From: Amia ocellicauda
Lineage: Eukaryota; Chordata; Actinopteri; Amiiformes; Amiidae
DNA length: 64,000 nt
Assembly (NCBI RefSeq): GCF_036373705.1
Contig: NC_089867.1
Location: forward strand, 11,123,001-11,187,000
Direction: 5' to 3'
A program made the position numbers and the translations under genes. Of this stretch, positions 1 through 64,000 are shown piece after piece (position 1 is the first letter of the stretch; every line of letters begins with the position of its first letter). The notes under the pieces were generated by a model. It saw only the letters and a program-made list of their open reading frames with translations, had not been told where the DNA came from and ran no database searches.

Positions 1-351
1 GCTACTTCCAGCAGGATAATGCACCATGTCACAAAGGTCGAATCATTTCAAATTGGTTTCTTGAACATGACAATGAGTTCACTGTACTAAACTGGCCCCA
101 CAGTCACCAGATCTCAAGCCAATAGAGCATCTTTGGGATGTGGTGGAACGGGAGCTTCGTGCCCTGGATGTGCATCCCACAAATCTCCATCAACTGCAAG
201 ATGCTATCCTATCAATATGGGCCAACATTTCTAAAGAATGCTTTCAGCACCTTGTTGAATCAATGCCACGTAGAATTAAGGCAGTTCTGAAGGCGAAAGG
301 GGGTCAAACACATTATTAGTATGGTGTTCCTAATAATCCTTTAGGTGAGTG
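1..351 (+). mobile_element. Tc1/mariner element, 3' part, cut by window edge
   Basis: This is the 3' part of the same Tc1 family found complete at 16682-17902, here on the plus strand. It begins inside the transposase catalytic domain at the second aspartate (motif QQDNAPCH) and runs to the terminal inverted repeat ending GGTGAGTG at 351, followed by the TA target dinucleotide. Compared with the intact copy it lacks one C in the run near 92-100, which shifts the frame before the NPIE motif, so this copy cannot make a whole transposase. The 5' part lies outside the window. Confidence 0.9.
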
Positions 352-1162
352 TATGTGTGTGTGTGTGTAGTGCGTGTACAGTTATGGGAAAGTGTATATT
401 TATCTTATTTTGCTGCAAATAGTCTCGAGCTAGATTTGTAAAGATATAGAATAGACATAAAGCCAAACCTCTGCTCCCAGCTCATACAGTAACAATTACA
501 ATACATTGACTGGTTATGTTGCATATTTATTTCAGCAGGTATGAACAGGGAGTGTTTGCATGTTTGATAACGGGTAAGATCGTGTGTGTTTGATGAATGC
601 CCGTGTTTGTCTGTAGTCTGGATCAAGAGTGCCCTCTGCTGCTTTCACCTGGAATCGCATCCGAAAGCAGCTCAGTCCCTGAAATCAGCCTGATGGCGAT
701 CAGTTATCGGACATGACAAGTTCAGAATGAAAGATCAGAGCCGCTGTAGAACCGAGACAGATTCACAGACGGATGCTAAAGTGCCTGGGCCGCCTTTCCA
801 TGACTTCAGCTCCTCTCTTCTGCTCTAAGGAAGGGATTGGAGAATGAGTTCTGACAGTGAATAATTCCCCGTCACAGCAGTTGATACTCCACATACCAGC
901 GATTTATCCACTGTGTGTTGAAGTTGGAAGTGGAGTGTGCTTTGGTTTGTGTCACTGATTAACCTATTACCTGCTGCTCAGTAGGAAGTCACTAGGTATT
1001 AAGCTGCTGAACAGAGACCAATAAAATGCTCTAGGGAGACGCCCCCCTACATCTTATGGAGTGCACTACAGCAGGCTTGCAATGGAGTGAGGGATGTAGG
1101 CTTGTATTCATTGTCATCGTCTGTACGTGCGACAGTCTGAACTCTTTTCCTTTCTCCCTCAG
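352..1162. other. Intronic sequence of znrf2, no recognised feature
   Basis: This sequence lies between the Tc1 fragment and the penultimate znrf2 exon. Short open frames are present on both strands, but none resembles the upstream zinc-finger exon of ZNRF proteins and none has convincing splice sites. It is most simply intron. Confidence 0.5.
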
Positions 1163-1541
1163 AGGACGTCCTGACGAAAGATGCCGGGGAGTGTGCAATC
1201 TGCCTTGAGGAGCTGGTGCAGGGAGACACCATTGCCCGCTTGCCATGTCTGTGCATCTACCACAAAGGGTGAGGACCCGAGACGCTGTCGTACTCCGCGG
1301 TCATCAGCCTTGGCCCTGTCACATGACCCGACACATGAGCTACAGGGGAGGGGGGTAATTTACAATGCCAATCGAATACAACAGGGGCAAATGTGTGTAG
1401 AACCTATTAGTTCACGAAGACCTGATCTGACATCGCCACTTCCAGATTGACTGTGTTAAGGTTTGTTCCGTCTTCTCTTGCAGCTGTATAGACGAATGGT
1501 TTGAGGTGAACAGATCGTGTCCGGAGCATCCTTCAGATTAA
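1163..1541 (+). CDS. znrf2: znrf2, last two coding exons (E3 ubiquitin ligase, RING finger)
   Basis: ZNRF2 is a membrane-associated E3 ubiquitin ligase of the ZNRF family, N-myristoylated at its N-terminus in known members. Exons seen here are 1163-1268 (after CCCTCAG, ending AAAGG/GTGAGG) and 1484-1541 (after TTGCAG, ending in TAA). They encode the C-terminal RING domain: motifs ECAICLEEL, LPCLCIYHKGC and NRSCPEHPSD hold the C-x2-C, C-x-H-x2-C and C-x2-C zinc ligands. HKGCIDEW and the ending HPSD fit ZNRF2 better than ZNRF1. Upstream exons (N-terminal region and first zinc finger) lie to the left of the window. It is the left neighbour of the NOD1 genes and convergent with them, as in human 7p14. 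Confidence 0.93.
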
Positions 1542-4500
1542 ACAACTTTTATTCCTTTTTTGCACAGGTAATTCCATAGTATTACTATTGATATATTGTA
1601 ATAAACCATGACTAGCTCTAGTGAAAAGATTTGTATTTGTTTGTAATATTGTGAATTTTATAGTTTTGTAACAGTCCTGGCCTCTCTGATGTCTTGAGGT
1701 ATGGTTTAAGTGGTACAATACTGGTCAGAAAAGAAATGGTTATATATAACTGAAAATAAGTTGACTTCTTCATTGTCATTTAGGTTTCTTACTTCCCTCT
1801 TATGCAAAGAGGTGCATCCCCAATACCAACTGACTGCAGAATGAATTGTTCCAATGCCATTGATGATGGTGAAGAGATGGCAGCGTCGTGGCCAAGGTCT
1901 GTCTCTGTGTCTGTCCCGTTCCCAGTGACTCTGAGAAACCCTCCTCGTCGCCACAGCACTGTGGTGTGCCAAAACATATTAAATCAACCTTCAGGGAATA
2001 TTGTATGTATATTTATGCATTTGTTTGCACACAGTCTTTATAAAGGTTTAATTAAACACACAAACGTTTCCACAGATGCACACGCACATTTCGAATGTAA
2101 CTATTGCAGTCTCTCACTTTGTTGTTTTTTTGGGTTATTTTTTTTTCCCTGGATTTGTTTCATCTTTGCTTTGTTTGTGTTGTTGTTATATCCTCCTCCG
2201 TACCACTCTTGTGTTCTCACTGGTCAAAGTCATTTCTGATTGGTGTCGAATGGAGCTGCCTCCGTTTAGTGCGACTGCTGGCCAGCGATCTCTTTGCAAG
2301 ACACCGCTGACAATAAATGAGCCATCCTTGCAGCACATCAGCCGTGGCACGTGGACTCGGTCACGTCCGCACTCTGATGAGTGATGTGAAAGTGCTTGGA
2401 AGAGATTCCACTGGGTTTTCTCTGTCCTGACATTTCCAAGGGCACGTTCTCCTGGAGGAGGTGGTGGATGCCTCCTAACTTTGATGCGTTGTTCTTAAAA
2501 GGCAGATCCAAATCCTCTACTTTGCTGGACTCATGCTGTAACTGGCTGATTGTACATCAAGGACTTCTCTTCAATTAGAAGCTACTCAGTGCCTTCACAG
2601 TCAGACTGAAACAGGGTGCCGACACAGAAGCGAGAGGAGGCTGAAACACCTCACTCCCCCACCTACGCTTATGCTTCAGAGCGAGGTGCGTTGGAGAGTC
2701 GGGTCCTGTGTGCCACGCTGGAAACCATGAATGTGTCTGCACAGCGAGCGTCAATCTTCAAGCAACCTGAGCCAAACCCTACAGGTAACTAGACTGCAGT
2801 ACTGAGAGAAACAGGCACGACTTTGGCTGTTATTGCTTTGGGACTTGAGTGACTTGAGCTGAATTAGCAGAGAAGACCGATGCTCCCTGTAGGTGTCCTT
2901 GGAGACACTGGCAACATCAGTTTAGGACATGAAGCAAGACTGATCCTAAACTAAATCCAGGGCTAGGAGTGTACATACTTTAGCCTCTGCAGTGCTCATC
3001 ACACCATTATTTTATTAATTATTATTTTTCTAGAATTGCCTATTGAGCGAATTTTACATAAGACAAAGGAGAATTACTCCTTTAAATCCATCAGCCTGTG
3101 CTCGAGAGTTTTGTTTTTATGCACACGCTGTTAAATCATAGAGTAGATCACGCTCCGCTTTGCTAAAAGACAACATTATTAATTTAAATTCCAACGTGTC
3201 CGTTAGGATCTTGTTAAGAAACCGGGCATGCTCAATTCAATCACTGTGGATGCGCCTGCCTCAGTTCAATCGCTCAGAGACCATATCAAATTCTCACCTC
3301 CTTAGAACAGCTTTGAGAAATGAGTGCAGAGTGGTGGGGCATCTTCAATGACAATGTACTGGACTAAAGTCTGGTTCCGTCCTTGCCTTGGACAGCAATT
3401 CAAATCGTGTTCCTTTCATATTCACCAAAATAAAGAAAAAGCTGGTGCTTGTTATTGAAGTAACACACCCAGGGACACACACTGTGGGCTTGAGCAGTCA
3501 AAATCATGTTAAATTTAATATTATTTACACGTAGCATTGTATATCATTTAGCATTAAGAAAAATTGAGATTTCTTTCTCTTAATGGTTTTAGCCTTAAAA
3601 GGGAGAGTTCACAGTCCTACTGTTGACTATTGCATAGCTTGGTTATTGTACAAGCATATATAAAGGTTGTTGTCTCTCATTTAAACTCTTGTACTGTGCA
3701 AAACCTTAAGAGAAGTAAAATAATACCCAGGCTTGATTTTAGAGACACAATAATTTCCACTGACTGCTCAGAGTATGCAAACGTGAAGGCTACATTCAAC
3801 TTTCCCTTCAATCCCCGCTGCACAGATCTCTGAAGATTTGAATTCAGCCCAAGGCTACACAACTGTCCTAGTGTTCAAGATTATAAAGGTGTATTAACCC
3901 AATGGCTATTTAAACTGGATTTAAATTTAAAACCAGTTAGAGATATACCCAAATAAAAGTTAATGATGCTCAGGGCTCAGTGAATGTCGCTGATGTAATG
4001 TTTTAAAAGGATTTTAGATACAGGTTTTGTGCTTCATGAACTACCAAAGTAAACGGTTTATTTCTTCTCCCCATTATTCACAGTAGCCAGGCTTCTAGAT
4101 TCTTGTTCATGTGGAGCCACAATGATTGAACAGAACAAGCAAACAAAATCGCATTGCACAAAAAATGTAATGGCCAAAACAGATCTGATTAAAAATACAA
4201 TACAACTAAAAGATGTAGGTTTTTTGTTTTGTTTTTTGAGAGAGCAGGTTATCAGACAAAGATGGTAGGTCAATTCTTGTTGCATTGCATGCTGGGACAT
4301 CATCCTGTTTTCTCTACCCTTTATCAATGTGATTGACTGAGGTGCCCTGGTTGAAAAGAGCTCCTCAACACTTCTGTCTTATGTGGGGAAGCTAACGGCA
4401 GTTGTAAACCCAGGTAAAGACAAAGGTCACATTCAACTGCCTGTGAAGCTAAAGCCTAATTTGGTTTGGACATTTAGTTCCTAAACAAAATTACCCCACC

Positions 4501-5735
4501 TCCCTACAGTTAGCCCAAATCAAATCGGAGGAGTGCAATGTCTGTTCCAAAAGACCATTTAGTTCAGAATAAATGAACGATTGATCTCCTTCCCATTTTG
4601 CTATGAAGTATCAGTGAAAGATAATTATTATACCATTTAGTACTGGACCTGAGAACTGACTGGAAGCATCACAGAAATTAGCCCTCTGTACGTTAAGATT
4701 TAGTTTTGCTTTATTCAAAAGCAGACTATCAGATAAACACTTTGGTTAGACTTCATCAAGGTGAAGAGGATTGTGTAAATTAACAGTAATGCCAGTAAAT
4801 GTGTATTTTTCTTTAATGTTGTATATGCTCATTGTTTGTAAATATGATTTGCTGCTTGTGCTGAAATTTGCCAGATCTGAGCCCACATGAATACAGTTTG
4901 TGAAAGGCGAGGCTCCTATAGAAGAGGGGTCACCCAACACACTAAAATAAATAACGCACAGCAAAGTAACTGTAGTGAGAGAGAACTCATCATAGTATGA
5001 AATCCTGTGTCTAATTATGTATGAAAGGTAATGTAGCAAACCTAATGTCTTTGATGGAAAATAAAAATGGCAACTGAATGTTGGTCACCCCCCAAAAAAA
5101 AAGTCTTCCTCTTATCACAGGAGCAGAGGTGTTGCAGCTGTTACAGAACAGCTAACGTGAAATAAACTTTGTACATTTTGTAATTTAAAGGAAATTGTAA
5201 TTGGTTGTGATAGTCTCTGGTGATGCTGCGCTGAGGTACTTTGACAAGCTGATAGTACACAACTAGGAGATCATGAAATATTTTTTTAATGATTTAGGGT
5301 GTCTGTGTTATAACATTCCATTTATGTAAAATATGTACAGATATATGAAATTAAAAAAACAATCTTTTAAAGCACATTTCGGAGTTGTTTTTTATTTGCA
5401 AATGTATATATTTGTGCAATAACCTTGCTTTTCACATCTTTGCTTTGCCTTTCAGCTTCCTCTGTGTAATCCAAGTTTTGTTTGATATAAAAAAGACCAA
5501 TGTGATCAGCAGAGCAAATCTGGGTTCCATTTTTCAGTAAGTACTGGGGTCATTACATGCAACAGTGTGTTTAAAATAGAAGCAGGACTGCACCAGGATC
5601 AGAGCATGATTTCCGTCAATCTTTGCAATGTATAACACGATTGCGCTCTCTTTCCATCACTGTCCAAAGAAATGTCACTTACAGGAGGCCAGTGCTGGAG
5701 GGAAACAGTCAGATCCCACTGAGGTGATGTGCTGG
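1542..5735. other. znrf2 3' UTR and intergenic spacer to the NOD1-like gene
   Basis: About 4.2 kb without a recognised exon. Plus-strand AATAAA hexamers at about 2313 and at 5161-5166 are candidate znrf2 poly(A) signals; the latter is followed by a GT-rich stretch and would give a 3' UTR of about 3.6 kb. On the minus strand an AATAAA at 5391-5396 lies about 340 bases past the NOD1-like stop. The two convergent genes may therefore end within roughly 250 bases of each other. Open frames around 1802-2384 look like chance frames. Confidence 0.45.
5391..5396 (-). terminator. Candidate poly(A) signal of the NOD1-like gene
   Basis: AATAAA on the minus strand, about 340 bases downstream of the stop codon at 5736-5738. 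No transcript evidence is available. Confidence 0.4.
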
Positions 5736-8700
5736 TCAGTGTGGGATTATCCTTTTATCTTCCAGGAGTGAGATCTCTTCTTTAGAGAAGCTGTTCCCCT
5801 TTACGCTTAAACGACAAATGAATGATGCGTCAATAGTACACATTGTAAGAGACCTGTCCATTATGATTACAGGGTTGTGGTGTGGTTTTATAAACCCTAC
5901 CAAAATTTTACAGTGAGGTGTCTTAATAATACAAAATATTATATTCTACTTAGACCCCTGTTTCAAATTAAGATGTAGTTCAGAAGCTGCAAGATTATAA
6001 CTGGACTGGAGAAAAGACCAATATGTGCCACCAATAAGAAAATGGAGTGTGTCCGTGATAAACGTCTGGGAAAATAAGTTCTGTTATTTGCTGTCCTTCA
6101 GTACTGGCTCATGTGGCTGTTATAAAAAATCGCATCTGTCCCGGGCCTGTCCTTACCAGATCTCTCTAATGGTGGAGTTGCCTTTGAGAGCCCTCTCTAA
6201 GCAGGAGACGCCTTGCCAGCTGATCCTGTTCTTGACTAACCTGCCAAAAGAGCAGAGGAAAGCCAGTGAATCAATAGGAGTCACTTGTCTCTACAATCTG
6301 CTTGTTATATGCCTTTGAAGATGCATGGTACTGCAATCAATAGGCAATTTCACACGCACTGTTTTTAATCATGCGAGGCACAGCAGTGTGTTAAAAAAAA
6401 GCCATTAATTCAAAGCCCCTTTCCCATTTTAAATAATTTCATGTTTCTGCACAGTAGACCATTTCTCCCATGCTGCAGCAGGACCTCATTTCCACCCGTC
6501 CCTTAACTGCCCAATTAATCATTGCAGTTCCAAAGCTGGCCGCAAAAACGTTATGTCATGAGATGGACTGTAAGAGTCTGTGTGTAGGAGTCCTTCCCTT
6601 GTGGAACGTTAAGTCTTTAAAACGAGGCCCAGTAGCACAGCATTAAGGCACAAAACATAGTTTGGGTTTTTTGGTCTCGGGTGTAATTGGAAGGCCAGGT
6701 CCTTACCACAGAGACTCTAACGTTTTGTTCACTTTGAGCATCTCCGCCAGACTCTCTGCTGCCTCGTCCTCCAACTGGTTTTCCACCAACCTGTTAGAGA
6801 CGGGAGACAGTAGGATGAGAGGATATGGATCCACTGCGGTCTGAATCAATAATTCCAACAGTGAGAGACCTGTATCTAGATAAGCAATGGGGTTTGGTTT
6901 TCTATCCATCTTTTCCATATCTAGCACTAACATGCAGCATGTAAAATGCCTTTATGTCATGACTATCATTTGAGGACCTGTGACACAAACTACTGCTATA
7001 GTATCACTAATTTTCCATTTGCTTTCAGTTTGTCACTCTAGCAAACAATCATTAAAGCCTAATCACCTAATCAGCCTAATGTAAACAGGTTTAGCCCTTT
7101 TACTTGTTAGCGTTTCATCAATAACCAGTTAAACCTGCTACTGTCAGAAGAGCATGTTTTAAAACTATCTACACAAGTTTTTCAAACGCTCCTTTATGAA
7201 CAAACAGTAACTATATTTAGAAAAAAATCATAATAGTAATCATATTGAAATACATAATCTTTCTGTTGTCTAGTTAAACTATTCTAGTCACACATTCCAA
7301 TATCAGAACAATGTTTCTGGGGTTTTCTGCTTTGGCAGTTCAGTCCTCACCAGAATATCTTCAGGCAGGAGTTGTGACAGAGCGCCTCAGCCAGCATCTT
7401 ACAGCCTTGGCTGGAGATCCCATTAGCAGAGAGGCTAAATCAAAAACATGAGCTGACATTATTACACATGCTGATCCACAGCTACTTTAAAAAGCATCAT
7501 ATGTAAAATTATATTTTTATTCATTAGCTCATTTTCAGTTTTGTATCCTTTGTGGATTGGGAGCAATCTGTTTATTAAGCTAATGTGTTGCCAAGATAGT
7601 TGAATTTGGCCATTCTGTACAGGAGGTTTAAGGTAGTTCTAGATTTGCGATTCTGAACATTACGTAGTTATATTGATAATAAATCATGAGTCAGTACTTG
7701 CAGGAGGCGCTGATCCTTCACTAAACAGTTTGATGACCTTAAATTGAACACACTGGCAACGCATGTTCCCTGTATGTAGCCGCACATGGTTTTCACTTCC
7801 CCAAAATCACCCGTCAGCTTCCATCCCTCGCAGGCCGAGTGTGACGAGCCGGCAGCCTGCAGAGAGCTAATCGCAGCCACTGTACCAGACAGAGCGTCTA
7901 ACGCCCTGATCTGCTTAACGAGCGGTTAAATCATTAACGGGCCGGATCCAACAAAGCTGGGCAAAGCAATGGATCTAACAGTGAACTTGAATGCATGTCA
8001 TTGTAATGGCAAAAATATAAGATTACATAAGTGTTAATCTACAATAAAGGCATGTACTATATTAGTTTTAGTTGGTTTTGTTTGCTTTGTCCAGCCTGGT
8101 TTACTTGCAAATCCAAATTTAAAAGATCACGGACTCATGCAGTCCTGGTGATCTGGTGTCACACCCCCTAATCTAAATATCCAGAAGTGTGTGCATTGAA
8201 ATTGAGATGTAAGATCTGCGATTAATTGACAACCCTTCCTTCCTGAGTGTGTGATTGAATCCAATTTGACAGATATATGAGAAGGTAAGTGAGCTGTGTT
8301 TCCTCCTACAATGGAAGCAGGATCGCCCCCGGTTCCTACCTGAGCTCGATTAAACTGGGGTGTCCGCGGAGAGCTTCAGCGAACGCTGCTGCCCCTTCAT
8401 CGCCGATCAGGTTTCCCCACATTCTGTCACGACACAAACAGAAGGATGTGACAGTGTAGACTTACTATTACTGCAACTGGGGAAAAAAAACAAGACTGAA
8501 AAAGTGTATTAAAACCAATAGTATAAAAAAGTCATTTTATTTCTTAAGTGTGCTTACCCAATCTCAGATATACTCTGGCTCCTTTGGATAGCTCTAGCCA
8601 AGGCTATTCCTCCTTTCTCAGTTATCAGATTGACCCCAAATCTGCCAACGATGGAAAACTCATTAGAACCAATGTAAAGCTTGGCCCTCACTACATCTGT

Positions 8701-11700
8701 GCAGGACTCCAGCTGCTTTCCTGCCCAGCACATCCATCACAGCACAGGTAGTTCAGTTAGTCTTCAGGGGTCTACACAGTGTTGTGGTGCAGAAACTGCT
8801 TTTTGTGGATTCAATGAACAAATATTCCCTCTACAAAGACAGTCAATGGCTGGCATTTCAGACACTGCCAACTGTGTGAAAGATGGCTGTGAAAGACTAA
8901 CACGAGACAGAAAAACATGCACATGTTCGCAGGGGGCGGTTATGATGATCACATAAACCAAAATGATACGTTACTTCAGAACAGAAAAATGTGGGCAACT
9001 GTCAATCAAGCTGGCGATGTCCATTGCTCCCACATCACTGATGGAGTTCATGTAGAGCCTGAGCAAGGGAGTTAAACAATAAAAGTGCATGACAAACTCA
9101 TGTTATAGCACTATACTTACAGGATGCAGATTCAAATTCTTTATGATTAAGAATCCTTGTTCAAAAGCGGTCAGTCAGGCTGCTCCAATTAAACAAATAC
9201 AATTTCTACAATAGTCAACATCTACTGGCTACAAATGTATACTGTCAAATTATTTTTTATGAAATGCATATTTAAATCACAATACAAAAACCCAAATGAA
9301 GCTGGCAGACATACGAGCTGAACATGAACTGTGATTCTCTTAATTCGACAATTAAAACACTTACCCCAGGAATTTGATTTGTTTGTATTTCTTCAGTTCT
9401 TCTGTCAAAATGTGCACCCCAGTGTCTGTAATCTGATTGACACTTAACCTAGGTCATACAAATTATAACAGTTCATTAATCTAACATTTGGACTATAATT
9501 TCCCATGGTCAACATTTTTAGATTTTTGGGAAGTAGAATGTGAAAAAGAAACACAAAAGTTCAAAGCAGCTGGAACCTCCTGTGTGTGCAGAATATGATA
9601 AAATAAAAACAGCAGCTTTACTGTACTGATTTGTATTTAAAATGTATGAAAATATCAATTTTACATGTTTGACCAGATAATAGGGAATATTACCTCAGTA
9701 CTTCAAGGGAACTGAAGCATGGCAGCAGCTCCTGAACCCCATAGTCTGTAATGTTGTTGTTGTCCAGCTCCAGGCGGGACAGAGTCCTGATGTGCTGCAG
9801 CACATTCATGAGGACGCTGCAGTCAGCAGAGTACAGATTGCAGTACGTCAGCTTCAGGTTTTCAGCTCTGAAACCTTTTGCCACAAGTTCAGACAGATCT
9901 TTGTTCTGGCTCTCAAATACACATCTCAGCATCCACAGGAAATTGGGCACACTATGGGGATTCCACAGTTTCTTCTGACTCTTCAAATCATCCTGAATAC
10001 TTCTCTTGAGGTACTTTAAGACTTTTCTCTGTTTCTTCTTCAGGCACGTGGACGTCAAAGTCTGCAACAGGCCAACCCGTTTCTCAGATAGCAAGCCACA
10101 AAGGAACAGCCTTGTGAACTGCAGGTGCTCGCTGACTCCCCCTGCTGGCTTTTCTTTAAATGGCACACATTTGCTGGTGGCTTCTCCGATTTTCCCCGTT
10201 CTCAAAAACACCACGAGTTGGTCGCAGTGGACCTCCTTGTCTATCACCAGTGACAGAGCCGTGAGAAAAGACTGAAGGGTCAAGTGAAGGAACTCGAAGG
10301 TGGACTGGCTGCCGCACCCGTCGTAATGCCCTAAAGGACGCAGGAAGCCCATGGCGGCATCTTCATCTGAGATGTCCATGGCCTCGAGAGCTTCCTGGGT
10401 AAAGATGTACCTGCCCTCCAGCATGTACTCACGAGCTAGTTTAGCCAAACAGACCAACGCCTTCTGTCCCGAGACAAGAACGTCTACTTGTCCCCTTACC
10501 TTGACTTCAGATGCTTTGGATGTGCGATTCAGGAAGACCTCCACCATGCGCAGGAAGATGTCCGTCAGCCTCATTTGAGAACTGGGCATCTGTGAAGAAA
10601 TGGGAGCCATCTTGACATTCTGGAAGCACTTGAATATAATCCAGCAGAACAAGGGAATGGAGCACAAACTACTGAGGCTGGGATTGGCTTCCAGTTGGTT
10701 CATCATTGACCTCCTCTGATCTTCCTCCTTGAAGACCTTCTTCAGGTAGTCCAGGACATTCTTCTGGGTGAAGCCCTTCATCACCATGTTCTTCCGGATG
10801 GTTCTCTTCTGGATCACTGTGCCTGTTCTTGCAGTGAGGATTTTCCTGGATCCTCTGAGCAGCTTTCCATGCATCAGGCTGAGCAGCAGGGCCAGAGGTT
10901 GAGCAGGTTCAGAGGCACACAAGCATTCAGGCCCGACCTCCACCTCCACATGAGAGCTCACTTCATCGAAGCCATCAAAACTCAGCAGCACCGTTGCAGG
11001 GTTCTCCAAGATGTAGTCGAACACCTTGTCCGCATCTCTTTCAGGACAACAGCCATACCTGAAGAGAAGATCTTGCAGAGAGATGGGCTGGTTTTCCATG
11101 CAGCTGAGTGTCCGGCATTTAAACATGAAGAAGAACTTGATGTCTGGAAGCAGCTCCCCTTTCACCCAGAGGTTCTGCAGCTTCTGAAGTAAGATGGTCT
11201 TCCCTGTGCCAGCATCTCCTGTGATCAGGGTCACCTCAGCCTCAGCATTAATCACTGCCCTGTTGTTGAACAGGTCATCAAAGCCACGCTGGCACACCAG
11301 AATGCTATTATCCTTGTCCAGGAGCTCCATGATGGATTCTGTGTAAATCTCATCCAGGAGCATCTCTTCACGTTGAACGTATGTGTCAATGAAGGCTGTG
11401 CTCTGCCCGAGCTCCTGTCTCAGCTTCATACTGTACGATGAGGCTGAATAGAGAACAGAAACATGATTCGTTACACTAAGAAATAACACGTGTGTGCCGT
11501 GTGGTGGGTTGATGGTTTCATTACCTATTATTATTATGTTATTACATTTTATTAACTTCCATTAAAAAAAAAAATCAGGTTACTACATCAGTTTGAAGAA
11601 AGTAGTCTGTGTAGCTCCTAAGCCATGTTGAACCTTTAGCACTGTTTTTTTGTTCATGTTTGATCCAATCATTGTGAAGACACTCATATCAAAGACCAAG

Positions 11701-14322
11701 TTGATAATCCATAACTTTAACTGGCACATGTTTTGTCTGGGTGTTGTGAAATACAACAGAATTGCCAGAAGGCTCAGAAGTCACAATACATCATTCAAAC
11801 TGACAGATTATGGTCAATATCTCTTTTGGGTAATAAACACCTTTCCTCTTGCCTTGATCGTGTCACTAGTAATTATTTTACAAGGCGACATCAGAAATTA
11901 TCCCTTCCTTGAGATTAAAATTACAAGTTATTATGATTTAAAGCATTAGGATCACTGATTCACTTAACTACCCTTGCATTTCCTCAATGTCAATAGACAA
12001 TCTTTCCAACAAGAAAAAAAAGAGAGTTACCTTAAACATAGGCTGGTGCATGATAACGATGAAGGGAATTTCACTCACCTGGATCTCTCAATAAAACAGG
12101 CTTCTGCAACATGCCTTCTGATGGCTGGTACTGGATCGTGCTGAACCAGGGCTGCAGCTCTCTGTAGAAGTGTCTCCCTTGGTGTAGGGTTTGAAGCAGA
12201 CACTTGGCCGTCTCTTCCCCTTTACATGCGACTATATCCAGCAGAGTCCTGACCTAAAGGGAACCGAGCAGAAGTGCTGAATGTCATTCACACTATGGGA
12301 GCATGTGAAGAGCCTGGGAGCTGCATCCTGCCTTAATCCACATTCTCTCACTTCCTCCTCATGGTCACTTTGCTAATCAGGACCTATTCAATTTCGTCTG
12401 TAACACCTGTTGGTGATTTTTCAATTATTACTTTTTTTCTTCCCCCAAACTATTTGTACTAGATACAAAAATACACTTCAAATTAATTAAAATTGTAAAA
12501 CAAATAAGTTCCATGTTAATGCAATTATATCAAAGTATACTTAAAGCGACTACTGGGGATGATACGGCCAGTGTAGACTTTCATCTTTAATTTGAGGGTA
12601 GTTACATCCAAATTGGGTGAACGGTGTAGGAATTACACCCATTTTTATATGTGGTCCCCACAATTTTAGGGGCTCAAACGTATTCAGACAAACTAACATA
12701 ATCATGAATTAAATTAAATTGTGAGTTTCAATACTTGGTTGCAAATCCTTTGCAGTCAATGACTGCCTGAAGTCTGGAACCCATAGACATCAGCAGATGC
12801 TGGGTTTCTTCCCTGGTGATGCTCTGCCAGGCCTGCACTGCAGCTGTCTTTAGTTCCTGCTTGTTCTTGGGGCGTTTTGCCTTCAGTTTTGCCTTAGAAA
12901 TCAAAACAAACCAATCAGAGAGAGAGCAAAAACATTAGGTGTGGCCAAATCAACTATTTGGTACATTTGTAAAAAGAAAGAACGCACTGGTGAGCTCAGG
13001 AACACCAAAAGGCCCGGAAGACCACGGAAAACAACTGTGGTGGATGACAGAATAATGATTTCCCTGGTGAAGAAAAGCCCCTTCACAACAGTTGGCCAGA
13101 TGAAGAACACCCTCCAGGAGGTAGACATATCTGTGTCAAAGTCAACAATCAAGAGAAAACTTCACCAGAGTAAATACAGAGGGTTTACCACAAGATGTAA
13201 ACAGGAAACAGGAAGACCAGATTAGAGTTTGCCAAAAAAACATCTAAAGAACAGTTCTGGAACAACATCCTATGGACAGATGAGACAAAGATCAACTTGT
13301 ACCAGAATGATGGGAAGAGAAGAGTATGGAGAAGGGAAGGAGCTGCTCATGATCCAAAGCATACCACCTCATCTGTGAAGCACGTTATGGCATGGGCATG
13401 TATGGCTGCCAAGGGAACTGGTTCCCTTGTATTTATTGATGATGTGACTGCTGACAAAAGCAGCAGGATGAATTCTGAAGTGTTTCGGGCTATATTATCT
13501 GCTCAGATTCAGCCAAATGCTTCAAAACTCATTGGACGGTGCTTCACAGTACAGATGGACAATGACCCGAAGCATACTGCGAAAGTAACCCAAGACGTCT
13601 TTAAGGTGAAGAAGTGAAATGTTCTGCAATGGCCAAGTCAATCACCCAACCTGAATCCAATTGAGCAGCATTTCACTTGCTGAAGGAAAAACTCCCCAAG
13701 AACAAGCAGGAACTAAAGACAGCTGCAGTGCAGGCCTGGCAGAGCATCACCAGGGAAGAAACCCAGCATCTGGTGATGTCTATGGGTTCCAGACTTCAGG
13801 CAGTCATTGACTGCAAAGGATTTGCAACCAAGTATTGAAACTCACAATTTAATCCATGATTATGTTAGTTTGTCTGAATACGTTTGAGCCCCTAAAACTG
13901 AGGGGAACACATATAAAAATGGGTGTAATTTCTACACCGTTCACCCAATTTGGATGTAACTACCCTCACATTAAAGATGAAAGTCTACACTTAAAGCACA
14001 TCTTGTTTCCTTTCAAATCTATTGTGGTGGCGTACAGAGCCATAATTATGACAATTGTGTCACTGTCCAAATATTTATGGACCTAAATGTATATAGTTTC
14101 TACAGCATCCATTCCCCCATCTTCCTGTCAATACCCCAGTACCTTATTGGAGCGGGTGTTGCTGTGTTCTACCATCTCCTTATCTTCCCCTGTGAAGAAC
14201 TCATGCTGCACCAGGCTGTCCACAATCCACTCTGTGCTTGGGATCGTCTTAATTAAAAATATGCGGTGCTGTTTGAGGAGAGGGATGTACGATATTTTCT
14301 GCACCCCACCAGACACCTCCAT
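5736..14322 (-). CDS. NOD1-like CARD-NACHT-LRR receptor (divergent tandem paralogue)
   Basis: Predicted cytosolic pattern-recognition receptor, 920 aa. Exons in transcript order: 14143-14322, 12079-12253, 9694-11443, 9365-9448, 8975-9058, 8558-8641, 8340-8423, 7351-7434, 6707-6790, 6157-6240, 5736-5805. All splice phases fit. The first two exons form the CARD, with the acidic GEDKE stretch matching the RIPK2-binding patch of NOD1. The large exon carries NACHT: Walker A GDAGTGKT (about residues 194-201), Walker B DGFDE (275-279) and the TARTGT arginine. Seven 84-nt exons each encode one 28-residue LRR, and a short exon gives the C-terminus, as in human NOD1. The start has an upstream in-frame stop; an extra 5' exon cannot be excluded. 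It resembles nod1 at 19860-30770 but is clearly divergent; no frame break was found. A Tc1 element sits in the first intron. Confidence 0.92.
12560..14093 (+). mobile_element. Defective Tc1/mariner element with long inverted arms
   Basis: Lies in the first intron of the NOD1-like gene. Plus-strand frames at 12941-13225 (helix-turn-helix region with GRPRKTTV) and 13297-13617 (catalytic part with VQMDNDPKHT) are separated by stop codons, and NLNPIEQ follows near 13650, so the transposase is dead. The left arm (about 12570-12880) is the inverted copy of the right end (about 13690-14000), so the arms include the 3' end of the coding region. The right end reads CACTGTCCAAATATTTATGG. The outer part of the left arm is missing. 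Confidence 0.85.
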
Positions 14323-16521
14323 CCCCTCGTCTTCACCCTCTCGGCGTCTCAGCAGAGGTTAAATCCACTCCATTCTTAACTAGGAGGAAAAGAAAAGCAT
14401 AGCAGTCAAACGATACCACAGTTGTGATGCAAGACGCCACTTGGTGTTTAAACGTAAAGTGAGGGCGTTTCAAATTGTGTACCGATTCACATATTCCCCC
14501 CTGTAAGGACTCTTCCGCCTAAGGTTCATTCAAATGTTCTGCAGGTGGAGTGATTGGTACCTCTTTGTAACTCTTTCCAGCCCACCGAAAGCAGAGAGAT
14601 CAGGAAATGGAACTTGATGAACTTCCCATGAACTGAGTGACCCTCAAGCCACAAAACAAACAAACTAAACCTTCGGTCTTCAACACAAGTGCTTATGGTG
14701 GCTTATGAATATACTGTAGTTCAGTGTACTCTCTCTTCTACAATTTAAATGATACAAACGGCAAGATGTGCATTTCTGTGCTGCATGTAAATACCTGGGA
14801 AAACATCAAATGAAAAACACTAAAACAAACGACATTCAGTTAGTCTAGACTTCATTCAGAGGTAAATATTTAAAATTGGAGTTAATATGGTTAAGTTATT
14901 TTAATAAAATAAACATCTCAGTCCATTAAAGCAACTAGAGTTGTTTTTTTCCCTTCCTTCTTATGCCAGACATCTGAGCGATGCCTTATTAACAATTCCC
15001 ACAGACGCATACTCACCCAGCCATCTTTTGCACTAGTTATTGCTTTCCGGAAAAACAGCAATGAAAACAAAGCTTCCTGTTTATGTTAAAGGGCAAGTCA
15101 TTATTTTAACGGTTGTTTTTTTCCCCCCGTCTAAGTCTTCGAAAGTGAACACGCAGCATATTCAGAGTAAGGAAGTGTAACGCTTTCATCTCTCACCCCT
15201 CAGCCCTTATTTAAATTTGATTGGTTCTAGAAACTGAGCTCAGGTTACCATTACAATTCAAAACCACAGAGGGGTTTGAATCTTCTTACACACGAGTAAA
15301 GAGGAAATTACATTAAGAAGGAAAGAAAACTAAAGGAGTAAGGAGAAGTCAAATTATATCCAACCACCTGTTTTTGGACTGTGCTTTTAAAATAGGGAAT
15401 AATTGGTGAAGAGACCTTTAGCTCCTACAGAAGGTGGTGATATAAACTGCAGAATGCCATGTTGGAGCGCTGCTCTGACTATTAATTGTTCATGCATTAC
15501 CCCAGAGCATATTCATCTTAGGGTTTGGGTCTGTTGTGCTCTGGCCCTGGTGGGGTTTGTCAAGATTTGGGGTCTCTCAAGATTGTTTAAATGATGTGTT
15601 TAAGATGGTAAATGTATTACTCCTCCTCACGCTGGCTATACTTAAGGGAAGGGATTACCACACTATCTTGAGGTATAATAATGACCATGCTTCTTTCTTT
15701 ACCAATGAATAGCCTCACACATTTCTGTTCCAAACAATGCCCTGCAGCATATGAAATGCATGCTGACTGCCTGTTGCAAATTCATTTGCTTGGTCTAGTG
15801 CCGTGGTTCTCAAAAGGTGGATCCAGAAATAATGACAATGTTTATGCCTTTTGTTTCTGACATGAATTCATATTTTAATTATATATGTAAACTGCCCTGA
15901 ATAAATAAAAGCAACATTTACCGTTCAATGATTTTCATTTCATACCAGCTGGAGTAAACCATTCCCACTGAGCTGCTCTGAGCTGCAATGCAATTAGGAG
16001 GGTAAATGGGACAATGACGTTCAATGGCAGTTTAAGGGTGATATGTAATGATGGGATGAATTCTAAATGCACCCCAAAGAAAATTTAGCTGCATAATTCT
16101 TATTTTTTTCCTTTACTGACTGTTTCGGTTATATATACTGTTTTGTATTACTGCTACTGAGAGATAACCTAATGCATTTTGTCTCCAGGCGCAGAAGGGT
16201 GTGTGGTTTGCATGTGTGAAATGGTGATCTAGTGGTTTCATGAAAGGGCTTCCAAAGAGGAAGTTCCTGGCTCAAACGTCCAATGATATTAGTTGCTTCT
16301 TGTAACCGGTCACATTTATTTTACTTTACAAATAATAATATTCTAAATAACATTTGGACGTCTCCTGACAAAATATTTGCATGATTAGTAAAGAAATTAA
16401 GAATAATTCCCTACATCCTGTCTTCTTGTATGGCTTCATGCAGTGTATGGTTTGTGAAAGTAGTTTGGGATTATTTATTTTCAGAACAGTAGCATTTAAG
16501 GATTTGAATGATGTAGTAATT

Positions 16522-16523
<2 letters not shown>

Positions 16524-16555
<32 letters not shown>

Positions 16556-16588
16556 ATTATATATATATATATATATAATTATATATAT
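16524..16588. repeat. TA microsatellite, interrupted
   Basis: Runs of TA broken by TAATAATTA. Confidence 0.9.
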
Positions 16589-16681
16589 GGCAGTAGCTAA
16601 TATATGTGTATTGTATTTTTTTTAAAGGAGAGTGTAATCCTGACTTCCTTGATTGTATATATATATATATATATATATACA

Positions 16682-17899
16682 CACTCACCTAAAGGATTAT
16701 TAGGAACACCATACTAATACTGTGTTTGACCCCCTTTCGCCTTCAGAACTGCCTTAATTCTACGTGGCATTGATTCAACAAGGTGCTGAAAGCATTCTTT
16801 AGAAATGTTGGCCCATATTGATAGGATAGCATCTTGCAGTTGATGGAGATTTGTGGGATGCACATCCAGGGCACGAAGCTCCCGTTCCACCACATCCCAA
16901 AGATGCTCTATTGGGTTGAGATCTGGTGACTGTGGGGGCCAGTTTAGTACAGTGAACTCATTGTCATGTTCAAGAAACCAATTTGAAATGATTTGACCTT
17001 TGTGACATGGTGCATTATCCTGCTGGAAGTAGCCATCAGAGGATGGGTACATGGTGGTCATAAAGGGATGGACATGGTCAGAAACAATGCTCAGGTAGGC
17101 CGTGGCATTTAAACGATGCCCAATTGGCACTAAGGGGCCTAAAGTGTGCCAAGAAAACATCCCCCACACCATTACACCACCACCACCAGCCTGCACAGTG
17201 GTAACAAGGCATGATGGATCCATGTTCTCATTCTGTTTACGCCAAATTCTGACTCTACCATCTGAATGTCTCAACAGAAATCGAGACTCATCAGACCAGG
17301 CAACATTTTTCCAGTCTTCAACTGTCCAATTTTGGTGAGCTTGTGCAAATTGTAGCCTCTTTTTCCTATTTGTAGTGGAGATGAGTGGTACCCGGTGGGG
17401 TCTTCTGCTGTTGTAGCCCATCCGCCTCAAGGTTGTACGTGTTGTGGCTTCACAAATGCTTTGCTGCATACCTCGGTTGTAACGAGTGGTTATTTCAGTC
17501 AAAGTTGCTCTTCTATCAGCTTGAATCAGTCGGCCCATTCTCCTCTGACCTCTAGCATCAACAAGGCATTTTCGCCCACAGGACTGCCGCATACTGGATG
17601 TTTTTCCCTTTTCACACCATTCTTTGTAAACCCTAGAAATGGTTGTGCGTGAAAATCCCAGTAACTGAGCAGATTGTGAAATACTCAGACCGGCCCGTCT
17701 GGCACCAACAACCATGCCACGCTCAAAATTGCTTAAATCACCTTTCTTTCCCATTCAGACATTCAGTTTGGAGTTCAGGAGATTGTCTTGACCAGGACCA
17801 CACCCCTAAATGCATTGAAGCAACTGCCATGTGATTGGTTGGTTAGATAATTGCATTAATGAGAAATTGAACAGGTGTTCCTAATAATCCTTTAGGTGA

Positions 17900-17902
<3 letters not shown>
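16682..17902 (-). mobile_element. Complete Tc1/mariner element with intact transposase
   Basis: About 1.22 kb element bounded by 29-base perfect inverted repeats (16682-16710 and 17874-17902) that begin CACTCACCTAAAGG. It is embedded in TA microsatellite on both sides. It contains one uninterrupted transposase gene on the minus strand. The copy at 22743-23964 differs by only a few bases, which points to recent activity. Confidence 0.95.
16714..17754 (-). CDS. Tc1/mariner transposase, DD36E type
   Basis: A 346-residue cut-and-paste DNA transposase. The N-terminal paired-type helix-turn-helix DNA-binding region starts MGKKGDLSNFERG and includes LLGFSRTTISRVYKEW; a GRKC basic linker follows. 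The catalytic triad is visible: Asp in WSDESRF, Asp in QQDNAPCH and Glu in LNPIEHLW, with 36 residues between the second Asp and the Glu rather than the usual 34 of Tc1. The frame is complete from ATG to stop and lies between intact inverted repeats, so the protein could be functional. The DD36E spacing matches the family described as Incomer. Confidence 0.93.
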   Translation of the reverse strand: MGKKGDLSNFERGMVVGARRAGLSISQSAQLLGFSRTTISRVYKEWCEKGKTSSMRQSCGRKCLVDARGQRRMGRLIQADRRATLTEITTRYNRGMQQSICEATTRTTLRRMGYNSRRPHRVPLISTTNRKKRLQFAQAHQNWTVEDWKNVAWSDESRFLLRHSDGRVRIWRKQNENMDPSCLVTTVQAGGGGVMVWGMFSWHTLGPLVPIGHRLNATAYLSIVSDHVHPFMTTMYPSSDGYFQQDNAPCHKGQIISNWFLEHDNEFTVLNWPPQSPDLNPIEHLWDVVERELRALDVHPTNLHQLQDAILSIWANISKECFQHLVESMPRRIKAVLKAKGGQTQY

Positions 17903-17940
<38 letters not shown>

Positions 17941-17951
17941 CATATACACAT

Positions 17952-18008
<57 letters not shown>

Positions 18009-18010
18009 CA
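17903..18010. repeat. TA / CATA / CA compound microsatellite
   Basis: TA repeat passing into CATA and CA repeats and back to TA, directly abutting the Tc1 right end. Confidence 0.93.
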
Positions 18011-18178
18011 CAGTGAGGGGGAAAAAATATTTGATCCCCTGCTGATTTTGTACGTTTGCCCACTGACAAAGAAATGATCAGTCTATAATTTTAATGGTAG
18101 GTGTATTTTAACAGTGAGAGACAGAATAACAACAAAATCCAGAAAAACACATTTCAAAAAAGTTATAAATTGATTGGA
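18011..18178. mobile_element. Tc1-type terminal fragment
   Basis: Starts CAGTGAGGGGGAAAAAATAT and continues TTTGATCCCCTGCTG, the familiar terminal repeat of a different fish Tc1 family. Only one end is present and no transposase follows. Confidence 0.7.
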
Positions 18179-18179
18179 G

Positions 18180-18455
18180 AACAAACCAAAATATTTGACA
18201 TAATTGAAGGAGTGAAAATGTTAAAATGGCAGTGGGCTGGACACATTGCAAGAAGAGATCAAAGATGGACAAAGGAAGTTATAGAACAAATCCCAAGAGA
18301 TAAAAAACAACAAGAAAGTGACCACATTAAAGATGAGAAGACTAAATCATGAACTTTGCAGGTGTGACATGGAAAAGAGAAGCAATAGATCAAAACAAGT
18401 GTAGAAATCTTGGGGAGGCCTTCATCCAGCAGTGGGTCGATATAGACTGATGATG
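18180..18455 (+). mobile_element. RTE-like LINE, 3' coding fragment
   Basis: A plus-strand frame holds KMLKWQWAGHIARRDQRW and, after frame breaks, LGEAFIQQWVDID near 18410-18450. These are hallmarks of the C-terminal end of RTE-type non-LTR retrotransposon polyproteins. The copy is 5'-truncated and degraded. Confidence 0.7.
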
Positions 18456-19859
18456 AGGATGGGATAGATGTATTTATTTTCATATGTATTCATACATCTA
18501 TATACATACACACAGAGAAATAGTTGCCAGCAACTGAAACACCAGGAAATATAGACTATACAACTTATATGCTGCACAGGGCTGCCAAATATAAATGTAA
18601 ACATAAATGGGCTGTACCTCAAGTCTGAGGCTAAAAGCTAGTAGGCCGCAGGCGAGCCAGCAATTAAAAACTATTACATTTAGCATTCATCTCTGATAAC
18701 ATTTAAATTCACATCTGAATTCACAGAACGCAGTGCAAAAAAGCGTGACCAAGCTACTTCATAGAAATGCAGAGAGGAAGAAAAATCCCTCCAGGATGTG
18801 TAAAACGGGAAACAGGCTGACTGTGTCAGTGATCAGAATGAAACCACAGCGAAGAGAACATAAAGCACCAGTAAGGGAAAGTGTCCAAAGACTGGTGCTG
18901 AACGTGATACAGAAAGTTAACCGTTTCTCTGCTAAAATGGTTGAAATATCTGCGTTACACATTTAATATTACTGTAGTTTTCATTAACATAAACTCAGAC
19001 ACCCTTAAAAACAGAACTATTTTGCTTGGTGGCATGCATAGAAGACAAGGCTTTATGAACAGTAACATTTACACCCCTAATGTTCAACTAGATTAAAACC
19101 TACAATTTGCTGTTGGGATATCACATCTCTACTCAATAGCATATACAAAGCAAAGCAACAATAGCAGATGCCAAAACCGAATTATGAAAGTCTACAAGAC
19201 CCAGCAATAGTGTGATACAAATGACAATAATGTGTAACGCTCTCATTGAAATACAATCACAGAACAGCAGAAGATAGGACAGGAGTTGTTTTAACATACT
19301 GCCTGCTTACAATTCTTTAACTTTCTGTTAGGTAAATAACAAGGTACAAATCGTACCATATCCCACGGTGCACTGCAGCTGTGCAGAATACACCAGCAGT
19401 TCATTGGTCCATCACCTGCAGTGAGGAAATACAGAAAATTAACCCCAAAATACACACTTTTACTTTTGTCCTGGACTTCAAAAGAAACTCAGGGTGTAAA
19501 ATGACCAATGGCTTCAGAGTTCCTGTATCTTATTGCCCGCGAATTAAGGGTGCAATTTGTTTTTAGGCCTTGTAAGGACACCACAATGTCAGCTGCCTAA
19601 TACTTACCACTGAAATGCAGTCGGGTTTTATAAACAATTCACAAAACAATGACTTGGCAGAAAAGCGGTCTTAAGATCCTGCCTGCTACAGTCAATAGAT
19701 TGTTCCAGATTGTTTGTTTGTTTTGTAGTTTTTAAGTCCAGAAATGAAGATGCTTTAGTGCCCCCCCAAGGCGTGTGAAGAGACCCCTTCAGGACAGGAA
19801 GTCCTACAGGCCTGTTGCTAGATCACCCGCATCATCTCCGTGGGACAGGGAGCCGCTTT

Positions 19860-22800
19860 TCAGTTGAACCGCAGACGCTCCTCATGGCTGAAACTCTTCT
19901 CTTCCTCTTCTGTTAAGATGTTTCCTTTCAGACTGTTGCGAAATAATCAGAAACATGAAAAACAGGAACTGCAACATTGTTCTCTACTTTAACCCTTTGC
20001 AGTCCAATTATTGTTAGGTTTTCTGGTAATAAATTAACTTTTCAACTATAGAAAAGCTACAAAACCTTTTCCAGCACTTCACATACCTCTAACAAAGGTG
20101 ACCAGCAAAAAATAAAAACATAAAACAAATGTTTTACATCAATATTTACAACTATTTACTTGTGGTGTTTGAAAACAGGAGAAATATGTAAAATGCACAA
20201 AAATACACAATCACCTGAAAGCTATATGCAATGTGCTATTGTGTTGGAGTGCTCAATGGTCTATCTGTGTTTTTGCCATGTACGATCCTCAAGGATCCTC
20301 CACACCCTCCCCACTACGCATAGTACGGTACGGTGTTTTCTTTACAAAAGTAGAGGTTTATAATTATTATTATTATTATTATTATTATTATTGCTAAAGG
20401 TACTGCATAGGTGTAAACATTTTTTTGTTAGCAAGAGATAGCACTTGTATAGCCTAAGAATGTAGCAGAACTGTGCAGAAAGTTGTTTTTGGCAACATAG
20501 TGATATATTCTTATATATTGTACAATGAGGAATTCAACTACAAAAGTCTTCTCCCATTTTTTGAACCATTGCCCCCACCCACAAGGTGTACAAACAACAA
20601 CAATAAATAAGAATAAAATAAGATAACAGATACAAAACAAAAACATGAAGAACATAAATCAATCAATCAATTAGCACTTGTAGGACAGTATGCAAGAGTG
20701 TGTGCATGGACTCTGCAGATGTATTTCTCACATGTGCAGCACATAGTATTGGTTTTACAGTCCTTCTTTGGGGGCAGAATTGGCATCTCCTCCTCTTGCC
20801 TGCCCCAGCTGCAGCATCAGGTGGATCAGAACAAGATTCAGCCCCCTGAACAGCTTTCACAAGTGCTGCAGAGGCTGTTGTGCAGGGCAGGGCAGGTACA
20901 AGTGCCTTTCCCAGCTGCTCCAGGAACACCCTCCTCTTGTTCCGCTTATCAGGTATCCAGATAGGGTTGATCTTGTTCCATATCACGAAGGCATTGTATG
21001 AGGACACATCAATGATGTTATGGAAGATGACCAGTGGCCAGCAAGCAGTCATTCTCCTGCAGCTGTAAGTTCCAATCACCTTGTCCAGGTTGTCCATGCC
21101 TCCTTTGTTGTGGTTGTAGCCCAGGATGATGGCTGGCTTCCTGTCCGCACGATCACTGATCTCAACCGTTTTGTGCAGTGTGCTCAGGAGGACCATAATC
21201 TAGTTCCTCTTTGGGAGGTAAGAAACTAGAGTGGTGGTGGGGGTGAAGGCACACTTTGATGAGAAGGCCTCTCTCCCCCTTGTTGTGAGGAGTGCAGGGG
21301 GGAGCTCAGGCTTGTTCTTTCTAACTGTGCCAACCATGGCGATCTTCCTCTTCAGGAGCTGCTGGCTGAGTTGATAAGAGTTGAAGAAATTGTCACACGT
21401 GACATTGTGCCCCCTCAGTCCATCTGTCACATAAAGCACAACCCGCATCCCCTGGTTCTTCTCTAGACCTCCACTGGTCGGCTTCCCTGTGTAGACTCAC
21501 ATCTTCCAAGCGTAGCTGGATTGTGTGTCACAAGCCACCCATATCTTGATGCCATACTTTGCAGGCTTGATGGGCATACTATCAGTGTGTGTGTGTGTGT
21601 GTGTGTCTTTGTGTTTTTTGTGGTGTGTCAAAAATGACCCTAAGACAATCTTTGTACCCTGGTGGTGTACAGCTTTCATGGAAACATGAACAAAGGCGAG
21701 GTTTCACTTTTTCTAATGTTGAGGTCACTCTAGGAAAAGTCATCAAATTTTAAGTTGAAAAAATATAATTTTCTCTGCTGTTAAACATAGTGGCAGGCCA
21801 TTTTTGACCCTTAAGACAACACAAGGGTTAAACATTGCACACATAAAAAACTATATCAATACTTTTCTTTACTGAACTTCCATGTACATTCAACGAGCAA
21901 ATGTAAAATAGAGCATAACAAAGTTCTACGAGTCAATCCATGTATATTCAGTATGCTCACTTACTGTCAAAACGTCATCATGTTTATTCTGTTCAAAACA
22001 ACCAAGTTCCTATATCCTTAACCTAGTAAACGGTGACGGTCTTTATGTTTGGAATCTCCCTCACCTATAAATACTTTCCATTAGTATCTGCTGGTCTCTG
22101 CTTTTTTATGTTTTTAAATGGAATTACACATTATAATAATTGAATACGAATACTAAACCATCAACATGTGCACATACCGGCACATATATTGTAAATACCT
22201 TGTACTGGACACATTATTTTGTTTTTGCTAGGTTAAGCGATGACCTAATTGTAGAAACTGTTTAGTTTGTTTGCCCTGTGCCAGTGCTGAACGACACTCC
22301 TGCCCTGCGAAGGTATCAGCGTCTCTTTCTCGTTTTGTTGCGCTTATTCTACCGGTATGATTATTGCTTTGCTAGTCTGAAAAAGCATATTCTAATTCTA
22401 ATTCTAATTAAATCAATGTTTATTGACTATATTTCGTGTACAATGATCAATTGAATACACATATGCAACAGTTATTCTTATTATTCCGTCTCTTGGTTGC
22501 GGTTGTGCTTATTGCTGTACGTGTATGAAAAATAAAGGCTTATTCTGTCGTACTCTAGTACTTTTATGTTTATTTTGTCTAATTTACATTGATTATTTAA
22601 ATACACAAGCACAAATATTATATTATATACTTGTAGAAAACATATACACTATTTATTTAGTCTTAATAATACACAAAGAAAAGTTAAGCAACTTAAGAAA
22701 AAGTGTAAACTCAGGCGCACACATGCCGCTGATGTGCACATACACTCACCTAAAGGATTATTAGGAACACCATACTAATACTGTGTTTGACCCCCTTTCG

Positions 22801-25800
22801 CCTTCAGAACTGCCTTAATTCTACGTGGCATTGATTCAACAAGGTGCTGAAAGCATTCTTTAGAAATGTTGGCCCATATTGATAGGATAGCCTCTTGCAG
22901 TTGATGGAGATTTGTGGGATGCACATCCAGGGCACGAAGCTCCCGTTCCACCACATCCCAAAGATGCTCTATTGGGTTGAGATCTGGTGACTGTGGGGGC
23001 CAGTTTAGTACAGTGAACTCATTGTCATGTTCAAGAAACCAATTTGAAATGATTCGACCTTTGTGACATGGTGCATTATCCTGCTGGAAGTAGCCATCAG
23101 AGGATGGGTACATGGTGGTCATAAAGGGATGGACATGGTCAGAAACAATGCTCAGGTAGGCCGTGGCATTTAAACGATGCCCAATTGGCACTAAGGGGCC
23201 TAAAGTGTGCCAAGAAAACATCCCCCACACCATTACACCACCACCACCAGCCTGCACAGTGGTAACAAGGCATGATGGATCCATGTTCTCATTCTGTTTA
23301 CGCCAAATTCTGACTCTACCATCTGAATGTCTCAACAGAGATCGAGACTCATCAGACCAGGCAACATTTTTCCAGTCTTCCAACTGTCCAATTTTGGTGA
23401 GCTTGTGCAAATTGTAGCCTCTTTTTCCTATTTGTAGTGGAGATGAGTGGTACCCGATGGGGTCTTCTGCTGTTGTAGCCCATCCGCCTCAAGGTTGTAC
23501 GTGTTGTGGCTTCACAAATGCTTTGCTGCATACCTCGGTTGTAACGAGTGGTTATTTCAGTCAAAGTTGCTCTTCTATCAGCTTGAATCAGTCGGCCCAT
23601 TCTCCTCTGACCTCTAGCATCAACAAGGCATTTTCGCCCACAGGACTGCCGCATACTGGATGTTTTTCCCTTTTCACACCATTCTTTGTAAACCCTAGAA
23701 ATGGTTGTGCGTGAAAATCCCAGTAACTGAGCAGATTGTGAAATACTCAGACCGACCCGTCTGGCACCAACAACCATGCCACGTTCAAAATTGCTTAAAT
23801 CACCTTTCTTTCCCATTCAGACATTCAGTTTGGAGTTCAGGAGATTGTCTTGACCAGGACCACACCCCTAAATGCATTGAAGCAACTGCCATGTGATTGG
23901 TTGGTTAGATAATTGCATTAATGAGAAATTGAACAGGTGTTCCTAATAATCCTTTAGGTGAGTGTAAATGACTGCGCACAGAAACAGGAACCGTCAGCAA
24001 CCCATCAAACAGGATCGCACTGGCGCGGCTTAGAGCAATCAAGCGGCTCTGCCACCACTGTAGTTCATTCATTTAATCAGATTGCCGATTTATTATGACA
24101 GTGATTCGCAAATTGTAATATATATTTCACAAAATTCCAGCACTTTCATTCGGAATTCAAGCACTTTCACAACCTTGAAAATACCACCTTAAAATTCAAG
24201 CATTTTCAAGGATTTCAAGCACCCGTACGAACCCTGGATCCTTCTTGAGGCATTTATCTGGGTGTAAACCAGGCTTTCTGCTGCAGGTTTTGCGTAAGTA
24301 TATAGTCTCATTTCTGCCACCCATGTAAAGAACTACTTACTTCACTGTGTGCTTATTCTAACATGTGGAACAGCTGTGCAGATGTGCCTGCGTGATGCTG
24401 ATGCGGCGGGGTCTACCCTGCAGAGAGCCGCACCTCTCTCTATCACTTCCCAGGTCCACACTGGCAGTGGGGGGCGAAGCCCATAGGTTTTGATTTTTTT
24501 CCAACTTATCGTGATGTTTCAAAGGCTGCCGAAGCCTGTGATCGGCTTTTTCTATGCAAAAGACGAGTTTAAAGAGATCGCAACTGCATTTTTACAATGT
24601 CCGACATAGGACTGCAGAGGGTTAGGGCGAGGGCCTTGCGTGGGATAATTATTTGCAATACATAATAGCTTTCTCTGTAGCCCCATCCAGTACAACATAC
24701 CAATACAGTACAACTGAACAGTCATCCCTATCAGTCATGTATAATTATGGTAACCATTATGGTAATTAAGCCGCAGGGAAAAGGGTCAAAATAAAATGAA
24801 CTCTGTTTCCAGTTAGCTGCAATTTATTTGCAAACAGCTCAGCAACAGTCAGTATAGTATAATATAAAAGGACAGCACAGCACATTTAAAAACAGATGAA
24901 GATGAAACACTTACCAGATCTCTTTCAGTGATTTGTTCTGAGGCAGCGCATCCGCCAGCATCCTTGCCCCCTTAGCGGTTATTTTATTCTCAATTAACCT
25001 GCAAACAAGTGTGACGCCGAGAGGTTTTCATCTTCAATATTGCTGGTTATTGTCACGATCAGGCTTGTGATTAAGCTGCATTACTTTCATTTTTGGAATA
25101 ACGGCAGCAATAAATACCATGTTAAATTAATACAAAATGTCAGTTTCAAGGTAAAGCTTAATATTTATCTTGTACATGTCTCTCTTCCTCTTCTTTTCAG
25201 AAGCATTTTCAGTCTGTCCTGCCTGCTGGGAGATTGATGCTTTGGTTTAAGGTATTATTTTACAGCATCATCACGGTCACACAATTCATCAGCATCAATC
25301 TGCCATCTACATGGTTATACATTCATCCTCAGTGCATCTAAAAACATCTACACCCCCAAAGAGATCAGTGGGTGTGACAATCTTCTACAACATCCACTTC
25401 TTCAAGGGAACGCCCACAGAGTGCCGATTGTAATGAGAGTCCATGCTTACCACAAGTGGGTTAAACCAGAGTTGACCTTGACAGTTTCAGCAAAGCAGTT
25501 TGCAACTTCGTCATTAAACTCATTCTGAACCAGCCTGAGGAGAAAAGGACATGTTGAGTTCTTACTAATATTTATGAATCACTGAAAACAACAGAACACG
25601 GCTCTAGCCAAAAGGTTCAGGCAAGACAGAGCTGACTCATCTCATCACGCAAAACGAAACCTGCCGAGTAAGACGCTGATTCCTGAGCAAGGTTTCACAA
25701 TTCGTAATGACTGGATAAGAAGTCAGCAGAGGAAGAGAGGTATTAAGCAGGAAAGGCCTCGATCTTCAACTAGAATGTGTCACTTTAGAGTCTGCCCTGT

Positions 25801-28800
25801 TTAAGAGCCATACATTTGAGCAGGTGTTGGATAACAAACAGGGATTATGGCAGTCAAAGCACACAACCTAGTTTCGACAAGTTGCAGAGACTGAGGGAAC
25901 TGAACCTTTTCACCCTGGAACAGAGGAGACTACGTGGGGACTTGATTCAAGTCTTCAAAATCATGAAGGGCATCGACCACATCAAACCAGAGGAGCTTTT
26001 CCAGATCAGCAGGGACACACGCACTCAGGGACACAAATGGAAATTGGGCTTCAAGGCATTCAAAACGGAAAACAGGAGACACTTCTTCACACAGAGAGGC
26101 GTCACAATCTGGAACAAACTCCCCAGCGATGTGGTAGAAGCTGAACATTTCGGAACATTTGAAAATAGACTGCATAGGATCCTTGGATCACTTAGTTATT
26201 AATGGACACCAAACGAGCACGATGGGTCGAATGGCCTCCTCTCGTTTGTACACTTTCTTATCTCCTTATAAGACCTGACAGGTTCCTTCGGTAACTGTAA
26301 TCCAATTAAATCCTGTGATAATTTGCAGTTTGTTACCTTGGGCTCTTTATCAGGTTCTTATTTAGTTCACAAAACACCCTGTTACAGTAATTCAGGAGCA
26401 GAGCTGCAGCTCAAAACAGGAGCTAACCTCATACAACAGAAGCAACACACATGTGCTTCTAAACAAACAACCTATGAATCACCACAGCTGTCTTCCTGAT
26501 ATTTACCAAAAGATATGGACAGACGTGTTTTCTTTCAGGGCAGCAGCCAGGCTTCTCCCTCCCTCTGTGGAGATCCCATTTAATGACAGGCTTGGGAAAT
26601 CAAAAAGAATGAAGCAGCTGACATCTCATTTCAGGAGGTACATTTACAAGCTGACTGAATTAAACTGCAATTAATTACATGTGATAGCAGTATTGTATAG
26701 ACAATTAGTTGTAGGTTCTGCTTATCTGAATGTCAGGTTGGATCTGGAATATAAATGTTGCTAACATTTCAACATAATAAATTGTTCAAGCCAATAAGGA
26801 TGATAAGCACTGATAACGGCAGAAAGTCTGAAATTAGACTCAGGAAGGAATAATAACAACCTGACAAAATAAACTGGCTCAACATAACTTCCTTTCAGAG
26901 AGCACTCTTGTCCTCCAACTCTTCCAAAAAGGTGTTCTAACAGTCCAGGCAATCCTTTAACCAGTGAGCAAGATCCTCTTACCTGAGGTTTGTGAGGCTG
27001 GGGTGATTCTTCAAGGCTTCGGCAAAGGCTTTGGCTCCTTCGTTCCCAATAGTATTTCCCCACATTCTACACAATTGGAAAAACAGCAAATGAGGCACTG
27101 AAACAAGTTCATTGCACAGCATTCACTGCATCGTCCCCTAGCCACAAGACCTTACCCGACATCAAAGATGGTTCTACTCTTCTGAATTGCACCAGCCAGA
27201 TATTTCCCACCTTCACTCGTAATCTTGTTGCACCCAATTCTGTTAAAGAAAAGAGAACAAACTCATTTTGAACAGAAACGTGGTTCACATTTTCCCAGCA
27301 CAGTAGCAAAAGGTAGCAGAGACTGTTATGCAGTGTATGACCAAACATAGTCCCACATTATTTTATGTGGAAAAAAAACAACCACAGAATTTCCCTCCCA
27401 AGAAGCAGGCAGTGAAACACAAGCCAATAAACCATAAGCCGTACATACTTAACAATTCTGAGACTGGGGCACTCTTCAATGATATGCGCCACCAGTTTGG
27501 CTCCAACATCCGTGATCTGATTCTTATAAAGTCTATGAAAGAGAAAGGAGGACATATTTTAAAGCAGCATTATGAAAAGAGTGTCTCTTGGGCTTGACAT
27601 AGTGGCAATATAATGTTACAGATAAAAAGGGGATAATAGAGGAGGGCAAGCTTACCCCAGCACTTTGATGACTTTGTACCTCAATAATTCTTCTGCTAGA
27701 ATTTCCATACTGGTATCTGTGAGCTGATTGACAGAAAATCTGAAAACGAGCATACATCAGTTTTTAATTAGCAGAATTCAGCAGCTTATTGTGAATACGG
27801 TGTCCTAGATGGCTCAAATTACAGAGCAGTTGGATTACAAATGGACAAATATCTGTAAACAGCTATAAGCAGTAGTGCTTGAGTGGATTTGAAGTTAAAA
27901 TACAGTTTATACAGTTGTTTATGGAAACATAATTAATTCTTCTGTATGCTGTCCACCATATAAATTAATTTCCACATATTCAGGTATCTTCTTGTTAATC
28001 TCGTGAAAAATAAAATCACCAAAGGAACCTCCAGCATGAACTCCTTACCTTATTACAGTCAGTTTATGGAAACATGGCTTAAGCTCCTTCACGCCATAGT
28101 CATTGATGTTGTTGTTGTCCAAATCCAGAGCAATGTTTTTCTGGTGATGAAGCAATACAAAGTTAATTGCACTGCAGTCGGCCGAGAAGACATTGCAGAA
28201 AGTCAGTTTGAGATAATCAGCCGAGATCCCTCTGGCAGCGACCTTCGCGATTTCCTCGCTCTGAGTCTCAAAAATACACCTCAACATCCAAATAAAATTA
28301 GGCATCACATGGACTTTGTTTCCTTCTTGCTCACACTTGACCCGAGGTAGGCTTTTCAAGTGAGACTTGACACTGTCTGACAGGTAAGACTTGAGAAGTT
28401 CTCGTTTCTTCTTCAGTGATGTGGGGGGGACCAGGTGCTCCAGTAGGTTGACGTTGGACTTGGACAGAAGTCCACACAAGAACAAGTTAGTGAACTGCAA
28501 GTGCTCATTTTCCTGGAAAGGGTCCTTGCCACGTGGTTTGGAGCCTCCAAGACAGGGACAAGGAAAATGGTTTGCGCTTTTATAGTCGCACTCTGAAAAG
28601 AACTTCAGAATCCCAGCAGGGCCAATGCTTTCGTCCAATACCAGCAGCAAGGCAGCAAAGAAAGACTGGAGAGTTAGATGGAGGAAGTCAAAGGTGGACA
28701 GGGTCCCACAGCCATCGTACTGGCAGACGGGCCTGAGGAAGCCCAGCTGTAGATCCTTCTCCTCGATGTTGCAAGAGGAAATCTCATCCTGGTTGAACAC

Positions 28801-30770
28801 AAAGCCGGTCTTCTCCATCCCGAGATGAGCTAGCCGCCCAAAGGCAATCAGAGTTTCCTTGCCGGCTTTGAAAGTCTCCAACTGGCACCTGGTACTCCTC
28901 TTTAGCAAACCAGGCTTGGAGGAGCGACTGAGAAATACCTCAACCATCAGCATGAAGACATTGGTGAGGGTGACATACAAGTCAGGCAACTCAAAGTCAT
29001 CGTAAACTGTCTGGAAGTGTTTGAAGCTTTTGAAGATGATCCAGCAGAACAAGGGGATGGAGCACAAGCTGCAGAGATGAGGGTTGGCATTCAGCTGGTT
29101 GTTCACCAAAGCCTGGTAATCCCTGTCCTTGAAGTGCAGAGCAGTGTACCTCCGCAGGCACTCTGGGGAAAAGCCCTTGAGATGAACCTTCTTCCTGACT
29201 ACCTTGTTCTGGATGTCAGTGCCCGTGCGTGCAGTCAGGACTTTCTTGGAGCCTGGCAGCAGTTTCCCACTGAGTAGATTCATGAGAAGCAACAGTGGGT
29301 GGGTCTTCTCTTCAGGAGAGCAGACCTCTGGAATGTTCCTCAGGTCAAAATCGGCATGAATCTCATCAAAACCATCGAAAGTAAAGAGCACAGTCTCTGG
29401 GTAGTGCTGTATGTACCTGAAGACCTCATTATCAGGGTCCTTGTCTGGGTAGCAGTTGTACTTGAAGAGAAGATCCTTCAGGGAGATCTCGTCAGTCTCC
29501 TTGAAGGCACTGAACATCCGGCAGCGGAATTTGAAGAAGAACTTGGACTGGACACATATCTCCCTAAAGGACCACAAGTTCTGCAGCTTCTGCAGCAGGA
29601 TGGACTTCCCAACACCAGCATCCCCCATAATGAACAGGGTCTCAGCGTGCTGGTTAAAGACTCCACGGTCGCTGAAGAGCTCATCTAAGCTGTCCAGGTA
29701 GCCCAGGCTCTCGTTGCGGTCATTCAGCAGCTCCATCAGAGTATCTGTGTACATCTCCTCCAGCAGGGTCTCCTCTCTCTGGGCGTAGGAGATTATGAAC
29801 TTGGTGTCCCGTCCCAGATCATGGTGTAGCTTCTCGCAATACCTACTTACTGCAAGGAAACATGAACAGAAAGGACTGCATTACACAACAACTAATTAAC
29901 CAACCAGCCAATCAGGTGAAAATTTCAGATTGCACTGATGGAACTCAAAGAAAACCGAAAAGACATTATCAATTTTGTGTCTAGTGCAGTACAGTACAAA
30001 GACTCAGGCTAGGTTGCCTATGGGTTTCTATTAAAATAAGGGACTTTCCTTGATTGATATCCAACAGTGGTGCCCAATCTCTATGACATAAAACACCAGG
30101 AGCACAACAGCAAAAATGCAGAACGTCATACAGTCCTACATCCAGTGCTTCTTGACCCTCAAACCTTTAAAAGACACATGGGAATGTTATTACTCTGTAC
30201 TATGAATATTAGTTGAGGGGTGAACATGTTGAAACCATCTGAAAAAAAAACTTCTGGAACCATCCGTTATGGTCTTCCTCCACACTCACCTGGGTCGGTG
30301 TTGATGACGGGTATTTTCCGGACACAGTCGGAGGGCTCATACTGGATCTCTTTGAACCAGGGCCTCAGGTCGATGTAGGCATCATAGGCCTCGTGCAGAA
30401 TGTGCACAAAATACTCCGCTACCTCTTCCCCTTTGCTCTGTACCAGCTCCAGGATTTTACGCACCTGTTCAACACAGAAGACTTGCAATGAACCAAAGGC
30501 CTTTCTAGGGCAGATTGTGACAGCAGACACAAACTACATGGCATGATATACCTGGTCTGTCCTGGTGGGAAAGCGCAAGATAATCTCCTCATCCTCCGCG
30601 CAGAAGAACTCGCTGCGCACTAGATTGTCCAGCACGCACTGCGTGTTCCTGACGTGCGTGACCAGCAGCTCCCGGTGGCGGGTGAGCAGCCGGCAGGTCT
30701 GCGCAGAGGCGAGCAGCTGCCCCGCAACACGGCAGCTCTGCGCAGAGGCACGGCCGGGCTCCGTGGCCAT
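19860..30770 (-). CDS. nod1: NOD1, nucleotide-binding oligomerization domain receptor 1
   Basis: Cytosolic sensor of gamma-D-Glu-meso-DAP peptidoglycan fragments, signalling through RIPK2 to NF-kB. Predicted 951 aa (human about 953). Exons in transcript order: 30552-30770, 30290-30464, 28049-29849, 27656-27739, 27449-27532, 27156-27239, 26983-27066, 26507-26590, 25451-25534, 24915-24998, 19860-19932. The CARD (about residues 30-120) includes LLTRHRELLVTHVRNTQCVL and the acidic AEDEE patch. NACHT has Walker A GDAGVGKS (207-214) and Walker B DGFDE (290-294), then TARTGT. Seven 84-nt LRR exons and a short C-terminal exon follow. The last intron (19933-24914) is swollen by transposons. It has the same phases and the same 175-nt CARD exon as the paralogue at 5736-14322, and reads as the canonical orthologue. 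Confidence 0.96.
20361..20392. repeat. TTA trinucleotide microsatellite
   Basis: About ten TTA units. Confidence 0.9.
20663..21831 (-). mobile_element. piggyBac-like element, transposase remnant with one terminus
   Basis: Minus-strand frames hold piggyBac transposase motifs in order: KPAKYGIKIWVACD (near 21540), HNVTCDNFFNSYQL (near 21390), NHNKGGMDNLDK (near 21090), and a cysteine-rich C-terminus RRRCQFC (near 20780). The frame breaks between 21200 and 21196 and again near 21480, and the N-terminal half is missing, so it is a pseudogene. At 21806-21831 the terminus ends ACAACACAAGGG followed by TTAA, the piggyBac target site. A TG microsatellite (21585-21606) interrupts the 5' side. The other terminus was not found. 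Confidence 0.85.
22743..23964 (-). mobile_element. Tc1/mariner DD36E element, one-base frameshift
   Basis: Near-identical sister of the element at 16682-17902, with intact 29-base inverted repeats and TA on both sides (22741-22742 and 23965-23966). The transposase frame splits into 23352-23816 and 22775-23410 because of one extra C near 23380 (CTTCCAACTG versus CTTCAACTG in the intact copy). Otherwise only scattered substitutions are seen. It lies in the last nod1 intron. Confidence 0.95.
24110..24236 (-). mobile_element. hAT-type terminal fragment
   Basis: Read on the minus strand it starts CAGGGTTCGTACGGGTGCTT at 24236 and continues with repeated TTGAAA/TGCTTG units, the terminal sequence of a widespread fish hAT family. 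Neither a transposase nor the second terminus was found nearby. Confidence 0.65.
25810..26265 (+). mobile_element. CR1/Rex-like LINE, 3' end
   Basis: The plus-strand frame 25816-26202 holds LRELNLFTLEQRRLRGDL and, downstream, RGVTIWNKLPSDVVEA, the conserved C-terminal end of CR1/Rex-type LINE reverse-transcriptase polyproteins. It is followed by the tail GAATGGCCTCCTCTCGTTTG, common at the 3' ends of such fish elements. It is 5'-truncated and antisense to nod1 in an intron. Confidence 0.8.
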
Positions 30771-32878
30771 GATTCACACAGCATGCTCCTCTGGGATTTC
30801 TGCTGCAGCTGCTTCTTGCGTCTGGACAAGAGCTAAAAAACTTCATACAAGACAACTATTGTGTGATACGAGACAACACGAGAGGCCGTTGCTTTATTAA
30901 GACGATTTTACTATTCCTTTAACGTAAATCAATAACAGTTGTTCATTGTTTTATAGTCTCTGTTATTTATTGAACTCTTTAATGCTTTAACCATAACAAG
31001 ATCGGTGCCGTATTAGTCGCTATGAATACAGTTACAAATGAAACCAAGTAAAACGGTGTTACACTTATACGTGTTTTAGATCATCGGGATTCATGTTTTT
31101 TAAGCGAAAAACTGCGTTTTGCACAACATTAAACGGAGTGAAAACACAAGCACTTACTGTGTCAGCCCAGCCCCGCGTCGACGGAGGAAGTGAAACTGAT
31201 TTCACGGCTGGCAAATTCGCTTTTATTAGGCAACAGGGTCACGCTTGTGTAACGCAGCTCTCCGCAGATCTGCACAATCCCGCAGATCCCATTGGCGGAG
31301 CGGCGCAGACCTGCGGGAATCCCCGACACAAACATTCATTTTTAAAATCCAAGCCCCAAATCCTAGCTGAATCAATAGAAAAAGCGTTAGGATGTATTCC
31401 GACTTAATCGTTCAAGGTCTACATCAATTGAAATATTGTGTGTGTCCTGTGAAGCAATATATTTATTAAGTAACCATTATTATTTTAAATGTAACTTTTT
31501 TTACCCCTTTACCGCACATACATCTGTTAATCCTTTTTTTATCCAACCACACACAAATGTAAGTTTAGATGAACAGTCACAGCAGACATTACAGGTTATC
31601 ATTGAGTACGTTTTCTTCTTCGATGGGAACATTTACACATTCAAAAGTCTTCCCCGCCTTGTGAACGAAACATGTGTTTCCGTTTTTGTTTCCTTCACCA
31701 ACTCCACAAAATTCAACCATTTCTATCTTCGAAACCGAAAGCTACACATTCTCCATGCCAGTGAAAAAATACTCAATCTCAAGCTGACAGGAAATATGTG
31801 CATTTTCAATAGGAGTACCACAGATTATCCAGACAATGAATCTTACTGTCGGATAAGAAATGCAGTTTTCAACTAATTGACAAACCGTAACATACCAAAC
31901 TACTGCTGAAACAAAAAACAGTGTTAAGAGATTAGGGTATCAGTTTTATAACATTAAAAAAAAAATCCATCCAATTCATAATGTACCCAATGTAGCCATG
32001 TATTTCAAAAATAAAAATATATATATATATTACAGTTTGAAAAAGATGCATTTTATTTTTTAAAGTCCTGTATGATACATTTGTCTAATAGCTTGCCTGA
32101 AGCAGATAATATGAGGTATTCAAGATTAATATTCTCTTCCAAGATATATGGGCAGTTGTCTTATTAAACGAACACATTCCCCATTAACTAGCTTGGTGAA
32201 AGTGTTTGCTTTGTGCAGTTCAGTCTGCTGTACTAGTCTTCATCTAAAAGCCCATTCATTTTATACTCTTCCTTCTGATTGCAAAAGTATATCTTCCACC
32301 AAAAGCATTAGCGAATGTTAAATAATAATCTATCCAAGGTAAAATAATTCTGAATAATGTAGAGTTCAGTTCAATTCTAATTTACTGTCATAAAGATTAC
32401 TTTATTAATAGAACATTTCTAAACAGTCAATACAAATCTATTCTAGTCTAATTCTGCTCTGATATAAAGACAGGAACTCTGCAAACCCTTAAAATAATAA
32501 AGCAATTGATTATAATGCCTTAAGCATTAAACAGTTACCTTCATGTAACTTCATGTGATATTGTGCTCATCAATAAAGAATTATTTTTAAATCCCTGCTC
32601 CCAATTACATTTTAAACCACAATTTGTAATTACCAATGTAACTACTACACACATCAACGATTACTGCAAATATCTGTAGGTAGTTACAATGCTAAGAAAT
32701 TAATATTGACATAATGAATGTCACCAAAAATGTTTTGTCCTCAGGGACATTTGATTACATTTCAATATTTTAACTTAAACACAAGTCTGCTATTTAGGTA
32801 TTAAGGTTAGATAACTTCTGTAATTAAAGAAGTGTAATTAAACTTCCATGTTAGTTGTCATCCATTATGAAGTACAGA
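30771..32878. other. nod1 upstream region and spacer to the divergent ggct copy
   Basis: Contains the presumed nod1 promoter (30771-31400, GC-richer than its surroundings) and the 3' flank of the ggct copy. An ETS-IRF-like composite site lies at 31186-31197 and a 19-base motif shared with the ggct upstream region at 31263-31281. A minus-strand AATAAA at 32401-32406 lies about 475 bases past the ggct stop. Open frames at 31093-31407 and 31436-31876 match nothing I know. Confidence 0.45.
31186..31197 (+). promoter_or_regulatory. ETS-IRF composite-like site (GGAAGTGAAACT)
   Basis: Fits GGAANNGAAA, bound by PU.1 with IRF4/IRF8, and also resembles an interferon-response half element. It lies about 415 bases upstream of the nod1 ATG. 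A match of this length is expected by chance about twice in 64 kb, so only the location makes it suggestive. Confidence 0.3.
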
Positions 32879-35800
32879 CTATGACGGGAAACCCTTAATT
32901 TCATCCAAGATTGTAGGGCCACTGTAGTTGTTGGTCTCAATGGCTTCTAGCTTCTTAATGTATTCCAGAGGTAGATTATTTTGTCTCGCACCTGAGCACA
33001 CGACCTTCAGAAAAGGCAGAGAGACAAAGAGGTTAGACACATTTCTGCAGTGATACCTGGGGACCAGATTAATTGCATCTGCATATCAGACTCAGACTCA
33101 GACCTGTTTTACCAGAGAAAGGTTATTAAAAAAAAGCTCCCAGGAAGCTCCAAGGTGTGCCACTACACTTTGATATGCAAAACGTATTGGGGATTACCCT
33201 GGGACTGCTGTAAAGGCAAATGCCCAACATTAACCCATGCAGTTTCTCACCTCCTTGTACTGTGGTGAAGTAAGGGAAGCCAAAAAGTTATTCATCTGGT
33301 AGGATCGACAGAGCAATTCCTCATCTTCCGTTTCCACCCTCACGTAAATTGGCTTGTAAATCCCAAGACTGATGCCCTCCTGCCTTGAAATCACACACAC
33401 ATACACGTCATAACTTTTACAGATGAGGAGAGTTTACACCATAGCCAAGGCCATCACCGTGTAGTGTCAATGGCCCAACATATGTGACCCTAGAAGCCAG
33501 TTTACTATTGACAGTGACAAAGTAATATACAGTTAGGTCCATAAATATTTGGACAGTGACACAATTGTCATATTTTTGTCTCTGTACGACACCACAATGG
33601 AATTGAAAGGAAACAATCAAGATGTGCGTTAAGTGTAAACATTCATCTTTAATTTGAGGGGAGTTACATCCAGATTGGGTGAACGGTGTAGGAATTACAC
33701 ACATTTTTATATGTGTTCCTCCCAATTTTAGGGGCTCAAAAGTAATTGGACAAACTAAAATAATCATGGATTAAATTGTGAGTTTCAATACTTGGTTGCA
33801 AATCCTTTGCAGTCAATGACTGCCTGAAGTCTGGAACCCATAGACATCAGCAGATGCTGGGTTTCTTCCCTGGTGATGCTCTGCCAGGCCTGCACTGCAG
33901 CTGTCTTTAGTTCCTGCTTGTTCTTGGGGAGTTTTGCCTTCAGCAAGTGAAATGCTGCTCAATTGGATTCAGGTCGGGTGATTGACTTGGCCATTGCAGA
34001 ACATTTCACTTATTTGCCTTAAAAAAGTCTTGGGTTGCTTTCACAGTATGCTTCAGGTCATTGTTCATTTGCACTGTGTAGCACCATCCAATGAGTTTTG
34101 AAGCATTTGGCTGAATCTGAGCAGATAATATAGCCCGAAACACTTCAGAATTCATCCTGCTGCTTTTGTCAGCAGTCACATCATCAATAAATACAAGGGA
34201 ACCAGTTCCCTTGGCAGCCATACATGCCCATGCCATAACGTGCTTCACAGATGAGGTGGTATGCTTTGGATCATGAGCAGCTCCTTCCCTTCTCCATGCT
34301 CTCCTATTCCCATCATTCTGGTACAAGTTGATCTTTGTCTCATCTGTCCATAGGATGTTGTTCCAGAAATGTTCTTTAGATGTTTTTTGGCAAACTCTAA
34401 TCTGGTCTTCCTGTTTCCTGTTTACATCTTGTGGTAAACCCTCTGTATTTACTCTGGTGAAGTTTTCTCTTGATTGTTGACTTTGACACAGATATGTCTA
34501 CCTCCTGGAGGGTGTTCTTCATCTGGCCAACTGTTGTGAAGGGGCTTTTCTTCACCAGGGAAATCATTATTCTGTCATCCACCACAGTTGTTTCCCGTGG
34601 TCTTCCGGGCCTTTTGGTGTTCCTGAGCTCACCAGTGCGTTCTTTCTTTTTACGAATGTACCAAATAGATGATTTGGCCACACCTAATGTTTTTGCTCTC
34701 TCTCTGATTGGTTTGTTTTGATTTTTAAGGCAAAACTGAAGGCAAAACGCCCCAAGAACAAGCAGGAACTAAAGACAGCTGCAGTGCAGGCCTGGCAGAG
34801 CATCACCAGGGAAGAAACCCAGCATCTGCTGATGTCTATGGGTTCCAGACTTCAGGCAGTCATTGACTGCAAAGGAGTTGCAACCAAGTATTGAAACTCA
34901 CAATTTAATTTAATTCATGATTATGTTAGTTTGTCTGAATACGTTTGAGCCCCTAAAATTGGGGGGACCACATATAAAAATGGGTGTAATTCCTACACCG
35001 TTCACCCAATTTGGATGTAACTACCCTCACATTAAAGATGAAAGTCTACACTTAAAGCTCATCACATTCTTTCCTTTCAAATCCATTGTGGTGGTGTACA
35101 GAGCCAAAATGATGACAATTGTGTCACTGTCCAAATATTTAGGGACCTAACTACAATACACTACATCAATTTTAACACCTGCCCATTGAGTTTTACAGAT
35201 TGGTGGTGTTCTTGTAGTAATCAGAACAGGGACTAAAGGCAATGACTTAAAGATTACATATTGCTTGGTCTTCATTTATTTCTGCTCGGTTGCCCTATTG
35301 CACTGGATTAAGTGCATGGTCTCTTAAGGTTTTGAATGACTTTGTCGATACCATAAGAGTCTATGTACCCTAGAAACATGTTAAGAAAGGTAACATTAAT
35401 AACTTACTCATCTAAACTATGTAAATTCTGATGACTCATTTTCCAAACAACACCCCAAACCTCATGCCCCTGACTCTCTTCAATAGTGGCCACACCTCCA
35501 TGCCAATGATTGTTTTTATTCCCACCACATGTCCCAAAATTTAGCATATAATCCTGTGCAAAAATACAAAAACAAAACAAAAATCATTCTTGAAAATATC
35601 TGAGAAAACAGCAACGAACCGTTTCGCTTTAATCAAAGTCCATGCGTCCAAATATAACTTACATCATCTTTATGTACATATTTTATTCAAAACAAGGTAC
35701 AGGTGGTTTAAAACTGGTTTGTGACCCAACAACTCACCATCTATCCCCCATCTTCCTGAACTATTTTACTCCTTCCCCGTTCTCACCCAATTATCAATGA

Positions 35801-36174
35801 CATTGATGATCAAGTTATCAAATGAAAAATAACTGAATTATTTATTCTCAATGCAAAATACAGGAATATGAGTTATAATATTATAAATGTTTATGAATAC
35901 ATAAATTGGCTCCTACAAACATTACTATTTGAAGATCAGGAATATGTATGTGATCATGGACGAACACAGCACGTCGATCAAACTGAACCTGGGACAACAG
36001 TAATAATCTAATAACTTAAAAATAGAAAATACTCAATATGAATTATCCTGAACAAATGCACAGTATTCAGATCGTCAGACTGTCGTTTTAGCCTGGGTGG
36101 AAACACACATACATATATGACTCCCCAAGCTTATTTGTGACATTCACACGTTATTATGATCTTGAGTAAATCAC

Positions 36175-36211
<37 letters not shown>

Positions 36212-36808
36212 ACATGCCTACGCACATGCTGAACTGAATAAGCGTATTTTCTGAATATATGACCTCCATTCCTTGAAATGTCTAGTATAATCAGTATTTT
36301 ACCATAGTGAATTACAGTATTATGGGATTTAGTTTATGACAGCTTTGTTGAAAAACTTTGCACACTAAAATTGTACTATAATGTACGTTTGCTTAATTTA
36401 ACATGAGCAGTTTGCAAAAGAGCCGTTGTTTCTTACGTCAGTGTCCCAATGCTTATGACGTGTACATGAGCCAAATCCTCAACGTCTGACATCGTAGTTT
36501 TGTATTTTATGTGTGGCAGCAATACGCTTCTGTAATGTGCATCTTGCATTATAGCTTCTTACCCAATGCATTCATTTAAGTACTGAATACAAAATAGACA
36601 ACAGATACAACATGCCGCCACTAGCTACACGGTGCAGCAAACACATGATCAGCGATGCCTGGATGTGTGTGCATCGCTTAATGATTTCTGCGTTTACCTG
36701 TACCCTGCCTGTGCAGTGCAGTTGTGCCGACGGGTTTTTCAGACGCAGTCTTTCTTTCAGCAGGTTACTACCGTAAGCAAAGTAGAAAAAGTGTCCCTCG
36801 TTTGACAT
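32879..36808 (-). CDS. ggct: Gamma-glutamylcyclotransferase, divergent copy
   Basis: Cytosolic enzyme of the gamma-glutamyl cycle that converts gamma-glutamyl amino acids to 5-oxoproline and free amino acid. Four exons in transcript order: 36698-36808, 35408-35553, 33251-33383, 32879-33004, giving 171 aa (human GGCT 188). The substrate-binding loop FAYGSNLL is at about 10-17, and the general acid/base glutamate is E88 in LDEQEGI. HWHGGVAT and EVWGVVWKM are also conserved. An upstream in-frame ATG at 36880 is possible, but 36808 gives the usual short N-terminus. The C-terminal half (NFLASLTSPQY, SGARQNNLPLEY) has drifted from the family consensus more than in its neighbour at 37765-40573. A Tc1 element sits in the second intron. 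Confidence 0.92.
33530..35152 (-). mobile_element. Defective Tc1/mariner element with long inverted arms
   Basis: Same family as the element at 12560-14093, here antisense to the plus strand and with both ends present: CAGTTAGGTCCATAAATATT after TA at 33530, and the inverted end AAATATTTAGGGACCTAACT near 35133-35152. Transposase pieces are 34397-34681 (GRPRETTV) and 34006-34326 (VQMNNDLKHT), separated by stops. The DNDPKHT aspartate motif is degraded to NNDLKHT, so it is catalytically dead. The arms are hundreds of bases long and include the coding 3' end. It lies in the second intron of the divergent ggct copy. Confidence 0.88.
36184..36211. repeat. AC microsatellite
   Basis: Pure AC run in the first intron of the divergent ggct gene. 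Confidence 0.92.
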
Positions 36809-37764
36809 GACAGAGTTCAAAGCACGTTTACAGCATTGGCCAGACTTAGCATCTATAACTGAAACGCAGTCGGTTTCCAATGCAATATGAATTCCTGTGG
36901 CTTGCCTGTCTACAGCAACCTCAGGAAGAAGATCAATCCGACCAATGACACTGCGGAGGAAGAACTGTTTTAAATATGGCCGCGCTCTTGCAGCGCAGAT
37001 GTCAGCAGTTGTGCGCAGATCTGCAGAATCCCAGCGATATCATAATACCACATATACACTATATCTTCTATACAATTATTGTTTAATATACTGACGAGCC
37101 GGAGACCCGTTTGCTCTGCAGCTTGCAAGCTGCCTGCTTTGAGGGCTCCGTTAGTGTGATGCACTGAGCCAGGCCAAAGCAATGCATCACTGCACAGTTC
37201 ATCACTGGCCGATGAATGGGTGACCCTTTGCAATCGTGGCACGACTTCTTGATCAATTCATGGTTGAATAACACATGAATAAGTTCTGCTGTTAATCATA
37301 CATGAAACAAGGTTATGGGAAGTGGTACAGAATATGTTCTGTGGTATTGTGGTATTGTACAAGAAATAGGACTATATACCTGGGTATATTTTCAAATGGA
37401 GTTAATTTTATGATAAGGGTTCAATCAAACAGCACTACTTGTGTGCATTACCACAAAACTACTACTGTTTTGAAAAATAAAAAAAGGGTTTTAACAAGAA
37501 TTAGGATATAAGGACTATGGAATCTCAGCATGAGCTATAAAAACATGTATCCTTAGCAAACACAAATGATCAAATGCACCTTTTATTGTAATAAACATGT
37601 GTATGAACATTTCTCATCAATGCATTTCATTGACCCATGGTGGACTACAATGTTTGTCATCATGTTTAAACTTGTTTGACTTTCATTTTAAAAAGGGAGT
37701 ACAACAATCTTCTTGGACTACACAAGTTATGGAGGTATGTATGATCTTTCCATAAATACATGTT
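36809..37764. other. Spacer between the two ggct genes
   Basis: Upstream region of the divergent ggct copy (36809-37100), including the shared 19-base motif at 37014-37032, and the 3' flank of the second ggct, with a minus-strand AATAAA at 37582-37587 about 180 bases past that stop. No gene seen. Confidence 0.5.
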
Positions 37765-40573
37765 TCATTGATATTTTTCCTCTCCTCTCCTCATGGCCTC
37801 CTCAACCTCGGACATTAACTCCAAAGGTCCGTTGTAGTTGTTGGTTTCTATGGCCTTGAGCTTCAGCTGGTACTCTGATGGCAACCCATTCTGTTCAGCA
37901 CCCAAAACAATAACCTGAAATACCGGAGGAAAAAAGAAACGTCAACATAACTGAGGAATTAAACACTTCTTGCATCAAGGTGGTGCACCACACTTTTTAA
38001 CCCCTTCAATATTTACAGAATGAAACCTCTAACATGCTCAAATCAAAAACAGGACACAAAAAATATTACTGACTGACCACTGTCCGAATCACAGGCATCT
38101 GATTCACAGGAATAGTCTTGTGAGGGATTTGTTCCTCTAATAGAGACAGATACAGTTGGCCATTATAATATGCAGAATATGAATCTGAAGTGTATATTCC
38201 AGAGGTTTCAGGAACGGGATTATGAATAGCTTTGAATGCCACTGCGCCAGTCCCACTGCTGAGCCCATTGTCCTCGGCACACAAAAGCAGCAGGCCTTTC
38301 AAACTCCAGCAGTTGTTATGGGAACAATCGCATGCGCCAGAAGACTACCGGGGAGTTCGCTGTCCTTTGTGCAAAACGGGTCGGACCACATTCATAAGAA
38401 TTCTGATCCAATTGATGGGGATTATGTGAAAGTGGTGTGATGTGTAATGCTGCTCTGTCACTATGTAAGCATATCATTATTTTATATATAAGCCAGTTCA
38501 GATTTGAGAAAGTTTGATGTTACCCTAAGGTGAGTAAGTAGATCTTAAAAGCAAACTTAGATGTCTTCTGCTTACTCGTCATTTCCATCTGTATGAATAC
38601 TAAGCCAGTGTTGTAAATCATTGAAATCCTTCTCTCATAACTTCCCACAGTGCCTGACCCTTTCCCCACAGACCACACTGTATCAAAGTGAACCACTGGC
38701 TTCTGTAACACAAGTGCACCAATAATATTAATATATTCTTTGAAAAGGTATATTACCTGCTGATTCCACAGTAAAGAGAGTTACCTTGAGGTACTGCGGT
38801 GACGGAGGGGCATACACACAGTTGTTCATGATGTAGGTTCGGCAATTCATTTCATCCTCTTTTGTCGAGACTGAAACCTCCACCGGGCTGTAGGTTCCAA
38901 ATTTCACATTCTCCTGCCTGTCCGGGGAACAGAACAAAAAATGGATGCAGTACACGTTAAACACCTACCCTTTAGCCAGAGCTAATCCAAGATCCAAATG
39001 CATTGGGAAAAAACAAAAAAACGACTGATTTATTTGATGTTACTATTCTACACACTCCATTAAAAAAAATAATTAGGTTGACGACTAAAAGTAATAAAGA
39101 AACAAGTCCCCCAAATCTCTCGTGGGATATTCCTAAATCCTAGAGCGTGGACAGTTCAAGTCTTGGTCCCACAGCTCCATTCCATTAAGATAAATGTCAA
39201 AATGTGGCCCGCTGGGACAACCTCCTGCTCTTTAAGGGCTCTATGGCAGTCAAGCATTGTTAGATCGGAGCGGGTGCTCTTGGATTCTCTGTAGATCACA
39301 TCCTGGTTTCAAAGATCAGCTATTTGAATTATTTGATTAACACAACCCAAAAGTGTAATACATTTTCACCAACACACACACCCTTTATTCACAGTGAGGA
39401 GGAGAAATGAACATGTTGAATGTATCAATATCCTTGCCTGTCTAAGGATTTGAGGTCTCTCACACTCATCCTCCACACAACTCCCCACACTTCATCCCCT
39501 GGGCTCTGCACAATGGTGGCCACTCCACCATGCCAGCGGTCACTAGGCCGGCCCTGGTAGTTCCCAAAGGCCAATCTGTAGTCCTGGAATGAGGCAGATT
39601 AAGTGACACATGAGTGATAGGAACAGACAGAAGGGGGAAGGTATTTATACTCCCATATTGTGCTACAGAACCTGAAAAAAACATGCCTTCTTATTACAAA
39701 ATGCATCTACAAAGCCTGGTGTTCATTTTACCAGCTTATGTATATGGAAAAGCACCAGGGTCCCAAAACTTCTTTACTTGTCAAAATCACTCTGTAGAAT
39801 CACACATAGGGTACAATGTGTGGGAATGACATTCGACTGTAGATAAACACTCCTATTCCTATGCCCACTATGCACAGATTCATTATAACACAATGTAATT
39901 CAATTGATTTAAAAATTAAATTTAGAAATCATTACAATGTGAAACATTATCAAAACTAAACTGCATAGATGGATGACAAAGATGTTGTAAAATAGTGCAA
40001 ATCATTCAAAACCACAAAATTAGTCAAATATCAAAGCACAGCAGTTCTGAAAAGGAGCCAAAACATCATAAAATAATAATTTAAAAAGTAAGTAAATAAA
40101 TAAAAAGCCTGTTGCAAAGCATTATTTTGGCATTCTTGTGCCAAATCAGTGATACCCCTTTCTTTAAAATAATTATTATACTGTTAATTATTATTTGAGG
40201 TGGAGCGGAGCAACAAAACACAACAGAAATCAGTAAAAGCAATTTATAAATACATCATAGCAGAGGTTACCGAGCACAACTGTGCCCAGATCAGCTTTCA
40301 TACAGTGTTTCATACAGAGCTCCAGTATGTCACTGCAGGCAATAGACGGTCAATTGAAACAACAAGGCTATGTCTCAGAAACACCAAATGTGGCTGTTTC
40401 CACACCACCGATTGAGCATGTGTGGATGGCTGCGCAGCTGCGACGACTGCCTTGGGCTTCGGTACCTTCAGGCGGGCCACGCAGTGGATGGTAGCGGAGG
40501 GGTTCTTCAGCTGCAGCCTCTCTTTCAGCAAATTACTCCCATAGGCGAAGTACAGAAAAGTATCATCAGCCAT
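37765..40573 (-). CDS. ggct: Gamma-glutamylcyclotransferase, canonical-looking copy
   Basis: Second gamma-glutamylcyclotransferase, 178 aa. Exons in transcript order: 40466-40573, 39438-39583, 38785-38917, 37765-37914. FAYGSNLL at about 9-16 forms the substrate loop; the catalytic glutamate is E87 in LDRQENV. WHGGVAT, SPGDEVWGVVW, PPSPQYLK and GAEQNGLPSEYQ match the family closely, so this copy is probably the functional orthologue. Its second and third exons have the same lengths (146 and 133 nt) as the neighbour copy. The second exon ends AG/GCAAGG, a GC donor instead of GT; the equal exon length and matching phase support that reading. It is arranged head to head with slc6a20, about 3.1 kb apart. 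Confidence 0.94.
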
Positions 40574-43293
40574 CCTTTCCACTTCAAGGAGGGAACCCAC
40601 GCACAGAGTCCAGAGCACAGAAATACCCCTGTTGGTGTCGGTGGCATCTGCAGTGTTGGGGCAGCGCTGGAACAGGACACATGTGCCACGCAAATACAGC
40701 ATTCACATGCAAATACACTATTGCTAAGGTTTGCTTTCTGAGATAATCATGAGCAAATCACAACTGAGGCCCTCTATTGGGCACAGGTGGCCTAGCGCTA
40801 ACGGTTTTGATAACCGGTGCATCATAGCTGAACAACTATATAGCAAATATGCTCAGACAGGAACACAGTATACCTCAACTGTTAATCACAGCAACAGACG
40901 CTCATGGCTCTGAATTGGTATTGTAGATTACATGTATGAATACATTGATTTGCATATTTCAAGGTTTTAATTAATGTCAGTGCTAATAATCAGATGCAGC
41001 AGCATTCCGTATAAAAATGGTGGCCCTGCTATGTTAAAATGTCACACACTGATCAATTGCCAGAGATGTTTACAAACAAGACATTTAACCTCTTTGGGTG
41101 AGGATGTAGAATCATCTTGATAATCTGTCAAATGAGAGTAACCAACCATAGATTAAAACTGCACTTTAGGCAGTCAAAGTCTAAGGACATATTCAGAGCT
41201 CTGGAGGGGTTTCCAGGGCCCTGTTTCTGAGCATCAGATTGAGTTTACCAATGCACCCACAGTGACCAGTAAACACCGCTTCAGAAGGAACCTTTCAGAA
41301 TTAACTGTATAAGGATGCACTGTATATAAAAAAAGGTTGTAATCACTGCTTTACCAAACCCGGCTGCCGGTGGACTTCACATACCAGGATATGTTGCAGT
41401 AAGAATATTGCCAAACCACGTTCCTCTCCCTCGCCAGACCTGTTACTGTCACCATCTCTGACCCGTGGTGTGCTGACCAGGGGCACCTGAGTGACCACCC
41501 GAAGGCCACAACCAATTACTTCTATTGTTGTTACAAATCAAGAACAAGATAATTCAGATTGGTCCCATTGATCATAGTATGTATGCCAAACACTGAATAA
41601 CTGATAAAATGACACAAGAAACCATGTCAGAATTCTTAAATTCTACATGACAGTAAAACCAAATGAGATCGTGGCTACCAACATCCATTTCAGAGCACTT
41701 TTACAGTCTTTTCTGGCATATTCTAAAAAGGGGGCACCAGAATAAAAATTGAATTTATGTTTCTCATGTTTTCCCATTAATTCCTATAATCCTCTGACTG
41801 TTCACCGCATATGAACTGTTCACCGCTAAATATTGATTTTAGTTTAGTTATAAGGTGCCACAAGAGTTATTTGGAGGGATAATTTGCAGATACCATCTCT
41901 CTAGAACTCATTCATAGATAGGCTTTGGCTTATTGTCCTAGAAATGTGTAATTGTCTATGTTTTATGTACAAGACATAAAAAGAATATGAACTCTTCAGT
42001 TTAAGTTATTTGTGATATAGTGTTACTGTTCCCAGGCATTAGAGGGCAGCCTAACATCTCAGTTCTGAACTCAGTGACGGCCAGTCAGCAGATACTGTGC
42101 TTGAGTCAACTGAGATTCCTCCAAAAGAAAACTGAATTATATTCTCACACAGGAGCTTCTATTGTAAGATTTAGCAGGAATGATTTAGAATATATTATGT
42201 AATCACCAACCAATATTGAATATTACCAATATTAGAAGCTGTTTTTTAGAATTGTTATTAATGGTCTATTTAGTGGCATTAATGCCTTAAGGATTAAACA
42301 CAGGCAGTAGGTTGTCTGAAAGCATGGGACAGGATAGGATGTTAAATCTTGTCAGCAAGTATGAGACACGTCTTACCACGGCAAAATAGCTGGATGAGTT
42401 TTGCTTTCAGGGAAAATTGGTTTTGGAAAAACATGGTTGCATTATAGAAATAATAATTTGATCTGCCAGTGATTATTTCTTTCTTTCCTTCTCTCTATTT
42501 TGTGGGTGGTATTCTTCAATTCTGAAGCCCCTGGCATGCTATGGGAGTACTGGGATTGACTAGGGGTGCCACCTACTGGTCAATGAAAGACACACATTCT
42601 CCATTTCAATCCAAATACCAGCCAGCTCCAGGTTTATCAAGCTTCTGACATCGAATTTTATCAGGCTTCAGGAGAGAACAGAAGAAAGTGTGAAGGTCTA
42701 TACATTAATAATAATGTTAGTCCATATTACTTGAACCATAAATCATAAGCAGTGTTTACAACTAAAGTCTTAAGGTTTCAGTTTTATGGTCATTTCAACA
42801 ACACAAACATTTATCCAGCTGTTAATTCAGCTAATTGCCTATGACCCAAAAGTGGAAACACTATGTGTAATAGAAATATTATACTTTTATACAGACTAAA
42901 GTTTTTACCCATAACATTACATTCCTTAGAACAACGGTCATACATTTACTGACTCTCTACTTAACTCAGTTCAGTCAACTGATATCTTTATTGTTTCTAC
43001 CAGGCGGAGTTCAGTGTTTATTGCACTCTGCTAAATATATAACTGACAAGTACTTTATTTATGAACTGAATGAATTGCAGAAAAACAGTGTGAAAGTGAA
43101 AGGTGTGAATTCCTTAGAACTAAGCACATACATCACTGCAATTTGTTTCAGTATTCCTATATTTCAACCATTTATGCATCCTCCTTGATGACCACACACG
43201 CACACAGACGCACAGACACACAGACACACACACGCACACAGACACACAGACGCACAGACGCACACAGACACACAGACACACACGCACACACGC

Positions 43294-43324
<31 letters not shown>

Positions 43325-43664
43325 AGAACAGCCATAAAAAACGAGATATAACTGATTGAGATTTATGTAGATGTGACAGATTCTCATTAAACATTGACCT
43401 GAGTTTAGTAACTCCCCATTTTGAAAAGCCCTCCCTCACCAGAAAGCTTCATTTCAATAGACAGGACTCTTGAAACACATGAGGAGCTTTGGAGCAGAAA
43501 AAATATTTTGTCAACCTGTCTGTAATCTATTTACAAGGTCTCTTTAATAGGATTATTTGTTCAAGGCTGCTTAGCCCCATGCTACAAGCGTTCTTCACAA
43601 TAGAAGCGGAGTGGAAGGTAGCTGAGCAGGGAGTGCTGTGCTGACACTGACAGACGGCCCGGCA
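40574..43664. other. Divergent intergenic region between ggct and slc6a20
   Basis: Upstream regions of both flanking genes. The only clear feature is the CA-rich satellite at 43190-43324. No further gene, RNA or identifiable transposon was seen. Confidence 0.5.
43190..43324. repeat. CA-rich repeat with periodic G interruptions
   Basis: About 135 bases of CACACAGA, CGCACA and CA units ending in a pure CA run, about 340-475 bases upstream of the slc6a20 start codon. It creates long Cys/Val-rich frames on the minus strand that are not genes. Confidence 0.93.
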
Positions 43665-46600
43665 ATGGTGAAGGACTCCAGACCATCATGGGACAACCCC
43701 ATGCAATTCATCCTGGCCTGCGTGTCTTACGCGGTGGGACTGGGCAACGTCTGGCGCTTCCCTTACTTGTGCCAAATGCACGGAGGAGGTAGGAAACAGC
43801 TTTCCTGCTCTTTTACACTGCCTAATGATGACTGTCAAGGACAACACTTGCAGGACAACTGTCATTAAAAAGTCTGGTGCGGATGATAGCATGACCTCTT
43901 TAGCTTCTGTTGAAATGCGAGCCCCCAGAAATTTGAAATGTCTCTTTTTCTTTTGGGGCCTCTGTTTGTTTTGTATCAGCAATATCTCACAGGGATAGTT
44001 TGTAATTATAGTCAATTTGTTTCCTTCAGCTCCCTTGTTTCTGATTAACTTTACTAATCGTGGGAGGACACTTGATGTGTGAAGGGACCTGTGTACAAGT
44101 CAGCAATGAGTAACCAGAATGTTTTGTATGCAGATTAAATACATATACGGCAGTGTAAAATTATGTTTTGGGTATTTATAAATGATGGTAGCTGGTACCT
44201 CTCAAATCGGACTGGGCTGCAAATGACGTGAGATGTTAACTGGGAGAAGAATTTCATTATGCCATAGAGTGACTACTCTACAGTGCCTGGCACGGGGGCC
44301 AAGCTTCCAGATGTTATTAAACCAATATTTACCTACATAGGAAATGCCATGTTCAGTTGACCTAACAGTTTTCAGTGAATTCACTTTGGTGACTTTTCTG
44401 CAGCATCTCTTTTTGTCATCAGAAATAAATACTTTCAAGAGGAATTCATTTACAAGGAGAAAAAGTGCAAATGATCAGCACATGTGTATGGCTCAGCTTC
44501 ATTATATAAATAGAGCTTTTATTTCTTTAGAGTCTGTCTTTTTTGCTTTCCGGGAACAAATGAACTCACATATAATCTGAAAGGGTAGTTAATATTTATA
44601 TAAGAAAAACAACATTACAATGACTCTACCACAAGTCTGCCAAATGTTTCAGAGTTTGTAATGCAGGACACGCTCCCATGCCATCAACTCACCATGGATA
44701 TACACTCGTAACAACCAAACATGCAGGGGGAGCGAGAGCACACCTACAGCACACATCTCAGTCTTTTCACTTCGATGTTTCAACAAAGCAACACCACATG
44801 CTACTACTATAATGGCCTGAATAGTTATCATTTTTGTCAGCATACAGTTCTCCGAGATTAGTAGTAATAGGTTTTGTCCAATCTCACTGATGCTTCAGTT
44901 TTGGTAATAGTAATTGAGTTCTATTTCCTATTCATCACCTAACACTATTTAGTGTCATGTATTCATGTTTTGTGGGGCTATTTGAAAAAATCTTTATTTT
45001 GCTTTGGTGTGTTATTTTCCCACATTACAAAACAACCTTATTACTTATTTGTCCATTTGTGGGCCCCTTAAGGTACCTTAAATGGATCTGAGATGTAATG
45101 AACTGTAAAGATTTCCTTTGATTTATATATTTTCTTTCTTTTTCTTGACTTCAGCCTGCTGTAATGGGTAACACTCAAATCAGGAAAAGGGGGGAAAACA
45201 CAGCAAACACTCGGAATCTGGAACTGAGGTGTTAGAAGGGAAAGTGGGGCAGGAACAAATTGCAAAAAACTGTCAGAAATCCCCAATCCAGTGTATATAC
45301 ACTACCAGACATTCAGAAGGCCTAAGATCACTCAGTTTCGATCGCATTTCTTTGCAAATGGGCTTGTTTTGTTCAGAACAACCTAATGATTATGTGATGT
45401 TCTATCAAACACAGAGAAGTTCAGATCCAATTATGTAAAATAGTTGTGTGTTCGTACACTGTAAACAGAGTTTTCCCTCGACGTGTTGAGCTCTCTACGG
45501 GGGTGTGTTGCCTCTACCAAAACGTGGATGGTCTTGTTTTGATCTGTTTGGTTACAGAATATGAGATTTTGTAATCCTAATCAGACCAAGTATCCCCCCC
45601 CAATTTAGAATGGGGTGGGAGGTAAATAAAATATTGACATCAGAGAATGCTTCACATCGTTTAAAAGCTGAGAGTCTCATCTTTCATGGGATACCAAACA
45701 CTTGGCAAACAACACAACAGTGCAGAGTACACATGGATTTGCTGCCCTTTTAAGTGTATCAGAGGGGTTTGTCAGCTTTAGGGGTTACATTTTGTTAAAC
45801 CGAACGATTCCATGATAATTTTTTTATCTCCAATTGTTTATTTGTTTATTTGTTTATGTGTTAATTTCAGGGTACATTGAGACATTAAACTGCGTACATT
45901 TCAATAAATAAATACTACTGAATGGCTCAAGTAATTTTGTGATCATTAGGCTACATTATTGTGGGTTTTTCTATTTTTTTCTATTTGTGGATTCTTGCTC
46001 TTGGATTATACCCATGTAGATTATGTTCTGGGCAGTGTTGTATAGGGTTAGGAGAGAAGTGTTGCTAATAATTGTTTTCTGAAAACACACAGCTTATTTC
46101 TGAACATGCAGTGTTAATGAGCGAGTCATTACTCTATTGAAAGCTTCGTGAAATTTTCCAAATTCAATTTGTACAATCAGATAGGCATAAATTATACATA
46201 TCAAAAGGCAAAAATAATCTGTCAGTGGAACTTTAATGTCCAAAAAACTGTCCAGTGGAGTTACAGATTCACAGATTGTTATTAAAAGAACGTTTGAGGC
46301 AAATTCTGTGCAAATGATGGTGTTATGTGGACCCTGGAATGAGTCCAGTCCTGCCACTTTACATTCCCTTCTGTTGGGATACAGCCAGCATTCTTCACAG
46401 GACTGTGTTAATATTCTTCCGAGTGTACCACTTAAAACAGAAGAGGACAGAATGCAAATATCTATTATTTCTGTGGTGTTTTCGTATGGGACCGAAGTCA
46501 GTATGCTGAGCAAATCAGATAGATTTTAAACAATATTCTTCCGGAGCCCCTGTGTTATACTCTAAGCTTTGTGACTTGGTGCATTTTCACATTATCAGAA

Positions 46601-49600
46601 AATCCATGACTGGCAAAGGAACCCTATGGAACCTTCAGGCACTAAAGATGTAAGTGAATGGCTGTTTGTGTGTATTATAGTATCTCCAAAAGGAGTATAA
46701 ACTATTCCAAAAAACACATATTAGAAAACAAAAGTGTTGTTTCTTAGCCCGCTGGACAAAACATTTCAAGAGCAAGCAAATTATTTCCCATCAAAAGAAT
46801 GTTAACACTGTTTAATTTAAAATACCTCAGAGGATTTCAGCTTTACTGTACAATTATTTTTGAATACCTCTTTTGATGTGCACTAATCCTTACCCATGTT
46901 AGTCAGCAATTTCTATGGGTTTAGGTAAACAAAATTCTTTGATGTCAAGAAGGGGAAAAAAGTCTTAAGCTATGGTGACGGGAAAACGTGGACCAGCAGT
47001 TAATTGGTGACAATTATCGACGCTGTGTGTGTGACAGTGTGGTCCAATGAGAGCGCAGCAGAGACTCAGACCTCAAGCAACCTGCGTTGTTCAACACTGT
47101 AACTACTCTAGCAGCCTGGTAGTTGCAACACAGTGTCCTGTAATTAGTGACTGGAATTTCAAGCTTAGCTAGGAAATGAAATGTGATGGTGCACCGGCTC
47201 CCTACGGCACATGGTGCCAGACACACTAATTCATAATTAACAAACGAGATACACACATTGAGAAGATTATTTTAGCAGAAGTCTTAATCAGTTCACACAA
47301 GGCAGCAATTACTTTTTCGACTTAATGCTTCTTGACTGAGAAAGTATTATTTGGCTGAGAATCTCACAATATAACAATGGATTTGGGATTTTCCCCACCA
47401 GCTTAAACAAAATATGATCCAATCTGCGAGATGTTTCACAGTATGGAATATCAACACACACTAACCAGTAGCAGCTTGAATGTGTCATTTCAGAATTCAG
47501 AATTATGCAAATACAGTTGTGATGTTCGAACAATATTTGTACATTGTTGCTCTTTTTATTATGTTTGCATGAGCTGTGTTTTGAAAAGCAGAAGAGGGAT
47601 GAATAAAGAGCATGTGACTGATGGAAGTTACACAATAAATCAGTTTAAATATATTTTTGCAGGTAGTTTCTTGATACCATATATGATAATGCTGGTAGTA
47701 GAAGGAATCCCCTTATTCTACATGGAGTTGGCCATCGGACAGAGGATGCGGCTGGGCAGTATTGGGGCATGGAGTTCCATAAGCCCTTATCTGGGTGGAC
47801 TGGGTGAGTCTATGATGAAAAGCACTAAACACATCCTGAAAACAGCAGGAGACAGACAATTATCCCTTTCCAGACAGCTGCAGTGTTTTCAGATTTTAGG
47901 CCATGATTAAAGATGAAAAACGTACAGTGGGCAAAGGGTGTGGGAGCTGGTTTTTGTTTTACTGCAGGGGTTCTGTTGAGTTCTCCTGTGGCTACAGTCC
48001 GTGACCCTTTTTGGTCAGGTCCCCAGTGTGACATTGTTTTAATTGGGCAGTTCTAGAAGGTTAAATACAGATGAAAATGGAAAATAATTATAATGACTGA
48101 GCTCTCTCCGGGTCTGGCTGACTGCACTCTACATGCAAGTCCCAAAACACATTAGGTACACCTTGCTGCACAATTAGATTTACACTGTCATATACTTTAT
48201 AACACTCACAACATGAAGTGTTTAATCAAACATTTTAGAACATCTCACAGACACTTTGTTACTAAACACACAGTAATTTAACTTTCTGCTTTAGGTATTG
48301 CAAGTGTGGTGACATCAACCTATCTGGCTGTGTACTACAATGTCATAAATGCCTGGGCGTTCTGGTACCTATTTCACTCATTTCAGGTTGGAGCTTTATT
48401 TTTTTACCTTTTAACAAACATGTTCAGCAAGTTTAATCTCATTTATCTATCAGATATATATTGTTACATTGTAGCTCACCAAAAGTATAGCAATGTTGTT
48501 TGAATTAATATTATTAATATAGAAAATTCCAATTTGTATCTAATCTACATTTTATGTATAAAGAAAAATGCCTTTTAATGTTATAAATCAATAAAGCTTA
48601 TAGTGTGGCAAGACCTGACTTTCACAAATCAACACAACTCTGTTACTACAATTTTAGGATTTTACTGCTATTTGGCAATTTTGTAGACAAAACACCGGCA
48701 CAGAATGTGTCATGTAATTAGCATTTCTTTCAATTATCAATTCAATTAGAACACAACCACTACCACTTCTCTACTTGTCAAATATAAGTTTGCTGACAAC
48801 TCTTGTGTTTTCATGCTGCTCAAAGCTATTCTCTTTTCGGTGCTCTTGTCACTGCGATTCCTCAGTCGGTGCTGCCCTGGGCAGAGTGTCCAGTGAACAG
48901 TAACCGGACTGCCTACGTTGAGGAATGTGAGAAAAGCTCTTCTACAGAGTACTTTTGGTACAGGGAGACCTTGAACATCACCTCCTCCATTGATGAGCCT
49001 GGAAGCATTCACATGGGCCAAGCACTGTGTCTCCTTTTAGCCTGGCTCATTGTCTATCTGTGTGTTGTCAAGGGAACTCAATCTACAGGAAAGGTATGTC
49101 AAATTATTGGGCATTAAATGATACTTTGCTTTGATATTGGACTTTCAGATTTGGCTTCATCAACAGAAAACATACAATATATTGCTTCCTGTCTAAAAAA
49201 AACAAGCATATGTGTGTGTTTTTTGCTTGCTCTTAGGTGGTGTATTTTACTGCCACATTCCCTTACCTGGTCCTATTCATCTACTTGATCAGAGGAGTAA
49301 CTCTACATGGGGCAATCAACGGAGTGAAGTACATGTTCACACCCAAGGTAAAAGGTTCAATTAGTGTTAAAATTAGTTTCTCCACATGGCAGGAGATGTT
49401 AATTGGAGTTCTGCCATAGACAAACAAACCAAAATTAGGTTGGTGCATTTAAATGCAAAATGTCAGAGCTGGACTCCAGCTCTATTAGTTGTCCATTTAT
49501 TTTTGCTCTTCTATCTAGTAAATAGGACTATAATTTAGTGTATCACATTGATAAAAAATGGCTGCCAGCTTCCATGTAGACTTTTCATCAGATTCTCAAA

Positions 49601-52600
49601 TAAATTATGTAATTGTGGTTTTTGTTCTGCACATTTTAAGGAATTAATCATGAGCGTGATTAAAATCTTCACTGATGGTCACTTTCCACGACTGGTCTTC
49701 AGATTGTGAGTTCAAATGTAATTAAAATGGGCTGGCTAAACATTAGTGCCAGAGCCCACCCAATATGACAGTTTTCCTGAGGTTTCACAGGCTATCTGCA
49801 AGTTCTCAGACTTTGAATTGCTTGAATAACAACCTGGACATTAAAAGTAACATGGGCACTTCCTTCCCTGTCAGCTAACTGAGCTGACCAACCCAATGGC
49901 ATGGATCAACGCAGCCACCCAGATCTTCTTCTCTCTGGGGCTGGGCTTTGGCACCCTCATTGCCTTCGCCAGCTACAACAAGCCCAACAACAACTTTGAG
50001 AAACAAGCCATCATCATCTCCATCATCAACAGTGCCACATCCATATTCGCCAGCCTGGTGACCTTCTCTATCTACGGCTTCAAAGCGACATACAGCTATG
50101 AGGACTGTTTGGAGAGGTAGGTAGTGTTTGTTCTGATTTGTTTATTATGAACCAGTTATTTGTAAGTTCTGGAGTTGAGTTATCCCCACTAAATTTTTCC
50201 CCTCAATCAAATAGTGTCCTTGTCCCTCACATGACACACTCAGAGGTGCAAGCATACCATCTTTATCAAAGGCACAGCGATCCATTTGAAGATGTCAATA
50301 GATATCTTATAGGGTGTTGAAACCCCAAGGTGGGCACATAAAAATACAATGGGTAAATGGATAGATAAACCTAACATTTATTGAAGTGTTTATTTTAAAC
50401 AAGGCTCAGGACAAGTTTAAGATTAATAGCAGTGCTAATAATGACTGAAAAACATTATCTTTGCATAAGTAATTTCCTCACTGGATTACAACACTTTGGA
50501 AGTGATACTTGGAATTTTCTATTATCTGAAATTGTTCCATTAGTTATTTATTGTATTGGCAGTCTCCTCTTAACTCCTGTAAATATTTACAGGATGAAAT
50601 TGCTGCTATTAAACACTTTTGAACTGGCAGAGGACTCCATAAAGGTGGACAACCTGGAATACTGGATGACTCATTTGAATACCACCTACCCAGACCAGTT
50701 TGCCTCTATATCCTCCAAGCTTGAAGTGTGTGACTTGGAGGCAGAACTGGATACGGTATGTGACTGACCATAAAAAAGCGAACCAGAAATCTTCTTAATT
50801 GTCTTTTTTGCCTCCTGGTTAAGCATTAGTTCAAAGTTATCTGATTCTCTTTGTTGTCATCTAGTTTGTTATATAATATCGAGTCTGGTAATTTTCAGAA
50901 ACATAACACTTACAGTATTGATGCACATTTCAGTTTATATTATAATGTGGTGTTTTATATTTATTCATCAGGGCTCTGTTTTACTTATCATATATATATA
51001 TTTTTTCTCCAAGTAAACAAGTGGATGTAGAGAGTGGGATGATGCAGCCCAAAAAAGAGGATGTTTTGTTTATGACTTGTTGCCAGAAGTGTTGAGTTGG
51101 TGGGCAAAGCCAAAAGGCATGGCAGTAATTATCAGGCGTGTTCAGAGTGCAGTGTGTACATGCATCAGATGCTATGAAGCCCATTCTACACTTCTTGTGC
51201 TGGGTAATGTGTGTTCTGTGTATTACTTTGTATTGTATCAGTCGTGCTATGGCGTTATTAGTCATTGTAAATGTGTGCCAGGATTACGTCCAGAAGCTGG
51301 TACTGGTGTGGATTGCTACATCTTTTTCCCATTCTCCGATTGGAAGGGATATCGCTGAATAATTTGTAAATAAGAGATTATATAATTTTGATGAAGGTTT
51401 CTTGGAAAGGTATATATTTGGTCAATTTGTTGTTATTGATTATATTATTTTTAGATTTTATGGCATTTTTCAAATGTTCTTTACTGATACCAAACTTCTG
51501 TTCCAAATCAGTGAAAGTGTGGAGGTTCTTATTTTCAGTGTGATATAAATGTGTGATACCTTTCCTTTTCCATGTACTAGAGAACACTGGCGTTTTGTTA
51601 ATAAGGAAGTCAGGATTAGACCATATAGTGGTTCAAGAAATATAGCAAAGAGAGAGGGGGAGAGAGGACATCCTCGTCTGGTGCCCCTGTGCAATGTGAA
51701 GCTTTGTGATGTTATCCCATTCGTAGTGACCTAGGTGAAGTTTATAATATCTTTATCCTTGAATGAACGATTCTCCAAACACACATTTTTAAGTGGTGCA
51801 AGTAGAAATGTCCAGTTCACTCTGTCAAAAGCTTATTCTGCATCTAATGATACAATTATTGTTTTTAATTTTGTTTCGTCATATTCATTAAATTCAATAG
51901 GCGACGCATGTTGTCTGAAGAATGTCTACCTTTGATGAAGACAGTTTGGTCGGGGTGGACAAGCAATGGAGTAACGGATTCTAATCGAGTGGCTAGAGCT
52001 TTACTAATAATCTTAAGGTCTGTATTTATTAAAGATAGGGGCGATAACTGGAGTATAGTGTTGGGTCCTTTTCTGGTTTAAATAATACTGAGATAAGGGC
52101 TGTGTTCATGTGTGGTGGAATTGTGATAGAATGTTTTATTTCGGATGCCATTTTGGTTTATAATGGTGAGATTCTTTGGCAGAAATTAATATAGAACTCT
52201 GTAATGCAGCCGTCACATCCTGGGGCCTTATTGTTTGACATGGAGTTGATTGCTTTTTCAAATTTGTTTGTTATAAAAGGTGTGTCCAATTTGTCTGCTT
52301 GTTCTTTACTGAGCTGTGGGACTGTTATGTTGTTTAGAGTATCTGCTATGTTTGGTTCTCTGAGAGATAGATTTACTTTACTTTATACTTTACTGTAAAA
52401 TATGTTATAGATGTCCTGTGGAGTATACGGTATTACCCTCCGAGTTCTTAATCACAGGAATGATTGATTTTTCCTACTTTCATTTGAATTGGTTTGCCAA
52501 ATATTTTCCAGATTTATCAATCTATTCAAAGTTGTTGTATCCAAGTCTTTGTATCAGGAACTGTATTTTTGTATTTACAATTTCTTCGAGTTTGAATTTG

Positions 52601-55051
52601 GTTTCTCTTCATTAATTTTTAACTATTTCTGTGGGGTTATTAAGATAGAAGTCTTGTAGTGGTTTAATTGTTTGTTCCAGATCATTTTCAAGTTCTAGAT
52701 CTACTTAATATATTGAACTGAACATGCCATTCAAGATCATGCAGATTCCTGATAGGCCTTGTTATAACTTGAACACCTATTATTCTTTAGCAAACATTGT
52801 TAACAAGTTGTTTTTACCGTGATCTAATTAAGAAACCATCCCCTTCATGAATCATTACTGCTTACTCACTGTATATTGAGAAATAACTAGTTTTTGACAG
52901 CATGTACTGAGGTAAGACTTTTTTCAAAACCCATGCACTTTCACAGGACATCACTGTAGTCATTATAATGACAGATTTCATTGAGTATAAAAAAATCACT
53001 TAAGCAGTGAATTCAGCAGACAGGGAGAATCTAATTGGTTAATTGTTTGAGAATAGACAAGCGGTTAAGCTCTTTCAGTTACTAATGTTCTTGTTTTAAC
53101 CCTTTTATTTAACAAACATTTGGGACTTCAAAAGATGCTGCAAAGAAGGGTGGGTTGTCCACATTTCCCCTGCTATTTCTTCACAGTTAGACCCCAAAGA
53201 ATTATTCAACAAGGGTTGTGCACCAGTTGTTTTTACTCTTTTGGGTTACAAATTTGACTTTGTACTTGGTTGCACAAATTGCTCAAATCTCCATTCAATA
53301 CACTGTTGAGAGACAATTTCACATTGGTGCACAACTCTTGATAAATCAGGTGTTTAGAATTGCCTTTTTTATTTTATGTTGAAACATTTGAGAAAACTGA
53401 ATATTGGACCAGATCTGGTGGGGAAAGACAGTATTCATATCCAATTCTTTACATATTTGAAAAAGGGTAAAAACGTTTATTGCAACAAATGTCCATAAAT
53501 ATTAACGTAGATAATATTACAAGACTACAAAACCCATGTGGAAGTCACCACTAATATCCTTTAAGTTTGTTACTATTCATTATTATTGGATCATCCCATC
53601 TGATAGCTTTAGAAACTATGGTTTTGTTTCACATGGCTAATTTGTTCATAAATCCTGTGCATGTGTGGAAGCAGACTATTGGAAGCACCCCCATATCATT
53701 TATAATCATAACAATAACCACAGTAAACTCAAAGCTCATCACAAATTAATTGAAGTACATTTAGGATTAAAAGTATGGGATACAAATTTACCAATTTAAT
53801 GAGAAGGATGTGCCTGTTTTTTGGTCTCAATTTGTGGAGAAATCTTGTAAATAGACATTTCTGCTGAAACACTGACTACACAAGAGTGAGGGGAGCCGAG
53901 TGGCATAAAACAATTGTTCAAAACAACAATTCTGTTTTTGCCTAGAGGACAGGGATATTTATTTTCTAAATTGAGCTTTAATGTTGTTCTCTGTAATGGA
54001 AGTACAAAGGTATAGTTTTTGGTGCTCTTTTACCTGCTTTCGAGATCAAGAACCGATTTTTGCAGCCTGCTAACCCCTGCTCTCCCAGGATGCACTGCGT
54101 AAGCGCCACACACACACATCTGTGTTTAGATGACCAGGTTTAGTTACAAACAATACATTATTAAAAATGTGAACTGTTATATATGGCTTTTTTGGGGTGC
54201 TTAAGTGCTTTTAAATGGGTTAGGCAATTTAAAAGGCAAATGTAGTTATATTATTCCCTACATTATGTACCCCCTGCCCCACAGTTTGAATAGCACTGCT
54301 GCACAGCATTGTGGGTGGTGGCATCAGGTCTAGCTTTACTGCACCCTTGGCTGCAGAAGTGAGCTGCTGTTTGATGCTGATTGTCTCTCCCAGGCTGTGG
54401 AGGGCACAGGTCTGGCCTTCATCGTGTACAGCGAGGCCATCAAGAACATGGAGGTGTCCCAGCTGTGGTCCCTGCTCTACTTCTTCATGCTGCTCATGCT
54501 GGGGATAGGGAGCATGCTGGGAAACGTGGCTGCCGTCATCACCCCATTGATGGATTCGGAGTTCCTGTCCAAGCGCTTCAAAAAGGAAACGATTAACAGT
54601 GAGTCCACCCAGAACCACCTTGGGACCCAGCAGCATTAACACTGGGAATTGGGAAGAGGAACGCTTTATACAGCCATCTACTTTAATCGCTGATGCTTTG
54701 AATATAGTTGCAGCTGGGCTTCCTCTTCACATGTCTCTCGTTGTTGCAGGCATGGTGTGTCTGCTCTGCGGATTAATAGGCCTGTCTTTCACCACTGGAT
54801 CGGGCAACTACTGGTTCTCCATCTTCAATGACTACGCTACCACTTTTTCCCTGCTCTTCATCGTTCTCATTGAGATCTTGAGCGTGTGCTACATCTACGG
54901 GCTGAAGCAGTGCGTGTTTGTGTGCCTGTCTAATACATGGTGTAGATTTAGTCTCTGTGAAGTCCATAGAGGTATTAACAATTACAGAACAGCTACACTT
55001 AAGTGGGTAGAAGTGTCTGGAGTGTTATTTATACAGCTGACAGCAATACCA

Positions 55052-55115
<64 letters not shown>

Positions 55116-55743
55116 TGGAGTGAACGGCAGATTTATTGGCCAACAGTGAAGTAGCTTATGAGCAGCAGTTTATATCTGTAAATATTTTCCAGGTAGATAA
55201 CACACAAGACTCAATTAATTGTTTCTTCTTTCTTCACAGGTTTGAAGCAGACATCGAGATGATGATCGGACATCGACCAAACTGGTACTGGAAAATAATC
55301 TGGGCAGTCGTAAGCCCACTTCTCATTATTGGACTTTTTATATTCTACATCACCAGTTACATTATGGGTGGGACACCGACATACCAAGCGTGGGATCACA
55401 ACCTGGTGAGTGTCAATAACAGTGACTGAAACGCACCATTTAATGTTCTCGATTCATGAGAAGACTTTCTTTTACGCAGGGACAAATGTCTTCTGACGTT
55501 ATTACTGCATGCAAATCAAATAAGATAATCAGTTCTCTCAACCTTCTTGAATGTAATAAAATGTTTGTTTTCGTCTTACAGGGAGAAACGATAACAAAAG
55601 AGTATCCTGTATACGCGCAGGCTTTCATCGGGATTCTCCTGGTCTCTTCCACATGCTGTGTCCCAGTGGTGGCCCTTATCACCTTCATCAAGAAGAGGGG
55701 GCAGCACAGCGAACATACAGTCAGCACCATAGCCAAAGCCTAG
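43665..55743 (+). CDS. slc6a20: SLC6A20, sodium/chloride-coupled imino acid transporter (SIT1)
   Basis: Plasma-membrane transporter of proline and related imino acids, LeuT fold with 12 membrane segments; predicted 597 aa (human 592). Exons: 43665-43788, 47663-47803, 48295-48386, 48866-49093, 49237-49347, 49875-50116, 50593-50755, 54394-54598, 54750-54909, 55240-55405, 55582-55743; all phases agree. TM1 carries [16 protein letters not shown] with the unwound sodium site. The extracellular loop has N-glycosylation sequons NRT and [20 protein letters not shown] (TM6) and [20 protein letters not shown] (TM8) are near-identical to SLC6A20 and differ from SLC6A19/18. The ATG at 43665 gives the usual short N-terminus. 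An antisense LINE lies in intron 7. It is convergent with sacm1l, as in human 3p21.31. Confidence 0.97.
50981..52720 (-). mobile_element. L1/Tx1-like LINE remnant, antisense in slc6a20 intron 7
   Basis: Read on the minus strand the segment runs through a degraded reverse transcriptase: [16 protein letters not shown] near 52240, [20 protein letters not shown] near 51940, [20 protein letters not shown] near 51680, and a C-terminal zinc-knuckle-like stretch [20 protein letters not shown] near 51140. Stops and frameshifts occur throughout and the endonuclease part is missing, so it is inactive. Confidence 0.85.
55052..55111. repeat. CT/CA compound microsatellite
   Basis: CT run followed by CA run in slc6a20 intron 9. 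Confidence 0.93.
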
Positions 55744-56220
55744 TCTCTTCTCAGCCACAGGGCTGCAGCTCCACAAGTGCCAGACTGGAGAGGAGGCCCG
55801 TTTGACCACATGCACCTTTACAAAGAAAGGCTGTTTCATGCACTGCACCTCTTATAACCCATTCACCTTGACCTTCCATGTGTTAACGGTTTTATCTTTT
55901 TTTATTTGCTCATTTGTCCAAGATTACAGATTTCAAACTGGGTCTAGAACAAACTGTTGTGGTTTCTGAGGAAAACCCCCACATATTCCAGATTAGGATG
56001 TGATGCATGGATTTCTTTTGGCCATGAAAAAGGGATACTCTGTACACCGTACGCCAGAGAATATAGCCATGTTTCCGTCACTCCCAGTCTTCAGGAATCC
56101 CTAGATTTAGAGTCTATTTGCTAATGGTTCTCATCCGACGTGGAGATTTTCAATTTATGAATTAAACCGCACCAGAAACTAAGTGAACAATGAGATCAAT
56201 GATCGGAGAACCCAAGGACA

Positions 56221-56226
56221 AATAAA
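56221..56226 (+). terminator. Candidate poly(A) signal of slc6a20
   Basis: First plus-strand AATAAA downstream of the stop codon. Confidence 0.4.
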
Positions 56227-57691
56227 GAGTGTCAAAACATTTGGGTTTAGATAAATAGGTGCTTTTTTCAATTTTATACTGATAATGAACTAAATCACAT
56301 CTCAAAACTATTTGTTACTGCAGATAAGTTTGTCTAGGCAGGTCCCGGGCATTGTTTTGTTCAAAACGAGATCGAGTACAGAATGGAGCTCTGTATTGAA
56401 GTCAGGGCTCTCCTAAACAAGCCTCTCTGAACGATGCTCAGCTGGTAAAAGATGGGAGACTGCAGAGGGCAAATCTTCAATTTAAGATTAAATAAATTAA
56501 ACCGGCACAATTTAACAGATTAACGTAGGTTTGAGCTAGAAAATATACTACTTAATAGAACTAAAGTGTTGTAGATGATAAATATTACCATATACAATTA
56601 TGACAGTAGCACAACTATATATATTAACCCAAACCTGAGGGCAGCAGCATTATAGAGACTAGTAGATACACAATCTCAAAGCACAGTCAGGTATCGAAGA
56701 GCAAATACTAACTCTGAATGTGGAGGTCATTATCTAGAGACTGCAAGGCTGTGGAGTCCAATATTTTTATGATCCTTCATAAACCAGACAACTTAGAACC
56801 ACATCACAATCCAAAAAAGGACTTCATTACAATGCTCACCTTTGATGGATTAAAAATTAAGACAAAAGGTGGTTTCATTGTTAAATTCATATTTTGTTGC
56901 CACAGACTAAGCTGTGAATCTTTAACACTGTAGATTTAAGTCAAAATCGACTTCTTTATATTGTATGTTACATATTGAATGCAATGGACTTTCATATATT
57001 TTTAACTTCTGTATATCAAACTATAGAAACAAGCATCCAGTATTCAAGCATTACAAAACTTCAGAAGCAACACTCATTCTAACAAAAACAGATTTAATTC
57101 CACTAACACAAATCTGTACCAGAAATAGCCGATTTATAAGTAATATAAAACAGATTTATGGTGCTAACACTGGCAGTTGGCTAGACTACTTTTGGCAGTC
57201 TCAAGTCAATGTTTACCCATTCTTGTGCCAAATCACAATCCAAAATGTAATGCATTATCTACACTTAAAGTAACAAAACCACCTCAATTGAATAAACAAC
57301 GCATCATCAGTTGGACCGGGACCTTAACTAGTCTTCCTCTATATTAACAAAAGCAGCATTCCTTTTTGAACAGTGACATCGTATTTTATATTAAATTGAT
57401 CTGAAGACATTTTAAAAGATACTTACCATAATTGGAAGATTTTTTTTAAGACAACTTGTACATTTTTTAAAATATCTGTATGAAAATCAAATAAAAGTTT
57501 GTTTGTATACGTTTGCTGTAGCAATTATTCAGTCTCTTCAACAGACTAATGCCCCAGGCCTCTCTCCCACCCTGTTGACAGAAGGGCTGGAAACTGAAGA
57601 TTGAAGACTAAGAAAATGGCTCTATAGATTAACACATTTCCAACCAATGAAGGAAGATTCATGTAAGGAGACAATAGTATCAGGAATACGG

Positions 57692-57697
57692 TTTATT
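57692..57697 (-). terminator. Candidate poly(A) signal of snrpd1
   Basis: Minus-strand AATAAA about 130 bases downstream of the stop codon at 57825-57827. Confidence 0.5.
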
Positions 57698-57824
57698 ATA
57701 TATAAAAAAAAAAAAAAAAAAATTACACCTCAGTGTCAAAAACATTTTCCTGTGAAGTAAAAAAAAAAATTCAAAAAAACCTGTACAAACATATGCAGGA
57801 GACACGATGGCACAGCAGAGTGAA

Positions 57825-59495
57825 TTATCTCCTGGGTCCTCCTCTTCCTCTTCCTCTGCCCCGGCCTCTTCCTCTGCCTCTCCCCCGGCCACGGCCCGCC
57901 ACTGAGAGACAACAACCACCACGAGTTAGATCAGTGATCGGCACAGTCAGGCCAGCTCAGCAGCAGGCATTATGCCGCAGCACTTTTACAATCAGCAGAC
58001 TTTATAGTGTGTATAAAATGTTAATCACACATTCCTAATAGAAATATGGTACACCAGTCCGGATGAAAGCCCGTCCTATCTACTGCAGAAGCTCTTACCT
58101 GCTTCTCTCTTTTTGGACTTGACTTTGGGCTCGATGTCCACCAGCAGGGTGTCGAGCGGCAGGCTGTCGGGCAGGATGAAGTAGCGGATGTTGTTCCCAC
58201 GGATGCTCAGGGTCTCCAGCTGCACGGGCTCCCTGTTCTTCAAGGTCATCTTCACAGCCTTCAGGTGAGTGTTCATACACACATCCACACCTGCACAGCA
58301 CACATCCAACACAGTGAGCCTTCTTACAATATCACATACCTCACATACAGAAAGCGGAGGCCGAGAGGCACTTTATACACACGAGAGACGGTGAAAACCA
58401 TCCCAGCACTTCATTCTAAGGTGCTGCAGCAGATTTTATACTACAAACTGGAAAGGTAGCTATACACCGTCACAATTTCCACTGAAAAGCACACTTTCCC
58501 CACTCATGTTGGCATCATATTTCAAACGCAAACAGGATCATCTTTGTGAAGGAACTTGGTGCCGACATCTCTTAAGACATCAGATGCAGGGAGAGCATGG
58601 CCCAGCTTTGGGGGGTCTCTCCCGGGTCCTCCTCTGCCCCTAGATTAGCTCACCTGTAATTGTGCCATGAACCTGGGTGCCATTCTTCAGCTCAATGGTG
58701 ACCGTTTCATGGCTCAGCTTCATCAAAAATCTGGAAAGCAAACGAAACAATCAGCAAGGTACACAAATCACACAAATGGACCCCACAGTATGTGCGACTT
58801 GATGCATATTTAGAAGGAATTCAGAAAAAAAAAACACCAACATGAACAAGTTCAGCATTGCAGATACATAAAAAAAAGTGTGTTTTTGAACAAATCCGAC
58901 CTATCACCTTGTACAGAGTGAAGGGGATGCATCTGCCCAGGGAGCTCAGGCAGGACTAGTGATTGCGGAGATGTTTTGGTGAAGGCCGACGCCATTACGT
59001 CTCTAATACGTACGTGCTACGTTCACACAAGCCCAGTGCTGTGAAACTGTGCAAGAGTAACGTACAACCAGCAAATACTACCTCACACACACACACGATC
59101 CAAGAAACCAGACATGTGCACAAAACCAGAAACAGCCTCAACACAACACAATCAAGCCCAACAGTGCATCGTGCGATTATCGAGGGTAGTTTCACACCAC
59201 TCGCACTGTGCTGGAATATAACGCTAGAATAACTTAAATACATAAATACGGAGCAGGTTGTGTTTTTCGGTCGTATACGTTACGTCGCTGGGGCTTATTT
59301 GCAGGCCCTGGAGACTAGTTAAAATGTTCATTCATTCTCACTTCCCGCCTCTCGTCCTTCCTCAGACACAAAACCCTCTCTCGGATCGCAACCCCAATCT
59401 AAACTCATCCAGCGCGACCGCTCCGATCTGCTCCTTCCCCCGACGTGGACACGGGCAGGAGATGCTTTCTAATGGTCTTACCGTACGAGTTTCAT
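57825..59495 (-). CDS. snrpd1: SNRPD1, small nuclear ribonucleoprotein Sm D1
   Basis: Core Sm protein of spliceosomal snRNPs: it joins the heptameric ring on the Sm site of U1, U2, U4 and U5 snRNA after SMN-mediated assembly. Exons in transcript order: 59482-59495 (only 14 coding bases, MKLVR), 58654-58730, 58099-58290, 57825-57901; 119 aa, the length of human Sm D1. Sm motif 1 includes [20 protein letters not shown] and Sm motif 2 includes [18 protein letters not shown]. The last exon encodes the C-terminal RG/GR repeat, the arginine-methylation target, ending GGPRR. All splice sites are GT-AG. It lies between slc6a20 and sacm1l. Confidence 0.97.
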
Positions 59496-61743
59496 GTTGG
59501 CAGTAGATTACGCAGAGAAATCCCCCACCAAAGTTTGGAAAAAATTACACTGGAAACGACACAGCAAGACTGAGCCGCTCCGGCATTAAATCAGTGAATG
59601 ACCAGGAAGTGATCGACAGCGGTGACCCGGAAGCGATCGAGCACATGGGCTGAATGCGTCACAGCGCCCCCTTCAGGAGCCTGTGTTTTTGGAGGAACTC
59701 TTGCACTGACCACTGTAAATGGCAAATTCCCATACATTAAATATTTAAATATCAAGGGATTAAATATTGCACACCCCACCTCCTCTCACACAAACTTCTA
59801 TAATAAAGTGTGTAGTTTAGGGTTAGTCAAACTGTGCTCAAGTAAGGTCAACAAACGTTTTTATAGTATTATAGTAACACCGGTTTGCATCAAGACAATG
59901 ATCACAGACAACTGCCATTTTTTCATTTGAGACTTTATTCAATCTTTAAAATAAAACAAACCACTTAAAACATGGAATGACAGTATTGAGAGGGGGGAAA
60001 AAGAATGCAGTATTATGAACAGTCACAAGTAACATTAAACAGATTATGACAATAACCTTCAACTATCCTGAAATTCATTGTTTTCTCTCCACTGCTTACC
60101 TGGACTACACAAGGAAGAGATCCACACAACTGGTGTCATACTGTTTATGCATAGCAGACATATGAGAGAGATGAGTTTGCTCTGAGCCCCTTGTGGTTAT
60201 GGTGGCTAGAACTACTTTGACTTAACAATACTTTTATTATTTTGTCACTGCAATTTTAAATATGGAAGACAAAACAGCAACACAAATGTATGTTTAGCAA
60301 CTTGATCAGTCATCTTATTTTGCGACCACAGCAAGATGTCAATGTAGATATTCTGCTAGTTTATCTATGAGGGGGAAAAAAACACGAATATATAAATACA
60401 TACAAATTGCAGAAATTAGGATGTAGCATTTGTCCATCACATGCATTGCGATCTTGCCTGGGTTTAAATTGTCATCAAGAGATCATATCCATGTTTATAA
60501 ATGTAAGAAGTCCAGAATGTATGGGAATTTGAATCTAATATATATCAGGAAGAAAGAGTAAGAAGTCTCATCCACAAAAAAAAAAAAAAAAAAAAAGCAA
60601 TTTGGGTGAAGCTGCATATTTACAAGTTTTTCTAAATAAGACAAAAGAATGTGCCTGAATCTGACAGCAGGGCCACATACAATAGGGGTTTAAGTCCTTG
60701 GACCTTTCATAGCCCTGGGCATGCACAGTACATCTGTGGCTGCCATTTTGACAAATTCACAAGTGGAGAGTTTACAGGTACCTATTCAGTCTTGGACTCC
60801 AACATTAGACATGCCAGTCATTCCTGTCATGTGATGCCATTCGATGTCGTTTCATGCTTTTAGATATATTTGACAGTTACAGTGTTCTAAATTCAAATTC
60901 TGTTGTATTATTTGTAATAAGACATTGTTGTCCAATACATGTTCAAATTAAGGCAAAGCTTCTCTAACATAAGTATTTACAGACAAATTCTCTGAATTAT
61001 CATGGCATTCATTGAGGGCGTACTTTCAGTACACAGAGATAGCTGCGGCAGAATTGTTTCCCCAACAGACATCAGTAATGGTTCATGCTCCCAATTCATC
61101 CCTGACTGCTTATTACTACTGTTTTTAAATACCAGTTTATACATCTTTAAATTCAAATGCTGCAAAACAGGAGCCCTATAGCAGAAAAACGGTGACTGAA
61201 GCAGATGTTGATCTGACAATGATTTTTATTATAAAGTTAAGGAGAAAAAACTTCCTGTAAAACTATAAGGAGTTAAAATATTGAAAAATGACTAAATCCA
61301 AACATAGGTAATACCCTTCTCCCAACTCCCACTTAACTATCATGGTAAAATTAAGTGCATACTGGTCAGAAATCTATATATAGTGAAAATAAATGATCAG
61401 AAGTAATTGTGCTATAATCCGTTATCCACATATGAGGAATCTTACTCTAGTACATGAACAGTTAAGGGGAATAAAGCAATACATCCAAATGAGCCATCAG
61501 TACAATGCAATATGAATCTTACTTTTTGCTCTCAAATAGTTAACTTCAAATCTAGCTTCACATGTATTTATCATTTTCATGAAGGGGTATATGGTTTATG
61601 AAGGGCAAGGAAATATATCCAGTACATAATTACATGGAAATATGTGTTGCACACTTTAGAAAATTAACATTTACAAGTCATATATATATATATGAGAGAG
61701 AGAGATTTTTCTTCTTCTTTACAAAGATCACACTGAAGACAAG
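59496..61743. other. snrpd1 upstream region and presumed 3' UTR of a minus-strand gene
   Basis: 59496-59640 is the likely snrpd1 promoter. A minus-strand AATAAA at 59934-59939 followed by a T/G-containing stretch marks a likely 3' end of a minus-strand transcript coming from the right (the 61744-61866 exon and/or sacm1l). 59940-61743 is AT-rich with no coding signal and an A homopolymer at 60575-60596. Confidence 0.45.
59934..59939 (-). terminator. Candidate poly(A) signal of the minus-strand unit from the right
   Basis: AATAAAGTCTC on the minus strand, the last strong signal before snrpd1 begins. Confidence 0.4.
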
Positions 61744-61866
61744 CCTTATTTGGTCATAGGCTGATGTTTCTTTAAATCCATTAGCTGATAAGTTGTTCTG
61801 TCCAGCTGAAACTCAAATCCCAGCATGTACTTTTCTAATAAAGCATTTTTATCAAGGTAAACCGCT
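61744..61866 (-). CDS. Unassigned terminal coding exon (39 codons plus stop)
   Basis: I do not recognise this protein. On the minus strand a pyrimidine tract of about a dozen bases and TCTAAG precede an open stretch that reads, after a two-base partial codon, VYLDKNALLEKYMLGFEF and ends DLKKHQPMTK then TAA (61744-61746). Composition is protein-like, charged and not membrane-spanning, quite unlike the AT-rich surroundings. It lies about 1.9 kb downstream of the sacm1l stop on the same strand. It could be an alternative last exon of sacm1l (intron phase 1 fits, giving Ala at the junction), the end of another gene whose upstream exons I could not find, or chance. Confidence 0.5.
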
Positions 61867-63729
61867 TAGAAAAAAAAAAAGAAAACAAAAACAAACAATT
61901 AAGAATGCCATGCAAAAAAGTAACAGAATATTGCAAGTTATGTGCACCATGGGTTAAAACAATTCTATTCAGGAGTCTGATTTCATATATATATTGCTAA
62001 GTAAGTTCATCTCGAATAAAAGTTGATTAGGAAAAAAATAACTATGCACAGTATGATGAATGTATTAACACTGTTCATGGTTTATGCTTTGGACCACTAA
62101 ATTAAAAGTGGAAAAGACACATAGAAGGCATGACCACCAATTTTACATTCTCTGATTCAGTGATGTCACTCTCAAACCCAGTTTCAGAATGCATCGCATC
62201 ATAATATACATTATAGATACATATTCTATACCCTTATCAATACTCCTCCCAATACTCAACAGCAGGTAAGGCAGTAATTCAAGCGGAGATGTGATAACTG
62301 CAGAGCTGAGAGAGCACGACAGAACTACAAAGAGAGAAATACAGCAGACAATACCAAACTACCACCAAAGACAAAATGCAGTAGCCATTTCCCAGTGAGA
62401 CATACATAAATTAATCCTGTTAAACATAACAATGGGGGTGGGCGGGGGAATTCAGTTATTCACAAAGAGATGCCACATCAATGTGGCAACTTGCATGGAT
62501 TCACAAGAAATTGGTCCTTACTAAATGGGAACTTTATATGATCTTATAGTTGGTACAATTTACTTTCAACTACTTAATTCATACCCTGTTTCGAGGTATG
62601 CTTGTTATTTGCAGAGTTCAGCTTTGTTTTCCTATAGTTTCTAGCAGCATTTTCTTTTGTATTAGCAAAAGCACATCTTTCTGAAGTTTGTCACCCCTGG
62701 TAAATTATTTCCAATCACAGAAATTACACACGCGCACACACACGCACACTTGGGATTTCCTACAGGAGATCATATAGTTGTAATAAGAAAAAGACAGAGG
62801 TCTTTTAGGGGGTAGAGGAGTTAACAGAGGGTCACATTATTGCATTCTCCCCTCGTTTGCTTCCTAATTAACCTTCTAAATGTTAGATTTGAAATGTCTT
62901 GTTTTAATAAGGCTTTGTGGTAGAATAGCTTATGCGTACATGACAAACTTCATTCAATCCAATGAACTAAAAGGGAGAAAATCCATTTAGACAGGTAACA
63001 TTGCACCAACCCTACTTTAATATTCTTTGTTCTCAATTTGCATGAATCTGACTCCTATCCATTTCTCAGTAAAGCATTAGAGAAGAGGTACAAAGGGTAT
63101 GAAAATCAGCAACAGATTAAATACACCAAGACCATATAAAGAACTCATTTAGGCATTCACGGAAGTAGGAATATTGGTTTTGTTCTTTAGTGTTCTTTAC
63201 ATTTCTTGTCAGACCTACGCTAGTGCAAACGCTTTCCATTAACAACTGCAAGGGTGGGTGAGGGAGCGCCATCTAAAAGCCACAGCCCGAACATTGCACC
63301 CTCTCCTCTGGGTAGAAGGGAGTTCATTCTCACCCGGCCAGGACAGATTAAGACTGTTTTGTTGACATTCCTTCGGAAGATTAACCTCTTGGTTGTAGAA
63401 GGTGCTGCACATGGAAGCGTGTTATGTAGGCAACAGTAAAATGTATTTCACCTTCGTAAGGCGTCCGAGATTTAGTTTAGTTTTTTTTGCCTAGACGTTA
63501 GAAACAACTCTTAGATCCCAAACGCACCCTGAACAACCAAAGACAGTGTTTGTTTCTTAATGATAAACATATTCTATTTATAATAAAGAAACAAAAACAA
63601 AATGGAAACAAAAACCAACAACAAAACGTAAGTAGAGCCTCTTTCCATGGTGTGGAGAGCAGGTCAGTACAGACTCCATGCCGGCAGAGAGGAGTCCTGG
63701 AGACCGAGCTGCTTTCCACACACACACAT
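61867..63729. other. sacm1l 3' UTR or intron, no recognised gene
   Basis: AT-rich sequence on the 3' side of sacm1l. Scanning the minus strand for further exons gave no convincing candidate. A short CA-rich patch lies near 62730-62750. Confidence 0.45.
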
Positions 63730-63866
63730 TCAGTCCATCTTTTCCTTCTGCACCAGCTTGGGTGCATCGACAAACTCCTTGCCGTTGAAGAGGATGATGG
63801 CTGCCGTCCCCACGCTGGCCGTCCCCCAGAAAAGCACATAGGCCAGGGTCTCTGTCCAAGTGTCCC
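63730..63866 (-). CDS. sacm1l: SACM1L (SAC1 phosphoinositide phosphatase), last coding exon
   Basis: SAC1 is the ER/Golgi membrane phosphatase that dephosphorylates PI4P. Only the final coding exon is in the window: acceptor TTTCCAG then 44 codons and TGA at 63730-63732. It encodes [20 protein letters not shown], the second transmembrane hairpin segment, and the tail [14 protein letters not shown], ending in a K-x-K-x-x dilysine signal for COPI retrieval to the ER, as in human SAC1 (KEKID). The exon starts in phase 1. The catalytic SAC domain lies to the right of the window. Convergent with slc6a20, as in human 3p21.31. Confidence 0.93.
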
Positions 63867-64000
63867 CTGGAAATGGACAGAAAAGAATGGGCGCTTTGTT
63901 CAGCACAAGAATCTGCAGGATCAGGCAGCGGCTAAGAAGGGATTTGGCAGAATTCCGCTTGGCTACACCTGCTCTGCTCAGAAACATTATACAGAAGCCT

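Follow-up and report, generated by a model that had tools for sequence, protein, structure and literature searches.

Gene models of the two copies

The window, by which we mean the whole 64,000-nt stretch of DNA analysed, carries two genes of the NOD1 type in tandem on its minus strand, here called copy A and copy B. Copy A runs from an ATG at 14322 to a stop codon ending at 5736 and encodes 920 aa, and copy B runs from an ATG at 30770 to a stop codon ending at 19860 and encodes 951 aa. Both were rebuilt as 11 matching coding exons with no internal stops. All introns are of the GT-AG type (10/10 in A, 10/10 in B) and the exon end phases agree. The exon lengths are 180, 175, 1750, seven times 84 and 70 nt in A, and 219, 175, 1801, seven times 84 and 73 nt in B. 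Thus, the rebuilt genes bear out the unbroken reading frames, the shared 175-nt second CARD exon and the seven 84-nt LRR exons described in the initial annotation. The features are as follows.

1485..1541, plus strand: ZNRF2-like last coding piece (CIDEWFEVNRSCPEHPSD + stop; C-terminal motif), conserved left neighbour
5736..5805, minus strand: A coding exon 11 (last), including stop, 70 nt
6157..6240, minus strand: A LRR exon 10, 84 nt
6707..6790, minus strand: A LRR exon 9, 84 nt
7351..7434, minus strand: A LRR exon 8, 84 nt
8340..8423, minus strand: A LRR exon 7, 84 nt
8558..8641, minus strand: A LRR exon 6, 84 nt; codon 8565-8563 GAG = Glu784 (human E816 equivalent)
8975..9058, minus strand: A LRR exon 5, 84 nt
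9365..9448, minus strand: A LRR exon 4, 84 nt
9694..11443, minus strand: A coding exon 3, NACHT, winged helix, HD2 and first LRR, 1750 nt
12079..12253, minus strand: A coding exon 2, second part of CARD, 175 nt
14143..14322, minus strand: A coding exon 1, start codon and first part of CARD, 180 nt
19860..19932, minus strand: B coding exon 11 (last), including stop, 73 nt
24915..24998, minus strand: B LRR exon 10, 84 nt
25451..25534, minus strand: B LRR exon 9, 84 nt
26507..26590, minus strand: B LRR exon 8, 84 nt
26983..27066, minus strand: B LRR exon 7, 84 nt
27156..27239, minus strand: B LRR exon 6, 84 nt; codon 27163-27161 GAT = Asp814 (human E816 equivalent)
27449..27532, minus strand: B LRR exon 5, 84 nt
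27656..27739, minus strand: B LRR exon 4, 84 nt
28049..29849, minus strand: B coding exon 3, NACHT, winged helix, HD2 and first LRR, 1801 nt
30290..30464, minus strand: B coding exon 2, second part of CARD, 175 nt
30552..30770, minus strand: B coding exon 1, start codon and first part of CARD, 219 nt
32891..36796, minus strand: GGCT-1, four exon pieces, conserved right neighbour (structure match)

The gene order is ZNRF2, A, B, GGCT. We take the piece at 1485-1541 to be ZNRF2 from its C-terminal motif alone; the GGCT pieces, once joined, score 167 bits against human gamma-glutamyl cyclotransferase. Humans have a single NOD1 in the ZNRF2-GGCT slot, and two complete genes fill that slot here, as had been proposed. 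GGCT is a tandem pair here as well. The intron before the last exon of B is 5 kb long with transposase remains inside, and AATAAA/ATTAAA signals, which are uninformative, follow both stops. As the Hox genes of this genome are spread over four contigs, we regard the host as a non-teleost.

Both proteins contain CARD, NACHT, NOD2_WH, NLRC4_HD2 and LRR domains in the NOD1 architecture, with a single N-terminal CARD followed by NACHT and LRR. The Walker motifs are intact, as annotated (Walker A GDAGTGKT in A and GDAGVGKS in B; Walker B LLSFDGFDE and LFTFDGFDE, respectively). No second CARD below E 0.39 was found upstream of either gene (14323-19850 and 30771-36500) in a search that recovers A's own CARD exons.

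Relationship to NOD1 and NOD2

When B was searched against the 988-Mb genome (62 first-look candidates, 48 of them scored), its nearest relative was A at 544 bits, followed by a NOD2-like gene at 320 bits, with the other scored loci at 99.1 bits or less. No third NOD1-type gene was seen among these candidates, nor when A and B were compared with the open frames of 36 NACHT loci, where the best match of A was NOD2 at 296 bits and the next reached 130. Among solved structures, both CARDs match the human NOD1 CARD best (67 bits for A, 135 for B).

A NACHT tree of 24 rows drew on the 36 NACHT loci and includes 20 of them, namely the NOD2-like gene and 19 others; the 16 left out were dropped by eye as near-duplicate, short, broken or weakly similar. 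A, B and human NOD1, whose sequence beyond the CARD is provisional in all trees and identity counts, form one clade (100/100), with the two NOD2 rows outside it. A joins none of the 19 other NLRs included from its own genome, among which NLRC3 was not identified by name. A grouping of A with NOD2 was rejected (p-AU 4.2e-5). The assignment of A to NOD1 and not NOD2 in the initial annotation therefore stands.

Divergence and constraint

A is the more divergent copy, as had been claimed: 423 of 920 positions are identical between A and human NOD1 and 521 of 941 between B and human, while A and B share 432 of 917. The similarity of A and B across the NACHT exon (E 3e-177) excludes chance. Identity between the copies is lowest in the CARD (37.0%), with 47.4% in NACHT and 51.4% in the LRR. 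At four-fold degenerate sites 64/175 are identical, where composition predicts 26.6%. As silent sites are thus near saturation, the pair is old, in agreement with the earlier view that A is not a recent duplicate; a recent duplication is contradicted by the same sites.

The neutrality check proposed earlier could be carried through in part. The frame looks non-neutral (pN 0.353 vs pS 0.746), but dS is at least 2.2, and infinite for the LRR and the last exon, and this saturation makes dN/dS per exon unmeasurable for this pair. When random substitution of B's frame was simulated, 4/300 frames were still open at 5% and 0/300 at 10%.

Functional residues

The equivalents of human E53, D54 and E56, the acidic residues in contact with RIPK2, are unchanged in A (3/3) and in B (3/3). 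The net charge of the CARD is 0 in A and −5 in both B and human. Of the acidic CARD patch ascribed to both copies, the three residues are thus retained, while the overall charge of A's CARD is not acidic. A further carries E84K and Y88Q, at sites tied to ubiquitin binding in PMC3791470. The same paper describes two LxxLL motifs (L314, L592) as completely conserved in NOD1. B keeps both. In A the motif at L592 is kept and the sequence at L314 is LLSLM, with an LxxLL (LALLL) beginning three residues before it. A RIPK2 CARD is encoded elsewhere in the genome, where a RIPK2 CARD query gave one strong match with the KRED and TRT-KVR stretches.

In the LRR, the equivalent of human position 816 is Glu in A (E784) and Asp in B (D814). 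According to PMC3791470, this position is Glu or Asp in all 53 published NOD1 sequences, Glu being tied to a tripeptide and Asp to a tetrapeptide preference; human NOD1 has Glu and responds to tripeptide, and mouse NOD1 prefers tetrapeptide. K790, G792, G818, W820 and W874, given there as five of the seven mutagenised LRR residues and as completely conserved (PMC3791470), are kept in both copies (5/5 each). H788 is changed in both, to V in A and I in B. Of 20 further LRR residues listed in that paper, A keeps 14 and B 15. Identity between A and B on the concave surface (24/45) is little different from that in the rest of the LRR (62/127).

Comparison with known NOD1 genes

The CARD and LRR functional residues of human and mouse NOD1 are kept in A and B, and the human gene occupies the same ZNRF2-GGCT slot. 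However, human and mouse each have a single gene and hence one residue at 816, whereas here Glu and Asp copies occur in one genome.

Tandem NOD1 genes are on record in cartilaginous fishes. An eLife 2021 paper (PMC8455134) reports NOD1-A, -B and -C in whale shark and two adjacent NOD1 genes, flanked by ZNRF2 and MTURN, in elephant shark. Residue 816 varies among the shark copies, for which the authors propose different recognition, and they place the duplication in the ancestor of cartilaginous fishes (PMC8455134). The present pair resembles the shark genes in being multiple, in tandem, beside ZNRF2 (in elephant shark) and with NACHT and key motifs kept. It differs in belonging to a ray-finned fish and in having two copies, against three in whale shark. 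The pair is therefore not the first of its kind. New here is the Glu in A against Asp in B at human position 816, which gives a testable prediction. Judged from their listings, none of the papers turned up by literature searches, whose coverage lies outside most subscription journals and database annotation, describes another NOD1 gene in a gar or in the bowfin. The pair is also relevant to the published view that tandem NOD1 duplication took place inside the cartilaginous-fish lineage.

Proposed function and alternative readings

On the reading that we consider fairly probable, an old tandem duplication in this non-teleost ray-finned fish left two intact NOD1 genes in the window, which are predicted to encode DAP sensors that act via RIPK2 and divide their ligands by stem. 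Judging from sequence, A and B would both be expressed, and each most likely yields a NOD1-like cytosolic receptor. The LRR would bind a DAP-type peptidoglycan fragment, NACHT would bind ATP and oligomerise, and the single CARD, in A as in B, would engage the CARD of RIPK2 and so activate NF-kB. Tripeptide stems would probably be favoured by A, the Glu copy, and tetrapeptide stems by B, the Asp copy. Such a split by stem length is plausible but somewhat short of an even chance, a single residue being thin evidence for ligand specificity. An old pair with a Glu copy beside an Asp copy is a natural test of whether residue 816 sets ligand choice.

Other readings of A were weighed against this one. 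It is highly improbable that A belongs to NOD2, or to some other NLR type that resembles NOD1. For the NACHT exon, both copies indeed find their nearest solved chain in 5irl/5irm, listed as an uncharacterized protein, which we take to be rabbit NOD2, and a NOD1 NACHT chain is absent among the solved matches listed for these exons. NACHT, winged helix, HD2 and 84-nt LRR exons are also common to NOD2 and both copies. However, another contig of the genome (C9) carries a separate NOD2-like gene, 54.8% identical to 5irl and with six 84-nt LRR exons found as against seven in A and B. NOD2 moreover has two CARDs, whereas A and B have one each, clustering with NOD1, and A sits in the NOD1 slot; the tree rejection given above points the same way. 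We also regard it as very unlikely that A is decaying and has kept an open frame only because constraint was lost recently. A does evolve faster than human NOD1, but in an old pair with saturated silent sites it shows no stop or frameshift, its functional residues are retained, and random substitution at the simulated levels closes nearly all or all frames.

A somewhat more credible, though still unlikely, alternative is that A is a regulator and not a sensor of its own, co-assembling with B through NACHT and dampening or tuning RIPK2 recruitment. This is proposed because the CARD surface of A has changed: its net charge is lost, it has E84K, Y88Q and the altered L314 motif, and the CARD is the domain in which A and B are least alike. 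Against it, A retains the three acidic RIPK2 residues together with the invariant LRR residues, and the latter would be needless for a pure CARD decoy.

Age of the duplication

The evidence favours, without settling it, a duplication older than the divergence from the human lineage. We give about even chances to the reading that it predates the split of ray-finned and lobe-finned fishes, in which case A would be a vertebrate NOD1 lineage lost towards humans. In the 24-row NACHT tree, B and human NOD1 group together with A outside (98/97), and this grouping is best in 5/6 full-length models and 3/4 further subsets. B is nearer to human (511/917 columns) than to A (432/917) in 2000/2000 resamples. 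The rate difference between A and B is not significant (unique changes 75 v 58 and 51 v 42; p 0.14 and 0.35). On the other hand, human NOD1 evolves more slowly than A (p 0.033 and 0.009), and joining A with B was never rejected (p-AU 0.074; 0.26-0.53 at full length; 0.28-0.55 in further subsets). The two copies are joined, weakly, in five-row NACHT trees (47/4, 50/3), and the small trees leave the three-way branching of A, B and human unsettled. Outgroup-polarised NACHT sites count 16 for A+B, 7 for B+human and 9 for A+human; the tiny counts elsewhere go the opposite way (LRR 2 vs 4 and 3; CARD 1 vs 2 and 1). The whole case for the early date, moreover, depends on one provisional human sequence.

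A bolder and rather doubtful extension is that A would be the surviving ray-finned member of a second NOD1 lineage older than the bony vertebrate split, shared with the shark tandem NOD1s but since lost from tetrapods and from most teleosts. The pair would then keep an ancestral division between Glu/tripeptide and Asp/tetrapeptide. If so, single-copy lineages later had to choose tripeptide or tetrapeptide. An origin before the split is compatible with A acting either as a separate sensor or as a regulator.

Gene Structure and Locus

The window, which spans C24:11123001–11187000 of the assembly, holds two NOD1-type genes in tandem, copy A and copy B, for which the following spliced coding models were obtained.

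14322 (ATG) to 5736 (end of stop), minus strand: copy A, 2763 nt, 920 aa
30770 (ATG) to 19860 (end of stop), minus strand: copy B, 2856 nt, 951 aa

Both genes follow a common plan of 11 coding exons with identical exon end phases, and every intron is of the GT-AG type (10/10 in A, 10/10 in B). In each gene exon 2 measures 175 nt, seven LRR exons measure 84 nt, Walker A and Walker B are found, and CARD, NACHT, NOD2-type winged helix, HD2 and LRR are present according to Pfam. No extra CARD-like stretch better than E 0.39 was seen in 14323–19850 or 30771–36500; A's own CARD exons were recovered by the same search. The initial annotation had described two intact NOD1-type genes by their frames, the 175-nt exon, the 84-nt LRR exons and the Walker motifs, and all of these structural features are borne out.

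The gene order in the window is ZNRF2 (+), A (-), B (-), GGCT (-). The name ZNRF2 is our assumption from a C-terminal motif, whereas the pieces of GGCT, once joined, match human gamma-glutamyl cyclotransferase at 167 bits and are named on that basis. GGCT is a tandem pair too, with four matching exon pieces in each copy that are 48 to 74% identical; copy 1 is the one matching the human protein. A further gene lies to the right.

32891–36796, minus strand: GGCT copy 1
37795–40558, minus strand: GGCT copy 2
47407–50117, plus strand: exons of a sodium:neurotransmitter symporter (SLC6/SNF) gene

More pieces up to about 55114 presumably belong to the SLC6/SNF gene, judging from their motifs.

An Antennapedia homeodomain query gave 88 matches in the 988-Mb assembly. 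Dense Hox-type runs occur on four contigs (C3, C7, C10, C22), the remaining matches being singles or small groups; we therefore regard this species as a fish without the teleost genome duplication.

Both Genes Are of the NOD1 Type

The reference was a provisional human NOD1 sequence of 953 residues. Its CARD agrees with the letters of the solved CARD, and at all 32 of the 32 numbered positions taken from PMC3791470 its residue is the one given there. All statements on branching order depend on this provisional sequence.

The best solved match of both CARDs is the human NOD1 CARD (A 67 bits, B 135 bits). When B was compared with the whole genome (48 of 62 candidates scored), A came out top at 544 bits (47%), followed by a gene on contig C9 at 320 bits (36%); the rest, B's own exons aside, reached at most 99.1 bits. 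The C9 gene is 54.8% identical to PDB 5irl (database title: uncharacterized protein), which we take for rabbit NOD2, and is preceded by two CARD-like stretches; for these reasons we call it NOD2. Six 84-nt LRR exons were found in it versus seven in NOD1, in keeping with PMC3791470, where Actinopterygii are described as having lost one LRR exon of NOD2.

A NACHT tree of 24 rows was built from A, B, human NOD1, 5irl, the NOD2 of this species and a further 19 NLRs from its genome, the last entered without assigned names, so that NLRC3 is not singled out among them. Human NOD1 groups with A and B in a single clade (100/100), and 5irl with the species' NOD2 in a separate one (100/99). A forced grouping of A with NOD2, one of the outcomes that the initial annotation had set against its own reading, was rejected (p-AU 4.2e-5), and the NOD1 assignment of A stands. 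Genome-wide, NACHT matches comprise at least 60 candidates, 40 of them scored, with many on C20 and C24 (C24:4.7–6.2 Mb).

Age of the Pair

Silent sites between A and B are saturated (pN 0.353, pS 0.746, dN 0.48, dS about 3.9), and 4-fold sites are identical at 64 of 175 positions (36.6%) versus 26.6% expected from composition. As had been proposed, A is thus not a recent duplicate, and the pair is old. Taken together, A and B are real, intact and old genes of the NOD1 type.

That the duplication came before ray-finned and lobe-finned fishes split is, in our judgment, an evenly balanced proposition. Over 917 shared columns B is nearer to human NOD1 (511) than to A (432), in 2000/2000 resamples, with no significant rate difference between A and B; the rate of A does, however, exceed that of human NOD1 (p 0.033 and 0.009). 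The 24-row tree places A outside B+human (98/97), and B+human is preferred in 5/6 full-length models, by margins of at most 3.2 log units, and in 3/4 further subsets. On the other hand, A+B was rejected in no test (p-AU 0.074, 0.26–0.53, 0.28–0.55), five-row NACHT trees join A+B weakly, and polarised NACHT sites favor A+B by 16 versus 7 (B+human) and 9 (A+human). The corresponding counts are 2 versus 4 and 3 in the LRR and 1 versus 2 and 1 in the CARD. The pair may instead have formed soon after the split. An A+human grouping was rejected (p 0.023), also in 4/6 full-length models and 3/4 subsets.

Tandem NOD1 genes are described in the whale shark genome paper (PMC8455134) and are therefore already in print for sharks; the present pair is of the same kind and represents a holostean-like case. 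A literature search with partial coverage on NOD1 duplication in fish, gar, bowfin, sturgeon, bichir and elephant shark found no report for gar or bowfin. In the portions available, a bamboo-shark transcriptome has a NOD1 transcript (PMC4067322), NOD1 of snakehead, a teleost, lies in tandem with ZNRF2 (PMC13296148), and a duplicated NOD1 was not found in the fish NLR review PMC12436146.

Predicted Function of Copy A

Random substitution of B's frame was simulated and left 0/300 copies open at 10% and 4/300 at 5%; the frame of A is open throughout despite 47% identity to B. E53, D54 and E56 (human NOD1 numbering, as below) are unchanged in both genes. K790, G792, G818, W820 and W874 of the LRR, completely conserved across NOD1s in PMC3791470, are kept 5/5 in A and 5/5 in B. 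A human RIPK2 CARD query gave a single strong match, on C2 (146 bits; two others at most 34 bits), which retains KRED and TRT-KVR. The net charge of the CARD is 0 in A, and -5 in B and human. A also carries E84 to K and Y88 to Q, and its LxxLL at L314 reads LLSLM, with LALLL beginning three residues earlier. On sequence grounds, the kept frame and residues would count toward a predicted function of A, and the charge loss, E84K, Y88Q and LLSLM against it.

At position 816 the two genes differ.

8565–8563, minus strand: GAG in exon 6 of A, Glu784
27163–27161, minus strand: GAT in exon 6 of B, Asp814

Of 53 NOD1 sequences, 27 have Glu at this position and 26 have Asp, with Glu linked to a preference for tripeptides and Asp to one for tetrapeptides (PMC3791470). 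The Glu/Asp pair makes concrete an earlier guess that the copies could sense different peptidoglycan fragments and yields a clear prediction on ligand choice; the ligand split is predicted from this one residue. The concave LRR surface (24/45 identical between A and B) and the rest of the LRR (62/127) are about equally alike.

Mobile Elements

16714–17754, minus strand: Tc1/mariner-type transposase between A and B, open 346-aa frame with HTH_Tnp_Tc3_2 and DDE_3
20663–21199, minus strand: fragment inside the last intron of B that matches DDE_Tnp_1_7 at 24.1 bits

A frame-broken copy of the Tc1/mariner-type transposase lies in the last intron of B (22775–23816; compared pieces 94 to 98% identical), and additional copies occur in the left flank, which suggests that the element was active fairly recently. 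The DDE_Tnp_1_7 fragment is presumably of the piggyBac type.
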